Source: Frondihabitans peucedani (GTDB lineage Bacteria > Actinomycetota > Actinomycetes > Actinomycetales > Microbacteriaceae). Taken from it: a stretch of 64,000 bases of DNA. Below, piece after piece: positions 1 through 64,000 of the stretch. Positions within the stretch are counted from its first letter, which is position 1; each line of letters opens with the position of its first letter. A program made the translations under genes and the position numbers. The stretch is from NCBI RefSeq assembly GCF_039537585.1, contig NZ_BAABAU010000001.1, positions 1,612,001 through 1,676,000 of the forward strand. The letters run 5' to 3'. Below the pieces are notes generated by a model. It was given only the letters and a program-made list of their open reading frames with translations. It did no database searches and was not told the origin of the DNA.

Positions 1-483
1 GACCGTCCCGGAGGCGGCGTAGGCCGCGAGGACGGCGACGGACTCGTCGTCGAGCTCGTGCTCGGGGATCGGGGCGATGTCGGGATAGACGCGGAGCGCG
101 ACCTCCAGGTTCCTCTGCAGGAAGCCCGTGAGCGTCCGCCGGACGGGGGCTGCGCTCTGACCGGCGAGAGCCGTGCGGTAGACGGGCGCGAGCTCCTCGA
201 TGTGCCGGAGCAGACGGAGTTCGCCCGCGCTGAGGACGCCCCCGAGCTCGGCGCGGGTCGGGAGCTGCTCGTTGGTCTCTGCCACGAGCTCGGCCAGCTT
301 GTCGGCCAGGGCGATAGACAGGAGCTCCGTGACCGACGACGCATGGCGGTAGAAGGTGTCTCTCGTCACCTCGGCGGCTCGGGCGAGCTCGGAGACGCTC
401 ACGTCGTCGAGGCGGCCTGCGCAGGCGAACCGGATCACCGCGGTGGTGAGCCGATCTCGGCTCCGCTGGGATCGGGGATCCAT
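1..483 (-). CDS. TetR-family transcriptional regulator, C-terminus cut by window edge
   Basis: The reverse strand is open from an ATG at 483 to the left edge with no stop, so the gene continues outside the window. The start of the product reads as a helix-turn-helix regulator: residues about 24-55 contain VSVSELARAAEVTRDTFYRH, the typical TetR recognition-helix region in which TFYRH contacts DNA. The rest looks like a helical ligand/dimer domain. TetR proteins are cytoplasmic dimeric repressors, usually acting on their own or a neighbouring promoter; the target here is unknown. The family call is strong; no partner gene can be named because the downstream side is missing. Confidence 0.82.
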   Translation of the reverse strand, partial: MDPRSQRSRDRLTTAVIRFACAGRLDDVSVSELARAAEVTRDTFYRHASSVTELLSIALADKLAELVAETNEQLPTRAELGGVLSAGELRLLRHIEELAPVYRTALAGQSAAPVRRTLTGFLQRNLEVALRVYPDIAPIPEHELDDESVAVLAAYAASGTV

Positions 484-585
484 GTCCTCAACCGTAGGGC
501 TCGCGCCGGTGAATGATCTCCACGACGCTCGCCCGGACGCTGAGAGAGAAGACCATGCTGCGCTGCGGCGGATATCGCTGTGAGC

Positions 586-623
586 GCGGTGGGGCGGCCT
601 TCCCAAGCGGCCGACCCCACCGC
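586..623 (-). terminator. Hairpin in the gap downstream of the MOSC gene
   Basis: GCGGTGGGG (586-594) pairs with CCCCACCGC (615-623), and GGCC on each side extends the stem around a short loop. It lies about 120 bases past the stop of the leftward MOSC gene, in the 260-bp gap before the TetR gene. There is no U-tract, as is common for GC-rich actinobacterial terminators, so the role is inferred. The rest of the gap shows no gene. Confidence 0.45.
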
Positions 624-743
624 GACGACGAATCCGTCGTCAGCCCACGACCCTGATCCTCGCCGTGGGCACCCAGCAAAAGTATCAAACAATTGTCAGT
701 AAGACCACGCTTGTCAAGAGGATTGCGGGACTCGGATAGAGCG

Positions 744-1286
744 CTACAGTGTCGCCTCCAGCCGCACGACGGCGGGCCCGAGACGCAGGATCCCGTCGGT
801 CAGCGGCTCGCAGCGCATCCCCCCTCGGCCGCGCATCGCCTTGAAGACGCCGGGCGCGAGCTCCCGGTCCATCCACGCGCAGGGGTTCGCCGGGCGGTTG
901 GCGACGAACCCGACCGGCCCGTGGCCCGAGTCGACCGAGAAGCGGACTCCCCGGAGGGAGTCGACATCGAGCCCGCGCACCACGATGTTGCGCCTCGTCG
1001 CGGCGACGGGGAGGTGCTCCAGCCCGAGTTCGTGAGCGACCGACTCCAGTGCCTCCGCGGCGAAGAACGTCACCGAGGCCTGCCGGTGCGCCGGCTTGCC
1101 GAAGTACCGGTCGCCCACGATTCCGAGACCGGCTCGGAGCTCGATCTGCTCGCGGAGCTCGTCCTCTCCGGGAGCGAGCGGCAGGGCTCCGTCGGCGGGG
1201 CGGCCCTCGTAGCGGTGGTGCGGAGCAGCGAGGAGGAGCTCGATGCGGATCGCCTGATCCTGGGCGCCCCGGGCATTCGTGTCCAC
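744..1286 (-). CDS. MOSC domain-containing protein
   Basis: This 180-residue protein belongs to the MOSC (molybdenum cofactor sulfurase C-terminal) fold. Members bind molybdenum-cofactor- or sulfur-carrying ligands; the substrate of stand-alone bacterial members is mostly unknown. Supporting segments are HRYEGRPADG near residue 25, GIVGDRYFGK near 55 (the GDRH/Y loop of MOSC domains), TRRNIVVRG near 97 (the R-N-I/L motif) and the PCAWMD segment near 138. The start is a GTG at 1286 reading VDTNAR; no in-frame ATG lies nearby. It is transcribed leftwards, divergent from the MFS exporter. Family confidence is good; exact function is unknown. Confidence 0.8.
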   Translation of the reverse strand: MDTNARGAQDQAIRIELLLAAPHHRYEGRPADGALPLAPGEDELREQIELRAGLGIVGDRYFGKPAHRQASVTFFAAEALESVAHELGLEHLPVAATRRNIVVRGLDVDSLRGVRFSVDSGHGPVGFVANRPANPCAWMDRELAPGVFKAMRGRGGMRCEPLTDGILRLGPAVVRLEATL

Positions 1287-1395
1287 CGGGCCAGCGTACG
1301 GCCGGCGGCCGTCCCGTCGCGCCCCGAGACTGAGCCGTGAAGTCGATCTGAGACCACTGGGAATGGAAGCGCCGACTGGACGCTTGGCTCACTTC

Positions 1396-2619
1396 ATGAC
1401 ACAGACCTCAGATCGTCGCGGCTGGCTCGGAGTGCTCTCGGTGGCGCTCGGCTCGTTCGTCCTGGTGCTCTCCGAGTTCCTGCCCATCGGGCTCCTCCCG
1501 TCGATCGCCGACGACCTGCACGTCTCCATCGCGACCGCAGGATCGATGGTCGTCGCGACCGGTCTCGCTGGCGCGGTCGCGGCCCCGGTCGTGACGGTCC
1601 TCACGTCCAGGCTCGACCGGCGCATCGTGCTCTGGTCACTCACGGTCCTGCTCATCGTCGCCGACGTGGCGGGCGCTCTCGCGCCGAACTTCGCCGTCCT
1701 TGTCGCTGCGCGGGTCCTGCTCGGCGTCGGCATCGGCGGCTTCTGGGCGATCGGCGCCGGCATCGCCGGCCGCCTGGTGGCCGAGCCGTCCGTCATCCGC
1801 GCGACCTCGTTCATCACGGCCGGCGTCTCGGTCGCGACCGTGGTCAGCCTGCCGCTCGGAGCGTTCGTCGCCTCGGTGTCGACCTGGCGCGTGGCGTTCC
1901 TCATCGGCGCCGTCCTCGGGGCGATCGCCCTCGTCGGGCAGCTCGCCATGCTTCCCCGCATCCCCTCCCTGTCGCGCGTCCGCTTCGCCACCCTCGGCGG
2001 CCTCCTGACCATCTCGCGCGCGCGGGTCGGGCTCATCGGCACCGCGTTCGTCTTCGTCGCGCAGTTCGCGGCCTACACCTTCGTCGCCCCGTACCTAGAG
2101 GACGTCGTGAAGGTCGACGGCCAGACCGTCACCCTCGCCCTCCTCGTCTTCGGCGTCGCCGGCATCATCGGCAACTTCGTCGCCGGATCGACGCTGAGCC
2201 GCAACCTCCTCGGCACCCTCGGCGTGGCCAAGTTCGTGCTCGCGGGCGCGGTCATCGCCCTGCCGTTCCTCGCCTTCTCGATCACGGGCGTCTTCCTCCT
2301 GCTGGCCGTCTGGGGCTTCGTCTGGGGAGCGCTGCCGCTCGGCATGCAGACCTGGATGGCGAAGGCGGCGCCGTCGGCGTCCGAGAGCAGCCTCGCGCTG
2401 TTCGTCACGACGATCCAGCTGTCGATCGCGGCCGGCTCGATCGTCGGCAGCGTGGCCGTCTCCGGCCTCGGGCTCGGCTTCGACTTCGGCATGGCCGGGG
2501 TCATCGCGGCGGCCGGCGCGGTCCTGCTGATCACCCTCGGCGTGCGGCGCCCGAAGCCCGTCTCCGGCGGGCGGGGCGGCGTGCCCGTCGTCACCGGGGC
2601 GGTCGAGGTGCCCTGCTGA
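1396..2619 (+). CDS. Major facilitator superfamily exporter (AraJ/NepI-like DHA1 type)
   Basis: A 407-residue polytopic membrane protein with about twelve hydrophobic segments. It has the usual MFS layout: a first segment ending in LSEFLPIGLLPSIADDL, a loop with TSRLDRR after helix 2, and a second half beginning around RARVGLIGTAF. The LSEFLPIG motif is typical of drug:H+ antiporter-1 members annotated as AraJ, NepI or sugar-efflux transporters. It most likely exports a small solute by proton antiport; the substrate cannot be read from sequence. The ATG at 1396 is preferred over upstream in-frame codons because it begins just before the first membrane segment. It faces away from the MOSC gene. 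Confidence 0.85.
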   Translation: MTQTSDRRGWLGVLSVALGSFVLVLSEFLPIGLLPSIADDLHVSIATAGSMVVATGLAGAVAAPVVTVLTSRLDRRIVLWSLTVLLIVADVAGALAPNFAVLVAARVLLGVGIGGFWAIGAGIAGRLVAEPSVIRATSFITAGVSVATVVSLPLGAFVASVSTWRVAFLIGAVLGAIALVGQLAMLPRIPSLSRVRFATLGGLLTISRARVGLIGTAFVFVAQFAAYTFVAPYLEDVVKVDGQTVTLALLVFGVAGIIGNFVAGSTLSRNLLGTLGVAKFVLAGAVIALPFLAFSITGVFLLLAVWGFVWGALPLGMQTWMAKAAPSASESSLALFVTTIQLSIAAGSIVGSVAVSGLGLGFDFGMAGVIAAAGAVLLITLGVRRPKPVSGGRGGVPVVTGAVEVPC

Positions 2620-2621
2620 GC

Positions 2622-2666
2622 TGAGCCACGCTGAGCCGAGCCACGCTGAGCCGAGCCGCGCTGAGC
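2622..2666. repeat. Three tandem copies of a 15-bp unit after the MFS gene
   Basis: Starting at the end of the MFS stop codon, a 15-bp unit of the form (T/C)GAGCC(A/G)CGCTGAGC is repeated three times with one or two changes. It fills part of the short convergent gap before the IclR gene. It looks like local slippage; no binding function is evident. Confidence 0.8.
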
Positions 2667-2730
2667 TGAGCGCGAGCGGATCGGGTCGCCCGGGACCGGG
2701 CCGCGGCGGGACGCCGGCGGGCGCTCGCGC

Positions 2731-3483
2731 TCAGGCCCCGGCGGCCGCCCAGCCCAGCTCGCTCGACACGGCCGAGCCGGCCGCCCGCACCCGCGGCAGC
2801 AGCGCCAGGACCCCGTCGTGGTCGAGCGAGAGCGTCGGCACCGACACCGACAGCGCGGCCACGACCCGGCCGGAGCCGTCACGCACCGGAACGCCCACGC
2901 AGTTGATGAAGGCCTCGTGCTCCTCGTGATCCTGCGCCCAGTCGTCGGCCGTCACCCGGTCGAGCTCGTCGGCGAGCGCCGCCGGGGTCGTGATCGTGTT
3001 CGGGGTGAACCGGAGGTAGTCGAGCCCGGCGAGCAGCTCGTCGCGCTGCCGGGTCGGCAGGTCGGCGGCCAGCACCTTGCCGACCGCGGTGCAGTGGATC
3101 GGGGCTCGCAGGCCGATGCGGGAGTACATCCGGACCCCCTGCGGCGCGTCGATCTTGTCGACGTAGACCACCTCCGAGCCCTCCCTCGTGGCGAGGTGGA
3201 CGGTCTGCCCCGTGTCGGCGTTCAACCGCTCGAGGTGCGGGCGGGCCGCCTGCCGAACGTCGCGCTGCGCGAGGGCCGCGTTCGCGAGCTCGAAGACGCG
3301 ACTGCCGAGCCGGTACCGGTGCTGCTCGTCGTGGACGACGAAGCGGTCGGCCTCGAGCGTCCGCAGCAGCCGCAGCACGGTCGTCTTGTGCACCTCGGCG
3401 ATGCCGGCCAGGTCGTCGAGCGAGCGCGGCCCGGCCTCGAGGGCGCCGAGGAGTTGGAGCGCTCGGGCGAGACTCTGGCTCAT
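2731..3483 (-). CDS. IclR-family regulator, probably of ketodeoxygluconate metabolism
   Basis: A 250-residue IclR-type regulator. Residues about 1-65 form the winged helix-turn-helix (SLDDLAGIAEVHKTTVLRLL), and the rest is the effector-binding GAF-like domain, including the conserved HCTAVGKVLAA segment near 130 and the FINCVGVPV stretch near 190. The ATG at 3483 gives the standard family length. It is followed eleven bases upstream by the end of the 2-keto-3-deoxygluconate kinase gene, with KDPG aldolase divergent beyond that. By analogy with KdgR-type IclR proteins, it probably senses a ketodeoxy sugar acid and controls this cluster. Family is certain; ligand is inferred from context. Confidence 0.88.
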   Translation of the reverse strand: MSQSLARALQLLGALEAGPRSLDDLAGIAEVHKTTVLRLLRTLEADRFVVHDEQHRYRLGSRVFELANAALAQRDVRQAARPHLERLNADTGQTVHLATREGSEVVYVDKIDAPQGVRMYSRIGLRAPIHCTAVGKVLAADLPTRQRDELLAGLDYLRFTPNTITTPAALADELDRVTADDWAQDHEEHEAFINCVGVPVRDGSGRVVAALSVSVPTLSLDHDGVLALLPRVRAAGSAVSSELGWAAAGA

Positions 3484-3493
3484 GACCTCGAGA

Positions 3494-4453
3494 CTAGGGC
3501 GCCCGGGGCGCGCCGTCCGCAGGCCCCACGTGGTCGCCATGCGACGCGAGCGCGATGACGGCCAGGCCGTGCGCCTCTTGAACGGCCTCGCGGACACCGC
3601 GCCCGGAGACGAGCGCCCCGAGGAACCCGGCCGCGAACGCGTCGCCGGCACCGATGGCCTCCACGACGTCCACGCGCAGCGCCGGGACGTCGTACCGGAC
3701 TTCTCCGTCGAAGGCCGTGGCCGCGTTCTCGTCGTCCTTCAGCACGATCACCCGGGGCTCGGGCAGGATCGCGCGCAGCTCGTCGGGATCGTCGCTGCTG
3801 AAGACGGTCCGCGCCTCCTCAGCGCCGAGCAGCACGACGTCGGCCGCCCTGGCCAGGTCGCCCAGCAGCCGCACCCCCTCGGCCTCCCGCCCGGCCCACA
3901 GCCGCGGTCGCCAGTTCAGGTCGAAGCTCAGGAGCCGCTCCCCGCGCGGCTCGGCGACCAGCGCGAGGCAGAGGTCGCGCGCCGAGTCGGACAGGGCTGC
4001 CGTGATGCCGGTGAGGTGCACGAGCACGGCGCCGTCGACGACCGCCCGCACCTCCGGTCGCTCGAGGTACGAGGGCGAGAGCGCGCTCCCCGCGGAGCCC
4101 TGCCGGTAGTAGTGCATGCGGCTGGTGGCCCGGCCCAGGTCGAACGGGTGCTCGCTCGCGCCGCCGACCTCCTTCACGTACAGGCCGGTGGACCGCGCAG
4201 GATCCACCTCCACGGCCGAGACGTCGACGCCGTGCCGGGTCAGCTCGTCGACCACGTGCCTGCCGAAGCCGTCGTCGCCGACCCGGGTCAGGAGCGCCGC
4301 CGGCACGCCCCTCGTCGACAGCCCGACGGCCACGTTGAGCTCGGCCCCGCCGATGCTCCGGACGAACGTCTCGCACGACTCCAGGGCACCCGGCACCTCC
4401 GGGACGAGGACGGTCAGGGCCTCGCCGACACTGGCGACCTTTGCGGTGTTCAC
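3494..4453 (-). CDS. kdgK: PfkB-family sugar kinase, probable 2-keto-3-deoxygluconate kinase
   Basis: A 319-residue ribokinase-fold (PfkB) enzyme. The glycine motif GGAELNVAVGLSTRG lies near residue 40 and the C-terminal signature with catalytic Asp, AIGAGDAFAAGFLGAL, near 270. Family members phosphorylate sugars or sugar acids with ATP. Placement between an IclR regulator and a divergent KDPG/KHG aldolase argues for KDG kinase, making KDPG for the aldolase to split into pyruvate and glyceraldehyde 3-phosphate. The start is taken as GTG at 4453, which aligns the N-terminus (KVASVGEALTVLVP) with relatives; a longer reading from 4513 would run into the divergent promoter. Substrate is inferred from neighbours. 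Confidence 0.83.
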   Translation of the reverse strand: MNTAKVASVGEALTVLVPEVPGALESCETFVRSIGGAELNVAVGLSTRGVPAALLTRVGDDGFGRHVVDELTRHGVDVSAVEVDPARSTGLYVKEVGGASEHPFDLGRATSRMHYYRQGSAGSALSPSYLERPEVRAVVDGAVLVHLTGITAALSDSARDLCLALVAEPRGERLLSFDLNWRPRLWAGREAEGVRLLGDLARAADVVLLGAEEARTVFSSDDPDELRAILPEPRVIVLKDDENAATAFDGEVRYDVPALRVDVVEAIGAGDAFAAGFLGALVSGRGVREAVQEAHGLAVIALASHGDHVGPADGAPRAP

Positions 4454-4483
4454 GCCGAGGAGAGTAGCCTGCCTGCACACGCA

Positions 4484-4511
4484 GCGCAATGACTGTTGCG
4501 TATGGCGCAAC
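4484..4511. promoter_or_regulatory. Overlapping inverted repeats between KDG kinase and aldolase
   Basis: In the 77-bp divergent gap, CGCAA-N6-TTGCG is immediately followed by the overlapping GTTGCG-N5-CGCAAC (4495-4511), giving alternating GCGCAA/TTGCGC half-sites. Position and symmetry fit an operator bound by the neighbouring IclR-type regulator and controlling both arms. The binding protein is inferred. Confidence 0.55.
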
Positions 4512-4530
4512 ACCGAGTTGAGGAGCGACG

Positions 4531-5229
4531 ATGACGCCCACTCCCCCTTTCGCCGCCGATCCTGCGGACTCCGACGCCGGCCTCGTGCTCCCCGTCACGA
4601 TGCGCCAGCCCGGACCGATCGACGCGATCGGTCGCGACCGGGCCGTCGTCGTCGTCCGCGCCGACGACATCCCGGACACCGCCGCTCTCGTGAACGCGCT
4701 CGTCGAGGGCGGCATCCACGGCATCGAGTTCACCTTCACCACGCCCGACGTCGAGCGCCACGTCCGCGCGGCCGTCGCCGCCGTGCCCGACGCCGAGATC
4801 GGGGTCGGCACCGTCCTGACCCGCGACCAGGCGCGCTCGGCCATCGACGCGGGAGCGGGCTTCCTCGTCACGCCCGGCGTCGTCGCGGGCGTCGGGGCCG
4901 TCGCTGCCGAGGCGGGCATCCCGCTGGCCATGGGAGCCTTCACGCCCTCGGAGGTCATCGCCGCCCTCGAGCACGGCGCGACGGCCGTCAAGATCTTCCC
5001 CGCCGAGACGTGCGGGCCGCGCTTCTTCGCGCACCTCCGCGGGCCGCTTCCCGGCGTCCGCCTGATCGCGTCGGGCGGCATCGACGAGAGCAACGCGCGC
5101 GCCTTCCTCGAGGCAGGCGCCTACGCCGTGACCGCAGGATCGAGCGTGGTCACCCCGTCCCTGATCGCCGCTCGCGACTGGGCCGGCATCACGCGCCGGG
5201 CCCGCGCGTTCATGGCCGCGCTCGCGTAG
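4531..5229 (+). CDS. eda: Bifunctional KDPG/KHG (2-dehydro-3-deoxy-phosphogluconate) aldolase
   Basis: A 232-residue class I aldolase with the KDPG/KHG beta-barrel fold. The catalytic Glu is in GGIHGIEFTFTT near residue 70, the substrate loop is VGTVLT near 92, and the Schiff-base Lys is in TAVKIFPAE near 154, followed by the phosphate-binding SGGIDESNA near 182. It cleaves KDPG (or 4-hydroxy-2-oxoglutarate) to pyruvate plus an aldehyde, the last step of Entner-Doudoroff and hexuronate routes. The ATG at 4531 is preceded by GAGGAGCGACG, a good ribosome site. About 25 residues before the barrel start form a non-conserved N-terminal extension. It is divergent from the KDG kinase. Confidence 0.92.
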   Translation: MTPTPPFAADPADSDAGLVLPVTMRQPGPIDAIGRDRAVVVVRADDIPDTAALVNALVEGGIHGIEFTFTTPDVERHVRAAVAAVPDAEIGVGTVLTRDQARSAIDAGAGFLVTPGVVAGVGAVAAEAGIPLAMGAFTPSEVIAALEHGATAVKIFPAETCGPRFFAHLRGPLPGVRLIASGGIDESNARAFLEAGAYAVTAGSSVVTPSLIAARDWAGITRRARAFMAALA

Positions 5230-5243
5230 CCCGTCGGGCCCTC

Positions 5244-5313
5244 GCCGCGCAACGTCGCGCGGACACGGCACCGCGCCGCGGCAGGGTGGGTCGTCCGGAA
5301 GACGTTGCGCGGC
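5244..5313. repeat. 70-bp palindromic intergenic repeat, copy A
   Basis: This 70-bp element fills most of the convergent gap between the aldolase and the sugar kinase. Its outer arms GCCGCGCAACGTC and GACGTTGCGCGGC are perfect complements, and CGGAC/GTCCG pair inside. It aligns base for base without gaps to the element at 19789-19858, including the GCCGCGGC core and flanking GGCACC and GGGTG. It can form a long hairpin and may act as a bidirectional terminator. Confidence 0.72.
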
Positions 5314-5337
5314 AACCCGAGCAACCGGAGGCCGGCG

Positions 5338-6264
5338 TCAGCCGAGCGCGGCCGCGAGCTCGTCGGGCGTCGGCGGGTTGGCGCCGGCGCGCGAGACGGT
5401 CACCCGCGCGCTCGCCAGAGCCGTCGCCGCCACGGCCTCGAGGTCGCCGCGTCCGAGCACGCCAGAGCGGACGCCGTCGGCGAGACCCCGCGACAGGATC
5501 GCGAACAGCAGCCCCGACATGAAGGAGTCGCCCGCTCCGATGGTGTCGACCACGTCGACCGGCTGCGAGGGCAGCGAGAGGCGGTCGGTGGCCGTGGCGA
5601 CGAGGACGCCCTCGGCGCCGCGCGTGACGGCCACGAGGGTCGCACCGGCCTCGAGATACCGGTCGACGACCTCGTCGAGCAGGAGTCCCGGGTGCAGCCA
5701 GGCGGCGTCCTCGTCGCTCAGCTTCAGCACGTGCACGACGGATGCGAGGGCGTCGACGGTGGCCAGGACGGCCTCGCGGTCGGGGGTGACGCCGGGCCGG
5801 ACGTTGGGGTCGAAGCTCAGCAGGGCGCGCGGCCTGGACTCGGCGAAGAGCGCTGCCACGTCGTCGCTGCCGGGCCGGAGCGCCGACGCGATCGAGCCGG
5901 TGTGCACGAGGCCGACGCCGTCGGGCAGCGCCAGTTCGCCAGGCGCCCACTCGATGTCGAACTCGTACTCCGCGTGGCGGTCGGGCTGGATCGTCGCGAC
6001 GGCCGTCGAGGTGTGCTCGGCCGAGCGGGACGCCGGGTCGAGGACGACGCCGACGGGCGCCAGATGCTCCTCGAGGGCGCGGCCCCGCTGATCCTGCGCG
6101 ATCTGCGTACGGAGGGTCGTCGTCACTCCGAGCCGCGCGAGACCGTAGGCGACGTTCATCGGGCTGCCCCCCGGGTGCTCGACGGTGGAGTCGCCGTCGA
6201 CGACGATGTCGACGAGCGCCTCGCCGACGACGAAGGCGGACGGGAAGGCGGAGGGTGCGTGCAT
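5338..6264 (-). CDS. PfkB-family carbohydrate kinase, fructokinase-like
   Basis: A 308-residue ribokinase-fold kinase. It begins FVVGEALVDIVVDGD, has the substrate-loop motif HPGGSPMNVAYGLARLG near residue 35, and ends with the ATP/catalytic motif DTIGAGDSFMSGLLF near 245. The GGSPMNVA pattern and overall length resemble bacterial fructokinases (ScrK/FrcK type), which phosphorylate fructose at C6. No sugar transporter or invertase is adjacent, so the substrate is tentative. The ATG at 6264 gives the normal family N-terminus. It lies just past the terminator of the leftward ClpC gene, so it is probably transcribed on its own. Confidence 0.82.
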   Translation of the reverse strand: MHAPSAFPSAFVVGEALVDIVVDGDSTVEHPGGSPMNVAYGLARLGVTTTLRTQIAQDQRGRALEEHLAPVGVVLDPASRSAEHTSTAVATIQPDRHAEYEFDIEWAPGELALPDGVGLVHTGSIASALRPGSDDVAALFAESRPRALLSFDPNVRPGVTPDREAVLATVDALASVVHVLKLSDEDAAWLHPGLLLDEVVDRYLEAGATLVAVTRGAEGVLVATATDRLSLPSQPVDVVDTIGAGDSFMSGLLFAILSRGLADGVRSGVLGRGDLEAVAATALASARVTVSRAGANPPTPDELAAALG

Positions 6265-6314
6265 GTCTCCGAGGGTACCGAGCGGGTGCCGCCCGCCGCC
6301 GCCCACACGCACGA

Positions 6315-6350
6315 GGCAGGCCCCCTCCCGCGTGCGGGAGGGGGCCTGCC
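6315..6350 (-). terminator. Strong hairpin terminator after clpC
   Basis: GGCAGGCCCCCTCCCGC (6315-6331) and its exact complement (6334-6350) make a 17-bp perfect stem with a two-base loop. It lies 22 bases past the stop of the leftward Clp ATPase gene and before the sugar-kinase start. No T-run follows, as is usual in this group. Confidence 0.82.
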
Positions 6351-6371
6351 GTCTCGGCGGGGCTGCCAGAC

Positions 6372-8948
6372 CTAGGCGGCGAGGACCGGCGCCTCGACGC
6401 GAGCCGCCAGGGCTCCGTCGACCACGTCGAGCGTGACGTGGTCGCCCCAGACGAGGCCGCCCTCGACCAGCAGCGTCGCGATCCTGTCGTCGACCTCGCG
6501 CTGGATCAGCCTGCGGAGCGGACGAGCGCCGTACTCGGGCTCGTAGCCGTTCTCTGCCAGCCACTCGATCGCCTCGGACGTCGCCCGGAAGCCCATGCCC
6601 TGCACGTCGAGCCGCACCGCCGTCTCGTGCAGCATCAGCGACACGATCGAGGCCAGCTGGTGCCGGTCGAGCTTCCGGAACAGGACGATCTCGTCGATGC
6701 GGTTGAGGAACTCGGGCCGCATCGCCTCGCGGAGCCTGCCCATGACCCGGTCGCGCAGCGCCTTCTCCGACCCGAAGCCGTTGCCGAGGTCGGCGTCCGA
6801 TCCTGCGCCGGCCACGAAGCCCATCGCACCGCCGCGCGAGGCGAGGAACTCCGAGCCGAGGTTCGACGTCATGATGACCACCGTGTTCCGGAAGTCGACC
6901 GTCCGGCCCTGGCCGTCGGTGAGTCGGCCGTCGTCGAGCACCTGCAGCAGCAGGTTGAACACGTCGGGGTGCGCCTTCTCGATCTCGTCGAGCAGGATCA
7001 CCGAGTACGGGTTGCGACGGACGCGCTCCGTGAGCTGGCCGGCCTCGTCGTAGCCGACGTATCCGGGAGGGGCGCCGACGAGGCGGGAGACGGTGTGACG
7101 CTCGCCGAACTCGGACATGTCGAAGCGGACCATCGCGCTCTCGTCGCCGAACAGCGACGACGCGAGCGCCTTCGCCAGCTCGGTCTTGCCCACGCCGGTC
7201 GGGCCGAGGAAGAGGAAGCTGCCGGTGGGGCGGCGCTGGTCGCCGAGGCCGGTGCGCGAGCGGCGGACGGCCTTCGCGATGGCGGTGACGGCAGCGTCCT
7301 GCCCGACGACGCGCTCGTGGAGCTCGCCCTCGAGCGCGGCCAGCCGGGAGCGGTCGCCCTCGGTGAGGCGGGCGGCGGGGATGCCGGTGGCGCGGGAGAT
7401 CATCTCGGCGATGTCGTCCTCGCCGATGACCGCGTCGTCGTCGGTGGCGACAGGCGCAGGATGCGACGTGGCCGCCTCCAGGCGCTGCTCCACCTCGGTC
7501 ATGCGGTCGCGGAGCTCCGAGGCCTCCTCGTACCGCTCGGCGGCGACGGCCTGGTTCTTCTGCGACTCGAGCTCGGCGAGCTCGGCCTGCAGCGCAGCCA
7601 GGTCGACCGTCGAGCCGAGGCGCAGGCGACGGCGGGCGCCGGCCTGGTCGATCAGGTCGATGGCCTTGTCGGGCAGGAAGCGGTCGGTGAGGTAGCGGTG
7701 CGACAGCTCGACCGCGGCGTGGAGCGCCTCGGGCGAGTAGGTGACCGCGTGGTGCTCCTCGTAGCGGGGAGCGAGGCCGGTCAGGATCGCCTCGGCGTCG
7801 GCCACCGAGGGCTCGGGCACCTGGACGGGCTGGAACCGGCGCTCGAGCGCGGCGTCCTTCTCCACCCGGCGGTACTCCGAGAGAGTCGTCGCACCGATGA
7901 GGTGCAGGTCGCCGCGGGCCAGCCGGGGCTTCAGGATGTTGCCGGCGTCCATGCCGCCGTCGCCGCCCGATCCTGCGCCGACGACGGTGTGCAGCTCGTC
8001 GACGAAGACGATGAGCTCGTCTCTGTGCGCGGTGATCTCGTCCATCGCCTTGGTGAGGCGCTCCTCGAAGTCGCCGCGGTAGCGGGTGCCCGCCACCATG
8101 CCGGCGAGGTCGAGGGCGACGACGCGCTTGCCGCGGAGGGGCTCGGGCACGTCACCGGTCGCGATGCGCTGGGCGAGGCCCTCGACGATGGCGGTCTTGC
8201 CGACACCGGGCTCGCCGATCAGCACCGGGTTGTTCTTGGTGCGGCGGAGCAGGATCTCGACGGTCTGCTCGATCTCGTCGGCACGCCCGATGACCGGGTC
8301 GATGCCGCCGTCGCGGGCGACCTGCGTGAGGTCGGTGCCGTAGGTGTCGAGTGTCGGCGTCTCGGACTGCTGACCCTGGCCGGCGGTCTGAGCACCTGCG
8401 CCGGCAGCGCCGGACGCAGCGGGGCCGCCCTGCGCGAAGGCCTGCATGACCGCGGGCGTGATGCCGTGCGCGGCGAGGAGCTGACCCGGGAGGGCGTCCT
8501 GGTTCACGACCAGCGCGAACATGACGTGCTCCGGGTCGACGTAGGTGGAGCCGAAGGCCCGGGCAGCCTGAGCCGCCTCGAGGAGGAGGCGCTGCGCCGC
8601 AGGGGTGAGCGCGGGGCGCGCGGGAGCGTCCGCGCTGGCGCCGGGCAGACGCCCCTCGATCGCGGCCACGAGAGCGCCGGTGTCGGCACCTGCGAACGCG
8701 ACCAGGTCGCTGGCCGGCGAGCGGTCGATGACGACCCGCAGCAGGTGCAGAGCGTCGACCTCGGCGTGGCCGTGAGAGACGGCGAACTGCGCCGCCGCAG
8801 CCACGAGCTCGTGAGTGCGGCGGCTGAGCAGCCGGCCGATGTCGACGGGGCGGCCGAACGCCGAGCCGCCCTGGTTGTTCAGCAGTCGGGCGAGGATCGC
8901 GTCGAACGAGTTGTCGCCGGAGTCTGCCGGGGTGAAGCTTTCAGGCAA
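6372..8948 (-). CDS. clpC: Clp-family AAA+ unfoldase (ClpC-like ATP-binding subunit)
   Basis: A protein of about 858 residues with an N-terminal Clp_N repeat domain and two AAA+ modules with Walker A motifs GEPGVGKT and GPTGVGKT. Between them is a short UVR-like coiled segment ([17 protein letters not shown]), which is ClpC-type and shorter than a ClpB M-domain. GAMGF before the FLNRIDE segment may be a ClpP-contact loop. It unfolds proteins, probably feeding ClpP. An ATG exists at 8960, but the GGAGG right after it is well spaced for the TTG at 8948, and [11 protein letters not shown] then matches family N-termini, so 8948 is chosen. The HspR operator just upstream implies heat-shock control. 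Confidence 0.88.
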
Positions 8949-8965
8949 GGGGACCTCCATGAGAA

Positions 8966-8986
8966 CTTGAGTGCCTTTGACTCAAG
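8966..8986 (-). promoter_or_regulatory. Perfect HAIR operator (HspR binding site)
   Basis: CTTGAGT (8966-8972), seven bases, then ACTCAAG (8980-8986) is an exact match to the HspR-associated inverted repeat known from Streptomyces and Mycobacterium dnaK and clpB promoters. It lies 18 bases before the chosen clpC start and would overlap the promoter or transcript start, so HspR should repress clpC until heat stress. Confidence 0.93.
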
Positions 8987-9027
8987 TTAACGCGCGGCGC
9001 GAGGTTCCATTCCCGGTTGTGAAAAAA

Positions 9028-9048
9028 GTTGAGCGTGCTCGACTCAAC
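9028..9048 (-). promoter_or_regulatory. Second HAIR-like site
   Basis: GTTGAGC-N7-ACTCAAC keeps the seven-base spacing and the TTGAG/CTCAA core of HAIR, with changes in the outer bases. It lies 41 bases beyond the perfect site and overlaps the last codon of the upstream stress protein. It may be a weaker HspR site giving cooperative binding. Confidence 0.6.
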
Positions 9049-9728
9049 TAGTTCTTGTAGACGCCCTGCGACAGGACCTGGGCGGCGCGCGCCGCCACTT
9101 CAGCCCGGACGAGCACCTCGTAGCGGCCCGCCTCCATAGTCTTGACCGACGAGAAGTCGCGCTGCCCGCGGGTGGCCGCGTGGCCGAGGAATCCGAACAG
9201 GGCTCCCCAGAGGGCGCCGAAGCCGACTGCCGTGAGGAGGACGCCGAAGGGGTTGACTCCGCCGACGAAGATGCTGAACAGGATGCCGATGGCGAGACCG
9301 AACCAGAGGCCGCTCACGAGACCGCGGACGGCAGCGCGGCCGTTCGTCAGCCGACCGGAGACGTTCTCGACCGTGCGGATGTCGTGGCCGACGATCGACA
9401 CGTTCTCGACCGGGAAGCCCTCGTCGCTCAGGGTGTCGACGGCCTTCTGGGCATCCTCGTACTTCGTGAAGGTCGCGACGACCTGCGGATAGCTGCCGCC
9501 GACGAACGCACCGACGCCGCCGATCGACTCGGCCGCGGAGCCCGTGGTCTCGGCGGTCGGGGCGGAGGCGGCCTGCGGCGGCTGCGATCCTGCCGGGGCG
9601 TACTCTCCGTAGGCGGGACGCTCGGGACGCTCGGCGCGCTCGGGGGTCTCGGGGCTCTCGGCGGCGGGCCGGTCGTCGTCACCGGGGAGGTCGTGAGCGG
9701 GGCGGCCGGTCGGGATGTCGTTCGACAT
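9048..9728 (-). CDS. General stress protein, YflT/GSP17M-like domain with glycine-zipper membrane segment
   Basis: A 226-residue protein. Residues 1-75 are acidic and proline-rich, with repeated P-E-R units, and are probably disordered. Next is a GSP17M/YflT-like alpha-beta domain (VVATFTKYEDAQKAVDTL, VENVSIVGHD). Then come two hydrophobic stretches rich in glycine (GLVSGLWFGLAIGILFSIFV, GVLLTAVGFGALWGALFGF), likely membrane-inserted, and a short C-terminal strand region. Homologues are annotated as general stress proteins of unknown mechanism. The ATG at 9728 has AGAGGAAACC upstream. It runs towards clpC and ends at the second HAIR-like site, so read-through into clpC is possible. Confidence 0.8.
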   Translation of the reverse strand: MSNDIPTGRPAHDLPGDDDRPAAESPETPERAERPERPAYGEYAPAGSQPPQAASAPTAETTGSAAESIGGVGAFVGGSYPQVVATFTKYEDAQKAVDTLSDEGFPVENVSIVGHDIRTVENVSGRLTNGRAAVRGLVSGLWFGLAIGILFSIFVGGVNPFGVLLTAVGFGALWGALFGFLGHAATRGQRDFSSVKTMEAGRYEVLVRAEVAARAAQVLSQGVYKN

Positions 9729-9841
9729 GGTTTCCTCTTCTCGAAGGGTCGTCTGGCGGCCCAGTATGGACGTCCTAGCAGGGAGGACTCGCAGGCAACA
9801 GGGATTACTTCGAGGCTGCCTCCCGTGTGACAATCCAGCTG

Positions 9842-10840
9842 ATGAGCACGCCGGACCTCCAGGATCACCAGGACACTCAGCCGCGGACGACAGCGGCGGG
9901 GCCGCCGATCAATTCGGAGGTGCACGGGCGCGACATCGACGGCGCGATCCACCTGTACAGCGACGGCTACAACGGCACCGGGATGCACGCGACCAAGAGC
10001 GACGACCCCTTCGCCTTCCGCTACACGATCCGCGGCGACGAGCAGCTCACCCTCCGGACCTCCCGCTTCGCCGCCTCGATCCTCGGCACCGTCGACCCCG
10101 AAGGCGAGTACGTGGTCTCGTGGATCTCCGCGGGCGAGGGCGTCATGGACGTCGGCGGCGAGGAGAAGCGCCTCACGATCGGTCAGCCGGCGATGTTCCC
10201 CACCGGCAAGCGCTTCGCGTTCCGCTTCCGCGACTACGCGCAGAACCTCATCCACTTCGACTCCGCCTTCCTCGAGCGCGTCGCCGCCGAGCGAGCGGGG
10301 GCCGCGCCGACCAAGCTGCACTTCCTGCACACGGAGGTCCCGGGGCGCGAGGCGCTGATCCGGTGGCAGGAGGCCGTCGCCAGTGTCGCCGGGACGATCC
10401 TGGGCTCGGAGGCCACCCCGCTGATGCGGTCGGAGGCGAACCTGCTCGCCGCCAACGCCCTCCTCGACACCTTCGCCTATGAAGGTCCGGAGGCGACGTC
10501 ACTGACGATCCCGCCGAGCAGTGGCCGGCTGGCCGCGGCCCTGGAGTTCGTGCACTCCCACGCCGAGATGCCGCTCACGACGACCGACATCGCTCAGGCG
10601 GCGGGCCTCAGTCTGCGCGGACTGCAGCACGCGTTCAGCCGCCAGTTCGAGATGACGCCGACCGAGTACCTCCGAGGCGTGCGGCTCGACCGGGTCCGGG
10701 TCGACCTCCTCGCGGCGACGCCCTCGCGCGAGACCGTGGCCTCGATCGCGCACCGTTGGGGGTTCTCACACTCGGGGCGCTTCTCGTCGGCGTACGCCAA
10801 GCGCTTCGGCGAGTACCCGACCGAGACGCTCCGGCGCTGA
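9842..10840 (+). CDS. AraC-family transcriptional regulator
   Basis: A 332-residue regulator. The N-terminal two thirds form a cupin-like sensing domain (RFAASILGTVDPEGEYVVSW near 75). The C-terminal 100 residues are the AraC double helix-turn-helix: LTTTDIAQAAGLSLRGLQHAFSR near 250, then VASIAHRWGFSHSGRFSSAYAKRFGEYP at the end. The N-terminal domain resembles AraC_binding_2 (NtaR/FeaR-like) proteins that sense aromatic or amine compounds. The ATG at 9842 is chosen; a GTG at 9827 in frame adds five residues and neither has a strong ribosome site. No catabolic operon is adjacent, so its target is not evident. Confidence 0.86.
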   Translation: MSTPDLQDHQDTQPRTTAAGPPINSEVHGRDIDGAIHLYSDGYNGTGMHATKSDDPFAFRYTIRGDEQLTLRTSRFAASILGTVDPEGEYVVSWISAGEGVMDVGGEEKRLTIGQPAMFPTGKRFAFRFRDYAQNLIHFDSAFLERVAAERAGAAPTKLHFLHTEVPGREALIRWQEAVASVAGTILGSEATPLMRSEANLLAANALLDTFAYEGPEATSLTIPPSSGRLAAALEFVHSHAEMPLTTTDIAQAAGLSLRGLQHAFSRQFEMTPTEYLRGVRLDRVRVDLLAATPSRETVASIAHRWGFSHSGRFSSAYAKRFGEYPTETLRR

Positions 10841-10909
10841 GGGTCGCCGGACGGGCTGGCGAGAGCCTTAGCGGTCAGGCCCAGGATGCCACCGGGTGCG
10901 TGAGACAGT

Positions 10910-10946
10910 CCAATCCGCTCCGGCGACGCTCACAAGGTGCCAATCC
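10910..10946 (+). promoter_or_regulatory. Two direct CCAATCC repeats before the MocR gene
   Basis: CCAATCC occurs at 10910-10916 and again at 10940-10946, exactly 30 bp apart (about three helical turns), directly upstream of the MocR-type gene. Direct, helically phased repeats are the usual operator form for MocR/PdxR regulators, so this is a plausible autoregulatory site. Confidence 0.5.
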
Positions 10947-10961
10947 TCCTAGAGTGGATCC

Positions 10962-12407
10962 ATGTCGACCCCGTCGCCCGGTTCCGCACCCTTCACGGTC
11001 CGGACCACCGCCCTCACCACCCTCCTCGGCGAGTGGCGGCACGGCGGCCGGGCGCACGCCGAACTCGCCGACAAGCTCGGCCTGCTTCTGATCGACGGCC
11101 GGCTCCGCTCCGGCACGCGTCTCCCGGCCGAGCGCGAGCTGGCCGCGGCACTCGGCGTCAGCCGGACCACCATCGTCTCCGCCTACCGGGGCCTGCGGGA
11201 GCGCGGCATCCTGCGGAGCGTCCAGGGCTCGGGCAGCGTCCTCGAGCTGCCGGCGACGGGGGCGCAGGATCACTCGGCCCGCGCTCTCGAGATCGACTTC
11301 AGCAAGGCTGCTCCCGCGGCCTGGTCCGAGCTCCCCGCGATCGCCGCGTCCGCGCTCGAGCGGCTCCCCGAGCAGATGGCGGTCGGAGGCGTCGACCTGT
11401 TCGGGCTGCCCGACCTCCGCGAGCGGATCGCCGAGCGCTTCACCGAGCGCGGTGCGCCGACGAGCCCGGACAACATCCTGGTCACCCTCGGCGCCCAGCA
11501 CGCGATCGCCCTGGTCGCCCGGACTCTGCTCGGGCGTTCCGACCGGGTCGTCGTCGAGACGCCCGGCTATCCGCACGCACTCGACGCGTTCCTCGCCGCC
11601 GGCGCCCGCCTCGTCGCCAGCCCGCTGACCCCGAGCGGCACCGACGCGTCGCACCTCGCCGAGACGATGCGCGACGCGCGGCCGTCGCTCATCTACCTGA
11701 TGCCCGACTTCCACAACCCCACCGGCACGTCGATGCCCGACGCCGATCGGGAGCGCCTCCTGTCGGTCGCCGCGGCCACCGGCACCCCGCTGCTCGTCGA
11801 CGAGACGACGGCCGAGCTCGACATCGACCGGGGCCGGACCACCACGCCCTTCGCCGCCCTGCCGTCGCGCGGCGCCGGCGTGATCACGGTCGGGTCGGTC
11901 AGCAAGACGATGTGGAGCGGGCTCCGCGTCGGGTGGATCCGGGCTGAGAGGCACCTCATCGACCGCTTCGCTCTCGCCCGCCCCGCAGCCGACATGGGCA
12001 ACTCCACGCTCGACCAGCTCGTCGCGGCGGAGGCTCTCCCCCACCTCCCGCGCCTCCTCGCGCAGCGGGCGGTGCAGCTGGGTGCAGGCCGCGATCACGC
12101 GGTGTCGCTCCTCCGGGAGCTCCTGCCCGGGTGGGACGTGCCCGACGTGCACGGAGGCCTGGCCCTCTGGGTGGGCCTCGGGGCACCGCTGAGCTCGGCG
12201 CTGGCCGTGTCGGCGCGGGCACGCGGCGTCACCATCACGGCGGGATCGCGCTTCGGGATCGACGGCGCGTTCGAGCGCGACATCCGGATCCCGTTCACGG
12301 CGCCGCTCCCGGTGCTGACGGAGGGCATCGGCCGGCTGGCCGAGGCGTGGGAGAGCGTCGGCACCGGTCGCCGCGGCCCCGTCCTGGAGCCGGCGCTCGT
12401 CGTGTGA
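10962..12407 (+). CDS. MocR-family regulator (GntR winged helix fused to aminotransferase-like domain)
   Basis: A 481-residue fusion. Residues 30-95 are a GntR winged helix (LRSGTRLPAERELAAALGVSRTTI). The remainder is a fold-type I aminotransferase-like domain with the PLP Lys in TVGSVSKTMWSGLRVGWIR near 313 and the conserved MPDFHNPTG near 248 (the usual YxxPxxxNPTG segment). MocR proteins use PLP as an effector or bind amino compounds to control vitamin B6, GABA or transport genes. No pdxST genes or YczE-type membrane gene lie next to it, so this member is an orphan. It starts at the ATG at 10962, 15 bases after the second CCAATCC repeat. Confidence 0.9.
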   Translation: MSTPSPGSAPFTVRTTALTTLLGEWRHGGRAHAELADKLGLLLIDGRLRSGTRLPAERELAAALGVSRTTIVSAYRGLRERGILRSVQGSGSVLELPATGAQDHSARALEIDFSKAAPAAWSELPAIAASALERLPEQMAVGGVDLFGLPDLRERIAERFTERGAPTSPDNILVTLGAQHAIALVARTLLGRSDRVVVETPGYPHALDAFLAAGARLVASPLTPSGTDASHLAETMRDARPSLIYLMPDFHNPTGTSMPDADRERLLSVAAATGTPLLVDETTAELDIDRGRTTTPFAALPSRGAGVITVGSVSKTMWSGLRVGWIRAERHLIDRFALARPAADMGNSTLDQLVAAEALPHLPRLLAQRAVQLGAGRDHAVSLLRELLPGWDVPDVHGGLALWVGLGAPLSSALAVSARARGVTITAGSRFGIDGAFERDIRIPFTAPLPVLTEGIGRLAEAWESVGTGRRGPVLEPALVV

Positions 12408-12527
12408 GGCAGGCCGACCGGCCGACCGGCCGGCACCTCGGCCCGCACCTCCGTCCGGCGCCCGAACCCCGCTGCGCGGGGGTGTCGCCGACGCTCGGGC
12501 GTGCGAGGCGACTGACAGGATGACGGC

Positions 12528-13025
12528 ATGAGCAGCGGCCCCGACGACAGCACCCACCCGGAGCGAGACGAGTGGCCGGCGACCGGGCCGGCGTACCGCC
12601 GCTCGGAGGTGTCGGCGGTCGTCGGGCACGGCGAGGCGGACTGGGCGCGCCAGTGCTCCGCGATCCTGCGCTGGGAGGTCAAGACGCGCAGCGGGTTCGC
12701 CGTGTCGGACGCCTCGCCCGTCGTCGCCGGTGCGCGACTCCGGATCACGGCCCGTGTCGCGGGCATCACGGTGGTGGAGCCGGTGGAGGTGGTCGCCGTC
12801 GTGCGCCGGGCCGACCGGGTCGGGTTCTCGTACCGGACGCTCCCCGGCCACCCGGTCGACGGCGAGGAGGCGTTCGTGCTGCACCGCAGCGGCGACGTCG
12901 TGTCACTGAGCATCCGCTCGCTCACGCGGCCCGCCGCCCAGCAGCCGTGGCGCGCGCTCCACCCGGTGCTCCGTCTGGCGCAGCTCGTCGCACGGCGGAG
13001 GTACCTCCGCGCGCTCGTCGCCTAG
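12528..13025 (+). CDS. DUF1990 family protein
   Basis: A 165-residue protein matching the DUF1990 (YndH-type) family found in actinobacteria and plants. Family features are YRRSEVSAVVGHGEADW at the N-terminus, the ILRWEVKTRSGF segment near 48, the VEPVEVVAVVRRADRVGFSY strand pair near 90 and the GYRTLPGHP-like segment (YRTLPGHPVDGEEAF). The fold is predicted to be START/SRPBCC-like; no biochemical function is established. The ATG at 12528 follows a GGATGACGGC stretch. Its TAG stop shares a CTAG tetramer with the stop of the convergent penicillin-binding-protein gene, so the two genes overlap by four bases. Confidence 0.85.
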   Translation: MSSGPDDSTHPERDEWPATGPAYRRSEVSAVVGHGEADWARQCSAILRWEVKTRSGFAVSDASPVVAGARLRITARVAGITVVEPVEVVAVVRRADRVGFSYRTLPGHPVDGEEAFVLHRSGDVVSLSIRSLTRPAAQQPWRALHPVLRLAQLVARRRYLRALVA

Positions 13026-15346
13026 TTCTTGGGCGCGGTGCCGTTCTTGCCGCCGCCGCCGTTGCCCTTGCCGTTGCCGCCCGAGGTGCCGCCGGTGATG
13101 CCGGGGTTGCCGACCGAGGTCGTGCCGGGCGTCGTGCCCGCTCCGGAGCGACCGGACTTGCCGTCGCTGTTCTTACTCGGCGTCGCGGCCTTGGGAGGCG
13201 CGACGTAGCCGATCTCGGACTGCGGCGGCGCCGGGAAGGCGTCGCCGCCCTTGTAGGCCTGGTTGAGCGCCGCGATGATGATCTTGTCCATCGAGAACTT
13301 GAGGCTGTAGCCGTACTGGCCGTTGATGTACGCCTTGTAGAAGCCGACCGAGCCCGAGATGTTGCCGACCCAGGTCGCCTGCGCGATGCGGCTCGTCGAG
13401 GTGACGAGCCAGTTCTGCACAGCCGCGTCGGTGGTGCCCGTCTTGGCGATGATCGGAACGCCGTCGCCCGGGTTGGCCGAGGCACCGGTGCCACCCGGCT
13501 TCAGGACGTTCTGCAGCGCGTAGTCGACGCCGGCGGCGACGTCTTGAGGCATGCCCTGCGTGCACTTCGTCTTGCTGACGGGGAGCGACTTGCCGGTGGC
13601 GTCGGTGATGCTGTCGATCGCGATCGGGGTGCAGACGACGCCGTGGTTCGCCATGCCGGCGTAGGCCGTCGCCATGGTGAGAGGCGCGATGTAGTTCGTG
13701 CCGAGGATCATCGGCGGTACCGAGATGAAGGGGTTCGACTTGGCGTCGGCAGCGTGGATGCCCATGCCGAAGGCAGTGTTCTGAATCGCGCAGAGGTCGA
13801 GCTTCTTGCCCATCTGCGCGAACGCGGTGTTGACCGAGTCGGCGGTGGCCGCGAGGACCGTCATCGATGCAGGAGCCGGATCGGCGTTCGACACGGGCCA
13901 CGGGTCGTTGCCGATGCCGTAGCAGGAGTTGGTGAACTCGGAGTCGACGTAGTTGTGCTCGGTCGTCGACACCGACTCGTTCAGCGTGTGGCCCGCCTCG
14001 AGCCAGGCGGCGAGAGTGAACGCCTTGAACGACGAACCGGTCTGGAAGCCCTGCGAGCCGCCCCGGTCGTAGTCGGTGTTGTAGTTGACGCTCGTGGACC
14101 CGGGATCTGAACTGCGGACCTCGTTGAAGGTCGTGTTCTGCACCATCGTGACGATCCTGCCGGTGCCGGGCTCGACCGCGGTGCTCGCGGCGCCGACGTT
14201 CATGCCGGGCACGTACTTCGGCATGTATGCGCTGACGGCGTTCTGCGACGTCTTCTGCAGGTCGAGGTTCAGCGTCGTGTGGATCGCCAGACCGCCCTCG
14301 GTCAGCGTCTCGAGGCGGTCGGACTGGGTCTTGCCGAACGCCGGGTCGGCCGCGATCGACAGCTCGACGTACTTGCAGAAGTAGCCGGCGTCGTAGCGGG
14401 CCGCGGTGCCGCAGCCGTTGGTCTGGGGGCTGATGCGCGGCTGGATCGGCGTCTTCGTCGCCAGCGCCAGCTGGGCGTCGGTGATGTCGCCCACCTTGTG
14501 CATGCTCCGGAGGACGTAGTCGCGTCGCGCCTTGGTGAGGGCGTAGCCGTTGGCCTTGCCGTTCTCCTTGCTGCTCGGCTGGTCGATCCGGAGGTTGGCC
14601 GGGTTGTTGATGATCGCCGTGAGGGTGGCCGCCTGGACGAGGCTGAGGTTCTTCGCGGGGACGCCGAAGTAGTACTCGGACGCGGCCTGGATGCCGTACA
14701 CGGTGCCGCCGAAGCCGACGATGTTGAGGTAGCTGCGGAGGATGTCGTCTTTGCTGTAGCGCTTCTCGACGCCGATGGCGTAGCGCATCTCGCGGAGCTT
14801 GCGCGCGGGGGTCGTCGCGGTGACCTGCTTGTAGCACGCGGTCGCCGACGCCTGACCCTCCTTGGTGTTGGGGTCGTACTGCTGCGCGCACCGCTGGACG
14901 AGCACGTTCTTCACGTACTGCTGGGTGATCGACGAGCCGCCCTGCACGTCGTGGCCGAGCGTGGTCGACAGGACACCGCGGACGGTGCCCTGGACGTCGA
15001 TGGCGCCCTCCTTGTAGAAGCGCGGGTCTTCGGTGTCGACGGCCGACCTCGTCGCCGACAGCGAGATGTCTTTCAGCGCGACGTCGGTGCGGTTCTGCAC
15101 GTAGAACGAGGCGATCTTGACGTCGTGCCCGCCCTGCTTGGCGTAGATCGACGACGCCTGAGCCGGCTGCGTGATCTTGAGGTAGCTCGGCAACGCGTTG
15201 AACGTGTCGGCTGCGGTCACGACGCCTTCGCTCGCGACGGACAGCGTCGGGACGACGAGCATGGCGGCGAGCAGACCGGCGACGACGGAGAGGCCGACGA
15301 ACCCGATCAGCGCACCGATCACTTTGGGGGCTGATCGACTGGTCAC
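13022..15346 (-). CDS. Class A penicillin-binding protein (PonA-type transglycosylase/transpeptidase)
   Basis: A 774-residue cell-wall synthase. After a short cytoplasmic start comes one membrane anchor (VIGALIGFVGLSVVAGLLAA). The GT51 glycosyltransferase domain carries TEDPRFYKEGAIDVQG and QGGSSITQQYVKNVL. The transpeptidase domain has the SxxK motif in QTGSSFKAFTLAAW, SxN in TADSVNTAF and KTG in IAKTGTTDAAVQNW. The tail is rich in Gly, Ser, Asn and Lys. It polymerises and cross-links peptidoglycan outside the membrane. The start is taken as GTG at 15346, giving VTSRSAPK before the anchor; longer readings add only out-of-character Arg-rich sequence. The gene ends overlapping the DUF1990 gene. 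Confidence 0.92.
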   Translation of the reverse strand: MTSRSAPKVIGALIGFVGLSVVAGLLAAMLVVPTLSVASEGVVTAADTFNALPSYLKITQPAQASSIYAKQGGHDVKIASFYVQNRTDVALKDISLSATRSAVDTEDPRFYKEGAIDVQGTVRGVLSTTLGHDVQGGSSITQQYVKNVLVQRCAQQYDPNTKEGQASATACYKQVTATTPARKLREMRYAIGVEKRYSKDDILRSYLNIVGFGGTVYGIQAASEYYFGVPAKNLSLVQAATLTAIINNPANLRIDQPSSKENGKANGYALTKARRDYVLRSMHKVGDITDAQLALATKTPIQPRISPQTNGCGTAARYDAGYFCKYVELSIAADPAFGKTQSDRLETLTEGGLAIHTTLNLDLQKTSQNAVSAYMPKYVPGMNVGAASTAVEPGTGRIVTMVQNTTFNEVRSSDPGSTSVNYNTDYDRGGSQGFQTGSSFKAFTLAAWLEAGHTLNESVSTTEHNYVDSEFTNSCYGIGNDPWPVSNADPAPASMTVLAATADSVNTAFAQMGKKLDLCAIQNTAFGMGIHAADAKSNPFISVPPMILGTNYIAPLTMATAYAGMANHGVVCTPIAIDSITDATGKSLPVSKTKCTQGMPQDVAAGVDYALQNVLKPGGTGASANPGDGVPIIAKTGTTDAAVQNWLVTSTSRIAQATWVGNISGSVGFYKAYINGQYGYSLKFSMDKIIIAALNQAYKGGDAFPAPPQSEIGYVAPPKAATPSKNSDGKSGRSGAGTTPGTTSVGNPGITGGTSGGNGKGNGGGGKNGTAPKN

Positions 15347-15440
15347 GGTGCAACGGTAGACGCGGTCGTCCCGATCCGGAAACGGCTCGCTCCCCTTTCG
15401 AGAGAAATCGTCCTGAAGGACGACCCTGTGGAGGAGCAGC

Positions 15441-16079
15441 TCAGCCCCCCGTGCCGCCGAGCTCCCTGACCTGCCGCTCGAAGAGCGTCGCGCCGCCCTG
15501 CGCCGGGTGCCGCACGGCCACCGCCTCGATCCCGGACGCGGCCAGCGCACCCTGGGCCTTCCTCCCGACGGCCACGACGCGGGCCTCGGGGAACACCTCC
15601 AGCAGCTCGAGCACGAGCGGCGTCCCGTCGCGCACCTCCTGAGGCCTGGGCGTCCGGTTGGTGTGCCGATCGCCCGCGACGAACGGGTGGTGCGGGTACA
15701 CCGGCCACGAGACCGGGAGCGGCCCCGTCCATCCTGCGAACGTCTTCCAGACGACTCTCGATGACGCCTCCCAGGGAGCCGCAGGATCGGCGGGCACCTC
15801 GAACCCGTCGCCGTCCGGCGCGCCCGTGAGCACCCCGGGGCGCGCGGTCAGCTCGCGCACGCTCACGAAGGGGACGCCCGTGATGGTCGCACCGCGCCAG
15901 CCGGGCGCCTCGCCGACGAGGAGGAGGCGGGATCCTGCGGCCCGGAGGGTCTCGAGGTACCGGCGGAGGTTGCGCCGCCGCAGGGCGCCGTCGGGCGTGC
16001 CCTCGTCGTAGAGGAACTCGGCGTCGGGTGGGGCCGGCACCTCGTCGAGGAGGGCGAAGAAGCGGTCGAGAGAGCGCAC
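15441..16079 (-). CDS. Uracil-DNA glycosylase superfamily protein
   Basis: A 212-residue protein with the UDG fold. The segment LLLVGEAPGWRGATITGVPF near residue 53 matches the GEAPGxxxxxxGxPF motif of family 4/5-type enzymes, and AVAVRHPAQGG near 190 corresponds to the second motif (H-P-S/A-x-x-G) that inserts into the DNA minor groove. These enzymes remove uracil or deaminated bases; however, it lacks the four-Cys iron-sulfur pattern of family 4, so substrate and activity are uncertain. It lies nine bases after the end of the aldehyde dehydrogenase gene's neighbour region and is transcribed leftwards towards the PBP gene, from which it is separated by about 95 bases. Confidence 0.75.
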   Translation of the reverse strand: MRSLDRFFALLDEVPAPPDAEFLYDEGTPDGALRRRNLRRYLETLRAAGSRLLLVGEAPGWRGATITGVPFVSVRELTARPGVLTGAPDGDGFEVPADPAAPWEASSRVVWKTFAGWTGPLPVSWPVYPHHPFVAGDRHTNRTPRPQEVRDGTPLVLELLEVFPEARVVAVGRKAQGALAASGIEAVAVRHPAQGGATLFERQVRELGGTGG

Positions 16080-16088
16080 GGCCGGGCC

Positions 16089-17522
16089 TCAGCCGGTGTA
16101 CGACATCACGTGCTTGATGCGCGTGTAGTCCTCGAAGCCGTACGACGAGAGGTCTTTGCCGTAGCCGGAGTGCTTGAACCCGCCGTGCGGCATCTCGGCC
16201 ACGATCGGGATGTGCGTGTTGATCCACACGCAGCCGAAGTCGAGTCGCTTCGACATCCGCATGGCCCTCGAGTGGTCGGTGGTCCAGACGCTCGAGGCGA
16301 GGCCGTACTGCACGCCGTTCGCCCAGCGCAGGGCCTCCGCCTCGTCAGTGAAGCGCTGCACCGTGATGACCGGGCCGAAGATCTCGTTCTGCACCGCGTC
16401 GTCGTCCTGCGCGAGGCCCGAGACGATCGTCGCCTCGTGGAAGTAGCCGACGTCGCCCTGCCGGTGCCCGCCGAGCTCGATCGACGCGCGGTCGGGCAGG
16501 CGCTCGAGGAAGCCCTGCACCTGGGCGAGCTGGGCGGCGTTGTTGACCGGGCCGAAGAAGGCGGCAGGATCGCGCGGCGCACCGGTGCGGGCGTGCTCGC
16601 GCGCGTAGGCGGCGAGCTCGCGCACGAAGTCGTCGTGGATGCCGTCCTGCACGAGGAGGCGCGTGGCCGCCGTGCAGTCCTGGCCGGCGTTGAAGAAGCC
16701 CGCCTCGACGATGCCCTTGACCGCCAGTGCGACGTCGGCGTCGTCGAAGACGACGACCGGAGCCTTGCCGCCGAGCTCGAGGTGCACGCGCTTGAGGTCG
16801 TCGGCCGCCGCCCTCGCGACGGCCATGCCCGCCCGCACCGAGCCCGTGATCGACACCAGCTGCGGGGTCGGGTGGGCGATCATCGCGGCACCGGTCGTCC
16901 GGTCGCCGGTGATGACGTTCAGCACCCCCGGCGGCAGGAACTCGGCCGCGACCTCCGCCAGCAGCAGCGTCGCCGACGGCGTCGTGTCGGACGGCTTCAG
17001 CACCGTGGTGTTGCCCGCCGCGAGCGCCGGGGCGAACTTCCACACGGCCATGTTGAGCGGGTAGTTCCACGGCGTCACCTGGCCGACGACGCCGATCGGC
17101 TCGCGCCGGAGGAACGAGGTGTGGTCTCGCAGGTACTCGCCCGCGCTCATGCCCTGCAGGTGCCGGGCCTCGCCGGCGAAGAACCGGATCTGGTCGACGC
17201 TGAGCAGGATCTCGTCGGCCACCAGCGACGCCCGCGGCTTGCCGGTGTCGAGCGACTCGAGGTCGGCGAACTCGTCGGCCCGCGCCTCCATGGCGTCGGC
17301 GATGCGGAACAGGGCCAGCTGCCGCTCGGCCGGGGTCGTCTCGCCCCAGGTCTCGAAGGCGCGGGCCGCGGCGGTGAACGCGCGGTCGACGGTCTCGGCG
17401 TCCGACACCGGGGAGACGCCGTAGACCTCCTCCGTCGCAGGATCGATCAGGTCGAAGGTCGACGCGCCGGTCGCCTCGGTGAAGCGGCCGTCGATGAAGT
17501 TGCCGAGGGGTGCGTGCGCCAT
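16089..17522 (-). CDS. NAD(P)-dependent aldehyde dehydrogenase, aminobutyraldehyde/betaine-aldehyde type
   Basis: A 477-residue aldehyde dehydrogenase. The cofactor motif VTPWNYPLNMAVWKFAPALAAGN lies near 150, the general-base Glu in HLELGGKAPVVVF near 250 and the nucleophile Cys in FFNAGQDCTAATR near 285. The GQDCTA motif, rather than GQxCCA, and the overall pattern point to 4-aminobutyraldehyde (PatD/PuuC-like) or betaine aldehyde dehydrogenase. These oxidise aldehydes from polyamine or choline breakdown to acids. Its ATG overlaps the stop of the upstream TetR gene as ATGA, so the two are one operon. A class III aminotransferase lies 7 kb away and could be a partner, but they are not linked. 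Confidence 0.87.
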   Translation of the reverse strand: MAHAPLGNFIDGRFTEATGASTFDLIDPATEEVYGVSPVSDAETVDRAFTAAARAFETWGETTPAERQLALFRIADAMEARADEFADLESLDTGKPRASLVADEILLSVDQIRFFAGEARHLQGMSAGEYLRDHTSFLRREPIGVVGQVTPWNYPLNMAVWKFAPALAAGNTTVLKPSDTTPSATLLLAEVAAEFLPPGVLNVITGDRTTGAAMIAHPTPQLVSITGSVRAGMAVARAAADDLKRVHLELGGKAPVVVFDDADVALAVKGIVEAGFFNAGQDCTAATRLLVQDGIHDDFVRELAAYAREHARTGAPRDPAAFFGPVNNAAQLAQVQGFLERLPDRASIELGGHRQGDVGYFHEATIVSGLAQDDDAVQNEIFGPVITVQRFTDEAEALRWANGVQYGLASSVWTTDHSRAMRMSKRLDFGCVWINTHIPIVAEMPHGGFKHSGYGKDLSSYGFEDYTRIKHVMSYTG

Positions 17523-18142
17523 CAGGCGGCCGCGCAGAGCGAGCCGGACGCGAGGCCCAGCGATATCTCGAGGGTGCTCGACACCAGGCGGAGTCGGGCG
17601 GCGTCGTCGAGGTAGCCGACGAGGGCGTAGGCGGTGGTGCTGTCGATCATGGCGAAGAAGCGCTCGGAGGCGAGGGCCGGGTCGTCGACGACGAAGGAGC
17701 CGCGGGCCGCTCCGGCCCGGAGCCGGGTCTCGAGGAACGCCTGCCAGAGGTCCATCGAGGTGCGGGCGGCCTCCGCGACGAACTGGTTGTGCCGGCCCAC
17801 GCTCCAGGCGTCGGCCCAGATCGTCTTGGAGAGGCTGTGCTCGCTCGTCATCATGGCGGTGATGAGCCGCCCCAAAAAGGTAAGGTCGTCGGTCTCGGGG
17901 TCGAGCTCGGCGGAGATCCTGTCGATCTCGGCTCGGGCGAGGTCGGCGAAGGTCCGGCCGGCGAGGGCGCCCATGGAGGGCTCGAGGTGCGCGATGTCGC
18001 CCGGCGCAAGCCCGGAGACGGAGGCGACGCGGCGGAGCGTGATGGCCGTCAGCCCGGCTGAGGTGGCGATGCTGCGGGCCGCGTCGTCGATCCTGCGGCG
18101 GGGATCGGCCAGCACGGGGACAGGAGCCGTCTCGACAGTCAT
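17522..18142 (-). CDS. TetR-family regulator co-transcribed with aldehyde dehydrogenase
   Basis: A 206-residue regulator. Residues about 15-60 form a divergent TetR DNA-binding domain (RIDDAARSIATSAGLTAITLRRVASVSGL); the usual YxxF/H recognition segment is replaced by GDIAHLEPSMGALA. The C-terminal helices contain an Arg/Glu-rich ligand domain with LVGYLDDAARLRLVSSTL. It starts at the ATG at 18142 and its stop overlaps the aldehyde dehydrogenase start by an ATGA, so the regulator and the enzyme are translationally coupled. It probably controls this two-gene operon in response to an amine or aldehyde. The family call is fairly secure; the ligand is unknown. Confidence 0.78.
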   Translation of the reverse strand: MTVETAPVPVLADPRRRIDDAARSIATSAGLTAITLRRVASVSGLAPGDIAHLEPSMGALAGRTFADLARAEIDRISAELDPETDDLTFLGRLITAMMTSEHSLSKTIWADAWSVGRHNQFVAEAARTSMDLWQAFLETRLRAGAARGSFVVDDPALASERFFAMIDSTTAYALVGYLDDAARLRLVSSTLEISLGLASGSLCAAA

Positions 18143-18209
18143 CCGCCCAGAGTAGGCGACGTCCCCGGGTCGCCACAGTGCCCCGACCGGGTGGTTTCGG
18201 CGCGCTCGG

Positions 18210-18233
18210 GTGCCTCGCGTGTGCACGAGGCAC
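18210..18233 (-). terminator. Hairpin after the reverse transcriptase gene
   Basis: GTGCCTCG (18210-18217) and CGAGGCAC (18226-18233) form a perfect 8-bp stem around an eight-base loop. It begins 22 bases after the stop of the leftward reverse transcriptase and before the TetR start, so it is a likely transcription end for that gene. Confidence 0.6.
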
Positions 18234-18254
18234 GCGGGGTGATCCGGGGCGCGG

Positions 18255-19739
18255 TCACCACCGGATCCGGTCGAACTGCCGGCGCAGGCGAGCACCGCGG
18301 GCCGGATGCAGCTGCGCGATCCACGCGATTCGGCCGAGCAGGTGGAGCCGGAACTCGGGATGCCCGTCGCGGTTCTGCGACGAGGGTCCGGCCACGACGC
18401 AGTTGTGCAGGATCGCCTTCAGCACGTCGTGCTCGGCGCGCCCCGGCGAGGTGGTCGCGTTCACGACGATCCCGGTGACCGACTGCCGGACGCCCTGACG
18501 GCGGACCCTCGTCTTCGCCGGGTTGAGGGTGTGGCCCTCGTCCGTCACGATCCTGTCGACGCCGCGGACGAACGCCCCGACGCGCGCGGCGAGCGCGTCG
18601 TCGCCGCTGAAGGCGAGGTCGTCGGCGTAGCGCGTGTAGGAGGCGCCGACCGAGGCCGCCCAGCCCGAGAGGCGGCCGTCGAGGCGGACCAGGGCGAGGT
18701 TCGCCACCGCGGGCGAGGTCGGCGCGCCCTGCGGCAGGTGCGGGACGGCCAGGCGCTGGCGGAGGCGGAACCGCTCGTCGGAGGTGCCGCCGTCCGGCAT
18801 CCGCGACAGCACCGCCACCGGGACGGCGTGCGTGCAGAGCCCGGTCAGGAGGTGGGCCACCGCCTCGGGGAGGCCCGCGCGACGGAAGACGCCGGCGACG
18901 TCCCGGCCGGGCACGGAGGCGAAGAACGAGACGAGGTCGGCGGAGACGACGACCTGTCGGCCGGTGTGGAGCGCGGCACCCGTGACGGCGCTGCGGCCGG
19001 CGACGAAGCCGTGCGCGGCGTCGTGGAGCGGCAGGGGCGACAGCACCTCGTCGAGGACGATCCGCTGGATGTCCCGCAGCCGCGGCAGCGGGACCTCGAG
19101 CAGGCGGGGCACGCGGCCCGGCCGCTGCCGCCACTCGTACCGGTAGTGGTGGAGGGGCTCGTCTCTGGCGCGGCGGTTCCAGCCCCCGGTGTCGGCGAAC
19201 CAGGCGAGTCGCCCGACGGTGACGCCGACGAGGTCGGCGAGGTCGCGCACGGTGTCGATCCGCACCTCGCGCCCGGTCGACTCCGTGGGGACGGGCGCAC
19301 GGCTCAGGATGCGGACGGGCTCCCGGGCGGCGCTCCGCTCGACCGCGTCGACGAAGCCGTCGAGTCCGAGGACGAGCCGGGCGAGCATCCCGGGTGCGTC
19401 CAGCGGGGGTCGCGGCAGGGCGGACAGGACGCCGGCGACGGCGAGCGGGACGAACCGGCGGCGGGGCCCGACGGTGCGGTGGCCGGCTGCCGTCAGCTCG
19501 ACGACGCTCCAGGCGGGCGCGGCCAGGAACGCGTCGGCGAGCGCCGCGGCGACGGCAGAGGCGTGCGAGCGGCTTCCGGACGACCCATCGGTCGGTGCAG
19601 GAGGTCGGGCGCGCGCAGCGCGCTGTGCCTTCTGCGGTGTCTGGCTCTGGTCGATCTTCGTCCCCCGGGGTGCCCCCGGAGAGGGCGGCACAGCTCGTGT
19701 GCCGTCCGCCTCGTCCGGAAGCCGCCGCACCCGGCTCAC
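18255..19739 (-). CDS. Retron-type reverse transcriptase with long N-terminal extension
   Basis: A 494-residue RNA-directed DNA polymerase. The palm motifs are intact: VSADLVSFF with the first catalytic Asp near 268, LPQGAPTSP near 336-343, YTRYADDLAF with the YADD box at 371-374, and NPAKTRV followed by the retron-typical VTG at 421-423 (QSVTGIVVN). AHGFVAGRSAVTGAALH before motif A matches the retron region where NAxxH is usual, here GAxxH. LADLVGVTVGRLAWFAD near 155 matches retron RT N-termini; about 150 residues before it are unassigned. Start GTG 19739 is tentative (GTG 19730 and TTG 19766 are alternatives). No toxin or effector gene adjoins, and no msr-msd RNA could be identified by eye. 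Confidence 0.85.
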   Translation of the reverse strand: MSRVRRLPDEADGTRAVPPSPGAPRGTKIDQSQTPQKAQRAARARPPAPTDGSSGSRSHASAVAAALADAFLAAPAWSVVELTAAGHRTVGPRRRFVPLAVAGVLSALPRPPLDAPGMLARLVLGLDGFVDAVERSAAREPVRILSRAPVPTESTGREVRIDTVRDLADLVGVTVGRLAWFADTGGWNRRARDEPLHHYRYEWRQRPGRVPRLLEVPLPRLRDIQRIVLDEVLSPLPLHDAAHGFVAGRSAVTGAALHTGRQVVVSADLVSFFASVPGRDVAGVFRRAGLPEAVAHLLTGLCTHAVPVAVLSRMPDGGTSDERFRLRQRLAVPHLPQGAPTSPAVANLALVRLDGRLSGWAASVGASYTRYADDLAFSGDDALAARVGAFVRGVDRIVTDEGHTLNPAKTRVRRQGVRQSVTGIVVNATTSPGRAEHDVLKAILHNCVVAGPSSQNRDGHPEFRLHLLGRIAWIAQLHPARGARLRRQFDRIRW

Positions 19740-19788
19740 GCTAGGGCCTGGGGCGCCCGGTGGCAACGCCCGCGGCCCGGGAGGTGGT

Positions 19789-19858
19789 GCCGCGAGACGA
19801 CTCGCGGACTGGGCACCCTGCCGCGGCGGGGTGCGCAGTCCGCGAGACGTCGGGCGGC
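19789..19858. repeat. 70-bp palindromic intergenic repeat, copy B
   Basis: Located between the beta-galactosidase stop and the reverse transcriptase start. The 18-base arms at 19801-19818 and 19829-19846 are complementary except for one position, with a ten-base loop. The whole 70 bp aligns without gaps to copy A at 5244-5313, sharing GCCGCG at the start, GCGGAC, GGCACC, GCCGCGGC, GGGTG, GTCCG, GAGACGT-like and GCGGC at the end. Because the same element occurs elsewhere, it is not specific to the RT gene. Confidence 0.75.
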
Positions 19859-19865
19859 GAGGGCG

Positions 19866-22946
<3,081 letters not shown>

Positions 22947-22953
22947 CTATCAC

Positions 22954-22979
22954 GAAAGGAGTGTGGTTACACTGCTTTC
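22954..22979. promoter_or_regulatory. 26-bp palindromic operator between lacZ and its TetR regulator
   Basis: GAAAG-G-AGTGT and ACACT-G-CTTTC arms form a near-perfect 26-bp dyad ending one base before the TetR start codon. Ten of the first eleven outer positions are symmetric. Placement in the 72-bp divergent gap makes it the likely binding site of the TetR protein, repressing itself and the beta-galactosidase. Confidence 0.7.
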
Positions 22980-23618
22980 ATGTCCCCCCGATCGACGGGC
23001 GCCCGCGGGCCCTATGCCAAGACCGCCGAGAGGCGCGCGGCGATCATCGCCGCCGCCCGCGAGGTCTTCGCCTCGCACGGCTACCGGTCCGGCAGCGTGC
23101 AGGAGGTCGCCGACCGCTGCGGCGTCAGCCAGTCGGCCGTGCTGCACCACTTCCCCGCCAAGGAGGACCTCCTCCTGGCGGTCCTCGCCGACCGCGACGA
23201 GCGCGGGGACGACGTCGCCGAGGGGCTTGCGCTGGAGGCGGGAGTGACCGCCCAGGCGAGCCGCAACACCGGGACCCCGGGGATCATCGAGCTCTACACG
23301 ACGCTCTGCGCGGAGTCGACGTCACCCGAGCATCCTGCGCACGCGTACTTCGCCGAGCGGTTCGCGCGCGCCAGGTCGTCGTTCGGCGAGCAGTTCCGCG
23401 AGCTGCGGGAGGAGGGGCGCCTCCGGCCCGGCGTCGACCCCGATCTCGCCGGCGCCGGGCTCGTCGCCCTCTGGGACGGCGCGCAGCTCCAGTGGCTGAT
23501 GGACCCGGACGCGGTCAACGTCGCCCAGGCCCTCCGCCATTACCTCGGACTGGTGCTGCTGCCCGATCGGGGGCCGGCGGGCGGCGGCCACGACACCTCG
23601 GCCGGCACGGGCGCCTGA
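22980..23618 (+). CDS. TetR-family repressor divergent from beta-galactosidase
   Basis: A 212-residue TetR regulator. The DNA-binding domain is textbook: AAIIAAAREVFASHGYRSGSVQEVADRCGVSQSAVLHHFPAKEDLLLAVL at residues about 20-68. The C-terminal domain (EHPAHAYFAERFARARSSF, WDGAQLQWLMDPDAVNVAQALRHYL) resembles regulators of glycosidase genes in actinobacteria. The ATG at 22980 begins right at the operator. The last 26 residues, rich in Gly and Pro, are encoded in DNA that also codes on the opposite strand for the C-terminus of the PrsW protease: the two genes overlap by 79 bp tail to tail. It probably represses lacZ; the inducer is presumably a galactoside. Confidence 0.88.
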   Translation: MSPRSTGARGPYAKTAERRAAIIAAAREVFASHGYRSGSVQEVADRCGVSQSAVLHHFPAKEDLLLAVLADRDERGDDVAEGLALEAGVTAQASRNTGTPGIIELYTTLCAESTSPEHPAHAYFAERFARARSSFGEQFRELREEGRLRPGVDPDLAGAGLVALWDGAQLQWLMDPDAVNVAQALRHYLGLVLLPDRGPAGGGHDTSAGTGA

Positions 23619-24517
23619 GGCTGAGCGGTGCCCCTCCGGTGCCGGAGCACCACGAGCAGAGCGACGATGCCGAGCACCGCCGTCACGATCACGCCGACGA
23701 TGTAGAGCACGGTCGCGAGCGACGATACGGCCGCCTGCGTGCGCGGTGACAAGAACCCGTACTGCAGCTGCTGCAGCGCGTTGCCGGTGAAGATCAGCGC
23801 GATGGTCGACGTGATCCCGCCGAGGGAGTCCCAGAGCGCGTGCAGGAGGGCGACGCCCACGAACGCCACGATGACGCGGCCGGTGAGACGGAGGCGCTCG
23901 TTGCGGGCGGCGCCGAAGATCACCGCGCCCAGGATCGCCGTCCAGAGCACGTGACCGACCGGCGCCAGGATCGCGCGCAGCACCTCCGTGTGCAGGAGCG
24001 AGATGAGATCGATGCCCTGGGTGGTGATGGCCGCGTTGAACGCGTAGCCCGCCGACTCGAACGCCGCGAACCCGGCACCGACGGTCGCGCCGAGCAAGGC
24101 GCCCTGGCCCGGCGTCTTCGGCACGACGCGGCGGGCGACGAAGACGAGCACGACGGCCTTCACGAACTCCTCGATGAAGCCGACCGCGACGTACATCCCG
24201 ACGCTCTGCTTCAGATTGGACTCCAGCAGGGAGGCGCCGAGCACGCCGAAGATGCCGCCGACGAAGAACGCGAGGATCACCTGCAGCGCCGAGACGCTGC
24301 CGACCACCCGCTCGGCGACGAACAGCACCACGCAGAACGGCACGAGGAAGGAGCCGAGCAGGATCAGCGTCGGCACCAGATTCGCATTGCCGGTCGCCGC
24401 GGTCACGACGATCGTCAGCACCCACAGGGCGAAGCCGCCCAGGAGCGTCTTCCACCACCAGCCGTGGCGGTGGTGCGGGTGCTCGATCGGGGCGGTCGAG
24501 AAGCGGTAGTCGGTCAT
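23540..24517 (-). CDS. PrsW-family intramembrane metalloprotease
   Basis: A 325-residue membrane protein with about nine hydrophobic segments. PrsW hallmarks are present: the EExxK motif in AVGFIEEFVKAVVL near 119, FAAFESAGYAF (FxxxE) near 150, and histidines in APVGHVLWTAILGA near 186 and ALLHALWDSLGG near 225. In Bacillus, PrsW cleaves an anti-sigma factor, but actinobacterial homologues are numerous and their substrates are mostly unknown. The N-terminus is a short His-rich cytoplasmic stretch (EHPHHRHGWWW). The C-terminal 40 residues are Pro-rich and overlap the convergent TetR gene. It is divergent from the aminotransferase across a 94-bp gap. Confidence 0.88.
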   Translation of the reverse strand: MTDYRFSTAPIEHPHHRHGWWWKTLLGGFALWVLTIVVTAATGNANLVPTLILLGSFLVPFCVVLFVAERVVGSVSALQVILAFFVGGIFGVLGASLLESNLKQSVGMYVAVGFIEEFVKAVVLVFVARRVVPKTPGQGALLGATVGAGFAAFESAGYAFNAAITTQGIDLISLLHTEVLRAILAPVGHVLWTAILGAVIFGAARNERLRLTGRVIVAFVGVALLHALWDSLGGITSTIALIFTGNALQQLQYGFLSPRTQAAVSSLATVLYIVGVIVTAVLGIVALLVVLRHRRGTAQPQAPVPAEVSWPPPAGPRSGSSTSPR

Positions 24518-24535
24518 GGCTCGTCCTTTGCTGCC

Positions 24536-24553
24536 GGTTCGTCACATCGAACC
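24536..24553. promoter_or_regulatory. Inverted repeat between prsW and the aminotransferase
   Basis: GGTTCG-N6-CGAACC is a perfect 18-bp dyad in the middle of the 94-bp divergent gap. It could be an operator or part of a leader hairpin for either gene; there is no adjacent regulator to assign. Confidence 0.45.
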
Positions 24554-24611
24554 ACTCCGGCGCGCCACTTCGGCCCTTTCGACGATCCCGTCGACACGGG
24601 AGCATGACCCC

Positions 24612-26012
24612 ATGACGACGACTGCGAACGTGACGACCGCGCCCGCCCGCGAGTGGACGCCCCTCACCGAGGCGGGGCGCGACCACCTCTGGATGCACTT
24701 CTCGCGGATGGCTCCCCTGCAGGAGAAGCCGATGCGCGTCATCGACCACGCGGAGGGCGTCCACCTCTTCGACGACCGCGGGCAGCGCATCCTGGACGGG
24801 CTCTCCGGGCTCTTCGTCGTGCAGGCCGGCCACGGCCGCGAGGAGCTCGCGGAGGCCGCCGCCGCGCAGGCGAAGAAGCTCGCCTACTTCCCGGCCTGGG
24901 GCATCGCCACGCAGCCGGTCATCGAGCTCGCCGAACGACTCGCGCACGAGGCTCCCGGATCGCTGAACCGCGTCTTCTTCACCTCGGGCGGCGGCGAGGC
25001 GGTCGAGAGCGCCTGGAAGGTCGCCAAGCAGTACTTCAAGCTCACCGGCAAGCCGATGAAGCACAAGGTCATCTCGCGGACCGCCGCGTACCACGGCACC
25101 ACGCAGGGGGCGCTGGCGATCACGGGCCTCCCGCTGATGAAGCAGGCCTTCGAGCCGCTCACCCCCGGCGGGTTCCGGGCCGCGAACACCGACTTCTACC
25201 GCGCTCCCGAGCACGGCGACGACCTGCTGGCGTTCGGCCTGTGGGCGGCGAACCGCATCGAGGAGGCGATCCTGCAGGAGGGGCCGGACACGGTCGCGGC
25301 GGTCGTCCTCGAGCCGGTCCAGAACTCCGGCGGCTGCTTCACTCCCCCGCCCGGCTACTTCGCGCGGGTCCGCGAGATCTGCGACCGGTACGACGTCCTG
25401 CTCGTCTCGGACGAGGTCATCTGCGCTTTCGGCCGCCACGGGACGACGTTCGCCTGCGAGAAGTTCGGCTACGAGCCCGACATCATCACCTGCGCCAAGG
25501 GCATGTCGTCGGGTTACGGGCCGATCGGGGCGATGATCGCGAACGAGCGAGTGATGGAGCCGTTCCTCGAGGGCAAGAACTTCTTCCCGCACGGCTACAC
25601 GTTCGGCGGCCACCCGGTGTCGGCCGCGGTGTCGCTGGTGAACCTCGACATCTTCGAGCGCGAGGGCCTCAACCAGCGCGTCCTCGACAACGAGGCCGCG
25701 TTCGGCGCGACCCTCGGCAAGCTGCTCGACCTGCCGATCGTCGGCGACGTCCGCGGCGACGGCTACTTCTGGGGCATCGAGCTCGTCAAAGACAAGGCGT
25801 CGAAGCAGACGTTCGACGCGGCCGAGCGGGAGTTCCTGATCAAGCAGCACCTGCCCGACGCCCTGATGGACAACGGCCTCTACTGCCGGCCCGACGACCG
25901 CGTGAACCCGGTCATCCAGCTGGCGCCGCCGCTGATCTCGGGGCAGGCCGAGTTCGACGAGATCGAGCAGATCATCCGGCACACGCTGCAGGACGTCGCC
26001 GCGCTGCTCTGA
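24612..26012 (+). CDS. Class III PLP-dependent aminotransferase (omega-amino acid/putrescine:pyruvate type)
   Basis: A 466-residue fold-type I aminotransferase. Typical features are LDGLSGLFVVQAGHGREELAEAA near 60, FFTSGGGEAVESAWKVAKQY near 120 (phosphate-binding turn), SDEVICAFGRHGTTFACE near 265 (cofactor Asp) and the PLP Lys in DIITCAKGMSSGYGPIGAM near 295. It matches the group annotated as aspartate aminotransferase family protein, which moves the amino group of putrescine, beta-alanine or similar omega-amines to pyruvate. The ATG at 24612 has CGGGAG upstream. With an aminobutyraldehyde-type dehydrogenase at 16 kb it could complete putrescine breakdown, but the link is speculative. It stands alone in its transcription unit. 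Confidence 0.88.
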   Translation: MTTTANVTTAPAREWTPLTEAGRDHLWMHFSRMAPLQEKPMRVIDHAEGVHLFDDRGQRILDGLSGLFVVQAGHGREELAEAAAAQAKKLAYFPAWGIATQPVIELAERLAHEAPGSLNRVFFTSGGGEAVESAWKVAKQYFKLTGKPMKHKVISRTAAYHGTTQGALAITGLPLMKQAFEPLTPGGFRAANTDFYRAPEHGDDLLAFGLWAANRIEEAILQEGPDTVAAVVLEPVQNSGGCFTPPPGYFARVREICDRYDVLLVSDEVICAFGRHGTTFACEKFGYEPDIITCAKGMSSGYGPIGAMIANERVMEPFLEGKNFFPHGYTFGGHPVSAAVSLVNLDIFEREGLNQRVLDNEAAFGATLGKLLDLPIVGDVRGDGYFWGIELVKDKASKQTFDAAEREFLIKQHLPDALMDNGLYCRPDDRVNPVIQLAPPLISGQAEFDEIEQIIRHTLQDVAALL

Positions 26013-26052
26013 GGCCGGCGGCGGGCCGGAGACGGCCGCTCAGCCGGCGGCG

Positions 26053-27510
26053 TCAGGCGTCGCCCCCGCCCGCCCACCGTCGCGCCTCGGCCCTCCGGCT
26101 CGTCTTCCCGGCGTCGTTCCGCACCGGCTCGTCGACGAGGTGGAGCACCGAGGGCCGCCGGGCGCTGTCCAGCCTCGCGCGAGCCCAGCGCAGGAGCTCG
26201 GTCACTCCCACCGCAGCGCCCGCCGTGTCGACCACGGCCTCGATGCGCTGGCCCAGGTCGTCGTCGGCGACACCGAAGGCGACCGCGGAGCGCACTCCCG
26301 GATGCTCTTCGAGCACGCGCTCCACCTCGGTCGGATGGACGTTGACGCCGCCGCGGACGATCACATCGTCGGCGCGGTCCACGACGAAGAGGTAGCCGTC
26401 GCCGTCGAGCCGGCCGAGATCGCCGAGGGTGTCCCAGCCGTCGTCGGTCCGCCTCGATCGACCGCCCCGATAGCGGTAGGCGGGCCGGCCCTCGCGGCGC
26501 AGCCAGATCTCGCCGACCTCGCCCGTCGGCACCTCGTCTCCCGACGGCGAGCGCACGGAGACCGCCGTCCCTCCGGCAGACCGTCCGACGCTGCCGGGGT
26601 GCTCGAGCCACTCGTCGCCGCGGATCGTCAGGATCCCGTTCGACTCGCTCCCGGCGTAGACCTCGACCACCCGCTCCGGCCCCACGAGATCGAGGAAGCG
26701 GCGTTTCAGCTCCGGCGGGCAGGGAGCCCCCAGGTGGAGGACCGTCCGGAGGCTCGACAGGTCGGCTGCGGCGAGCTCGTCGACGGGGAGGCGCAGGATC
26801 CGGTGCATCATGGTCGGCACGAGGAGGGCCCAGGTGATCCCGTGCTCGGAGATCGCACGGAGAACGAGCCGCTCGTCGAAGCGCGGCAGGATGACGAGGC
26901 GGTGCCCGGTCATCAGCCCGCGGAACGCGTAGGTGAAGGTCGCGGAGTGGGTCAGCGGCCCGGCCACGAGCTGGACCTGATCGAGGGGCAGGAAGGACGC
27001 CACCGGCGCAGCCGTGTCGAGGGTCGCCGGTCCGGTCGCCATCACGATCTTCGGCCGACCGGTGGAGCCGGAGGAGGTGGGCGCCTTCCAGCTCGCCGCC
27101 CAGAAGTCGTCGAGGAGGCCGTCGGACAGGTCGGACGAGGGGCTCCAGCCGGCGGGCAGCCACGGGATTGCGCGATCCTGCGACTGCGACCCGACGACGA
27201 GCGCCGGCCGGGCCAGCGCCTCGAGCTCTCGGCGCTCGGTCGCGTCGAGGCCCGTCGAGACGGGCTGAGGCGTGGCGCCGCACTTCCAGACGGCCGCGCA
27301 GACGACGACCATCTCGACGCTGTTGGGCAGGGAGACGGTCACCAGCGAGTCGTGCGCGACGCCGAGCCGGGTGTAGGCGCGGGCGAGACGATTGGAGGCG
27401 AGGTCGAGCTCTCGAGCGGAGAGGGCGCGGTGGTCGTCGACGGCGACGACGCGGTCGGGGTCCTGCTCAGCGAGGCCGGTCAGGATCCTGGAGATCGATC
27501 GCCGCCCCAT
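26053..27510 (-). CDS. AMP-forming acyl-CoA synthetase/ligase at the end of the Nit1C arm
   Basis: A 485-residue ANL-superfamily enzyme. The phosphate loop TSSGSTGRPKIVMATGP is near 160, the A5 motif EVYAGSESNG near 290, the A7/A8 region WDTLGDLGRLDGDGYLFVVDRADDVIVRGGVNVHPTEVE near 390, and the catalytic Lys of the C-terminal domain in VRNDAGKTSRR near 470. It activates a carboxylic acid as an acyl-AMP and probably transfers it to CoA. The ATG at 27510 makes it overlap the end of the glycosyltransferase gene by 44 bases, so it is the last gene of the leftward Nit1C arm. Its substrate is unknown; membership in the pathway is inferred from this tight overlap. Confidence 0.85.
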   Translation of the reverse strand: MGRRSISRILTGLAEQDPDRVVAVDDHRALSARELDLASNRLARAYTRLGVAHDSLVTVSLPNSVEMVVVCAAVWKCGATPQPVSTGLDATERRELEALARPALVVGSQSQDRAIPWLPAGWSPSSDLSDGLLDDFWAASWKAPTSSGSTGRPKIVMATGPATLDTAAPVASFLPLDQVQLVAGPLTHSATFTYAFRGLMTGHRLVILPRFDERLVLRAISEHGITWALLVPTMMHRILRLPVDELAAADLSSLRTVLHLGAPCPPELKRRFLDLVGPERVVEVYAGSESNGILTIRGDEWLEHPGSVGRSAGGTAVSVRSPSGDEVPTGEVGEIWLRREGRPAYRYRGGRSRRTDDGWDTLGDLGRLDGDGYLFVVDRADDVIVRGGVNVHPTEVERVLEEHPGVRSAVAFGVADDDLGQRIEAVVDTAGAAVGVTELLRWARARLDSARRPSVLHLVDEPVRNDAGKTSRRAEARRWAGGGDA

Positions 27511-28603
27511 GGTCGCCCTCCCGCCCGACCCGCTCGTAGAAGACCTCGTGCAGGCGGGCCACGTCGTCCCAGTCGTGGGAGGCGGCGAGCGACCGGCCCT
27601 CGGCGGGATCGACTCCCCCGCCCGCGAGGGCGCGGCCGAGCGCGGCGGCGATCTCGGTGTGGCTCGACGCGTAGTCCACGGCACCCCCGAACACCTCGCG
27701 GAGGACGGGCAGATCGCGGGCGACGACGGGGACACCCGCCGCGAGCGCCTCCATGGCAGCCAGCCCGAACCCCTCCTTCGTGGAGACGAACGCGAGAGCG
27801 GACGCCGCGGCGACGAGCGGCGCGAGGTCGTCCTCGTCGATCACACCGAGGATGACGGGATCGAGACCGAGCGACTCGACCCGGGCGTCGAACCCGGCCC
27901 GGTACGACCGGTAGTCGAAGAGCGTCTCGCCGCCGCCGAACACCAGCCGGACGTCGGGCCGCTCGCTCTGCAGAAGGGCGAAGGCCTCCACGAGGTCGAT
28001 GCTGCCCTTGCGGGGCTCGATGCCGCCGAGGGCGAGGACGTACTCGCCCAGCTCGTCGGTCCACCGCCTTCGCGAGGCCTGACCGTCCGGGCCGGCGGCG
28101 CGGGCGAACCGGCCGGCGTCGACCCCGTTGGGGATCACCGTCGGCTCGATGCCCCAGCCGGCCTTCACATCGGCCGCGACCGCCGCCGAGACGCACAGCC
28201 GCGCGACCGGCTCGCGGATCGCGCGGTCGTGGCACGCGACGAGCTGCGGTGTCGTGAACTCGTCGAGGTGGTGGATCGTGCGGATGGCGGGCCCCACCGC
28301 GTTGGCGGAGATGCAGTCCTGGGCGTGGACGACGTCGAAGCCGGCGCCGTCGAAGGCGCCCCGCATGGTCTCGATCGACCTCTCGATCCTGCGACCGACC
28401 TCTTCGCCGTCGCGCGGCTCGAACGGGACGACCCGGACGTCGACGGCCGGGTCGACCGGGCGGAAGAACGCGTCGTCGCCGCCGCGCCCGAGGGTCCAGA
28501 CGGTGACGTCGTGGCCGCGCCGCGCGAGAGCCTCGGCGAGGTTCAGGGTGTGGACCACGCCGCCGCGCGGCTTCGTCGAGTAGGTGACCTGAGCGATTCG
28601 CAC
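27467..28603 (-). CDS. GT4-type glycosyltransferase, MSMEG_0565 family
   Basis: A 378-residue GT-B glycosyltransferase. The N-terminus RIAQVTYSTKPRGGVVHTLNLAEALARRGHDVTVWTLG matches the MSMEG_0565 family of Nit1C clusters. The nucleotide-sugar half has VLALGGIEPRKGSIDLVEAF near 210 and the EX7E motif in STKEGFGLAAMEALAAGVPVVA near 290. The start is GTG at 28603, 13 bases after the second nitrilase gene; longer readings run into that gene. It presumably adds a sugar to the cluster's small-molecule product. Donor and acceptor are unknown. The family always travels with the Nit1C genes, which supports a dedicated role. Confidence 0.88.
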   Translation of the reverse strand: MRIAQVTYSTKPRGGVVHTLNLAEALARRGHDVTVWTLGRGGDDAFFRPVDPAVDVRVVPFEPRDGEEVGRRIERSIETMRGAFDGAGFDVVHAQDCISANAVGPAIRTIHHLDEFTTPQLVACHDRAIREPVARLCVSAAVAADVKAGWGIEPTVIPNGVDAGRFARAAGPDGQASRRRWTDELGEYVLALGGIEPRKGSIDLVEAFALLQSERPDVRLVFGGGETLFDYRSYRAGFDARVESLGLDPVILGVIDEDDLAPLVAAASALAFVSTKEGFGLAAMEALAAGVPVVARDLPVLREVFGGAVDYASSHTEIAAALGRALAGGGVDPAEGRSLAASHDWDDVARLHEVFYERVGREGDHGAAIDLQDPDRPR

Positions 28604-28616
28604 GGGGGCTCCCGGG

Positions 28617-29480
28617 TCAGTCGCCGAGCGCGGCGGGACGGGTCGAGGCGTAGGCCGCGGGGACCCGGTCGCGGAGGTGGTCCATGGTGCGGCGCGCTCT
28701 CGCGACGTCGGCGCCGATGTCGGCCGTGGCGACCGCGAGACCGCCCTTGGCCCAGGTCTTCGCGACGATCTCGCCCGCAGGATCGACGACCTTCGCCTGA
28801 CCGAGGAACCGCAGGCCCCCGAGCACGCCGGTCTGATTCGACGACACGAGGTAGACCTGGTTCTCCGCGGCGCGGGCACAGTCGTACAGGTCGAACAGGT
28901 GGGCCTGGCGGTCGTTGCGGAGACGGTCGGAGCGGTCGGTGACGCTCGCCGGCCAGGCGCTCAGGCAGGCCAGGATCTCGGCGCCGTCGAGGGCGAGCGT
29001 CCGGGACGACTCCGGGAACGTCTTGTCGAAGTCGATCATCATGCCGAGGCGGCCGACGGGGGTGTCGAACGACGAGAAGCCCGATCCTGCGCGGTACGCC
29101 TCCGACTCGCCGAGCGGCAGGTGGACCTTCCGGTGGTGGCCGAGGATCCGCCCGCCCTGCACGCAGACGGCGCTGTTGTACCGGACGTCCTCGCCGCCTT
29201 CGAGCGCCCTCTCGGCGATGCCGAAGCACAGCGTCAGATCGCCCGCCATGTCGGCGACCGCCTGCACCTCGGAGCCGTCGAGCTCGACCGCCGGGGGCAG
29301 GGCCTCCGGACCGGGATGCACCATGTCGAGGAGGTAGCCGCCGACGGTCGCATCGGGCAGGACGAGGAGGTCGATGCCGCGCTCGCGGGCCTGGTCGATC
29401 ATGCCGGGCAGCTTGGCGAGGGTCCGCTCGATGTTGCGTCCGAAGTGCGCCGCGACCGCTCCCATCGTGATCTCGGCCAT
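28617..29480 (-). CDS. Second nitrilase-fold protein of the Nit1C cluster, catalytic triad lost
   Basis: A 287-residue carbon-nitrogen hydrolase homologue that aligns along its whole length with the nitrilase at 31104-32015. The expected triad is Glu-Lys-Cys. Here the Glu loop reads LLVLPDATVGGYL with Asp43, the Lys is kept in HHRKVHLPLGE (Lys118), and the Cys loop reads MMIDFDKTFPE with Asp150 where the partner has ICYDKAFPE. The codon at the Cys position is GAC instead of TGC, two base changes, so a single read error cannot explain it. It is probably a non-hydrolytic partner, scaffold or binding protein. It sits between the flavoprotein and glycosyltransferase genes in the same operon. Confidence 0.87.
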   Translation of the reverse strand: MAEITMGAVAAHFGRNIERTLAKLPGMIDQARERGIDLLVLPDATVGGYLLDMVHPGPEALPPAVELDGSEVQAVADMAGDLTLCFGIAERALEGGEDVRYNSAVCVQGGRILGHHRKVHLPLGESEAYRAGSGFSSFDTPVGRLGMMIDFDKTFPESSRTLALDGAEILACLSAWPASVTDRSDRLRNDRQAHLFDLYDCARAAENQVYLVSSNQTGVLGGLRFLGQAKVVDPAGEIVAKTWAKGGLAVATADIGADVARARRTMDHLRDRVPAAYASTRPAALGD

Positions 29481-29489
29481 GTCGACAGG

Positions 29490-30791
29490 CTATCCGGAGA
29501 CACCGGCCGTCTCTCTCCGCTGCGAGGCCCGGCCCGAAGCGATCGCGCCGGCGAGGTGCTCGGCGTCGCGGGCCACCGCCTCGAACCGGCCCGAGCCCCA
29601 GGTGTGCAGCCAGGGCAGGCCGAGGAAGTGGAGTCCCGGCGTCGCCGACGATCCGCGGTGGTGCGTCGGGTGACCGGCACCGTCGAAGACGCCGACCTGG
29701 ATCCACGAGTAGTCGGAGCGGAACCCGGCCGACCACACGATGCTCGTGATCCCGGCGTCGGCGAGGTCGAGGCTCGTGACCTCCGCCTCGGGGCGCCACA
29801 CCGGGACGTAGCGCGCCTCGGTCGGGGCCTGGATGCCGGTGCGCTCGATGTAGCGGTCGATGTCGTTCTTGATCGACTCCATCACCGAGTCGGCGTGGTC
29901 GAGCGACGCCTCGGCGGTGGGCGTGAAGGCGGCCGCCGTCCCGTCGACGTCGAGGAGGCGGCCGTAGAGGTGCATGCCGTCGCGCGCGAAGGCACGGAGG
30001 TCGATGTCCCGGCCGCCGTCTCGACCGGTCATGTAGTGGTTGGTCGACTCGCGCTTGGTGAGACCCCCCACCTGCGCCTGCACGGGGATGTCGTAGACGC
30101 CCATGTCGCTCAGCCAGGCGATGCAGTCGCGGCCGCGGTAGAAGCGGGCGCAGCGCGGCGCCGACCCGAGCGCGAGATGGACCTCCCGCCCGGCGAGGAA
30201 GAGGTCCTCGGCGATCTGCGCACCCGACTGACCCGACCCGACGACGAGGACGCCGCCCTGCGGCAGCGCCCCGGCCGACCGGTAGTCCGCCGAGTGGACC
30301 TGCACGATGTCCCGCTGCACGCGGCGGGACGCCGCGGGGAGGACCGGCCGGTGGTACCCCCCGGTGGCGACGACGACCTGATCGGCCGTCAGCGTCCCCT
30401 GGTCGGTGACGACCTCGAATCCTGCGCCCGGCGCCTCGCGGAGCCGGGTGACCAGCACGTTCTCGACGACCGGCGGGTCGAACGAGGCGGCGTAGCGCCG
30501 GATCCAGGCGAGGACCTCGTCGCGCCTCATGAATCCGTGGGGATCGTCGCCGTCGTAGGGGAAGCCGGGCAGGACGCACTGCCAGTTCGGGGTCACGAGG
30601 GTGAACTCGTCCCAGCGTCGGTCGGCCCAGTCGTGGGCGATGGTGTCGCGCTCCAGGACGACGTGGTCGATGCCCCGCCGACCGAGGTGCCAGCTGATCG
30701 ACAGCCCGGCCTGGCCGCCGCCGACGACGACGACCTCGACGTGCGAGCCGTCGACGACCCGCCGCGCGGACCGGACGCCCGACGGCGTCAC
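29490..30791 (-). CDS. FAD-dependent oxidoreductase, MSMEG_0569 family
   Basis: A 433-residue flavoprotein of the flavin monooxygenase-like group. The FAD motif VEVVVVGGGQAGLSISWHL is at residues about 17-35, and the NADPH-type motif GGVLVVGSGQSGAQIAEDLF near 165. Other marks are ATGGYHRPVLP near 125 and IVWSAGFRSDYSWI near 335. It matches the MSMEG_0569 family that occurs in Nit1C clusters, thought to oxidise a nitrogen-containing intermediate. The GTG start at 30791 overlaps the stop of the MSMEG_0570-like gene as GTGA, giving translational coupling. Nine bases separate its end from the second nitrilase gene. Substrate is not known. Confidence 0.9.
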   Translation of the reverse strand: MTPSGVRSARRVVDGSHVEVVVVGGGQAGLSISWHLGRRGIDHVVLERDTIAHDWADRRWDEFTLVTPNWQCVLPGFPYDGDDPHGFMRRDEVLAWIRRYAASFDPPVVENVLVTRLREAPGAGFEVVTDQGTLTADQVVVATGGYHRPVLPAASRRVQRDIVQVHSADYRSAGALPQGGVLVVGSGQSGAQIAEDLFLAGREVHLALGSAPRCARFYRGRDCIAWLSDMGVYDIPVQAQVGGLTKRESTNHYMTGRDGGRDIDLRAFARDGMHLYGRLLDVDGTAAAFTPTAEASLDHADSVMESIKNDIDRYIERTGIQAPTEARYVPVWRPEAEVTSLDLADAGITSIVWSAGFRSDYSWIQVGVFDGAGHPTHHRGSSATPGLHFLGLPWLHTWGSGRFEAVARDAEHLAGAIASGRASQRRETAGVSG

Positions 30792-31111
30792 GACGAGACC
30801 GCCCGAGAGCCGGCGGCCTCCGGAAGAGGCAGCGGCGGCTCCATCGAGAGGACGCTCACGGTCCCGCCGTCGAAGGCGGCGGCTGCGTCGAGGATCTCGC
30901 GCTCCTGCTGCATCGCGGAGGTGCACTCGAACCCGTAGCGGGCGAGCACCCGCTGGCCGGCGGCCTGGAGGGCGGCCGTCGAGCGCGCCACGAAGTCGGC
31001 GAGGGGGTAGTCGGTGCCGGGGGCGAGGTAGTCGTGCATGACGAGGCTCGGCGAGTAGCACGACGCCTCGGTCCCGTCGGGCCAGCGCACCAGGAAGGTC
31101 ATCTCAGGCAT
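30788..31111 (-). CDS. MSMEG_0570-family nitrogen starvation response protein
   Basis: A small 107-residue protein diagnostic for Nit1C clusters. It begins MPEMTFLVRWPDGTEASCYSPSLV, followed by the conserved MHDYLAPGTDYPLADFV and a second half with ALQAAGQRVLARYGFECTSAMQQ; this is the MSMEG_0570 family pattern. Two cysteines (near 18 and 63) are present. No catalytic motif is recognised and the function is unknown; it may be a subunit or assembly factor for the flavoprotein or nitrilase. It overlaps the upstream nitrilase by eight bases and the downstream flavoprotein by four, so all three are coupled in translation. Confidence 0.9.
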   Translation of the reverse strand: MPEMTFLVRWPDGTEASCYSPSLVMHDYLAPGTDYPLADFVARSTAALQAAGQRVLARYGFECTSAMQQEREILDAAAAFDGGTVSVLSMEPPLPLPEAAGSRAVSS

Positions 31112-32015
31112 GGACGAGGTCCTCCTGCGCAGGATCGGCCACGGCGTCGACGGATGCCGCGCCCTCGCCGGTGCGGTACACGTCGGGTCGGCGGTCGCGC
31201 AGGTGGAACATGCCGCCCCGCATGGCCCGGAACGTGCCCTCGACGTCGATCTCGGCCACGGCGAGCCCGGAGTCCAGCAGCGTCGTCGCGAGGACGTTCC
31301 CGCCGGGATCGACGACCTTCGCGTTCCCGACGTAGCGGAGGCTGCCGAAGCTGCCGGACTGGTTCGACGCCAGCCAGAAGACCTGGTTGTCGAGCGCGCG
31401 CGCCATGTCGAAGAGGTTGAACCGGTACGTCCACCGGTCCTCCTGGAGGTTCTCCGCGGTGGCCGTGCGAGCCACGGGCCACGCCGACATGCTCACGATG
31501 ATCTCGGCGCCGTCCATGGCCAGGGAGCGGGCCGCCTCCGGGAACGCCTTGTCGTAGCAGATCTGGAGACCGACGCGGCCGACGGGGGTGTCGAACGCCT
31601 CGTAGACGTCGCCGGCCGAATACGACATGTTCTCGCCGAGCGGCTGGTGCACCTTGCGGTACGAGCCGTAGATCGTCGTGCCGTCCAGGCAGACGGCCGC
31701 GTTGTACCGGGTCTCGCCGTCGTCGTCGAGCTCGCAGAATCCGATGCAGACGATCATGTCCTGGGCGATCTCCTGGACGCGCCGGATCTCCGGGCCGTCG
31801 AGTCGGACCGCCGGCGGGAGCGACCTCGTCGTGTTCTTGAGGGTGTCGCCGTGGTTGCCGAGCGACGAGAGGTATCCCCCGATGGCGGCCTCGGGCAGCG
31901 CGAGGAGCCGCACGCCCTCTGTGCGGGCCTCGGAGACCAGCCTCGCTATCAGCTCGTAGTTCTGCTCGAGGTCCCGGGTGAAGTTGGCCGAGACGGCTGC
32001 AACGGTCGTCGTCAT
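31104..32015 (-). CDS. Nit1C nitrilase (Sll0784/MSMEG family)
   Basis: A 303-residue carbon-nitrogen hydrolase with an intact triad: Glu42 in LLALPEAAIGGYL, Lys121 in SYRKVHQPLGE and Cys153 in LQICYDKAFPE. It belongs to the Nit1 group of nitrilases (sll0784-like) that occur only in the conserved Nit1C cluster. Homologues hydrolyse nitriles, and Nit1C clusters have been linked to growth on cyanide as nitrogen source in Pseudomonas. The enzyme is cytoplasmic. The ATG at 32015 is 24 bases downstream of a GlnR-type box. It is the first gene of the leftward arm, followed without gap by the MSMEG_0570-like gene. Confidence 0.92.
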   Translation of the reverse strand: MTTTVAAVSANFTRDLEQNYELIARLVSEARTEGVRLLALPEAAIGGYLSSLGNHGDTLKNTTRSLPPAVRLDGPEIRRVQEIAQDMIVCIGFCELDDDGETRYNAAVCLDGTTIYGSYRKVHQPLGENMSYSAGDVYEAFDTPVGRVGLQICYDKAFPEAARSLAMDGAEIIVSMSAWPVARTATAENLQEDRWTYRFNLFDMARALDNQVFWLASNQSGSFGSLRYVGNAKVVDPGGNVLATTLLDSGLAVAEIDVEGTFRAMRGGMFHLRDRRPDVYRTGEGAASVDAVADPAQEDLVHA

Positions 32016-32038
32016 GCGTCCAGTACACGTCGGGACGT

Positions 32039-32054
32039 GTTTCCGATTGGTTAC
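32039..32054 (-). promoter_or_regulatory. GlnR-type nitrogen-control box between the two Nit1C arms
   Basis: Read on the reverse strand this is GTAAC-N6-GAAAC, an exact fit to the actinobacterial GlnR consensus gTnAC-n6-GaAAC. On the plus strand, another GTTTC lies at 32072-32076, in phase with an 11-bp period (32039, 32050, 32061, 32072), although the third position reads AATAA. It sits in the 168-bp divergent region, close to the nitrilase start. GlnR binding is inferred from the match. Confidence 0.68.
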
Positions 32055-32183
32055 GGCGGGAATAAGAGATGGTTTCGGCCGCTACCTGCAACGCGCCCGA
32101 AATGTGTCGGCAACAACCGCGGCAAAGACTCGATCACGAAGCGAGATCTCGCGGCACTCCGCCCCATCAGAAGGAGCCACACC

Positions 32184-32714
32184 ATGAGCGACATCGACTA
32201 CGACCAGCAGATCCTCGACAACATCGAGACCTCTCGTAACGAGATCCCCCACCCCTCGATCCCCAAGGGCTCCAACATCTACGGGTCGACGAAGATCTTC
32301 CCCGACTACACCGCCGACAAGGACCAGTACTACTTCCAGCTCGTCCACGGCATCGCCCACGAGTCGTCGGTGTCGTTCGTGGCCACCCTCCAGGCGATCC
32401 GCGCGCTCCGCAAGGGATTCACCAGCGTCCTGTACTTCTACGGACCGGGCTCGATGAACTGCATCGCGAACCGCGGCTTCCCCACCACGGGCGCCGACGG
32501 GTTCCCGGGCGAGAACAACATCAACAACGCCCTCGAGACGTTCATCAAGGAGGGCGGCACGGTCTTCTGCTGCCGCTTCGGCCTGGCCCTCCACGGCAAC
32601 CGCGAGGAGGACCTCATCGAGGGCGTCATCCCGTGCCACCCGCTGGACGTGCAGGACGCCGTCATCCACTACGCCCGCAAGGGCGCCATCATCAACAGCA
32701 CCTACATGGTCTGA
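32184..32714 (+). CDS. MSMEG_0572/Sll0783-family nitrogen starvation response protein
   Basis: A 176-residue protein of the MSMEG_0572/Sll0783 family, the first gene of the rightward Nit1C arm. Characteristic stretches are NEIPHPSIPKGSNIYGSTKI near 20, YYFQLVHGIAHESSVSFVA near 50, LYFYGPGSMNCIANRGFPTTG near 83 and FCCRFGLALHGNREEDLIEG near 128. Several cysteines are conserved in the family; no enzymatic activity is assigned. In Synechocystis, loss of Sll0783 impairs polyhydroxybutyrate build-up under nitrogen starvation. The ATG at 32184 has AGAAGGAGCC upstream. It is less GC-biased in wobble use and well expressed-looking. The next gene follows after 11 bases. Confidence 0.92.
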   Translation: MSDIDYDQQILDNIETSRNEIPHPSIPKGSNIYGSTKIFPDYTADKDQYYFQLVHGIAHESSVSFVATLQAIRALRKGFTSVLYFYGPGSMNCIANRGFPTTGADGFPGENNINNALETFIKEGGTVFCCRFGLALHGNREEDLIEGVIPCHPLDVQDAVIHYARKGAIINSTYMV

Positions 32715-32725
32715 GCCGACGACCC

Positions 32726-33802
32726 ATGACGATCACGAACAACGGCGGCGCCCTGTCGACACGCGTCGACATCGCGATCCGAGGGATCCGGGTGGCCGCC
32801 CCCGTGCACCGCGAGGGCGGCGCCGGCCCGAGCGACGACGGGCACGTCCTGTTCCAGGGCATGCAGTCGGCCATCCCCGTCAATCAGGACAGCCCCTACC
32901 TCGTCGACGACGGGAAGCTCCTGCTCGACGGCGAGGACACCGGCCTCGAGGTCAGTCCCGTCAGTCGCCCCGCGTTCTACGACCTCGCCACCGCCGACGG
33001 CACGCCGTACGAGCAGATCGCCCGTCTCCACGGGGCGAAGGTCCTCGCGACGACCGTCGTGCAGACCTGCATCCGCTACGCGGAGATCGAGCGCTGCCGC
33101 TTCTGCTCCATCGAGGAGTCGCTCGCATCGGGAGCGACCATCGCGGTCAAGACGCCCGCGATGATCGCCGAGGTGGCCGAGGCCGCGTGGCGCCTCGACG
33201 GCATCGAGCAGATGGTCATGACCACGGGCACCTCCAACGGCCGCGACCGCGGCGCCACCCACCTCGCCCGGTGCGTCCGCGCCATCAAGGCGGCCGTGCC
33301 CGACCTGATGATCCAGGTGCAGTGCGAGCCTCCGGCCGACCTGCAGACGATCACCGACCTCTACGAGGCGGGCGCCCGGTCGATCGGCATCCACGTCGAG
33401 TCGATGGACGACGACGTGAGGAGGCACTGGATGCCCGGCAAGTCGCGCGTCCCGCTCGACGAGTACCGCGCCGCCTGGCGGGAGGCGGTGCGCGTCTTCG
33501 GTCGCAACCAGGTGTCGACGTATCTCCTCGTCGGCATGGGCGAGGACCCCGACCAGCTGGTCGCGGGCGCCCAGGAGCTGATCGACATGGGCGTCTACCC
33601 GTTCGTCGTGCCCTTCCGGCCGATCCGGGGCACGCTCGCCACCGACGTCGACCGGGTGCCGGCCCCGCCCCGGTCCGTGCTGCACGACGTCACCCTCCGG
33701 GTCTCGCAGGCGCTCATCGCCGCCGGGATGCGCGGCTCCGACCAGAAGGCGGGCTGCGCTGCGTGCGGGGCCTGCTCCGCTCTCCAGACAGCCGGAGGCT
33801 GA
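32726..33802 (+). CDS. Radical SAM protein, MSMEG_0568 family
   Basis: A 358-residue radical S-adenosylmethionine enzyme of the MSMEG_0568 family. The cluster-binding cysteines are Cys115, Cys124 and Cys127 (QTCIRYAEIERCRFCS), a CX8CX2C spacing instead of the usual CX3CX2C. MTTGTSNGRDRG near 197 and VQCEPPADLQTITDLYEAGARSIGIHVES near 230 are typical barrel strands. A second cysteine group, Cys344-X2-Cys347-X2-Cys350, lies at the C-terminus (GCAACGACS) and could hold an auxiliary cluster or complete metal binding. It would catalyse a radical rearrangement in the Nit1C pathway; the substrate is unknown. It is followed after two bases by the GNAT-AIR fusion gene. Confidence 0.92.
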   Translation: MTITNNGGALSTRVDIAIRGIRVAAPVHREGGAGPSDDGHVLFQGMQSAIPVNQDSPYLVDDGKLLLDGEDTGLEVSPVSRPAFYDLATADGTPYEQIARLHGAKVLATTVVQTCIRYAEIERCRFCSIEESLASGATIAVKTPAMIAEVAEAAWRLDGIEQMVMTTGTSNGRDRGATHLARCVRAIKAAVPDLMIQVQCEPPADLQTITDLYEAGARSIGIHVESMDDDVRRHWMPGKSRVPLDEYRAAWREAVRVFGRNQVSTYLLVGMGEDPDQLVAGAQELIDMGVYPFVVPFRPIRGTLATDVDRVPAPPRSVLHDVTLRVSQALIAAGMRGSDQKAGCAACGACSALQTAGG

Positions 33803-33804
33803 CC

Positions 33805-35241
33805 GTGCCGCTCCTCGACGTCCCCGCCCTCATGGGCCCCGCTGTGGTCGCCCGCCCCGCCGAGTTCCTGGTGGTCGTCGCCGAGGGCTCCGACATCGAC
33901 GAGTACCGCCGCCTCCGCCGCGCGGCCTTCGTCGACGAGCAGGGGATCTTCGAGGGGACCGACCGCGACGACCTCGACGACGACCCGCGGACGGTCGTCC
34001 TGGTCGCTCGAGCAGGATCGACGGTGGTCGGCGGGGTCAGGATCTCGCCCGTCGGCGTCCGCGACATCGGCTGGTGGACCGGCTCGCGTCTCGTCGTCGC
34101 CCCGTCGGCCCGCAGCGTCGCCGGGATCGGGTCGGCGCTCGTGGCAGCCGCGTGCGCCCTCGCCGAGCAGCTCGGCGTCGTCCGCTTCGACGCGACCGTG
34201 CAGTCGCGCAGCTCGATCCTGTTCCGGCGCCTCGGCTGGCAGACGACCGGCACGCTCGTGATCGGCGGCGTCGACCATCTCGCCATGCGCTGGCCCGTCG
34301 ATCGCCACCAGCGGCTCGTCGACGCGACCAAGGCGCACCTCGAGGCCGTCCTCGAACCGCACTCCGCCTGGACGGACTCGCCGATCGCGTCGCTCGGCGG
34401 GCCCGGGTGGGTGGGCGACGACGGGGCGCCGGTGAGCGGGACCGACGTGATCGCCGCCTGCGACGCGATCCTGCCCTCGATGGTCGAGCGCGATCCCGAG
34501 TGGGCCGGCTGGTGCGGGGTCCTCGTCAACGTCAACGACCTCAGCGCGATGGGCGCTTCGCCGGTCGGACTCCTCGACGCCGTCGGGGGCCGCGACACCG
34601 CCTTCGTCCGACGCGTGATGTCAGGACTCCGCCGCGGGGCCGAGGCCTGGGGCGTGCCGCTGATCGGCGGCCACACCCAGATCGGCGTGCCCGCCTCCCT
34701 CTCCGTCACGGCGCTCGGCCGGACGACAGCGCCGGTGCCGGGCGGCGGCGGACGCTACGGCGACGCCCTCAGCCTCACGATCGACACGAGCGGCTCGTGG
34801 CGCGACGGCCACCACGGATCCCAGTGGAACTCCACCGAGGGGCGCCGGTCCGCCGAGCTGCAGGACCTCGCGGGCACGGTCGCACGCGCTCGCCCCGCGG
34901 CCGCGAAGGACGTCAGCATGGCCGGGATCGTCGGGACGGCCGGCATGCTCGCCGAGGCCAGCGGCTACGGCGCGGTCCTCGACGTCGACCGGATACCCGT
35001 CCCGGGAGCCGCTTCCAGCGACGGGACGGGCCGGGTCTCGATGGGCGACTGGCTCGGCTGCTTCCCCGGGTTCGGCATGCTGACCGCCGACCGCCCCGGC
35101 GACTCCCGCATGGACTCGCCCTACGCCGAGACCGCCGAGGTCGGCTCGCTCACCCTCGAGCGCGGCGTCGCCCTCCGCTGGCCGGACGGCGAGGTCACGA
35201 CGGCCGTGCGCGGCGGCGTGACGGGGCTCGGGCCGGCCTGA
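33805..35241 (+). CDS. GNAT acetyltransferase fused to AIR-synthase-like domain (MSMEG_0567 / sll0786-sll0787 type)
   Basis: A 478-residue two-domain protein. Residues 1-165 are a GNAT acetyltransferase (FLVVVAEGSDIDEYRRLRRAAFVDEQGIF, then VAPSARSVAGIGSALVAAACALAEQ, the acetyl-CoA loop). Residues 170-478 are an AIR synthase/PurM-like ATP-binding domain (VLVNVNDLSAMGASPVGLLDAVG, GVPLIGGHTQIG, KDVSMAGIVGTAGMLAEASGYGA). In Synechocystis these are two genes, sll0786 and sll0787; the fusion matches mycobacterial MSMEG_0567. It would acylate and ATP-activate an intermediate. The start is GTG at 33805, two bases after the radical SAM stop, with GGAGG in the preceding codons. It ends the rightward arm. 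Confidence 0.9.
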   Translation: MPLLDVPALMGPAVVARPAEFLVVVAEGSDIDEYRRLRRAAFVDEQGIFEGTDRDDLDDDPRTVVLVARAGSTVVGGVRISPVGVRDIGWWTGSRLVVAPSARSVAGIGSALVAAACALAEQLGVVRFDATVQSRSSILFRRLGWQTTGTLVIGGVDHLAMRWPVDRHQRLVDATKAHLEAVLEPHSAWTDSPIASLGGPGWVGDDGAPVSGTDVIAACDAILPSMVERDPEWAGWCGVLVNVNDLSAMGASPVGLLDAVGGRDTAFVRRVMSGLRRGAEAWGVPLIGGHTQIGVPASLSVTALGRTTAPVPGGGGRYGDALSLTIDTSGSWRDGHHGSQWNSTEGRRSAELQDLAGTVARARPAAAKDVSMAGIVGTAGMLAEASGYGAVLDVDRIPVPGAASSDGTGRVSMGDWLGCFPGFGMLTADRPGDSRMDSPYAETAEVGSLTLERGVALRWPDGEVTTAVRGGVTGLGPA

Positions 35242-35280
35242 GCGGCCGCTGGGCCGGAGGCGGGGCAGCCTGAGGCGGCC

Positions 35281-35317
35281 GGGCCGGCAGCGTCTGGGCC
35301 GGCAGCGTCTGGGCCGG
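35281..35317. repeat. 15-bp tandem repeat after the Nit1C arm
   Basis: GGGCCGGCAGCGTCT is present twice in perfect tandem (35281-35295, 35296-35310), followed by a partial third copy. It lies in the 82-bp convergent gap before the MarR stop. The surrounding sequence is rich in GGCCGG; it may help termination, but no clear single hairpin stands out. Confidence 0.75.
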
Positions 35318-35323
35318 AGGCCG

Positions 35324-35836
35324 CTAGGCCGGCTGGTCGAGGTGGATCGCGCTGCCCAGTCGGCGCAGGAGCTCGATGAGCTGGGCGCGCTCCTGCTGCG
35401 AGAGCGGGGCGAGCTGCTCCTCCTCGTGCGCGACGAGGGCGAGCATGGCGCGGTCGACGAGCTCGCGGCCGACCTCGGTCATGCAGACGAGCACGCCGCG
35501 GCCGTCGACGGGGTTCTTGCGGCGCTCGACGAGAGCGCGCTCCTCGAGCAGGTCGAGGCGGTTCGTGAGCGTGCCGCTGGTCACCATCGTGACCCGCACC
35601 AGCTGCGCCGGACTCATGCGGAACGGCTCGCCCGAGCGGCGCAGGGCGGCGAGCACGTCGAACTCCCAGATCGCCAGGTCGGCGCTCCGGAAGGCGGTGG
35701 CCCGGATCGAGTTCAGCTGCAGCGAGATCCTGCGCAGCCGGGACATGACGTCGAGGGGCGAGAAGTCGATCTCGGGCAGTTGACCCGCCCAGGCATCGAT
35801 GAGGAGATCGACCTCGTCGCTGCGCGGATCCTGCAT
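35324..35836 (-). CDS. MarR-family transcriptional regulator
   Basis: A 170-residue winged-helix regulator. The central domain has FDVLAALRRSGEPFRMSPAQLVRVTMVTSGTLTNRLDLLEERALVERRKNPVDGRGVLVCMTEVGREL, a standard MarR helix-turn-helix plus wing with the DxRG motif. Flanking helices form the dimer region. MarR proteins respond to phenolic compounds, oxidants or drugs. It starts at the ATG at 35836 and is divergent from an ABM-domain membrane protein across 128 bases, which may be its target. The end faces the GNAT-AIR gene. The family is certain; the ligand is not. Confidence 0.88.
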   Translation of the reverse strand: MQDPRSDEVDLLIDAWAGQLPEIDFSPLDVMSRLRRISLQLNSIRATAFRSADLAIWEFDVLAALRRSGEPFRMSPAQLVRVTMVTSGTLTNRLDLLEERALVERRKNPVDGRGVLVCMTEVGRELVDRAMLALVAHEEEQLAPLSQQERAQLIELLRRLGSAIHLDQPA

Positions 35837-35964
35837 GAGCCAGAGGATACTGCGCGACCACCCGGGCTTGCTGTACGCCTCGCAGGCGGGGGCGGGATCC
35901 GGTGCCCGCCCGGCTCACGCAGACGTGAAACGCCGCCGTAACAGGGGTCGGCGATACTCGGTCC

Positions 35965-36639
35965 ATGTCTTCACAAGAGACGAGGAACACTCCCCGAGCG
36001 CCACGAGCGTCCGGCACCCTCCCCGTCACCGTCGCCATCACCCGCATCGTCCGCGACGAGCGGATCCCCGAGGTCACCCGCTGGGTCCAGGCCGGGGTGA
36101 ACCTCGCGAACCGCCACCCGGGATTCCTCGGCTCCGGCTGGGTCCGGGCGCACGGCGAGAGCGACGAGTGGCACATGCTCTACCGGTTCGCCGACCGGCA
36201 GACGCTCGACGACTGGGAGCAGTCGGCCGACCGCCAGGGCTGGCTCGCCGAGGGCCGCGACCTCGTCGTCGAGTCGCGGGTGGAGCGGCGCACCGGCATC
36301 GAGGGCTGGTTCGACTCCGCGGAGGACGGAGCCGCCTTCGACTCCGATCATCAGGGCGCAGGATCGCCGCCGCCCCCGCCCCGCTGGAAGCAGGCGACGA
36401 GCATCTGGGTCGGCTTCTTCCCGGTGAACCTCGTGTTCACCTATCTGACGACGCTGCTCGTCCCGGGCTGGTCGGGCCTCGCGATCCTGCCCCGCGTGCT
36501 CATCACGACGCTGACCCTGACGCCGATCATGGCCTACTGGGTGCTCCCGCTCGCCACCCGGCTGCTCCGGCCCTGGCTCCACGCGCCGCGCCGGAGCCGC
36601 GCCGGGAGCCCCTCTGCGCGGCCGGGCGTAACCGAATAG
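35965..36639 (+). CDS. Antibiotic biosynthesis monooxygenase (ABM)-domain protein with C-terminal membrane segments
   Basis: A 224-residue protein. Residues 20-115 are a ferredoxin-like ABM domain (PVTVAITRIVRDERIPEVTRWVQAGVNLANRHPGFLGSGWVR, WHMLYRFADRQTLDDWEQSADR). After a Pro-rich linker come two hydrophobic segments (SIWVGFFPVNLVFTYLTTLLVPGW and LPRVLITTLTLTPIMAYWVLPLATRLL) and a basic tail. The same arrangement is common in actinobacterial proteins annotated as antibiotic biosynthesis monooxygenase; the membrane part probably anchors the sensor-like domain. No substrate is known. The ATG at 35965 is the only reasonable start; it is divergent from the MarR gene. Confidence 0.82.
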   Translation: MSSQETRNTPRAPRASGTLPVTVAITRIVRDERIPEVTRWVQAGVNLANRHPGFLGSGWVRAHGESDEWHMLYRFADRQTLDDWEQSADRQGWLAEGRDLVVESRVERRTGIEGWFDSAEDGAAFDSDHQGAGSPPPPPRWKQATSIWVGFFPVNLVFTYLTTLLVPGWSGLAILPRVLITTLTLTPIMAYWVLPLATRLLRPWLHAPRRSRAGSPSARPGVTE

Positions 36640-36704
36640 GTCGGGGCCCGCTTGTCGTGGTAGCTATTGAGAGTGAACTCCCGCCTCCTCCGGAAGAAGC
36701 CGTG

Positions 36705-39365
36705 ATGACAACATTCGAAGGATCCCGGCGAGCCGACGGATCGACCAGGAGCGCCGTCCGCGAGGCGGTCGACGCCGACCTCCGCGAAGACGTCAGCTAC
36801 CTCGGCAACCTCCTCGGCCGCGTGCTCACCGAGTCGGGCGGAGAAGACCTCTTCCGCGACGTGGAGCGCGTGCGCCTGGCCGTCATCAGCGCCTACGAGG
36901 GCGAGGGCGACTCCTCGATCGAGCAGGCGCAGGCCGCCGTCGACGCCCTCGACCAGGAGCGGGCCGAAGAGGTCGCGCGGGCCTTCACCTGCTACTTCCA
37001 CCTCTCGAACCTGGCGGAGGAGCACCACCGCGTCCGCGTGCTCAAGCGCCGCAGCTCCACGCAGGAGCGCGCCTCCGACTCGCTGCCCGCGACCCTCCAG
37101 GTGCTGACCGACGAGCTGGGTGCCGACGCCGCCGCCGAGAGGCTCCAGAACCTCCGCTTCCACCCGGTGCTGACCGCGCACCCCACCGAGGCCCGCCGCC
37201 GTGCCGTCGCCTCCGGCATCCGCAGGATCTCGGACCTCCTCGACGAGCGCGACGCGGCGACCAACGACGTCACCCGCGACGACACCGAGCGGCGCCTCCT
37301 GGAGGAGATCGACACGCTCTGGCGCACCTCGCCGATCCGCACCACCCGTCCCACCCCGCTCGACGAGGTCCGGACGGCGATGAACGTCTTCGACCAGACG
37401 CTGTTCGAGGTCGTGCCGCGCGTCTACCGGCTCCTCGACGACCGGCTCCAGGGCGCGCAGGCGGGCATCAGCCCCGCGGTCGCCCCCGCGTTCCTGCGGC
37501 TCTCGAGCTGGATCGGCGGAGACCGCGACGGCAACCCCCACGTCACCGCCGAGGTCACGAAGGCCGCCGCCGAGATCGCTGCGGAGCACATCCTGCTCGG
37601 CCTCTACCGGGCCGCGAGCCGCATCGGCGGCACGCTCACGCTCGACGAGGCCGACACCCCGGCGAGCCCGGCGCTGCAGGCCCTCTCCGAGAGCCAGCGC
37701 TCCCTCGACGACGGCCTGGCCTCGCGCATCGGCATCCGCTCGCCGCAGGAGTCGCACCGCCGCGTGCTGCTGTTCGTCGCCTCGCGCATCGACGCGACCC
37801 GTCGCGGAGAGGCCCCCCTCGCCTACTCCTCGCCCGACGAGCTGCTCTTCGACCTGAAGACCGTCCAGGACTCCCTGCGGTCGGCCGGCGCCCACCGAGC
37901 AGCGAACGGCGAGCTCCAGAACCTCGTCTGGCAGGTCGAGACGTTCGGCTTCCACCTCGCCGAGCTCGAGGTGCGCCAGCACTCGCAGGTGCACCGCACC
38001 GCCCTCGCCGAGGCGCGGGCGGGCGGCGAGCTGAGCGACACCACGCGCGAGGTGCTCGAGGTCTTCCGGACCATCAAGGCTCTGCAAGACCGCTACGGCC
38101 GTCGCGCCGCGTCGCGCTACATCGTGTCGTTCACGCAGTCGTCCGCCGACATCGAGAACGTCTTCGCGCTGGCCGAGATCGCCCTCGGCTCGGCCGAGGC
38201 GGCGCCGGTGCTCGACGTGATCCCGCTGTTCGAGACGTTCGCCGACCTCGACGCGAGCACCCGGATCCTCGGCGAGGCCCTCCAGAGCCCGCACGTCCAG
38301 GCGCGCCTCGACGCCACCGGCCGCAAGCTCGAGGTCATGCTCGGCTACTCCGACTCGTCGAAAGACGTCGGCCCGGTGTCGGCGACCTTCGCCCTCTACG
38401 ACGCCCAGGCCAGGATCGCGGTCTTCGCGGAGGAGAACGAGCTCGAGCTCACGCTGTTCCACGGCCGCGGCGGCGCGATGGGCCGCGGCGGCGGGCCCGC
38501 CAACGAGGCCGTCATGGCGCAGCCGCCCGGGTCCGTCGACGGGCGATTCAAGATCACCGAGCAGGGCGAGGTCATCTTCGCCCAGTACGGCAACAAGACC
38601 ATCGCCGCGCGGCACATCGAGCAGATGGCCGCCGCGACCCTGATGGCGTCGAGCCCGTCGAACGAGGCCCTGAACGCCTCGGCCGCGACGAGGTTCGCCC
38701 CGCTCTCCGAGACGATGGACCGCGTCTCGCGCGAGCGCTTCTTCAGCCTGGTCAAGGCCGACGGCTTCGCGCAGTGGTTCGCGCAGGTGACGCCCATGGA
38801 GGAGATCGGTCTGCTCGCCCTGGGCTCCCGGCCGGCGCGTCGCGGGCTGTCGCTCGAGTCGCTCGAGGACCTCCGGGCGATCCCGTGGGTGTTCGCCTGG
38901 TCGCAGGCCCGCATCAACCTGGCCGGCTGGTACGGACTCGGGTCGGCGCTGGCAGCCGTCGGCGACGTCGACGTCCTGCGCGAGGCCTACGCGTCCTGGC
39001 CGCTCTTCGCCGCGATGATCAAGAACGTCGAGATGTCGCTCGCGAAGACCGACGAGACCATCGCGCGCCAGTACCTCGCCCTCGCCGACCGGCCCGACCT
39101 CAGCGCGCTCGTCCTCGACGAGATGGCGCTCACCCGCGAGTGGGTCGTCGCGACGAGCGGCTCGGCCGAGGTGCTCGCCGGGCGTCCGGTCCTGAGCCGG
39201 GCCGTGCGGCTGCGGAGCCCCTACGTCGACGCGCTGTCGCTGCTGCAGCTGCGTGCTCTGCGCGGGATCCGGCGGGCCGAGCTCCGCGACCCCGCCGACG
39301 CCGACCACCGTCTGCTGCTGCTGAGCGTGAACGGGATCGCTGCGGGGCTGCAGAACACGGGCTGA
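36705..39365 (+). CDS. ppc: Phosphoenolpyruvate carboxylase
   Basis: An 886-residue PEP carboxylase, near the standard bacterial length. The catalytic His is in HPVLTAHPTEARRR near residue 158. The active-site motif GYSDSSKDVG lies near 546, the glycine-rich bicarbonate/PEP loop FHGRGGAMGRGGGPANEAV near 585, and QPPGSVDGRFKITEQGE near 607. It ends LQNTG, the conserved C-terminus. The enzyme carboxylates PEP to oxaloacetate to refill the TCA cycle. The ATG at 36705 is chosen; a GTG directly before it is in frame. It is monocistronic, with a strong bidirectional terminator 33 bases after the stop. Confidence 0.96.
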   Translation: MTTFEGSRRADGSTRSAVREAVDADLREDVSYLGNLLGRVLTESGGEDLFRDVERVRLAVISAYEGEGDSSIEQAQAAVDALDQERAEEVARAFTCYFHLSNLAEEHHRVRVLKRRSSTQERASDSLPATLQVLTDELGADAAAERLQNLRFHPVLTAHPTEARRRAVASGIRRISDLLDERDAATNDVTRDDTERRLLEEIDTLWRTSPIRTTRPTPLDEVRTAMNVFDQTLFEVVPRVYRLLDDRLQGAQAGISPAVAPAFLRLSSWIGGDRDGNPHVTAEVTKAAAEIAAEHILLGLYRAASRIGGTLTLDEADTPASPALQALSESQRSLDDGLASRIGIRSPQESHRRVLLFVASRIDATRRGEAPLAYSSPDELLFDLKTVQDSLRSAGAHRAANGELQNLVWQVETFGFHLAELEVRQHSQVHRTALAEARAGGELSDTTREVLEVFRTIKALQDRYGRRAASRYIVSFTQSSADIENVFALAEIALGSAEAAPVLDVIPLFETFADLDASTRILGEALQSPHVQARLDATGRKLEVMLGYSDSSKDVGPVSATFALYDAQARIAVFAEENELELTLFHGRGGAMGRGGGPANEAVMAQPPGSVDGRFKITEQGEVIFAQYGNKTIAARHIEQMAAATLMASSPSNEALNASAATRFAPLSETMDRVSRERFFSLVKADGFAQWFAQVTPMEEIGLLALGSRPARRGLSLESLEDLRAIPWVFAWSQARINLAGWYGLGSALAAVGDVDVLREAYASWPLFAAMIKNVEMSLAKTDETIARQYLALADRPDLSALVLDEMALTREWVVATSGSAEVLAGRPVLSRAVRLRSPYVDALSLLQLRALRGIRRAELRDPADADHRLLLLSVNGIAAGLQNTG

Positions 39366-39398
39366 TCCTGCGGGCCCTGGGCCTTCACCCTCACCCGG

Positions 39399-39444
39399 AA
39401 AAGCGACAAGAAACCACGGAGAACCGTGGTTTCTTGTCGCTTTT
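39399..39444. terminator. Bidirectional intrinsic terminator after ppc
   Basis: AAAAGCGACAAGAAACCACGG (39399-39419) is followed by a four-base loop and its exact complement, giving a 21-bp perfect stem with A-run and T-run at the two ends. It serves ppc on the plus strand and the PRC-barrel gene on the minus strand. Its low GC content stands out sharply from the surrounding sequence. Confidence 0.95.
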
Positions 39445-39470
39445 CTGGGTGGTGCGGACTGACGGTGAGG

Positions 39471-39827
39471 TCAGCGGCGGCCGAGACGACGCTCGCCGCC
39501 GGTGCCCGTCTGGTACGGCAGGCTGTAGTGCGCGAACACGGCGGCCTCGTCGGCGGCCTCGAGCTCTCCGTCGGTGGCGATGAACGGAGCGTCTTTGATC
39601 TGCTTCTTGCCGTAGGTCACCTTGAGGTGCTTCGGTGCGACCAGGGCGCCGTTCAACGGGACGAACACGAGCTTCTGACGCCCGAGCATGCCCGTCTGCA
39701 CCGTGGCGAACGCCGGCTGGTCGGTGGAGGTGTCGAAGTAGACGCTCTCGAGGGTGCCGACCTTGTCTTCGTCTGCGTCGACGACCGGGAGTCCGATCCA
39801 GTCGCGCAGGTTCTCCGCTTCGAACAC
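39471..39827 (-). CDS. PRC-barrel domain protein
   Basis: A 118-residue protein with an N-terminal PRC-barrel: LRDWIGLPVVDADEDKVGTLESVYFDTSTDQPAFATVQTG, then LVFVPLNGALVAPKHLKVTYGKKQIKDAP. Such proteins resemble the H-subunit domain of photosynthetic reaction centres and the RimM barrel and are widespread as stress-associated proteins without known activity. The C-terminus is short and basic. The ATG at 39827 is preceded by GAAGGAGG in the transcribed direction, a strong ribosome site. It is divergent from the Rv2578c-type gene and convergent with ppc. Confidence 0.88.
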   Translation of the reverse strand: MFEAENLRDWIGLPVVDADEDKVGTLESVYFDTSTDQPAFATVQTGMLGRQKLVFVPLNGALVAPKHLKVTYGKKQIKDAPFIATDGELEAADEAAVFAHYSLPYQTGTGGERRLGRR

Positions 39828-39946
39828 GTCGTGCCTCCTTCTCGGCCGGGTCGATCCCGGCCGCTTTCAAAGGGAGACGGTAGTGGGTCGGGGTGGATTC
39901 GGGCCGGATCGGCAGGGATGTCGGAGGGTGCACGTAGGGTGCTCGC

Positions 39947-41008
39947 GTGATCGAGAACGCTGGGCAGATGCGGTGGGCGGGGCAGCGGATCGACGCTCAG
40001 GCGCCGGGAGCCCTCCCCGGGCTCGAGCGCGTGGCGAACCTGGTCCGGAGCGTGCGCACCCCCGAGTTCCAGGGCATGACGTTCCACGAGGTGGTCGCGA
40101 AGTCGGCCCTCAACCACGTGCCCGAGACCGCGAGGATGCTGCCCGGCGAGTGGACCATCAACCCCTACCGAGGCTGCTCGCACGCCTGCGTGTACTGCTA
40201 CGCCCGCCCTACGCACGAACACCTCGGCATGGGGCTCGGCGACGACTTCGAGTCGCAGATCGTCGTCAAGACGAACATCGCCGAGGTGCTGCGCTCCGAG
40301 CTGGCCCGCAAGCGCGTGCTGCCCGAGCGGGTCGCGCTCGGCACCAACACCGACCCGTACCAGCGGGCCGAGGGCCGCTACCGGCTGATGCCGGGCATCA
40401 TCGACGCCCTCGCCGACGCCGGGGTGTCGTTCTCGATCCTGACGAAGGGCACGCTGATCCGGCGCGATCTCGACCACCTCGCGCGCGCCGCCGAGCGGGT
40501 CGACGTCTCGCTGGGCATGTCGATCGCGGTAGTCGACGACGACCTCCAGCACGCGATCGAGCCGGGCACGCCCTCGGCGTCCGCTCGACTCGAGACCGTG
40601 CGCGCGATCCGGGCGGCCGGCCTCGACTGCACCGTCTTCGCCGCACCGCTCCTGCCCGGGCTCAGCGACTCCGCCGAGCAGATCGACGCGCTCTTCGCCG
40701 CTCACGCCGATGCCGGGGCGACAGCGGTCCTGCCGCACCTGCTCTACCTGCAGCCCGGCGTCAAGGAGCTCTACCTCGGCTGGATCGAGCGCGAGCGGCC
40801 GCACCTCCTCGCGGGGTACCGGCAGATCTACGCCGAGGGCACGCGCGCCACGAAGGCCTACCAGGAGGTCGTCTACCGCCGAGTGCGCGAGTCGCTCGCG
40901 CGGCACGGGCTCCCCCGGCCCGACGCCGCGACGAGCGACCTGTTCGCGCTGCACGGCAAGCGGAACGCCAAGCCCGTCGCTGCGCCGGTCGAGCCGACGC
41001 TGTTCTGA
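39947..41008 (+). CDS. Radical SAM protein, Rv2578c family (SPL-like)
   Basis: A protein of up to 353 residues. The radical SAM motif CX3CX2C is in YRGCSHACVYCYARPTHEHLG near residue 80. LGTNTDPYQRAEGRYRLM near 128 and SILTKGTLIRRDLDHLARAA near 165 match the spore photoproduct lyase-like Rv2578c family conserved in actinobacteria; KSALNHVPETARMLPGEWTINPYRG before the motif is also characteristic. The reaction is unknown. A GTG at 39947 with AGGGTG upstream is used as start; an ATG at 39968 (MRWAGQRIDAQ) better matches the N-terminus of relatives and may be the true one. The 200-bp region after the stop has no gene. Confidence 0.87.
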   Translation: MIENAGQMRWAGQRIDAQAPGALPGLERVANLVRSVRTPEFQGMTFHEVVAKSALNHVPETARMLPGEWTINPYRGCSHACVYCYARPTHEHLGMGLGDDFESQIVVKTNIAEVLRSELARKRVLPERVALGTNTDPYQRAEGRYRLMPGIIDALADAGVSFSILTKGTLIRRDLDHLARAAERVDVSLGMSIAVVDDDLQHAIEPGTPSASARLETVRAIRAAGLDCTVFAAPLLPGLSDSAEQIDALFAAHADAGATAVLPHLLYLQPGVKELYLGWIERERPHLLAGYRQIYAEGTRATKAYQEVVYRRVRESLARHGLPRPDAATSDLFALHGKRNAKPVAAPVEPTLF

Positions 41009-41045
41009 CGCGGTGGCTGCTCTGCTCTGCGCTGGCTGCGCAGTG

Positions 41046-41065
41046 CTGCGCTGCGCTGCGCTGCC
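41046..41065. repeat. CTGCG microrepeat in an intergenic region
   Basis: CTGCG is repeated three times and followed by CTGCC, within a G/C/T-only stretch from about 41010. It lies in the 201-bp gap between the radical SAM gene and the secreted phosphatase. No structure or regulatory role is evident; the rest of the gap presumably carries the phosphatase promoter. Confidence 0.6.
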
Positions 41066-41209
41066 AGGCAGAGACATTCGAATCCTCACACGAACTATCA
41101 CTTTGTCGAGTCGAAGCAGGAGTCGTTCACATCCCCGTCGCCGCTCCGTCACGCACGCCTTCTTGAATCGCCTCCCGCTCGCACAGTGCGAGCGTGGAGG
41201 AGGATCCCA

Positions 41210-42925
41210 ATGAAGCGACAGTCTCTGATCGTCGGCGCCGCACTCGGCGCCGTCGCGCTGTGCGGGGCGGTGGCGATCGCGCCCGCGTCCGCGGCACCGA
41301 CCACGGCCGACCGCAGCAAGCACGTCATCGTCGTCTCGGTGGACGGCATGCACCAGAGCGACCTGGCCGCATTCGTCCGGACGCACCCGAAGTCGACCAT
41401 GGCCGGCCTCGTCGGTCACGGCCTCGACTTCACTCACGCGCAGACCACGTTCCCGTCGGACTCGTTCCCCGGCATGGTCGCCCAGTTCACCGGCGCGACA
41501 CCCGCGCAGAGCGGCATCTGGTACGACGACACGTACAACCACGACCTCCTGCCCGCAGGCACTCGCGACTGCTCCACCGCCACCCCGGGCACGGAGGTCT
41601 CGCTCACCGAAGCGCTCGACCGTTCGCAGTCGCCCATCCGGCTCGACGCGGGACAGGGCCTCGGCAGCCCGGCCCTGGCGGCTCTCCCGACCAACACGAA
41701 GGCGCAGACACTGGCCGATGCCCCGGCCATCACGAAGGCCGTCCTGCAGATGACGCCCACCCCGCAGACGCTGATCGACCAGGACGCCCTCCCGGTCGAC
41801 CCCGTCACCTGCCTGCCCCTCCAGCCGGGACAGTACCTGAAGACGAACACGGTCTTCGAGGTCGCCCGCTCGCACGGACTCCGGACCGCGTGGGCCGACA
41901 AGCACCCCGCGTACGCGATCCTCGACGGGCCGTCGGGCACCGGGGTGCAGGATCTCTTCACCCCGGAGATCAACTCCGTCGCCGACGACGCCGGAGACGA
42001 CTGGACGACCGACAACGCCCTGACGCAGGTCTACGACTCGACGAAGGTCGAGGCGGTCCTCAACGAGATCGACGGCTACGACCACTCCGGCACGCGGAAG
42101 GTCGGGACGCCGGCGATCCTGGGGCTGAACTTCCAGACGCTCAGCACTGCGCAGAAGCTCCCCGCCTCCGACGGTCTCGTCGGCGGCTACCGCAGCGACG
42201 GGACCCCCGGCCCGCTCGTCCAGCGAGCACTGTCGTACGTCGACCAGCAGCTGTCGTCCATCGTCAGGCACGTGCAGGACGACGGCCTCGCGAAGAACAC
42301 CACGATCATCCTGTCCGCCAAGCACGGCCAGGCGCCCATCGACCCGACGACGCTCCGACGGGTCGACGACGGGTCCGTCATCGACTCGCTCGACGCCGCG
42401 TGGAAGGCCTCGCACCCGCAGGCGCCCGCGCTGGTGTCGTTCTCCGTCGACGACGACGGCATGCTCCTGTGGCTGAGCGACCGCAGCGCCGCCGCGGAGC
42501 GTTTCGCCCGCACGTTCCTCCTGGGGCACGATGCGCCGGCGAACACCGTCGACGACGCCAAGGGCGTGCACTCCGCCACGGTGCACCACTCCGGCCTCAC
42601 CTCCGTCTACACCGGAGCCGACGCGCACCACTACGTCGGTGCCGGGGCGGCGGACGACCGGGTGCCCGACCTCATCGGTGTCGCTCAGCCCGGGGTCGTC
42701 TACACCGGAGGCGTGAAGAAGATCGCCGAGCACGGTGGCGCTTCGGCGGAGGACCGCGACGTCCCTCTCGTGGTCGCCTCCCTCGCGATCCGACACCCGC
42801 ACCGGATCGACGGCGCGGTGCAGACGACGCAGATCGCGCCGTCGATCCTGCGCGTGCTCGGCATCGACCCGAGAGAGCTGCAGGCGGTGCGCACGAGCCA
42901 CGTGAAGACCCTGCCCGGCCTCTAG
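41210..42925 (+). CDS. Secreted alkaline phosphatase/nucleotide pyrophosphatase-family protein
   Basis: A 571-residue exported protein. A clear signal peptide (MKRQSLIVGAALGAVALC then APASA before APT) leads to an alkaline-phosphatase-superfamily domain. The metal Asp is in IVVSVDGMHQSD near 43; the nucleophile Thr/Ser region is AQTTFPSDSFPGM near 80; a late metal-site segment reads TTIILSAKHGQAPI near 370, where many relatives have SDHG, so Asp is replaced by Lys; and histidines recur near 445-475. It probably hydrolyses phosphodiesters or phosphomonoesters outside the cell. The ATG at 41210 has GGAGGAGG upstream. Its TAG stop shares CTAG with the convergent OhrR-like gene. Confidence 0.87.
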   Translation: MKRQSLIVGAALGAVALCGAVAIAPASAAPTTADRSKHVIVVSVDGMHQSDLAAFVRTHPKSTMAGLVGHGLDFTHAQTTFPSDSFPGMVAQFTGATPAQSGIWYDDTYNHDLLPAGTRDCSTATPGTEVSLTEALDRSQSPIRLDAGQGLGSPALAALPTNTKAQTLADAPAITKAVLQMTPTPQTLIDQDALPVDPVTCLPLQPGQYLKTNTVFEVARSHGLRTAWADKHPAYAILDGPSGTGVQDLFTPEINSVADDAGDDWTTDNALTQVYDSTKVEAVLNEIDGYDHSGTRKVGTPAILGLNFQTLSTAQKLPASDGLVGGYRSDGTPGPLVQRALSYVDQQLSSIVRHVQDDGLAKNTTIILSAKHGQAPIDPTTLRRVDDGSVIDSLDAAWKASHPQAPALVSFSVDDDGMLLWLSDRSAAAERFARTFLLGHDAPANTVDDAKGVHSATVHHSGLTSVYTGADAHHYVGAGAADDRVPDLIGVAQPGVVYTGGVKKIAEHGGASAEDRDVPLVVASLAIRHPHRIDGAVQTTQIAPSILRVLGIDPRELQAVRTSHVKTLPGL

Positions 42926-43356
42926 GCGACGGGCCGGGCGGCGTCGAGCAGGATCGTGAGCTCGTCGCGCACCCGCTCGAGCTGCTCCCGCGGGAGGCCG
43001 AGGCGCTCCACGATCCGACCCGGGACCGCGAGCGCCTCCTCGCGGAGGGCGCGGCCGGCGTCGGTGAGCGCCACGTCGAGGGAGCGCTCGTCGTCGGGGT
43101 TCCGGAGCCTCGTCAGCAGCCCGGACGCCTCGAGCCGCTTGAGGAGCGGGCTGAGGGTCGCCGAGTCGAGCAGCAGGGCGTCGCCGAGGTCGCGGACGCG
43201 GAGCGGGCTGCGCTCCCAGAGCGCGAGCATCACGAGGTACTGCGGGTGCGTGAGGCCGAGGGGCTCGAGGACGGGCCGGTAGAGGCCGATCACACTCCGG
43301 CTGGCGGCGGCGAGGGCGAAGCAGACCTGGCGGTCGAGGGCGAGGGGGTCTTCCAC
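42922..43356 (-). CDS. MarR-family regulator, OhrR-like
   Basis: A 144-residue winged-helix regulator. The N-terminus LDRQVCFALAAASRSVIGLYRPVLEPLGLTHPQYLVMLAL is the OhrR pattern, with the peroxide-sensing Cys in QVCFAL near residue 12. The helix-turn-helix is LGDALLLDSATLSPLLKRLEASGLLTRLRNPDDERS. OhrR represses the organic hydroperoxide reductase gene ohr until its Cys is oxidised. No ohr gene adjoins here; instead a small Cys-containing protein is divergent. The start is GTG at 43356; longer readings would cross into the divergent promoter. The gene ends sharing CTAG with the phosphatase. Confidence 0.85.
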   Translation of the reverse strand: MEDPLALDRQVCFALAAASRSVIGLYRPVLEPLGLTHPQYLVMLALWERSPLRVRDLGDALLLDSATLSPLLKRLEASGLLTRLRNPDDERSLDVALTDAGRALREEALAVPGRIVERLGLPREQLERVRDELTILLDAARPVA

Positions 43357-43381
43357 CCGTGAATCGTATCGCGTACTATTG

Positions 43382-43395
43382 CTTCGTGCACAAAG
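43382..43395. promoter_or_regulatory. Small palindrome at the start of the gene divergent from the OhrR-like regulator
   Basis: CTTCGTGCACAAAG is a 14-bp dyad around GTGCAC with one mismatched pair, and the flanks are A/T-rich compared with the region. It overlaps the probable GTG start at 43386. An OhrR-type operator is possible but the match to the known TACAATT-type boxes is poor. Confidence 0.35.
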
Positions 43396-43652
43396 TAAAT
43401 GGCAGAGACAGCGCCGGCCGCCGAGGCGCACGCAACCCCTACGAGCACGCGACCGGGTTCTGGGGCCGCCTCAACCGGTTCCTCTACCCCATCGCGGGGC
43501 CGGCATCGCTCGGCGCGGGACACCCCGAGGCCCCGTACGTGCCGCCCGCCGATCCTGCGTGCCCGATCTGCGGTCAGCCTCTGAAGCTGCACACGATCCT
43601 CCGGCGCGACGACAACCGCAGCAGCAGTCTGGAGTGCCCGAAGGCGGTCTAG
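43386..43652 (+). CDS. Small conserved hypothetical protein with CPxCG motif
   Basis: An 88-residue protein of unknown function. NPYEHATGFWGRLNRFLYPIAGPASLGAGHPEAPYV is a well-conserved-looking N-terminal part, followed by CPICGQPLKLHTI and a last Cys in SSLECPKAV, which could bind zinc or another metal. I have no family name for it. Two starts are possible: GTG at 43359, only two bases from the divergent OhrR-like start, or GTG at 43386, chosen because it leaves room for a promoter. Another reading frame starting at ATG 43399 is longer-coded but looks random. Its TAG stop shares CTAG with the LysR gene. Confidence 0.62.
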   Translation: MHKVNGRDSAGRRGARNPYEHATGFWGRLNRFLYPIAGPASLGAGHPEAPYVPPADPACPICGQPLKLHTILRRDDNRSSSLECPKAV

Positions 43653-44590
43653 TCGAGCAGCGCGACGCCGAAGTCGGCCACGACCGCCCTGACCTCGGCG
43701 AGATAGCGCTGCCCCTGCTCGGTGAGCGGGATCGAGGAGTGGCCGATCCAGCCGATCTCGATGTCCTCGTCGACGTCCAGCGGCACGGCGACGATGTCGG
43801 GGTCGAGATCGTCGCTGATGATGCCGGTCGAGATCGTGTAGCCGTCGAGCCCGATCATGAGGTTGAAGATGGTCGCCCGGTCGGACACCCGGATCTCGCG
43901 CTTGCTCGACAGGGTGGAGAGGATCTCCTCCGCGAAGTAGAACGAGTTGTTGGTGCCCTGGTCGAAGGTGAGCCGCGGGTAGTCGGCTAAGTCGGCGAGG
44001 GTTGCGCGATCCTGCGCGGCCAGCGGGTTCGTGCGGGAGACGAAGATGTGGGGCTCGGCGACGAAGAGCGGGCGGAAGAAGAGCCCGGAGTCGCGGAGCA
44101 GCTTGTCGATGACGTCGCGGTTGAAGTCGTTGCGGTACAGGATGCCCAGCTCGCTGCGGAGCGTCCGGACGTCTTCGATGATGTCCCAGGTGCGGCTCTC
44201 CCGCAGCGAGAACTCGTACCCGTCGGCCTCCGAGCTCTTGACCATCCGGACGAACGCGTCGACCGCGAACGAGTAGTGCTGCGTCGACACCCCGAGCAGG
44301 CGCCTCGACGGCGGCCGCCCGAGGTAGCGCTGCTCGAGGAGCGCCGCCTGCTCGACGACCTGCCTGGCGTAGCCGAGGAACTCCGCCCCGTCGGTCGTGA
44401 GCGTGACCCCGCGCGCCGACCGGAGGAGGAGCGAGCGGCCCACCTTCGCCTCGAGGTCCTTCATGGCGGCGGACATGGTCGGCTGCGCCACGAAGAACAG
44501 GTCGGCCGCTGAGCTGATCGAGCCCTCCGCGGCGACCTCGATGAAGGACTGGAGCTGCTGCAGCGTAATGCCGCTCGCCTTACGGGCCAT
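43649..44590 (-). CDS. LysR-family regulator divergent from mesX-mesD
   Basis: A 313-residue LysR-type regulator. The winged helix-turn-helix is at residues 8-65 (ITLQQLQSFIEVAAEGSISSAADLFFVAQPTMSAAMKDLEAKVGRSLLLR), and the rest is the periplasmic-binding-like effector domain (LGVSTQHYSFAVDAF, LAEVRAVVADFGVALLD end). The ATG at 44590 is used; a TTG six bases earlier is in frame. It is divergent from mesX with a 123-bp gap holding an interrupted palindrome, so it most likely controls methionine synthesis genes, perhaps sensing homocysteine or methionine as MetR does. Regulator-target link is inferred from orientation. Confidence 0.87.
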   Translation of the reverse strand: MARKASGITLQQLQSFIEVAAEGSISSAADLFFVAQPTMSAAMKDLEAKVGRSLLLRSARGVTLTTDGAEFLGYARQVVEQAALLEQRYLGRPPSRRLLGVSTQHYSFAVDAFVRMVKSSEADGYEFSLRESRTWDIIEDVRTLRSELGILYRNDFNRDVIDKLLRDSGLFFRPLFVAEPHIFVSRTNPLAAQDRATLADLADYPRLTFDQGTNNSFYFAEEILSTLSSKREIRVSDRATIFNLMIGLDGYTISTGIISDDLDPDIVAVPLDVDEDIEIGWIGHSSIPLTEQGQRYLAEVRAVVADFGVALLD

Positions 44591-44609
44591 AGCCAAAGAC
44601 TATAGGTCT

Positions 44610-44636
44610 GCATAGCGAGTTCGAATTACTCGATGC
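44610..44636. promoter_or_regulatory. Interrupted palindrome between the LysR gene and mesX
   Basis: A 27-bp dyad: GCAT (44610-44613) and ATGC (44633-44636) on the outside, CGAGT-N7-ACTCG inside with TTCGAA near the centre. It is 20 bases upstream of the LysR start and about 78 bases before mesX, a normal place for a LysR recognition site. Binding is inferred. Confidence 0.55.
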
Positions 44637-44713
44637 CCGGCGATCTCGGGCACAGTGGAGTCACTGACTCACCCGAAGGCCACCCGGCCGATCGAGCACC
44701 GGATTGGCCCCTC

Positions 44714-45706
44714 ATGGCGAACGAGTTCACGTTCAGCATCAGCACGACGCGCTTCGACGACGGCTACACGCCGTCCGAGAGCTCCCGGGCGACCACGAAC
44801 TTCGCGAACCTCGCCCGAGGCGAGCACCGCCAGCAGAACCTCCGCAACGCGCTGACGATGATCGACCGCCGCTTCAACGACCTCGCCGACTGGGACAACG
44901 CCGCCGGCGACCGCTACACGGTCGAGCTCGAGATCGTCTCGGTCGAGCTGCAGTTCACCGCCGGCGGCGACGACCAGAGGTTCCCTCTGCTCGAGGTCCT
45001 CGACATCCAGATCGTCGACCGGCAGACCGGCAGACGCCACCAGGGCATCGTCGGCAACAACTTCTCGTCGTACGTCCGCGACTACGACTTCAGCGTGCTG
45101 CTGCCGTCGCTCGCCGGCGGGGCCGGCGCTCCCGTCGTCCCGGCCGACTTCGGCGTCCTGCACGGCAAGCTGTTCCAGCACTTCCTCGACTCCGACGCCT
45201 ACCGCGAGCGCTTCCCGGTGACGCCCGTGATCTGCATCAGCGTCTCGACGAGCAAGACCTACACCCGCACCGCGAACACGCACCCCGTCCTCGGGGTCGA
45301 GTACCGCCAGGACGACTACTCGCTCACCGACGCCTACTTCGCGCGCATGGGCCTCGCGGTCCGGTACTTCATGCCGCGGGGCGCGGTGGCACCGCTCGCG
45401 TTCTACTTCCGCGGCGACCTCCTGACCGACTACTCGATCCTGCAGCTCATCGGCACGATCAGCACGATGGAGACGTTCCAGAAGATCTACCGGCCGGAGA
45501 TCTACAACGCCAACTCCGCAGCGCCCGCCGTCTACCGGCCGAGCCTGTCGCAGGACGACTTCTCCACGACCGGGATCGCCTACGACCGGGAGGAGCGCAA
45601 CCAGCTCGCCGTCAGGCAGGGCCGCTTCACGGAGGAGCACTTCATGACACCGCACCGAGAGGTCCTCCAGCAGTGGGCCGCCGACTACTCGTCCCCCACC
45701 CGATGA
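44714..45706 (+). CDS. mesX: MesX (DUF1852), partner of the folate-independent methionine synthase MesD
   Basis: A 330-residue DUF1852 protein. Recognisable segments are EFTFSISTTRFDDGYTPSESSRATTNFANLARGEHRQQNLRNAL at the start, LLEVLDIQIVDRQTGRRHQGIVGNNFSSYVRDYDFSVLLP near 92, and ILQLIGTISTMETFQKIYRPEIYNANSAAPAVYRP near 240. Genetic work on folate-independent methionine synthases showed that DUF1852 (MesX) is required with MesD, together with oxygen, to make methionine from homocysteine; the methyl donor is unknown. MesX may supply or generate the methyl group. It precedes mesD by 20 bases and is divergent from a LysR gene. Confidence 0.93.
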   Translation: MANEFTFSISTTRFDDGYTPSESSRATTNFANLARGEHRQQNLRNALTMIDRRFNDLADWDNAAGDRYTVELEIVSVELQFTAGGDDQRFPLLEVLDIQIVDRQTGRRHQGIVGNNFSSYVRDYDFSVLLPSLAGGAGAPVVPADFGVLHGKLFQHFLDSDAYRERFPVTPVICISVSTSKTYTRTANTHPVLGVEYRQDDYSLTDAYFARMGLAVRYFMPRGAVAPLAFYFRGDLLTDYSILQLIGTISTMETFQKIYRPEIYNANSAAPAVYRPSLSQDDFSTTGIAYDREERNQLAVRQGRFTEEHFMTPHREVLQQWAADYSSPTR

Positions 45707-45726
45707 CCACCGGAGGATCCCCGACC

Positions 45727-46761
45727 ATGAACTCCCTCTTGCCCGTCTCCACCGTCGGCAGCCTCCCGAAGCCGTCCTGGCTCGCCGAGCCCGGCAGCCT
45801 CTGGTCGCCCTGGAAGCTCGAGGGCGACGCCCTGGTCGAGGGCAAGCAGGACGCCCTCCGCATCACCGTCCAGGAGCAGCGCCGCCTCGGCCTCGACATC
45901 ATCAGCGACGGCGAGCAGTCCCGCCAGCACTTCGTCACGACCTTCATCGAGCACCTCGCCGGCGTCGACTTCGAAGACCGCGAGACGGTCAGGATCCGCG
46001 ACCGGTACGACGCCAGCGTGCCGACCGTCGTCGGGGCGGTGAGCCGCGAGAAGCCGGTGTTCGTCGACGACGCCGCGTTCCTGCGCCAGCAGACCGACCA
46101 GCCGATCAAGTGGGCGCTCCCCGGCCCGATGACCATGATCGACACGCTCTCCGACCGCCACTACAAGAGCCGCGAGAAGCTGGCCTGGGAGTTCGCGACG
46201 ATCCTGAACCAGGAGGCGAAGGAGCTCGAGGCGGCTGGCGTCGACATCATCCAGTTCGACGAGCCGGCCTTCAACGTCTTCCACGACGAGGTGCAGGACT
46301 GGGGAGTGGCCACGCTCGAGAGGGCGGCCGAGGGCCTCCGCGTCGAGACCGCCGTGCACATCTGCTACGGCTACGGCATCAAGGCGAACAACGACTGGAA
46401 GGCGACCCTCGGGCCGGAGTGGCGGCAGTACGAGAAGTCGTTCCCGCTGCTGCAGCAGTCGTCCCTCGACATCGTCTCGCTGGAGTGCCACCACTCCCAC
46501 GTGCCGGTCGACCTCATCGAGCTCATCCGCGGCAAGAAGGTCATGCTCGGAGCCATCGACGTCGCGAGCGACACCGTCGAGACGCCGGAGGAGGTCGCCG
46601 ACACCCTCCGGAACGCGCTGCGGTTCGTCGACGCCGACAAGCTCCTGCCCTCGACGAACTGCGGCATGGCGCCCATGTCGCGGGGCGTCGCGGTCGCGAA
46701 GATGGCGGCGCTGACCACTGGTGCCGGCCTCGTGCGCGAGGAGCTCGGGGTGCGCGGCTAG
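45727..46761 (+). CDS. mesD: MesD-type core methionine synthase (MetE C-terminal domain only)
   Basis: A 344-residue protein equivalent to the catalytic half of MetE; the N-terminal half is absent. The zinc site is complete: His211 and Cys213 in VHICYGYG, Glu253 in SLECHHSH and Cys312 in STNCGMAP. The homocysteine-binding SxDGEQ region is at IISDGEQSRQHF near 60, and IIQFDEPAF near 175. Together with MesX it methylates homocysteine without 5-methyltetrahydrofolate. The ATG at 45727 has GGAGG eleven bases upstream; an alternative ATG at 45703 overlaps the mesX stop as ATGA. It forms an operon with mesX. Confidence 0.93.
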   Translation: MNSLLPVSTVGSLPKPSWLAEPGSLWSPWKLEGDALVEGKQDALRITVQEQRRLGLDIISDGEQSRQHFVTTFIEHLAGVDFEDRETVRIRDRYDASVPTVVGAVSREKPVFVDDAAFLRQQTDQPIKWALPGPMTMIDTLSDRHYKSREKLAWEFATILNQEAKELEAAGVDIIQFDEPAFNVFHDEVQDWGVATLERAAEGLRVETAVHICYGYGIKANNDWKATLGPEWRQYEKSFPLLQQSSLDIVSLECHHSHVPVDLIELIRGKKVMLGAIDVASDTVETPEEVADTLRNALRFVDADKLLPSTNCGMAPMSRGVAVAKMAALTTGAGLVREELGVRG

Positions 46762-46820
46762 CGCGATCCTGCCCTCGCTGCGCGGTGCGCGGCCGTCGCG
46801 TGACGGATAGCCCCGGGCGG

Positions 46821-48119
46821 CTAGCCCCTCGCGTCGGTGGTGGCGGCGATCTCCTCGATGCGGTCGCCGTTCTTCCGCACCGGACGGACGTCGCCGACGA
46901 TCGGCACCGCCTTCCGGTACGCGAACCAGGCGTAGCGCGAGATGAAGTGCGCCATCGTGGTGATCCGGTTGCTGTTGCCGAGCAGGCTGTAGATGTGGAT
47001 GACGATCCACGTGTACCAGGCCGGGATCCCGGTCAGCAGGATGCCGCCGCGCAGCTGTGCGACCGCCGCGTGCCGACCGATCGTGGCCATGGTGCCGCGG
47101 TCGTGGTACTTGAACGCCTTGGTGGGCTTGCCGGCGAGGACGCGCAGGATCTGCTCGGCCACGTGGGCCCCGCCCTGCAGCGCGGGCTGGGCGAGCTGCT
47201 CCAGCGGCTTCGGCGAGAGGGCGATGTCGCCCACTGCGAAGACCGAGTCGGTGCCCTTCACGCGCAGGTCGGAGCCGACCAGGATCCGGCCGCCCTGCCC
47301 CTGCTCGAGGCCCCACCCGGAGACCTCGCCGTGCGCCGTGACGCCGGTCGCCCAGATGACGAGCTCGGCCGGGATGACTTCGCCGTCGTTGACCTTGACC
47401 CCGTTCGGCAGGACCTCCTCGACGCCCGTGTTCAGGCGGAGGTCCACCCCGCGCTTGCGGAGGCTCGCCGCGGCGTACCGGCGGAGGCGCGGCGCGAACG
47501 GCTTGAGGAGCTCGGCGCTCCGGTGCACGAGCGTGATCGTGATGCTCTTGCGGTCGATCTCGGGGTAGGCGACGACGAGGGCCTGGTCGCGGAGCTCGGC
47601 GAGCGCCCCCGCCATCTCGACGCCGGTGGCGCCGCCGCCGACGATGACGACCCGGACCTCCGTCGTGTCTTCGCGGACCGCCGCCTTCTCGAGCTGCGTG
47701 AAGAGCTCGTCGCGGATGCGGAGCGCCTGCGAGCGGGAGTACATCGACTTCGCGTACTCCTTGGCGCCGGGGGTGCCGAAGTAGTTGGTGTTGACGCCGT
47801 TCGCCAGGACGAGGGCGTCGAACGCGATGATCTCGCCGTCGGCCAGCTCGATGGTCTTGCCGTCGACGTCGATGTGCTTCAGCAGGCCGTGCTGGAAGTT
47901 CGAGTTCGGCTGCTGCGTGCGGAGGCTCCGCAGGAAGTACGTGACGTCGCCCGCGTTCAGGCCGCCGGTCGCCACCTGGTACATGAGCGGCTGGAACATG
48001 TTGTAGATGTGGCGGTCGATGAGGGTCACCCGGACGGGTGCGTCTTTCAGGGCCTTGAGGGTCGCGATCCCCGCGAACCCTCCGCCCACGATGACGATGT
48101 GTGGTGGCTGCTCGGCCAT
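46821..48119 (-). CDS. ndh: Type II NADH:quinone oxidoreductase
   Basis: A 432-residue flavoprotein. The FAD motif IVIVGGGFAGIATLKAL is at residues 8-24, MFQPLMYQVATGGL near 41 is the NDH-2 quinone-side signature, the NADH motif VVIVGGGATGVEMAGALAEL is near 158, and VFAVGDIALSP near 295 is the second FAD contact. A C-terminal amphipathic/hydrophobic region (GIPAWYTWIVIHIYSLLG) anchors it to the inner face of the membrane. It transfers electrons from NADH to menaquinone without pumping protons. The ATG at 48119 is used. A gene-free 240-bp region lies upstream and carries a GC-rich repeat. Confidence 0.94.
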   Translation of the reverse strand: MAEQPPHIVIVGGGFAGIATLKALKDAPVRVTLIDRHIYNMFQPLMYQVATGGLNAGDVTYFLRSLRTQQPNSNFQHGLLKHIDVDGKTIELADGEIIAFDALVLANGVNTNYFGTPGAKEYAKSMYSRSQALRIRDELFTQLEKAAVREDTTEVRVVIVGGGATGVEMAGALAELRDQALVVAYPEIDRKSITITLVHRSAELLKPFAPRLRRYAAASLRKRGVDLRLNTGVEEVLPNGVKVNDGEVIPAELVIWATGVTAHGEVSGWGLEQGQGGRILVGSDLRVKGTDSVFAVGDIALSPKPLEQLAQPALQGGAHVAEQILRVLAGKPTKAFKYHDRGTMATIGRHAAVAQLRGGILLTGIPAWYTWIVIHIYSLLGNSNRITTMAHFISRYAWFAYRKAVPIVGDVRPVRKNGDRIEEIAATTDARG

Positions 48120-48285
48120 CTCTCCCTCTCTATGACGAACGAGGAGGCCGGCGAGGGCGCTGGTTCGTCGTCTTCGCTCGAAATCAGCCTCCAGGGTAAC
48201 GCCACCCTGCCATCGCCGTCGAAACGGGGGTCGTCCGGGTGGTCGGCCTTGACATCCGGGGTGGTCTGCGTCCGGCGGGGCGGGG

Positions 48286-48326
48286 CGGCAGCGGCGCCGC
48301 GCCGCGGCGGTGCACCCGCGCCGACG
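48286..48326. repeat. GC-rich intergenic repeat, copy E (diverged)
   Basis: Within the 240-bp gap between ndh and the alpha-glucosidase, CGGCAGCGG, then GCCGCGGCGG and CCCGCGCCGA match the order of blocks in copies C and D, with several changes and a short shift. Neighbouring GGCGCC elements add further dyads. The remainder of the gap shows only a presumed ndh promoter. Confidence 0.5.
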
Positions 48327-48359
48327 CGCGGCGCCGACCCCGGCGAGGCGGCGCCGAGC

Positions 48360-50054
48360 TCAGGCCCGGAGGACCCGCACCTCCCACGGACGCAGGACCG
48401 CGGCGGGCCCCGACGAGTCGTAGTTGCCGAGGAGCAGCGATCCTGCGCCCCACGGCCCTTCGACGAGGAGAGGCACCTCGAGGTCGTCGCCTCCGACGTT
48501 CGCCGCGACGAGGAGCCGGCCCTCGTCGCCGGTGCGGGTGAAGGCGTAGAGCGCGGGGTGCTCGGGCTCCAGCAGGTCGAAGCAGCCGAGCGCGACGAGG
48601 GGCGACTCGTGGCGGAGGGCGATGAGCCTCCGGTAGTAGTCGAAGATCGAGCGGGATCCGGCTGCCCGGTCGGTCTCGACGTTCACCGTGTCGTGGTTCG
48701 GGTTGACGCCGATCCACGGGGTGCCGGTGGTGAAGCCCGCATTCTCGCCCGGGGTCCACTGCACCGGCGTCCGGGCGTTGTCGCGCGACCGGTAGCGGAG
48801 TGCCTCGAGGAGCTCCGCCGGGTCGCGTCCTGCCTCGAGCTCCTCGCCGAACCAGTTGATCGACTCGATGTCGCGGTACTGGTCGATCCTGCTGAAGGCG
48901 GCGTTCGTCATGCCGATCTCGTCGCCCTGATACACGTAGGGCGTTCCGCGCTGCAGGTGCAGGATCGTGGCCAGAAGCGTCGCCGACTCCACCCGGTGGC
49001 GGCCGTCGTCGCCGAACCGCGACACCGAGCGCGGCTGGTCGTGGTTGCCGAGGTACAGGCTGTTCCAGCCGGACTCCGCCAGGCCCGTCTGCCAGCGCGA
49101 CAGCGACGCCTTGAGGTCGCGGAGCGCCAGCGGGACGTTGTCGAACTTCGACCCCGGACCGCGGTCGAGGTCGACGTGCTCGAACTGGAAGACCATGTCG
49201 AGCTCGAGCCGGTCGGCGCCGGTGAAGAGGCGGGCGTCGTCGACCGTGACCCCGGGCATCTCGCCGACGGTGATGAGCTCGGCGTCGCGGGCGGCGAACA
49301 CGCGGCGGTTCATCTCCTGCAGGTGATCGTGGATCTGCGGGCCCATCCGGAAGTGCTCGCTGGAGCCGGTGAGGTCGCTCTGGACCTTCGCGATGAAGTT
49401 GATGACGTCCATCCGGAAGCCGTCGACCCCGCGGTCGAGCCACCAGTTCATCATCTCGTAGACGGCGTCGCGAACCTCGGGGTTCTCCCAGTTGAGATCG
49501 GGCTGCTTGGCCGCGAAGAGGTGGAGGTAGTACTGGCCGCTCGGGTCCGCGTCCGCGCGGCTCCAGGCCGGGCCGCTGAAGGCGCTCCGCCACAGGTTCG
49601 GCTCGGTGCGGCCGTCGGCGGGGCTCCGGTCGACGCCGTCGCGCCAGACGTACCAGTCGCGCTTCGGGCTGTCGGGCGACGACGCCGACTCGACGAACCA
49701 CGGGTGCTCGTCGCTCGTGTGGTTGACGACGAGGTCCATCACGAGCTTGATGCCGCGCTCGTGCATCTCGGCGAGGAGGAGGTCGAACTCCTCGAGCGTG
49801 CCGAAGAGAGGGTCGATGTCGCGGTAGTCGCTGATGTCGTAGCCGTTGTCGGCCTGCGGGGAGCGGTAGATCGGCGAGAGCCAGACGACGTCCACGCCGA
49901 GATCCTGCAGGTGGTCGAGGTGCTGCCGGATGCCGCCGAGGTCGCCGACGCCGTCGCCGTTCGAGTCGGCGAAGCTGCGGGGGTAGATCTGGTAGACGAC
50001 GGCGTCGGTCCACCAGGCGGGGGCTGGCTGCAGGGCTTCTTCGTTCAGGGTCAC
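48360..50054 (-). CDS. GH13 alpha-glucosidase (oligo-1,6-glucosidase/sucrose-isomerase group)
   Basis: A 564-residue alpha-amylase-family enzyme. Conserved regions in order: VVYQIYPRSFADSNGDGVGDLGGI near 17, LVMDLVVNHTSDEHPWF near 100 (region I), GVDGFRMDVINFI near 197 with the nucleophile Asp, LITVGEMPG near 250 with the acid/base Glu, and SLYLGNHDQPRSVSRFG near 325 with the stabilising Asp. It cleaves alpha-1,4 or alpha-1,6 glucosidic bonds in short oligosaccharides in the cytoplasm. The start is GTG at 50054 reading VTLNEEA; longer readings enter a GC-rich repeat region. No transporter is next to it. Confidence 0.92.
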   Translation of the reverse strand: MTLNEEALQPAPAWWTDAVVYQIYPRSFADSNGDGVGDLGGIRQHLDHLQDLGVDVVWLSPIYRSPQADNGYDISDYRDIDPLFGTLEEFDLLLAEMHERGIKLVMDLVVNHTSDEHPWFVESASSPDSPKRDWYVWRDGVDRSPADGRTEPNLWRSAFSGPAWSRADADPSGQYYLHLFAAKQPDLNWENPEVRDAVYEMMNWWLDRGVDGFRMDVINFIAKVQSDLTGSSEHFRMGPQIHDHLQEMNRRVFAARDAELITVGEMPGVTVDDARLFTGADRLELDMVFQFEHVDLDRGPGSKFDNVPLALRDLKASLSRWQTGLAESGWNSLYLGNHDQPRSVSRFGDDGRHRVESATLLATILHLQRGTPYVYQGDEIGMTNAAFSRIDQYRDIESINWFGEELEAGRDPAELLEALRYRSRDNARTPVQWTPGENAGFTTGTPWIGVNPNHDTVNVETDRAAGSRSIFDYYRRLIALRHESPLVALGCFDLLEPEHPALYAFTRTGDEGRLLVAANVGGDDLEVPLLVEGPWGAGSLLLGNYDSSGPAAVLRPWEVRVLRA

Positions 50055-50128
50055 CCGTCGAGCCTGGCACGGCGGGGGCGCGGTCGGTGCGGCGCAGCGG
50101 GGCGAGCGCGGCGCGACTCGGGCATCAC

Positions 50129-50198
50129 GGCGCCACAGGACGGCAGCGGTGCGGCGCCGCGGCGGGGTGCCCGCGCCGAGGTGACCCGCCGGAGGCCG
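50129..50198. repeat. 70-bp intergenic repeat, copy C
   Basis: From GGCGCCACAGGACGG to CCGGAGGCCG, this sequence is repeated at 53400-53469 with only two differences in 70 bases. The core GCCGCGGCGGGGTGC is also found in copy B, tying it to the 70-bp palindrome family. It lies in the 216-bp divergent gap between the alpha-glucosidase and the permease. Confidence 0.85.
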
Positions 50199-50270
50199 CG
50201 GGGCTGAGAAGCAGGAGCAGCATGGGCGCGCCACCCGAGACGACGGGGGCTCCCCGGCTAGCTTCGTCGC

Positions 50271-51356
50271 GTGACGACACTCCGCACCGCCGACGAGCCC
50301 GCGCTCGGCGGCGACGCGCCCCACGGCGAGCACGGCGAGCACGCCGACCACCCGCCGCACCCGCGCGGCCGCCGCCTGCTCGGCGCCGGGCTCGTCGTGC
50401 TGGCGGCCCTCGTGGCGGCGCGGGCCGCGACCGGAGCCCTCGGCCCCGGGATCCTGCCCGACCGCCTCCAGGATTTCGTCACCCTCACGCTCAGCGTGAT
50501 CGTCGAGTCGATGCCGTTCGTGCTGCTCGGCATCGTCCTGTCGATCGTCGTGCAAGTGTGGCTCCCCGCCACCTTCTTCGCGGCGTGGCTGCCCCGGAAC
50601 CCGGTGCTCCGGCGCGCGGTGATCTCGCTGCTGGGCGTGTTCCTGCCCGTCTGCGAGTGCGGCAACGTCCCGCTGGCGCGCGGGCTCGTCGTGAAGGGGT
50701 TCAGCGTCTCCGACTCGATGACGTTCCTGATCGCCGCCCCGATCGTCAACCCGATCACGATCCTGACGACCTACCAGGCGTTCGGCTGGAGCGACGGCGT
50801 CCTGGTCAGCCGGGTGCTCGGCGGCTTCGTGATCGCGAACCTGCTCGGCTGGCTCTACGCGAAGAAGCAGGATCAGGATCAGCTCCTCGCCCCCGCGTTC
50901 GCCGCCGAGTGCCGCGTCGACGCCGGCGGCCCGCACCACGAGCACGGCGCCGGGATGCGCCTCGCCTCGAGCGCGACCCTGTTCCGCCGCGAGATGGCGA
51001 CGCTCCTGCCCGCCCTGTTCGTCGGCGCCGCCATCGCGGGAGCCGTGCAGACGCTCGTGCCGCGCTCGGTCCTCCTCGTGCTCGGCAGCAACCCGGTCTG
51101 GTCGATCGCGGCGATGATGGCGCTGGCCTTCGTCATCTCGATCTGCTCGAACGTCGACGCGTTCTTCGTCCTGCCGTTCGCGTCGACGTTCCTGCCGGGC
51201 GGGCTGGTGGCGTTCCTGGTCTTCGGGCCGATCGTCGACATCAAGATGCTCACGCTGCTCAGGACGACCTACCGGCCCGTGGTCCTCGTGCAGCTCGCCC
51301 TCGTCGTCGGCCTCGTCGCGGCCGCCCTCGGACTGGTGGTGAACCTTGTCGCGTGA
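50271..51356 (+). CDS. Permease of the UPF0718/DUF318 (YcgR-like) family
   Basis: A 361-residue membrane protein with about eight to nine hydrophobic segments in two repeats. The first half carries SMPFVLLGIVLSIVVQVWLP and the signature LLGVFLPVCECGNVPLARGLVVKG near 130, with IAAPIVNPITI near 162; the second half repeats the pattern with MMALAFVISICSNVDAFF and FGPIVDIKML. The start and middle contain His-rich loops (HGEHGEHADHPPH, PHHEHG) suited to metal binding. Bacillus YcgR/YcgQ relatives are zinc-responsive. The start is GTG at 50271. It overlaps the next gene, forming a three-gene operon. Confidence 0.86.
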   Translation: MTTLRTADEPALGGDAPHGEHGEHADHPPHPRGRRLLGAGLVVLAALVAARAATGALGPGILPDRLQDFVTLTLSVIVESMPFVLLGIVLSIVVQVWLPATFFAAWLPRNPVLRRAVISLLGVFLPVCECGNVPLARGLVVKGFSVSDSMTFLIAAPIVNPITILTTYQAFGWSDGVLVSRVLGGFVIANLLGWLYAKKQDQDQLLAPAFAAECRVDAGGPHHEHGAGMRLASSATLFRREMATLLPALFVGAAIAGAVQTLVPRSVLLVLGSNPVWSIAAMMALAFVISICSNVDAFFVLPFASTFLPGGLVAFLVFGPIVDIKMLTLLRTTYRPVVLVQLALVVGLVAAALGLVVNLVA

Positions 51357-52164
51357 CCTCCTGGCCCGCCTCGCGTCGCGCTGGCAGGGCGTCGCCCTGA
51401 CCCTCGTGATCGGCTCCGGCACCCTCTGGCTCGCCGCGACCGGGCAGCTGGTGCTCTACATCCACCCGCGGTACGTCGTGTTCACGGTCGTGATGATCGT
51501 CGTCGGGATGCTCCTCTCGCTGCTCGCGCTCGCGCTGGGCGGAGGGGACGACGCCGCGCAGGATCACGGGCACGATCACGGCCCCCGGCCCCGCCGCCGG
51601 CTCCGGGGAGCGCTGACCGCAGCGGGCGCCGTCGTCACGGTCGGGCTGGCGCTGGGCCTGATCCTGCTGCCGCCTGCGACCCTGTCGAGCTCGACGGCCT
51701 CGACCCGGGGCCTCGGCGAGGGCGTGGCGGTCGCCGGGCCGGCCGCCGGCGGGGCAGGAGGAGGAGCGGGGGCAGGGGCCGCAGGAGCCCCGGCCGCGAG
51801 CGACGCGGCGACCGCGAAGTACACGGTGCTGCAGTGGGCGACCACCCTCCGGCAGACCAGCGACCTCTCGTTCTACGAGAACAAGCGCGTCGACGTGACG
51901 GGCTTCGTCAGCCCGTCGCCGACCGATCCTGCCGACACGTTCATCGTCACGCGCTTCGTCATCACCTGCTGCGCCGTCGACGCCCAGCCGGTCGGGGTGA
52001 CGGTCTACGCGCCGAACTGGCGGTCCTCCCTCAAGCCCGACCAGTGGGTCAGGATCACGGGCGCCTTCACCGCCAATCCCAGCCGCACCAGCACGGCGTC
52101 GATCGCCCTCGTGCCCCGGTCGCTCACCCCCGTCGCCCGCCCCGCCGACCCCTACCTCACCTGA
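51346..52164 (+). CDS. TIGR03943-family (YcgQ-like) membrane protein, partner of the permease
   Basis: A 272-residue protein of the TIGR03943 family. Two N-terminal membrane segments (GVALTLVIGSGTLWLAATGQLVLYI and VVFTVVMIVVGMLLSLLALALGG) are followed by a His-rich loop (DHGHDHG), a third segment and a Gly/Ala-rich linker. The extracellular C-terminal domain has VDVTGFVSPSPTDPADTFIVTRFVITCCAVDAQPVGVTV, with the conserved paired Cys. It is the usual partner of UPF0718 permeases. The start is TTG at 51346, overlapping the permease stop by eleven bases. A metal-related role is inferred from family and His loops. Confidence 0.84.
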   Translation: MSRDLLARLASRWQGVALTLVIGSGTLWLAATGQLVLYIHPRYVVFTVVMIVVGMLLSLLALALGGGDDAAQDHGHDHGPRPRRRLRGALTAAGAVVTVGLALGLILLPPATLSSSTASTRGLGEGVAVAGPAAGGAGGGAGAGAAGAPAASDAATAKYTVLQWATTLRQTSDLSFYENKRVDVTGFVSPSPTDPADTFIVTRFVITCCAVDAQPVGVTVYAPNWRSSLKPDQWVRITGAFTANPSRTSTASIALVPRSLTPVARPADPYLT

Positions 52165-53378
52165 TGGACTTCTCCCCGCGCATCGACTCGTGGTCGGCCG
52201 ACGAGGTCGGTGCCGCTCGGCGGCTGCGCCGGCGACGCGGTGCAGACACCCCCGACCGGCCCGACGGCCCGGACGACGCCGGCCGCTCCCCCGCGCGGAC
52301 GCCGACCTCGTTCCGCCGGGCGTTCGCGGTGACGGTGGGCGTGCTGATCCTGCTCTGCGCCGCCCTCGTGGTCGTGGCGCACGGGCGCGGGCCGACGCTC
52401 GCGAGCACGCAGGTGGACGCCGCCTCGGTCACGACGACGCCGCACCAGCAGCTGCGGGTCTTCACGGACGAGAGCGTGGCGCAGGTAAGGAAGGAGCAGG
52501 TCCGGATGACGCCCGCGGCCCCGCTCACGGTGCAGACCGCGGGCACGGTGATCACGGTGCAGTTCACCGGTCGGCTCCGGTCGGCGACGCGGTACTCCGT
52601 CGAGCTGCGCGGAGTGACCAGCGTCTTCGGCTCCCGCCCGGCCACCCTCACGACGGCCTTCACGACGGCGCGCGCCTCGGTGCTGACCCTCGACCGCGCT
52701 CCGGGTGGCGGCCAGGACCGCATCGTCCGCTCGAGAGTCGGCGTGCCGGGCCGGACGGTCGCCTACCGCGCCCCGGGCATCCAGGCCTTCGGCGCCCTCG
52801 GCTCCGACCTCGTGGTCGTCCGGGGCGACGGGCACGCGAGCACGATCAGCATCGTGGCGGCCGACGGGACCACGGAAGACCTCATCCTGCCCGGCACGGG
52901 TCTCGTCCGCTCCTTCGCCCTCGACGCCCCGACCGGCCTGGTCGCCTTCACCTGGACGCCGGCCTCCGAGCCCCGTGCGACGCCGCGCCTCTTCACCATC
53001 GACCTGGAGGGGCAGCACACGTCGACCGCGGTCACCGGTGCTGCAGCGAGGGCAGCTGAGAGGCTCCTCGCGGTGCGGCCCGGCTCCCTGACCACTCGGG
53101 GCACGGCTCGCCTCGCGGGCGACGGGTCGTCGGTCACCCTGACGGCGAGCGCAGGATCCCGGCCCGTCACCCTGACCAGAGCCCTGGCCGGACAGAGGCT
53201 CACCGCCCTCGGCACCTCGCCCAACGGCCAGTACGTGAGCGTCGTGTCGGCGCCGGCCGACGCGCCCTCGGACGGCCGCGCGCTCGACCCGGCTCCGCGG
53301 TCGCCGACGACGCTCGTGGTCGACGTCGACTCGGGCGCGACGGTCGCGTCGTTCGCCGGGTCGTCGCTCGCCTGGTAG
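52164..53378 (+). CDS. Membrane-anchored hypothetical protein with Ig-like and propeller-like extracellular part
   Basis: A 404-residue protein. Residues 1-50 are charged and cytoplasmic, then one membrane segment (FAVTVGVLILLCAALVVVA). Residues 85-180 look like an SbsA-type immunoglobulin-like domain (VRKEQVRMTPAAPLTVQTAGTVITVQFTGRLRSATRYSVELRGV). The rest is beta-rich with repeating D-G/W-type strands, similar to a degenerate beta-propeller. I recognise no named family. It begins in TGATG with the stop of the YcgQ-like gene, so it belongs to that operon. A role in cell-surface assembly or in metal uptake is possible but unsupported. Confidence 0.72.
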   Translation: MDFSPRIDSWSADEVGAARRLRRRRGADTPDRPDGPDDAGRSPARTPTSFRRAFAVTVGVLILLCAALVVVAHGRGPTLASTQVDAASVTTTPHQQLRVFTDESVAQVRKEQVRMTPAAPLTVQTAGTVITVQFTGRLRSATRYSVELRGVTSVFGSRPATLTTAFTTARASVLTLDRAPGGGQDRIVRSRVGVPGRTVAYRAPGIQAFGALGSDLVVVRGDGHASTISIVAADGTTEDLILPGTGLVRSFALDAPTGLVAFTWTPASEPRATPRLFTIDLEGQHTSTAVTGAAARAAERLLAVRPGSLTTRGTARLAGDGSSVTLTASAGSRPVTLTRALAGQRLTALGTSPNGQYVSVVSAPADAPSDGRALDPAPRSPTTLVVDVDSGATVASFAGSSLAW

Positions 53379-53399
53379 CTGCCGGGCGGGGCGACGGAC

Positions 53400-53469
53400 G
53401 GCGCCACAGGACGGCAGCGGTGCAGCGCCGCGGCGGGGTGCCCGCGCCGAGGCGACCCGCCGGAGGCCG
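53400..53469. repeat. 70-bp intergenic repeat, copy D
   Basis: Matches copy C (50129-50198) at 68 of 70 positions; the two changes are A for G and C for T. It lies in the convergent gap between the operon that starts at 50271 and the small membrane protein at 53501. The two copies bracket that operon in direct orientation, about 3.2 kb apart. Confidence 0.87.
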
Positions 53470-53500
53470 GAGGGGTGGAAGCGGGAGCCGGGGGTGCGGG

Positions 53501-53911
53501 TCAGGCGGGCAGGGCGGCGCCGACCGGCGCGTGACGGCGGGCGGGGCGGAGGCTGAGGCGGTAGGAGCGCGGCACCATGGCGCCGGCGGCGATCAGCTCG
53601 CGGCCGTCGCGCGGGTCGAGGAGGGGGAGGTCGCCGGCCAGGAGCGGCACGCTCGTGTAGCCCGCGGCCTTCTCGCGGGCGACGACGCGCGGCAGGGCGA
53701 TGCGGCAGAGCGGGAGGGCGACGATGCCCACGACCGTGACCAGGACCGGCAGGATCGTCGCGTCGAGACCGGCCGTCGCACCGGAGGCGACCATGAGGAG
53801 GGTGCCGACGAGCGAGAGCGTGCCGAGGGCGACGAAGGCGGCCGCCAGGACGGTCGCGAGGGCCCAGGTGTACGCGGGGACGCCGGAGACGAGGCGGGTG
53901 CTCTGCTGCAT
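53501..53911 (-). CDS. Small two-helix membrane protein of unknown function
   Basis: A 136-residue protein with two adjacent hydrophobic stretches (YTWALATVLAAAFVALGTLSLVGTLLMVAS and ILPVLVTVVGIVALPLCRI) and a basic, extra-membrane C-terminal half with LLAGDLPLLDPRDGRELIAAGAMVPRSYRLSLRP. I recognise no family. The ATG at 53911 is used; an upstream in-frame ATG at 53938 would add nine residues. It reads towards the repeat at 53400-53469. Codon bias and third-position GC are like its neighbours, which supports it being a real gene. Confidence 0.6.
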   Translation of the reverse strand: MQQSTRLVSGVPAYTWALATVLAAAFVALGTLSLVGTLLMVASGATAGLDATILPVLVTVVGIVALPLCRIALPRVVAREKAAGYTSVPLLAGDLPLLDPRDGRELIAAGAMVPRSYRLSLRPARRHAPVGAALPA

Positions 53912-54033
53912 GGTCGGGTCTTCCTGTCGAGGTCGCACCGTCGGTGCGTCGGTTCCTCTTCAGAGTAGGAAGACGGGGCCCGCCGCCGCGCGTCCACGTT
54001 CGAGTGCCATCCGCTCGGGGGGCACGCCCGCCG

Positions 54034-55152
54034 TCAGCCCGCGACCGGCTCCCGGGCGGGACGGGGGCGGCGCTTGAAGGGGCGCCCGGCGAGCGCCAGG
54101 CTGGCGGGCGTCCGGCGCGCGAGCGTCGAGACGACGTAGGCCAGCAGGACGACGACGACGTACGCCACGAGCGTCAGCCACGGTGTCGGGACGTGCCCCT
54201 CGACCCAGTCGTCGCCCACCCACAGCAGGAGCCACAGCACGATCGGGTGCGCCAGGAAGATTCCGAACGAGCGGTCGGAGATGACGGTGACCGCTCTCGC
54301 GATCCTGCTCTCGGGGTCTCGCCGGTCGGACCACCAGGTGCCGAGCGCCAGGAATCCGAGCCCGACCGCGACCGACCAGACCATGAGCGCCGGCTGGAGC
54401 GGCGTGCCGGCCCGGTAGTAGCTCACGCCCGACGCGATCGAGATGCCGAAGAAGGCCAGCATCGCCAGCCCGGTGGCGGCTGTGACGACCGCGATCAGGC
54501 GGCGGTGCGCCCGCACCCAGGCCAGGAACTCCCGCGCGTGGAAGGCGGCGACCGCGCCGAGGAACACGAAGAACAGGTAGGTGATGAAGAGGCTCTTGGG
54601 GTTCTCGGCGATCCAGCCGAGGCTGTGCGGCGAGTAGCGGAGGAACCAGGTGAAGACGAGCTGGTACGCCCCGGTCACCGCGAGCAGGACCGCGTGGCGG
54701 CCCTTCGTCTTCTCGATGATCCACAGGAAGACGGGGAACAGGACGTAGACCTGCATCGTCACGAGCAGGAAGTAGAGGTGGTACCAGGCGGTGCCCTCGA
54801 CGAGGTGCTGCAGGAACGAGACCGTGGCCTCGCCGAGCGTGTAGTGCGGCGACCGCAGGTTGCTCGAGACGAAGTAGATGAGCGACCAGGTGACGTACGG
54901 CACGGCGACCAGCAGGAGGCGGCGCGGCACCGTCCGGACGAACGGGCGCGGCTTGCTGAAGTAGCTGTAGGCCAGCACGAAGGCGGTCAGGGCGAAGAAC
55001 ACCTCGCGGGTGAAGTGCAGGAGCGCCAGGAGACCGTAGAGGCCCAGGTCGTCGGACGCGACCGTGTGGCTGGTGGTGTGGACTCCGATGACGCAGGCGA
55101 AGGTCAGGATCCGGACCACGTCGATCTCGTACAGGCGCGGGGCGGAGGGCAT
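54034..55152 (-). CDS. Acyltransferase_3-family integral membrane acyltransferase
   Basis: A 372-residue membrane protein with about ten hydrophobic segments. The start LYEIDVVRILTFACVIGVHTTSHT fits the family pattern with the R-x10-H catalytic motif (Arg near 14, His near 25). Further marks are HFTREVFFALTAFVLAYSYF near 46 and FGIFLAHPIVLWLLLW near 300. Family members move acetyl, succinyl or longer acyl groups to cell-surface sugars or lipids. The N-terminus is near the start ATG at 55152. No polysaccharide genes are adjacent, so the acceptor is not known. A basic tail ends the protein. Confidence 0.87.
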   Translation of the reverse strand: MPSAPRLYEIDVVRILTFACVIGVHTTSHTVASDDLGLYGLLALLHFTREVFFALTAFVLAYSYFSKPRPFVRTVPRRLLLVAVPYVTWSLIYFVSSNLRSPHYTLGEATVSFLQHLVEGTAWYHLYFLLVTMQVYVLFPVFLWIIEKTKGRHAVLLAVTGAYQLVFTWFLRYSPHSLGWIAENPKSLFITYLFFVFLGAVAAFHAREFLAWVRAHRRLIAVVTAATGLAMLAFFGISIASGVSYYRAGTPLQPALMVWSVAVGLGFLALGTWWSDRRDPESRIARAVTVISDRSFGIFLAHPIVLWLLLWVGDDWVEGHVPTPWLTLVAYVVVVLLAYVVSTLARRTPASLALAGRPFKRRPRPAREPVAG

Positions 55153-55204
55153 CCTGCGATTCTATCGACGCGGCTGTCGGACGGCCCGGGCCCTCACGCA
55201 CGAG

Positions 55205-55234
55205 AGCGGCGGGCAGCCGGAGCCGCCCGCCGCT
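55205..55234 (-). terminator. Hairpin after the alcohol dehydrogenase gene
   Basis: AGCGGCGGGC (55205-55214) and GCCCGCCGCT (55225-55234) form a perfect 10-bp GC stem around a ten-base loop. It is 15 bases past the stop of the leftward alcohol dehydrogenase gene and before the acyltransferase start, a normal place for a terminator. Confidence 0.72.
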
Positions 55235-55248
55235 CGATCACGCGGGAC

Positions 55249-56298
55249 TCAGTTGTCGAACGTCGCCGCGTCGATCACGAAGCGGTAGCGCACGTCGCTC
55301 TTGAGCACGCGCTCGTAGGCGTCGTTGATGTCGCTCGCACCGATGAGCTCGGTCTCGGGCAGGATGCCGTGCTCGGCGCAGAAGTCGAGCATCTCCTGCG
55401 TCTCGCGGATGCCTCCGATGGAGGAGCCGGCGAAGGAGCGGCGAGCGCCGAACAGCGTGAACACGTGCATGGGCAGCGGCTCGGCGGGGGCGCCGACGTT
55501 GACCATGGTGCCGTCGAGGTCGAGGAGCGAGAGGTACGCGTCGACGTCGAGCTTGGCCGAGACGGTGTTCAGGATGACGTCGAAGCTGTTCTTCAGCTCG
55601 TCGAACGTCTTCGGGTCGCCGGTCGCGTAGTAGTGGTCGGCGCCGAACTTCAGGCCGTCCTCCTGCTTCGACAGGGTCTGCGAGAGGACCGTGACCTCGG
55701 CGCCCATGGCGTGAGCGATCTTGACGCCCAGGTGGCCGAGGCCGCCCATGCCGACGACGGCGACGCGGGTGCCGGGGCCGACCTTCCAGTGGTGGAGGGG
55801 CGAGTAGGTCGTGATGCCGGCGCAGAGGAGCGGCGCGGCGGCAGCGAAGTCGAGACCCTCGGGGATGCTCAGGACGAAGGCCTCGGTGACGACGACCTCG
55901 CTCGAGTAGCCGCCCTGGGTGATCGTGCCGTCGGCGGGGTCGACGCCCGCGTAGGTCTGGATGTTGCCCTTCTGGCAGTACTGCTCCTCGCCGGCGAGGC
56001 AGTTCTTGCACTCGCCGCAGGAGTTGACCATGCAGCCGACGCCGACGCGGTCGCCGACGGAGTACCTGGTGACCTCGGAGCCGACCTCGGCGACCAGGCC
56101 GACGATCTCGTGGCCCACGACCTGCGGGTACTGGATGGGACCCCACTCGCCGCGGACGGTGTGGATGTCGGAGTGGCAGATGCCGGCGTACTTGATGTCG
56201 ATGCGGACGTCGCGAGGGCCGACGTCGCGGCGCTCGATGGTGGTGGGGATGAGGGGCTCTGTCGCGGACGGGGCCGCGTAGGCGTTCACAGTGGGCAT
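55249..56298 (-). CDS. adhC: Zinc-dependent NAD(P) alcohol dehydrogenase (AdhC type)
   Basis: A 349-residue medium-chain dehydrogenase. The catalytic-zinc ligands are in [17 protein letters not shown] near 36-50 and [14 protein letters not shown] near 62; the structural-zinc cysteines are in [15 protein letters not shown] near 94-108; the cofactor loop is [21 protein letters not shown] near 178. It closely resembles the mycobacterial AdhC/cinnamyl-alcohol-type reductases that reduce aldehydes with NADPH. The ATG at 56298 gives MPTVNAYAA, the usual family start; a longer reading adds six residues. It is followed by a terminator and stands alone. Confidence 0.92.
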
Positions 56299-56377
56299 TG
56301 AACCAGTCAAACGCATGCCCGCTGAGAGAGGGAGGGCACGTCAGGGCACCCCTCGCGGGAATGTCCGCTGAGCGCCG

Positions 56378-56581
56378 TCAGACGCCGGTCTTCGCGCCGG
56401 CCTGCGCCTCGGCCTCTGCCTCCGCCCGCGCCTCTGCCTCGTCGTGCGCGTCGACGGTCGTCGCGGCCGCAGGAGCAGGCCGGTACGACACGCTCGCCGA
56501 CCGGGCGGGGACGCGGGAGACGACGAGCGCCGCCAGGATCGTGACGACGACGCAGGCCAGGGCGAAGAGGAGGGGTGCCAT
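56378..56581 (-). CDS. Small single-pass membrane protein, hypothetical
   Basis: A 67-residue protein with one N-terminal hydrophobic helix (MAPLLFALACVVVTILAALVV) and a charged tail made of EA repeats (DEAEARAEAEAEAQAGA), likely a short alpha-helix. It has no recognisable family. The ATG at 56581 is in a plausible position between the esterase and alcohol dehydrogenase genes. Small size makes the call less certain. Confidence 0.5.
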   Translation of the reverse strand: MAPLLFALACVVVTILAALVVSRVPARSASVSYRPAPAAATTVDAHDEAEARAEAEAEAQAGAKTGV

Positions 56582-56647
56582 GCTCGGATTCTAGCGGCGC
56601 CGCCAGAGGCAGCCTCCCGCCAGAGGCAGCCTCCTGCGTCGGGCTGC

Positions 56648-58015
<1,368 letters not shown>

Positions 58016-58078
58016 CCCCTCATCCTGCCCCAGCGGATCCGTGGGATCGCTTGCGCCGCGTCGGGAGGCGGGGCTAAC

Positions 58079-58098
58079 GTACAACCACATGGTTGTAC
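58079..58098. promoter_or_regulatory. Palindromic operator covering the ArsR start codon
   Basis: GTACAACCA and its exact complement TGGTTGTAC are separated by two bases, a 20-bp perfect dyad in which the ATG start codon (58089-58091) is embedded. It must be the binding site of the ArsR protein or a coincidence of coding MVVQ; location over the start codon gives a simple means of autorepression. Confidence 0.75.
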
Positions 58099-58484
58099 AA
58101 CAGGAACTCACGAGCGCCGAGGTCGACCTCCTCTTCCACGCGCTGGCCGACGCCACCCGGCGCGACATCGTCCAGCGCGTGATCGACGAGGAGCAGTCGG
58201 TGTCGACGCTCGCGCGCGCCTACGAGGTCAGCTTCGCTGCGATCCAGAAGCACGTCGCGGTCCTCGAGCGCGCGCGCCTCGTCACGAAACGGCGCCGCGG
58301 CCGGGAGCAGATCGTGCACGGCGAGATCGACACGCTGAGCCGGGCCGAGCGGCTCCTCCAGCAGTACCTCGAGCTCTGGCAGCAGCGGGCGGGCCGCATG
58401 GACGCCCTGCTGCGAGAAGACGAGGGGCGTGATCCTGCGCCCTCGGCCGGACCGACACCCGTCACACGGAAGGACACCCCATGA
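58089..58484 (+). CDS. ArsR-family winged-helix regulator
   Basis: A 131-residue ArsR-type regulator: EVDLLFHALADATRRDIVQRVIDEEQSVSTLARAYEVSFAAIQKHVAVLERARLVTKRRRGREQIVHGE is the standard winged helix. It lacks the metal-binding ELCVC motif of arsenic or zinc sensors and belongs to the group that accompanies SRPBCC (AHSA1) proteins. It begins with MVVQQ at an ATG inside a 20-bp palindrome. Its stop overlaps the next start as ATGA, so regulator and SRPBCC protein form one translationally coupled unit. The effector is unknown. Confidence 0.9.
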   Translation: MVVQQELTSAEVDLLFHALADATRRDIVQRVIDEEQSVSTLARAYEVSFAAIQKHVAVLERARLVTKRRRGREQIVHGEIDTLSRAERLLQQYLELWQQRAGRMDALLREDEGRDPAPSAGPTPVTRKDTP

Positions 58485-58978
58485 CCACCACCCTCGAGTC
58501 GACGGTCGACGCCGACGCGCTGACCCTGACCTTCGTCGCCGAGTTCGACGCCGCACCCGACCGCGTCTGGCAGCTCTGGGTCGATCCCCGCCAGCTGGAG
58601 CGCTGGTGGGGCCCGCCGACCTGGCCCGCCACGTTCGTCGAGCACGATCCCACGCCCGGCGGCGTCTCGAAGTACTTCATGACCGGGCCGGACGGCACCC
58701 GCTCGGCCGGCTGGTGGCGGTTCGTCTCGCTCACGCCTCCGGAGTCGCTCGTCTTCGAGGACGGCTTCGCGACCGAGGCCGGCGAGCTCGACGACTCGCT
58801 TCCCACCACGCGGACGAGCGTCACGCTGGCCGGGATCGACGGCGGCGACACCCGGACCAGGATGACGACCGTCACGCGTTTCACGAGCGCCGACGAGCTC
58901 GAGAAGCTCCTCCAGATGGGCATGCGCGAGGGCATGACGGAGGCGATGGGTCAGATCGAGGCGATCCTCGCCGGCTGA
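58481..58978 (+). CDS. SRPBCC (AHSA1-like) domain protein
   Basis: A 165-residue single-domain protein of the SRPBCC/AHSA1 superfamily: LTLTFVAEFDAAPDRVWQLWVDPRQLERWWGPPTWPATFVEHDPTPGG at the N-terminus and the TRVTRFTSADELEKLLQMGMREGMTEAMGQIEAIL helix at the end. The fold is a ligand-binding beta-cup with a long helix. Members paired with ArsR regulators are thought to bind a hydrophobic or signalling molecule; biochemical roles are not known. It is translationally coupled to the ArsR gene and followed 18 bases later by a terminator. Confidence 0.9.
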   Translation: MTTTLESTVDADALTLTFVAEFDAAPDRVWQLWVDPRQLERWWGPPTWPATFVEHDPTPGGVSKYFMTGPDGTRSAGWWRFVSLTPPESLVFEDGFATEAGELDDSLPTTRTSVTLAGIDGGDTRTRMTTVTRFTSADELEKLLQMGMREGMTEAMGQIEAILAG

Positions 58979-58996
58979 GGACGGCCGCACGAGAGA

Positions 58997-59041
58997 GGGG
59001 TCCGCCCTCCCCGAACCGGAAGGCGGACCCCGTCGACGCGG
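58997..59041 (+). terminator. Hairpin terminator after the ArsR-SRPBCC operon
   Basis: GGGGTCCGCC (58997-59006) and GGCGGACCCC (59032-59041) form a perfect 10-bp stem with a 25-base loop. It is 18 bases past the SRPBCC stop. The following 165 bases to the next gene's end are unusually AT-rich between 59140 and 59200 and show no gene. Confidence 0.7.
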
Positions 59042-59206
59042 CGAGACGAGCCGCCCGAACGGCTGGCCTCCAGGTGGTCCCTACTCCACCTCCGCGCACC
59101 TCACGAGCGGAGTCGCTTGTGCGTGAAGAGACCGTAGCAACAATTTCCAACAAAGTTAACGCGTGGTCGGGTATTTGTTGAGTCTTGGTCGAAAACCACC
59201 CGCGCG

Positions 59207-60478
59207 TCACCTGTCCGATTGTCGCGACCCGACAATGCGAGCCGGATCGACGAGGGACCGGTTGATCTCGAGGCGGACGAGCTCCGCGGCATCCTGGTCG
59301 TCGCGGTAGAACGACCGGATCCGCAGGCCCTCCCACAGCCCGAGCATCCACACGCCGGCCTCGTCGGGGTCGACCCCCGGGCGCAGGAGCCCGTCGGCCT
59401 GCACCTCGCGGTAGACGCCCCGCAACCGGTCGATCAGCCGACCGTACCGCTCGACGAAGTACGCCTGGGCAGGATGGTACGGATCGACCGCCTCGAACGC
59501 CAGAGCCGAGCGCACCCGCGAGATGTCTCCGGCGTCGGGGTAGGCGAACGCGAGCTCGTAGACCTCGCGGAGGTAGTCGAGGCCACGAGCCTCGTCGCCG
59601 CTGGCGATGCGCGGCTGGTCGGGCCGCCCGCCGGCCTCGAGGACCTCGCGCAGGAGGTCCTCCTTCGTCGGGAAGTGGTAGATCAGCGTCGTGTGGGGGA
59701 TGTCGAGCTCCGCGGCGATGGCCCTGATGCGCGCCTTCCGGAAGCCCTCCGCGGCGAAGACGACGCCGGCAGCCCGGACGATCCGGTCGCGGAGGGGGAG
59801 GTCGGTGTCGTCGGCGGCAGCGGCGCCGGGACCGAGGCGTCGCGCAGGAGGCTGCGAGGGGCGTGCCGGATCGCGCGGGACAGGATCGTGCAGGGCAGGA
59901 TCGCGCACGGTCGTCAGCGGCGGATACCCGGCCCCGTCGCCGACCTCCGCGATCCTGCGATCGAGGCTCGTCCACGGGTCGATGCGCGACGGCTCGTAGA
60001 GCCACATCAGACGGAGGCCCTCCCATCCCGCCTGGACGGCGCGCGCCTCGGGCCCGAGGCTCCCTCCGAGCAGCCCCTCGATCCCGGAGAGCTGCTCGGC
60101 GACGAACGCGTGCCCGGCGTGCGACGGCCGCCGCGCCTCGCCGATCAGGTTCGTGTAGAGCGTCGCCTCGTCGCGCCTCTCGAGGAGGCGGTCGAGGAGG
60201 AGCCGGACCTGCTCGCGCGGCGGCCGGTCGGCCACGCCCAGCGCTCGGAACGCCTCGAGGTTCCGATCGTTGATCCGCTCGACCATGGCCGTGTAGAGGG
60301 CCTCCTTGTCGGCGAAGTGCCGGGCGACGCCGGGCGCGCTCATCCCGGCCCGGGCGGCGACGCCGCGGAGGGAGCCGTCGGCGTAGCCCCGCGCCACGAA
60401 CTCGGCCTCGGCGGCGTCGAGGATCTCGACCCGGCTCGCCGCGCTGCGTCGGCGTCGGCCGTCGGAGGGGGTGGCCAT
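59207..60478 (-). CDS. Tandem (double) TetR regulator in one polypeptide
   Basis: A 423-residue protein made of two complete TetR units. Unit 1 (residues 1-195) has RVEILDAAEAEFVARGYADGSLRGVAARAGMSAPGVARHFADKEALYTAMV near 17-66 and a ligand domain. A flexible linker of D-P and P-S repeats (about 195-225) leads to unit 2 with DRIVRAAGVVFAAEGFRKARIRAIAAELDIPHTTLIYHFPTKEDLLREVL near 232-280 and its own ligand domain. Normally TetR proteins dimerise; a fused pair could act as a built-in pseudo-dimer and bind an asymmetric site. The ATG at 60478 is used. CCGAC/GTCGG dyads flank both ends of the gene. Confidence 0.9.
   Translation of the reverse strand: MATPSDGRRRRSAASRVEILDAAEAEFVARGYADGSLRGVAARAGMSAPGVARHFADKEALYTAMVERINDRNLEAFRALGVADRPPREQVRLLLDRLLERRDEATLYTNLIGEARRPSHAGHAFVAEQLSGIEGLLGGSLGPEARAVQAGWEGLRLMWLYEPSRIDPWTSLDRRIAEVGDGAGYPPLTTVRDPALHDPVPRDPARPSQPPARRLGPGAAAADDTDLPLRDRIVRAAGVVFAAEGFRKARIRAIAAELDIPHTTLIYHFPTKEDLLREVLEAGGRPDQPRIASGDEARGLDYLREVYELAFAYPDAGDISRVRSALAFEAVDPYHPAQAYFVERYGRLIDRLRGVYREVQADGLLRPGVDPDEAGVWMLGLWEGLRIRSFYRDDQDAAELVRLEINRSLVDPARIVGSRQSDR
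59218..59236. promoter_or_regulatory. Inverted repeat overlapping the end of the double-TetR gene
   Basis: ATTGTCG-N5-CGACAAT is a perfect 19-bp dyad that covers the last codons of the double-TetR gene. The half-site CCGACAAT recurs at 60534-60541 on the other side of the gene, which suggests both are recognised by the same protein; alternatively it is part of a termination hairpin. Confidence 0.45.
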
Positions 60479-60489
60479 GCGGACTCCTC

Positions 60490-60557
60490 CCGACGACTGT
60501 CGGAGCCGATGGCTGGAACGTACCCCGATCTGGCCGACAATGTTAGCAGCTGGTCGG
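60490..60557. promoter_or_regulatory. CCGAC/GTCGG dyads between the double-TetR gene and the GT39-like gene
   Basis: In the 111-bp divergent gap there are two inverted pairs: CCGAC-N4-GTCGG (60490-60503) and CCGAC-N14-GTCGG (60534-60557). Two differently spaced pairs are what a fused, asymmetric double-TetR protein might read. Regulation of both flanking genes is inferred. Confidence 0.55.
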
Positions 60558-60589
60558 ATACGGCCGCAGGCTCATGCGAGCATGGCGGC

Positions 60590-62581
60590 GTGACTCGACC
60601 GCACGAAGCCCGCTGGCTCCTCGCCCTCGCCGCGCTCGTCGCGTGCTTCGTCGTCGTCGCCACCTGGAACCTCGGTACGGCCGGCTACTCCGAGTTCTAC
60701 GCCTCGGCGGCACACAGCATGACTGTGAGCGGCGGTGCGTTCTGGTCGGGGTCATTCGATCCTGCGGCGACCATCACCCTCGACAAGCTGTCGGGATTCC
60801 TGGTGCCGCAGGCCCTCTCGGCCCGGCTGTTCGGGTTCCACGAGTGGTCGCTCGCGCTCCCGCAGGTCGTCGAGGGCGCCGTGACGATCGTCGCGGTGTT
60901 CGTCATCGGTCGTCGTCTCCGTGGTCCGGGGACCGGCCTCCTCGCCGCCGGGGCCTTCGCCGTCACGCCCCTGATGGTCTCGATGTTCGGCCACACGATG
61001 GAGGACGGCCTCCTCACGATGAGCCTCGCGGTGGCCTTCGTCTTCTTCCAGCGCTCAGTCGAGACCGGTCGGGTCAGAGACCTCGTGCTCGCCGGGATCG
61101 TCGTCGGGATCGGCTTCCAGGCGAAGATGCTGCAGGCGTGGTTCATCGTGCCCGCGCTCGTGGTCGCCGTCCTGGTCGCCGGGCGGCCTCTGCTCCGGTC
61201 GCGGCTCAAGCGGGGGCTCCTGCTGATCGGCGTCGTCATCGTGGCCTCCCTCGCCTGGATGACCGTGATGCAGCTGATCCCCGCCGGGTCGCGGCCGTTC
61301 TTCGACGGCAGCCGCGAGGACGACGTGTTCACGCAGGTCTTCGGCTACAACGGCCTGAACCGCTTCGTGCCCGGCCTGATCCCGGGGGCGGCGCCGACGT
61401 TCCACAGCCCGACGCTGTCTCCCGGCTCGGACGGGATCAGCCCGCTGAAGCTCCTCGAGCCGGCGTTCGCCACCCAGGTCGGCTGGTTCTTCCCGTTGGC
61501 GCTCGCGGGACTCGTGGGCTCGCCGCGTCGACGGGCGCAGGATCACGCCACCGCCACGACGACCATCGCCCTCGGCGGCTGGCTCGTCACCTCCGTCGCG
61601 GTCCTCAGCGTCACGGCGATCCCGCACACGGCCTACCTGGCGGCGGTGAGCGTCCAAGTGAGCCTCTTCGCGGCCATCGGGCTGCGCGACTCCGCAGCCG
61701 CGGCCCGACAGGGGCGACCGGCCCCGCTCCTCGCGGTCGTGGGGGTCTCGACGGCGTGGAGCCTCGTGCTCCTGGTGAAGAGCACCGTCGCGCCGACCTG
61801 GCTGATCGCCGTCGTCGCGCTGACCGGCGGCCTCGCGGTCGTGGTGCTCGCGGGGGTGCTGGTCTCGCGGGTCGTGCTCTCGCGGGTCCTGGTCTCACGG
61901 GTCCTGGTCTCGGCGCGGCTGCCGAGAGCCCGCCGACCCCGCCGCGCACCCCGAGGCGGCCTGGCCCTCGTCGTCACGGTCGCCACGGCGCTGGGAGCGG
62001 CGGCCCTCGTTGCCGCACCCTCCGTCTGGACGCTGTCGACTCTCGATCCTGCGCTCGCCGGCACGGCCAACGACGCCTACGCCGGCCCGCGCCCTCAGCG
62101 GGTGGGGTTCTTCTTCCAGACCGATGCCCCTCCGGCTGATCGCGAGTCGTTCGACCGCTTCCGGGTCGAGCCGCCGGTCTGGTCCGCCCCCGACGTCGCT
62201 CTCACGCCGGAGCAGGAGAGCCTCGTCCGCTTCACCCGCCGGAACATCGACGGCGGCCCTCTCTTCACGACGACGTCCTGGTTCGAGGCAGCGCCTTATC
62301 TCATCGCCGCCGGGCTCGACGTCCGGTCGATCGGCGGGTTCTCCGGAGCGATCCCGACGCCCACGCTCGGCGAGGTGCGACGCGGCGTCGCGGACGGCTC
62401 GCTCCGCTACTTCCTGCTGCCGTCTCGCTCGACGCCGCGTGCAGGATCGGCGGGAGGGCGAACCGAGGCGGGCAGGATCACGGCCTGGGTGACCGCATCC
62501 TGCTCTCTCGTGCCCGACTCGCGCTACGAGGGCACGACCACGCTGGCCGGCCTGTCGCTCTGGGACTGCCGGGTGCGGTGA
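60590..62581 (+). CDS. GT39-like (ArnT/mannosyltransferase-type) membrane glycosyltransferase
   Basis: A 663-residue polytopic protein. It has about ten to twelve hydrophobic segments, from WLLALAALVACFVVVATWNL onward. The luminal loop with GTAGYSEFYASAAHSM and FDPAATITLDKLSGFLVPQALSARLFGFHEWSL is the family hallmark near residue 30-85, and MFGHTMEDGLLTMSLAVAFVFF near 130 follows. The last 150 residues are a soluble domain without further membrane segments. Members use polyprenyl-phosphate sugars to glycosylate proteins or lipids at the outer face. The start is GTG at 60590, after the double-TetR promoter region. The acceptor is unknown; the family assignment is firm at superfamily level. Confidence 0.82.
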   Translation: MTRPHEARWLLALAALVACFVVVATWNLGTAGYSEFYASAAHSMTVSGGAFWSGSFDPAATITLDKLSGFLVPQALSARLFGFHEWSLALPQVVEGAVTIVAVFVIGRRLRGPGTGLLAAGAFAVTPLMVSMFGHTMEDGLLTMSLAVAFVFFQRSVETGRVRDLVLAGIVVGIGFQAKMLQAWFIVPALVVAVLVAGRPLLRSRLKRGLLLIGVVIVASLAWMTVMQLIPAGSRPFFDGSREDDVFTQVFGYNGLNRFVPGLIPGAAPTFHSPTLSPGSDGISPLKLLEPAFATQVGWFFPLALAGLVGSPRRRAQDHATATTTIALGGWLVTSVAVLSVTAIPHTAYLAAVSVQVSLFAAIGLRDSAAAARQGRPAPLLAVVGVSTAWSLVLLVKSTVAPTWLIAVVALTGGLAVVVLAGVLVSRVVLSRVLVSRVLVSARLPRARRPRRAPRGGLALVVTVATALGAAALVAAPSVWTLSTLDPALAGTANDAYAGPRPQRVGFFFQTDAPPADRESFDRFRVEPPVWSAPDVALTPEQESLVRFTRRNIDGGPLFTTTSWFEAAPYLIAAGLDVRSIGGFSGAIPTPTLGEVRRGVADGSLRYFLLPSRSTPRAGSAGGRTEAGRITAWVTASCSLVPDSRYEGTTTLAGLSLWDCRVR

Positions 62582-62670
62582 GCCTCGGCTCCCGCTCCCC
62601 GACTCGACCTGGACGCGTGAGCCCACGAGCCCTAGGGTTGCGCCGAGCGGATCACCGAGAGGGGCAGCAC

Positions 62671-63312
62671 GTGTCGAAGGTCAGAGTCCACAACTTCGCG
62701 GTGTCGCTGGACGGCTACGGAGCCGGGGCGGACCAGTCGATGGAGCAGCCCTTCGGCCACGCCGACGGCCGCCTGATGAGCTGGTTCATGGGCACGAGGT
62801 CGTTCCACGCCATGCAGGGCCAGGAGGGCGGCAGCACCGGCGTCGACGAGTCGTTCGCCTCCGCCTGGGGTCCGGGCATCGGCGTCGAGATCATGGGCCG
62901 CAACAAGTTCGGCCCGCAGCGCGGCCCGTGGACCGACGACGACTGGATCGGCTGGTGGGGCGACGAGCCGCCGTTCCACACGCCCGTCGTCGTCCTGACC
63001 CACCACCCTCGCGAGCCCCTCGCGCTCGAGGGCACGACGTTCCACTTCGTCGACGCCGCACCTCGGGAGGCCCTCGCCGAGGCGCGCGCGCTGGCACCCG
63101 ACACCGACGTTCGGATCGGCGGCGGCGTCGAGACCGTTCGGGAGTTCCTCGAGGCAGACCTGATCGACCACCTGCACGTCGCTGTGGTGCCGATCGTCCT
63201 CGGCCGGGGCGAGCAGCTCTGGACCGGCCTGGAGAGGGTCGAGGAGCGCTTCGACATCGAGACGACCGCATCGCCCTCCGGCGTGACGCACCTGGTCTTC
63301 ACCCGGAAGTAG
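62671..63312 (+). CDS. Dihydrofolate reductase-fold (RibD C-terminal-like) protein
   Basis: A 213-residue NADPH-dependent reductase fold. VRVHNFAVSLDGYGAGADQSMEQPFG at the N-terminus, IEIMGRNKFGP-like sequence near 70 (GVEIMGRNKFGPQRG), VVVLTHHPREPLALEGTTFHFV near 108 and IGGGVETVREFLEADLIDHLHVAVVPIVLGRGEQLW near 148 are the RibD-C/YyaP pattern. Members of this group are common in actinobacteria; most have no proven substrate. The start is GTG at 62671 with GAGAGGGG upstream. It precedes a TetR gene with an operator-like dyad between. Confidence 0.88.
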   Translation: MSKVRVHNFAVSLDGYGAGADQSMEQPFGHADGRLMSWFMGTRSFHAMQGQEGGSTGVDESFASAWGPGIGVEIMGRNKFGPQRGPWTDDDWIGWWGDEPPFHTPVVVLTHHPREPLALEGTTFHFVDAAPREALAEARALAPDTDVRIGGGVETVREFLEADLIDHLHVAVVPIVLGRGEQLWTGLERVEERFDIETTASPSGVTHLVFTRK

Positions 63313-63325
63313 TACCGGGGTCTGA

Positions 63326-63348
63326 TGCACTATCGAGTGGAGAGTGCA
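63326..63348. promoter_or_regulatory. TGCACT/AGTGCA dyad before the last TetR gene
   Basis: TGCACT (63326-63331) and AGTGCA (63343-63348) form an inverted pair with an 11-base spacer, just 11 bases before the TetR start at 63360. TGCAC-type half-sites are common for TetR regulators of MFS exporters, so autoregulation is likely. Confidence 0.6.
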
Positions 63349-63359
63349 ATTCTGATCGG

Positions 63360-63992
63360 ATGATCCCGAAGAAGACGCGCACCCGCTCGGCGCTCGTCAC
63401 GCGCGCCCGACGGCTGACGGCCGAGGTCGGGCTCTCCGGCTTCACCGTGCAGCAGCTCGCCGACGACGTCGGGATCTCGCGCCGCACCTTCTTCAACCAC
63501 TTCCCCACGAAGGAGTCGGCGGTCCTCGGCATCGAGAACGGCCTCGACGACGCCCTGATCGCCGCGTTCACGACGGCCCGCCGGGCCGAGGACGCCGACC
63601 AACGCCACCTCCTCGACGATCTCGCCGAGCTCGCCATCGCCCACTTCGAGGCGATGAGCCCGACCGCATCCGACCTCGACGACCTCCTGACGGCCATCCA
63701 GCGCGAGCCGCGCCTCATCCAGGCCCTGATCCTCACCGGCCGAGCCGAGCAGCGCCGCTTCGTCGACCTCCTCGTGGAGTCCGATCCGTCGCAGGATCGC
63801 GCGGCCGCCGAGGTCGCGGCCGTCGCCTTCGAGGCCCTGACCCGGCTCAGCGTCGACCTCGTGCTCCGCGGCGGCGACGCACGGCCGTTCGCCGCGATCC
63901 TGCGCGAGCGGATCGCCCTCGCGCGCACCCTCTTCACCGACCAGGCCTCCCCGGCCTCCCCGCCCTCGACCCCCCAGGAGCAGACCGCATGA
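63360..63992 (+). CDS. TetR-family regulator, first gene of an operon running off the window
   Basis: A 210-residue TetR regulator: RSALVTRARRLTAEVGLSGFTVQQLADDVGISRRTFFNHFPTKESAVLGI at residues 9-58 is a full DNA-binding domain, with the TFFNHF recognition segment. The rest is the helical ligand/dimer domain (LDDLLTAIQREPRLIQALILTGRAEQRRFVDLL). The tail is Pro/Ser-rich. The start ATG at 63360 follows an operator-like dyad. Its TGA overlaps the ATG of the next gene (ATGA), so it is translationally coupled to that gene, most often an exporter in such arrangements; the partner's identity cannot be read here. Confidence 0.9.
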   Translation: MIPKKTRTRSALVTRARRLTAEVGLSGFTVQQLADDVGISRRTFFNHFPTKESAVLGIENGLDDALIAAFTTARRAEDADQRHLLDDLAELAIAHFEAMSPTASDLDDLLTAIQREPRLIQALILTGRAEQRRFVDLLVESDPSQDRAAAEVAAVAFEALTRLSVDLVLRGGDARPFAAILRERIALARTLFTDQASPASPPSTPQEQTA

Positions 63993-64000
63993 CCACCGAG
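63989..64000 (+). CDS. Start of a gene cut by the right edge of the window
   Basis: ATG at 63989 overlaps the TetR stop as ATGA and reads MTTE before the window ends. It is probably the regulated partner of the TetR gene, commonly a transporter, but four residues do not allow identification. Confidence 0.5.

Follow-up and report, generated by a model that had tools for sequence, protein, structure and literature searches.

The genome of Frondihabitans peucedani is marked by an octamer, found as GATCCTGC and GCAGGATC in its two orientations, which may be a chromosomal self-recognition word working like a DNA uptake sequence, a reading that we hold at a little under even confidence. Among the functions offered for the word by an earlier sequence-only reading (recombination, segregation, repair, methylation or DNA uptake), uptake fits best; polar segregation is disfavoured, and methylation is unsupported as the cause of the species spellings described below. 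In the proposed mechanism, a surface DNA receptor, perhaps a type IVa pilus pilin, would prefer DNA bearing the word, ComEA/ComEC would import the preferred DNA, recombination of word-carrying fragments would raise the frequency of the word (molecular drive), and drift of the receptor would yield each species its own spelling. To our knowledge, no DNA uptake sequence has been reported in Microbacteriaceae.

Abundance and reading frames of the octamer

The window, the whole 64-kb stretch of DNA that was analysed, contains 76 copies by exact count (39 GATCCTGC and 37 GCAGGATC, Table 1), whereas base composition predicts 2.1 and a third-order Markov model 11.7. The earlier estimates were about 70 copies, by eye, and roughly two expected from composition. 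The whole 3.69 Mb genome holds 3,208 copies (1629 forward and 1579 reverse), a density of 0.87 per kb or roughly one per thousand bases, confirming that both orientations are equally common, and the word ranks first among all octamers for over-representation. As a control, GATCCTGC read backwards occurs 22 times in the whole genome, a contrast that looks larger because this control contains CTAG, a rare word in genomes of this kind. In 41 sampled stretches of the genome, totalling 792,148 bases with four short contigs (8,148 bases) given as N, there are 706 sites; 89 of them have no overlap with any called gene, the non-genic DNA amounting to 113,933 bases with the N counted in.

By the gene calls of the analysis, 70 of the window sites are genic, 5 lie between genes and 1, at 39364, straddles the end of the PEP carboxylase gene; the last had been taken as intergenic together with 46765, which does lie between genes. 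The genic sites comprise 24 in the sense Ile-Leu frame, 13 in the sense GAT-CCT-GC frame, 13 in the antisense GCA-GGA-TC frame and 10 apiece in the two remaining antisense frames. Of the Asp-Pro-Ala examples given previously, those at 4197, 60758 and 62045 stand and that at 15780 truly starts at 15781, but 43551 lies between called genes and has no such frame. The Ala-Gly-Ser examples at 1537 and 36358 are correct as given, while 34013, 5125-5135 and 62451 correspond to 34012, 5134 and probably 62441, respectively.

Table 1. All GATCCTGC/GCAGGATC sites in the 64-kb window (window coordinates; frames according to the gene calls of the analysis).
Position	Strand	Reading or placement
785..792	-	sense Ile-Leu
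1537..1544	-	GCA GGA TC
2928..2935	+	intergenic
3763..3770	-	Ile-Leu
4197..4204	-	GAT CCT GC
4558..4565	+	GAT CCT GC
5134..5141	-	GCA GGA TC
6090..6097	+	antisense Gln-Asp
6799..6806	+	GCA GGA TC
6992..6999	-	Ile-Leu
7969..7976	+	GCA GGA TC
8249..8256	-	Ile-Leu
9586..9593	+	GCA GGA TC
11264..11271	-	antisense Gln-Asp
12662..12669	+	Ile-Leu
14153..14160	+	antisense Arg-Ile
15781..15788	-	GAT CCT GC
15931..15938	+	GCA GGA TC
16564..16571	-	GAT CCT GC
17204..17211	-	Ile-Leu
17437..17444	-	GAT CCT GC
18089..18096	+	antisense Arg-Ile
18407..18414	-	Ile-Leu
20333..20340	-	Ile-Leu
20932..20939	+	GCA GGA TC
22424..22431	-	Ile-Leu
24358..24365	-	Ile-Leu
25268..25275	+	Ile-Leu
26793..26800	-	intergenic
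27174..27181	+	intergenic
28385..28392	+	antisense Arg-Ile
28777..28784	-	GAT CCT GC
29083..29090	+	GCA GGA TC
31129..31136	-	GAT CCT GC
34012..34019	-	GCA GGA TC
34467..34474	+	Ile-Leu
35726..35733	+	antisense Arg-Ile
35827..35834	+	antisense Gln-Asp
36358..36365	-	GCA GGA TC
36483..36490	+	Ile-Leu
37222..37229	-	antisense Arg-Ile
39364..39371	+	straddles end of PEP carboxylase gene
41947..41954	-	antisense Gln-Asp
42844..42851	+	Ile-Leu
42948..42955	-	Ile-Leu
43551..43558	+	between called genes
44008..44015	+	antisense Gln-Asp
45436..45443	+	Ile-Leu
46765..46772	+	intergenic
47144..47151	-	Ile-Leu
48439..48446	+	GCA GGA TC
48885..48892	+	antisense Arg-Ile
48959..48966	-	Ile-Leu
49901..49908	+	antisense Gln-Asp
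50450..50457	+	Ile-Leu
50867..50874	-	antisense Gln-Asp
51558..51565	-	antisense Gln-Asp
51660..51667	+	Ile-Leu
51925..51932	+	GAT CCT GC
52346..52353	+	Ile-Leu
53151..53158	-	GCA GGA TC
53749..53756	-	Ile-Leu
54301..54308	+	antisense Arg-Ile
57101..57108	+	antisense Arg-Ile
57310..57317	-	Ile-Leu
57834..57841	-	GAT CCT GC
58431..58438	+	GAT CCT GC
59895..59902	-	GAT CCT GC
59951..59958	+	antisense Arg-Ile
60758..60765	+	GAT CCT GC
61537..61544	-	antisense Gln-Asp
62045..62052	+	GAT CCT GC
62441..62448	-	GCA GGA TC
62472..62479	-	antisense Arg-Ile
63791..63798	-	antisense Gln-Asp
63896..63903	+	Ile-Leu

Across 711 called genes, 607 sites were found compared to 77.2 ± 7.8 expected (100 codon shuffles). 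All six readings are enriched, and those using rare codons are enriched 48- to 85-fold; the Ile-Leu reading was seen 227 times with 58 expected. Together with the top rank among octamers, this excess supports the earlier reading, in which the DNA word as such is preferred regardless of coding. A count near the codon-shuffled expectation, or enrichment in Ile-Leu pairs only, had been named as contrary outcomes; the excess is of neither kind. The Ile-Leu reading is frequent anyway, and octamer density increases with local GC (Spearman 0.50), both of which would suit an artefact of composition or codon pairs. Such an origin is nevertheless ruled out by the codon shuffle, and its probability is negligible: the enrichment extends to all six readings, the density outside genes is similar, plasmid-like contigs stand at background, and species with like composition use different spellings.

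Plasmid contrast, polarity and spacing

In two genomes, chromosomal and plasmid-like DNA differ in octamer content. Contig C2 (94 kb) of the F. peucedani genome under study (G000) is plasmid-like, encoding a relaxase and a coupling protein, and contains 6 sites compared to a Markov expectation of 7.4. In the related genome G285, contig C2 (80 kb) contains 3 sites with 4.7 expected, and contig C1 (240 kb) contains 157 with 35 expected. The extra contigs C2-C4 of G246 are partly enriched (17 sites with 7.1 expected). Absence from plasmids would also be expected from any chromosome-only force, or if the plasmids were recently gained.

Relative to GC skew the sites divide 374:331, indicating little polarity, where GC skew and the place in the contig served as the sole guides to the leading strand. 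Contig C1 contains 100 forward sites in its first 206 kb (0.48 per kb), compared to 0.44 per kb in the whole genome. So little strand bias speaks against a directional translocase signal. Its spacing is random (CV 1.04, and 1.02 simulated), and its flanks exhibit a weak preference for C-GATCCTGC-GC. Among 41 site pairs less than 60 bases apart, 24 are arranged -+, 6 are +- and 11 point the same way, and 10 form an overlapping palindrome; site density is 1.25 per kb in convergent gaps, 1.09 in divergent and 0.88 in tandem ones. Inverted pairs, which in Neisseria stand at terminators, do not appear to dominate the distribution here.

These data bear on a chromosome-organising or segregation protein that would bind the word, with selection keeping sites on the chromosome only. 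We consider this unlikely. It would accord with the chromosome-only distribution in G000 and G285, with a density near 1 per kb across the genome, and with the turnover of sites: 46 of 159 aligned sites (29%) are identical in relatives, an O/E of 2.05, where octamers in general give 1.34 and permuted words 1.58, so that sites are retained above chance between species, yet not fixed. That just 29% are kept also counts against it, as do the small strand bias, the random spacing and the different spellings in two of three sister pairs.

The Chi and KOPS/FtsK guiding octamers are genome-wide and polar relative to replication; GATCCTGC shares their length and genome-wide spread but is not polar. 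A KOPS role is disfavoured, as strong terminus-directed polarity was looked for in the octamer and not seen. That the word is a Chi-like recombination hotspot read by a RecBCD/AddAB-class enzyme is very improbable, since no leading-strand bias of the Chi type was seen in the skew or contig C1 comparisons and the rare-codon enrichment is above that typical of Chi. On the other side, the word is an octamer, and according to PMC3630211 Chi likewise differs between species.

Species spellings and methylases

Words with a TCCT(G) core are in excess in all seven Frondihabitans genomes examined, and their ends vary among species. AGTTCCTGCGC has 53 copies in 280 kb of G201 and at most one in each of seven other samples (120-764 kb). 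The spellings CGATCCTGC, CGGATCCT, AGTTCCTGC and GCTCCTGC have only TCCT in common, GATC not being conserved. One of the three sister pairs shares its spelling (G000/G285), and the other two are unlike (G004/G201 and G246/G087); the dialects fit the species tree in part only (seven genomes, three sister pairs).

The octamer had been described as HIP1-like, and a resemblance does exist: in PMC4390886, cyanobacterial HIP1 and the alternate HIPs are octamers at about 1 per kb, with alternates in relatives and one-off words that vary at the ends. The one-base neighbours of GATCCTGC also deviate at the ends (first base C, 163 vs 76; last base A, 123 vs 33). The HIPs in that source are, however, palindromes with matching methylases, whereas GATCCTGC differs from its own reverse complement, GATC is not its conserved part, and no methylase among the searched families (PF01555, PF02384 and PF00145) tracks the spellings. 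On these grounds GATCCTGC does not belong to HIP1.

An origin like that proposed for HIP1 in Elhai's cyanobacterial model, through a methylase linked to mismatch repair, is improbable, more so than an organising protein. The alternates and end deviations would suit it, and an orphan N6/N4 methylase (PF01555) is present in 7/7 Frondihabitans genomes; furthermore, two family genomes without this methylase (G051 and G121) are also without an excess of GCATCCG, a related word over-used in other Microbacteriaceae genera. Besides the missing palindrome and the lack of a GATC common to the spellings, it is opposed by the distribution of the methylases. The orphan enzyme is widespread (284 of 299 family genomes) and, within the genus, 90-94% identical to that of G000; 9 of the 15 family genomes without a match hold GCATCCG at no less than three times control, and completeness is at least 99% in five of these (G049, G163, G223, G265 and G281). 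PF02384 and PF00145 occur in only 3/7 and 2/7 Frondihabitans genomes, respectively.

Candidate uptake genes and known uptake sequences

The DNA-uptake reading draws on the gene content of these genomes. Frondihabitans contains a type IVa pilus operon (PilB, PilT, pilins, prepilin peptidase and PilM), and PilM is found in all seven genomes and in G047, the sole other genome with comparable octamer density. Because PilM is present in 145 of 299 family genomes, its presence in these two word-rich lineages is weak support. ComEC is present in all seven Frondihabitans genomes, and ComEA, looked for in G087 only, directly precedes ComEC there. In genus g2, the ratio of GCATCCG to control is 7.2-8.4 in four PilM-negative genomes and 6.2 in the PilM-positive one; the GCATCCG excess is independent of the type IVa pilus, and uptake there would therefore need Tad pili or another route. 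Natural transformation is reported for two Microbacteriaceae in PMC11577799. We infer that the pilus and Com proteins of Frondihabitans take up DNA, with a putative receptor binding the word and uptake driving its spread.

Several properties of uptake sequences are found together here: enrichment in the own chromosome, both orientations without replication polarity, plasmid depletion (only partly in G246), and pilus and ComEA/ComEC genes. The species spellings and the turnover of sites, retained above chance yet not fixed, also count for uptake; the incomplete fit of the spellings to the tree, the random spacing, the rise of density with GC and the pilus-independent GCATCCG excess count against it. 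It is possible, though on balance doubtful, that the words form a third uptake-sequence family, the first outside Proteobacteria, in which Microbacteriaceae chromosomes would be marked by dialects of a single word containing ATCC, of the GCATCCG type across many genera and of the GATCCTGC type in Frondihabitans and a further genus; a surface receptor would read the word, in hosts with one membrane and high GC. If true, this third, actinobacterial case would mean that self-tagging evolves repeatedly and that an outer membrane is not needed, and the spellings would provide a ready-made natural set with which to test the spread and change of uptake words. If uptake is wrong, a strong chromosome-confined word with spelling differences between close species would still demand a protein and a force. 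The Frondihabitans dialects, the plasmid contrast and the related family word were beyond the reach of a single-window reading.

Among known systems, the Pasteurellaceae USS has a density near 1 per kb and no polarity, like GATCCTGC; its core is followed downstream by AT tracts, whereas none were seen within 12 bases on either side of GATCCTGC. PMC12616744 describes at least two USS spellings in one family, a multiplicity that the present words share. Unlike the Neisseriaceae DUS, GATCCTGC occurs in Actinomycetota, is shorter and GC-rich, has few inverted pairs and partly tree-following dialects, and its receptor and uptake are putative. According to PMC3630211, the DUS, with about 1900 copies in the 2.2-2.3 Mb of Neisseria, is like GATCCTGC short, non-palindromic and present in thousands of copies, on both strands, in genic and intergenic DNA; as with the Frondihabitans words, it forms species dialects around a common core, and pilus and ComEC genes are present.

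Excess of the octamer beyond codon usage and composition

The window (G000:C1:1612001-1676000, G000 being the 3,692,699-base, 12-contig genome from which it comes) contains 39 copies of GATCCTGC and 37 of its reverse complement GCAGGATC by exact count. A third-order Markov model predicts 11.7 copies and base composition 2.1; the sequence-only reading had estimated about 70 against about two. Genome-wide counts (1629 + 1579) bear out its claim that both orientations are equally common. The octamer read backwards occurs only 22 times in the genome, a control that flatters the contrast because it contains CTAG.

A sample of 41 stretches of G000 including the window (792,148 bases, 8,148 of them N, from four short contigs) was analysed with a simple codon-usage gene caller, which gave 713 genes and 86% coding sequence. 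In 711 genes 607 octamers were found, whereas 100 rounds of synonymous shuffling within each gene gave 77.2 ± 7.8 and never more than 94. A further 89 lie in 113,933 non-genic bases, N included. With the stretch of contig C2 left out, the octamer ranks first among all octamers (606 versus 77 expected), and the next-ranked words overlap it. The shuffles are exceeded in all six frames, which rules out a codon or composition artefact, and the enrichment extends to the rare-codon readings, as expected if the DNA word is favoured regardless of how it is read.

Observed and expected counts under codon shuffling (G000 genes; 240-280 kb from each of six other Frondihabitans genomes, G004 to G285; named loci of other genera, where the loci pooled per genus represent the same region, so that counts are non-independent and one conserved site is possibly counted many times)
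Source	Word or reading	Observed/expected
G000 genes	sense GAT-CCT-GC	120/2.5
G000 genes	sense from codon position 2 (Arg/Gly-Ser-Cys)	6/0.35
G000 genes	sense Ile-Leu	227/58
G000 genes	antisense GCA-GGA-TC	85/1.0
G000 genes	antisense Arg-Ile	94/8.7
G000 genes	antisense Gln-Asp	75/6.5
G000 genes	end-variant CATCCTGC	163/76
G000 genes	end-variant GATCCTGA	123/33
G000 genes	end-variant GATCCTGG	188/70
G000 genes	end-variant GATCCTGT	70/23
G285	GATCCTGC	117/19
G087	GATCCTGC; GCTCCTGC	115/17; 106/33
G246	GATCCTGC; GCATCCTG	72/16; 63/19
G150	GCTCCTGC; GATCCTGC; GCATCCTG	124/34; 73/14; 68/16
G201	GTTCCTGC; AGTTCCTG; GATCCTGC	90/19; 75/19; 61/16
G004	GGATCCTG; CGGATCCT; GGATCCTT; GATCCTGC	104/13; 102/15; 37/4; 63/13
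Subtercola	GGGCATCC	50/9.7
Agromyces	AGGCATCC	17/1.2
Agreia	CGCATCCG	44/10.6
Microbacterium	CGGCATCC	55/14
Pseudoclavibacter	GCGCATCC	38/9.4
Herbiconiux	CGCATCCG	28/5.3

Single-base neighbours of the octamer in G000 genes are enriched chiefly at the word ends. Internal changes are raised 1.7-1.9-fold in GTTCCTGC, GATCGTGC, GATCCCGC and GATGCTGC, and fall below expectation in GATCCTCC (31/93) and GGTCCTGC (62/101). In the flanks C is favoured on the 5' side and GC on the 3' side (54-56%). Other words are strongly avoided in the sampled genes, namely those holding GGTCC/GGACC (e.g. CCAGGTCC, 22 versus 135 expected) or GGAGGAT (e.g. CATCCTCC, 9 versus 111), possibly reflecting avoidance of restriction sites and ribosome-binding sites.

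Placement along the replicons

The excess differs between chromosomal and plasmid-like contigs. Contig C2 of G000 (94,412 bases, 64% GC), which encodes a TrwC relaxase and a TraG-type coupling protein, contains 6 octamers against a Markov expectation of 7.4, and an 80 kb sample of the 449,692-base, possibly plasmid-like C2 of G285 contains 3 against 4.7, while three small G000 contigs of chromosomal composition hold 121 (expectation 23). C2-C4 of G246 are intermediate (17 versus 7.1). A role for the octamer as a chromosome-organisation word, which such a distribution would also suit, appears unlikely overall.

Strand balance is roughly even in each stretch of the G000 sample. GC skew assigns 374 octamers to the C-rich strand and 331 to the G-rich one, with a slight tilt over 36 stretches (Spearman -0.45, p 0.005). 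The absence of useful skew disfavours a polar form of the segregation signal proposed in the sequence-only reading, and also a Chi-like word, which we consider improbable. Regular spacing was not seen (coefficient of variation of the gaps 1.04, versus 1.02 simulated); gaps of 50-100 bases number 14 where 31 are expected. GC-richer stretches have a higher octamer density (Spearman 0.50, with C2 among the stretches).

The window also contains GC-rich intergenic repeats and, beside a PEP carboxylase gene, a very strong hairpin that is likely a terminator. The best named relatives of the PEP carboxylase are from two Frondihabitans (83% identity), and G000 is taken to belong to this genus of the Microbacteriaceae. 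When used as queries, the repeats and hairpin matched 8 intergenic places in sampled G000, queries included, and further copies exist; an association of the octamer with these elements is unsupported, as it lies within 60 bases of only one of the 8 places.

Coordinates of features in the window and in the genomes compared
Feature	Location	Remarks
GC-rich repeats, about 80 bases	window 48271-48339, 50127-50205, 53381-53469	between genes
Hairpin	window 39380-39460 (query 39388-39451)	-56.5 kcal/mol, z -8.5; directly 3' of PEP carboxylase gene, between convergent genes
PF01555 protein	G000 C4:121746-122591 (L043:1743-2591, minus)	282 aa; orphan-looking N6/N4 DNA methylase
Type IVa pilus operon	G000 C1:2144568-2155999, at least; pilins within C1:2149445-2154619	
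Second PilB-type ATPase	G285:C2:144909-146036	near full-length; on 450 kb second contig
ComEC match	G246:C1:2981383-2982173	spans two adjacent frames

Spellings within Frondihabitans and in the family

Among 299 family genomes counted, the octamer is raised in all seven Frondihabitans (844 to 3,208 copies, 0.22-0.87 per kb), and most others have at most 0.2 per kb. G047, a genome of another genus, carries 1,559 octamers in 2.9 Mb, with the readings sense GAT-CCT-GC (9/0.6), antisense GCA-GGA-TC (5/0.3) and Ile-Leu (19/4.3) all above expectation. In 120 kb of G047 there are also 8 copies of the palindrome GCAGGATCCTGC; in that genus the octamer may be read as a dyad. In named loci, GATCCTGC is mildly raised in Agromyces (9/3), Frigoribacterium (16/7) and Curtobacterium (45/31), and not in Agreia (5/6) or Microbacterium (0/2).

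Codon shuffles of the six relatives of G000 revealed species-specific spellings. A 280 kb sample of G201 has 53 copies of the 11-mer AGTTCCTGCGC, while counts in the other seven samples are 0, 0, 0, 0, 1, 0 and 0. Since GATCCTGC is enriched in all seven genomes, the spellings overlap and there is no clean replacement. The PEP carboxylase tree, whose four inner branches all have good support, is ((G150,(G246,G087)),((G004,G201),(G285,G000))). Of the sister pairs, G285/G000 share a spelling, while G004/G201 and G246/G087 differ; within the clade of G150, G087 and G246, only the first two show an excess of GCTCCTGC (G246, 13/17), and GCATCCTG is raised in G246, G150 and likewise G000 (172/57). 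The fit of spellings to the tree is thus partial across the seven genomes.

Of 159 octamer sites aligned with the six relatives (80-83% identity), 46 match fully, 32 deviate by one base, 34 by two and 47 by three or more. The observed/expected ratio for identity is 2.05. The same ratio is 1.34 over all octamers, 1.31 over words with a matched expectation and 1.58 over permuted words, and among 508 frequent words 15 score above the octamer. Ordinary codons can take its place in relatives, e.g. GACCCGGC or GATGCGCC. The sites are retained somewhat above chance and yet are turning over, gains and losses being counted together.

A search of 78 of the 80 named loci, with the two Frondihabitans loci left out, showed that several genera over-use GCATCC-centred words, rare-codon readings included; Rathayibacter, Curtobacterium and Frigoribacterium show little excess (ratios 0.96, 1.17 and 1.22). 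Some of the 299 genomes contain GCATCCG 10-13 times as often as the same word read backwards (G091, 5246/403; G281, 5203/513); the ratio is only 1.0-1.3 in Frondihabitans, and G047 has 1.04. The exclusion between GCATCCG and the octamer is one-way, because other genera (e.g. g35, g45, g51) are also low in GCATCCG. We infer that the two words may be versions of one system.

The methylase/repair explanation of such words (the HIP model, set out in PMC4390886) was considered against three methylase families searched for in Frondihabitans: PF01555 (7/7 genomes), PF02384 (3/7) and PF00145 (2/7). The only one of these common to all seven is nearly invariant, its protein being 90-94% identical to that of G000 despite the differing spellings, and it is family-wide, with matches in 284 of 299 genomes, some of them weak (at least 71% identity among the matches listed). 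Nine of the 15 genomes without a match retain GCATCCG at 3.0-10 times control (G049, G112, G146, G163, G177, G223, G225, G265 and G281, five of them at least 99% complete); in G030, G051, G121, G156, G196 and G247 it stays below that level. The PF01555 methylase as setter of the word is not supported, and GATC methylation as the key, which the sequence-only reading proposed to check, fails because some spellings lack GATC. A methylase of another family would be compatible with these counts; overall, a methylase or repair origin is quite unlikely.

Pilus and Com genes and comparison with known uptake words

The type IVa pilus operon of G000 encodes PilB (T2SSE with MshEN), PilT (PF00437), a putative PilC named by position and appearance, two PilA-like pilins, a third pilin with an N-methylation motif, two further candidate pilins recognized by eye (no Pfam pilin match), a prepilin peptidase and PilM (PF11104). 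A full-length PilB-type ATPase is present in all seven Frondihabitans. Of the 299 family genomes, 145 have a PilM match, 144 of them above the cut-off. ComEC was found in 28 of 30 relatives and in all seven Frondihabitans, with ComEA immediately 5' of it in G087; the split match in G246 may reflect a frameshift or sequencing error. Natural transformation is reported in PMC11577799 for two Microbacteriaceae, Rhodoluna lacicola and Aurantimicrobium photophilum.

The pilus and Com genes are in line with the octamer being an uptake-sequence-like word. Biased DNA uptake with recombination would spread such a word. The species spellings, the density of about 1 per kb, the indifference to strand and frame, the lack of an excess on plasmid-like contigs, the graded rise of words mismatched at their ends and the turnover of sites together match what it predicts. 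We tentatively favour this reading, at somewhat less than even confidence, the step from pattern to uptake being indirect. It is weakened by the partial tree fit of the spellings in few species, and by the family word's independence from the type IVa pilus: a requirement of GCATCCG for this pilus is unsupported, as PilM-negative genomes of genus g2 also carry the GCATCCG excess.

Among the open-licence PubMed Central titles listed for either spelling, none concerned a genome-wide word, and those listed for uptake sequences in Actinobacteria/Actinomycetota or Microbacteriaceae, or for Frondihabitans genomes, included no report of such a word. According to PMC12616744, discrimination of DNA by such words is known solely from the Neisseriaceae and Pasteurellaceae. 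The DNA uptake sequences (DUS) described in PMC3630211 have dialects, single-off copies and overlapping dyads, and the last resemble GCAGGATCCTGC, found 10 times in 764 kb of G000. Uptake words are also described, in PMC2346458, as commoner in one orientation within reading frames; genic octamers in the G000 sample comprise 353 sense and 253 antisense copies, a sense excess that the Ile-Leu reading may explain.
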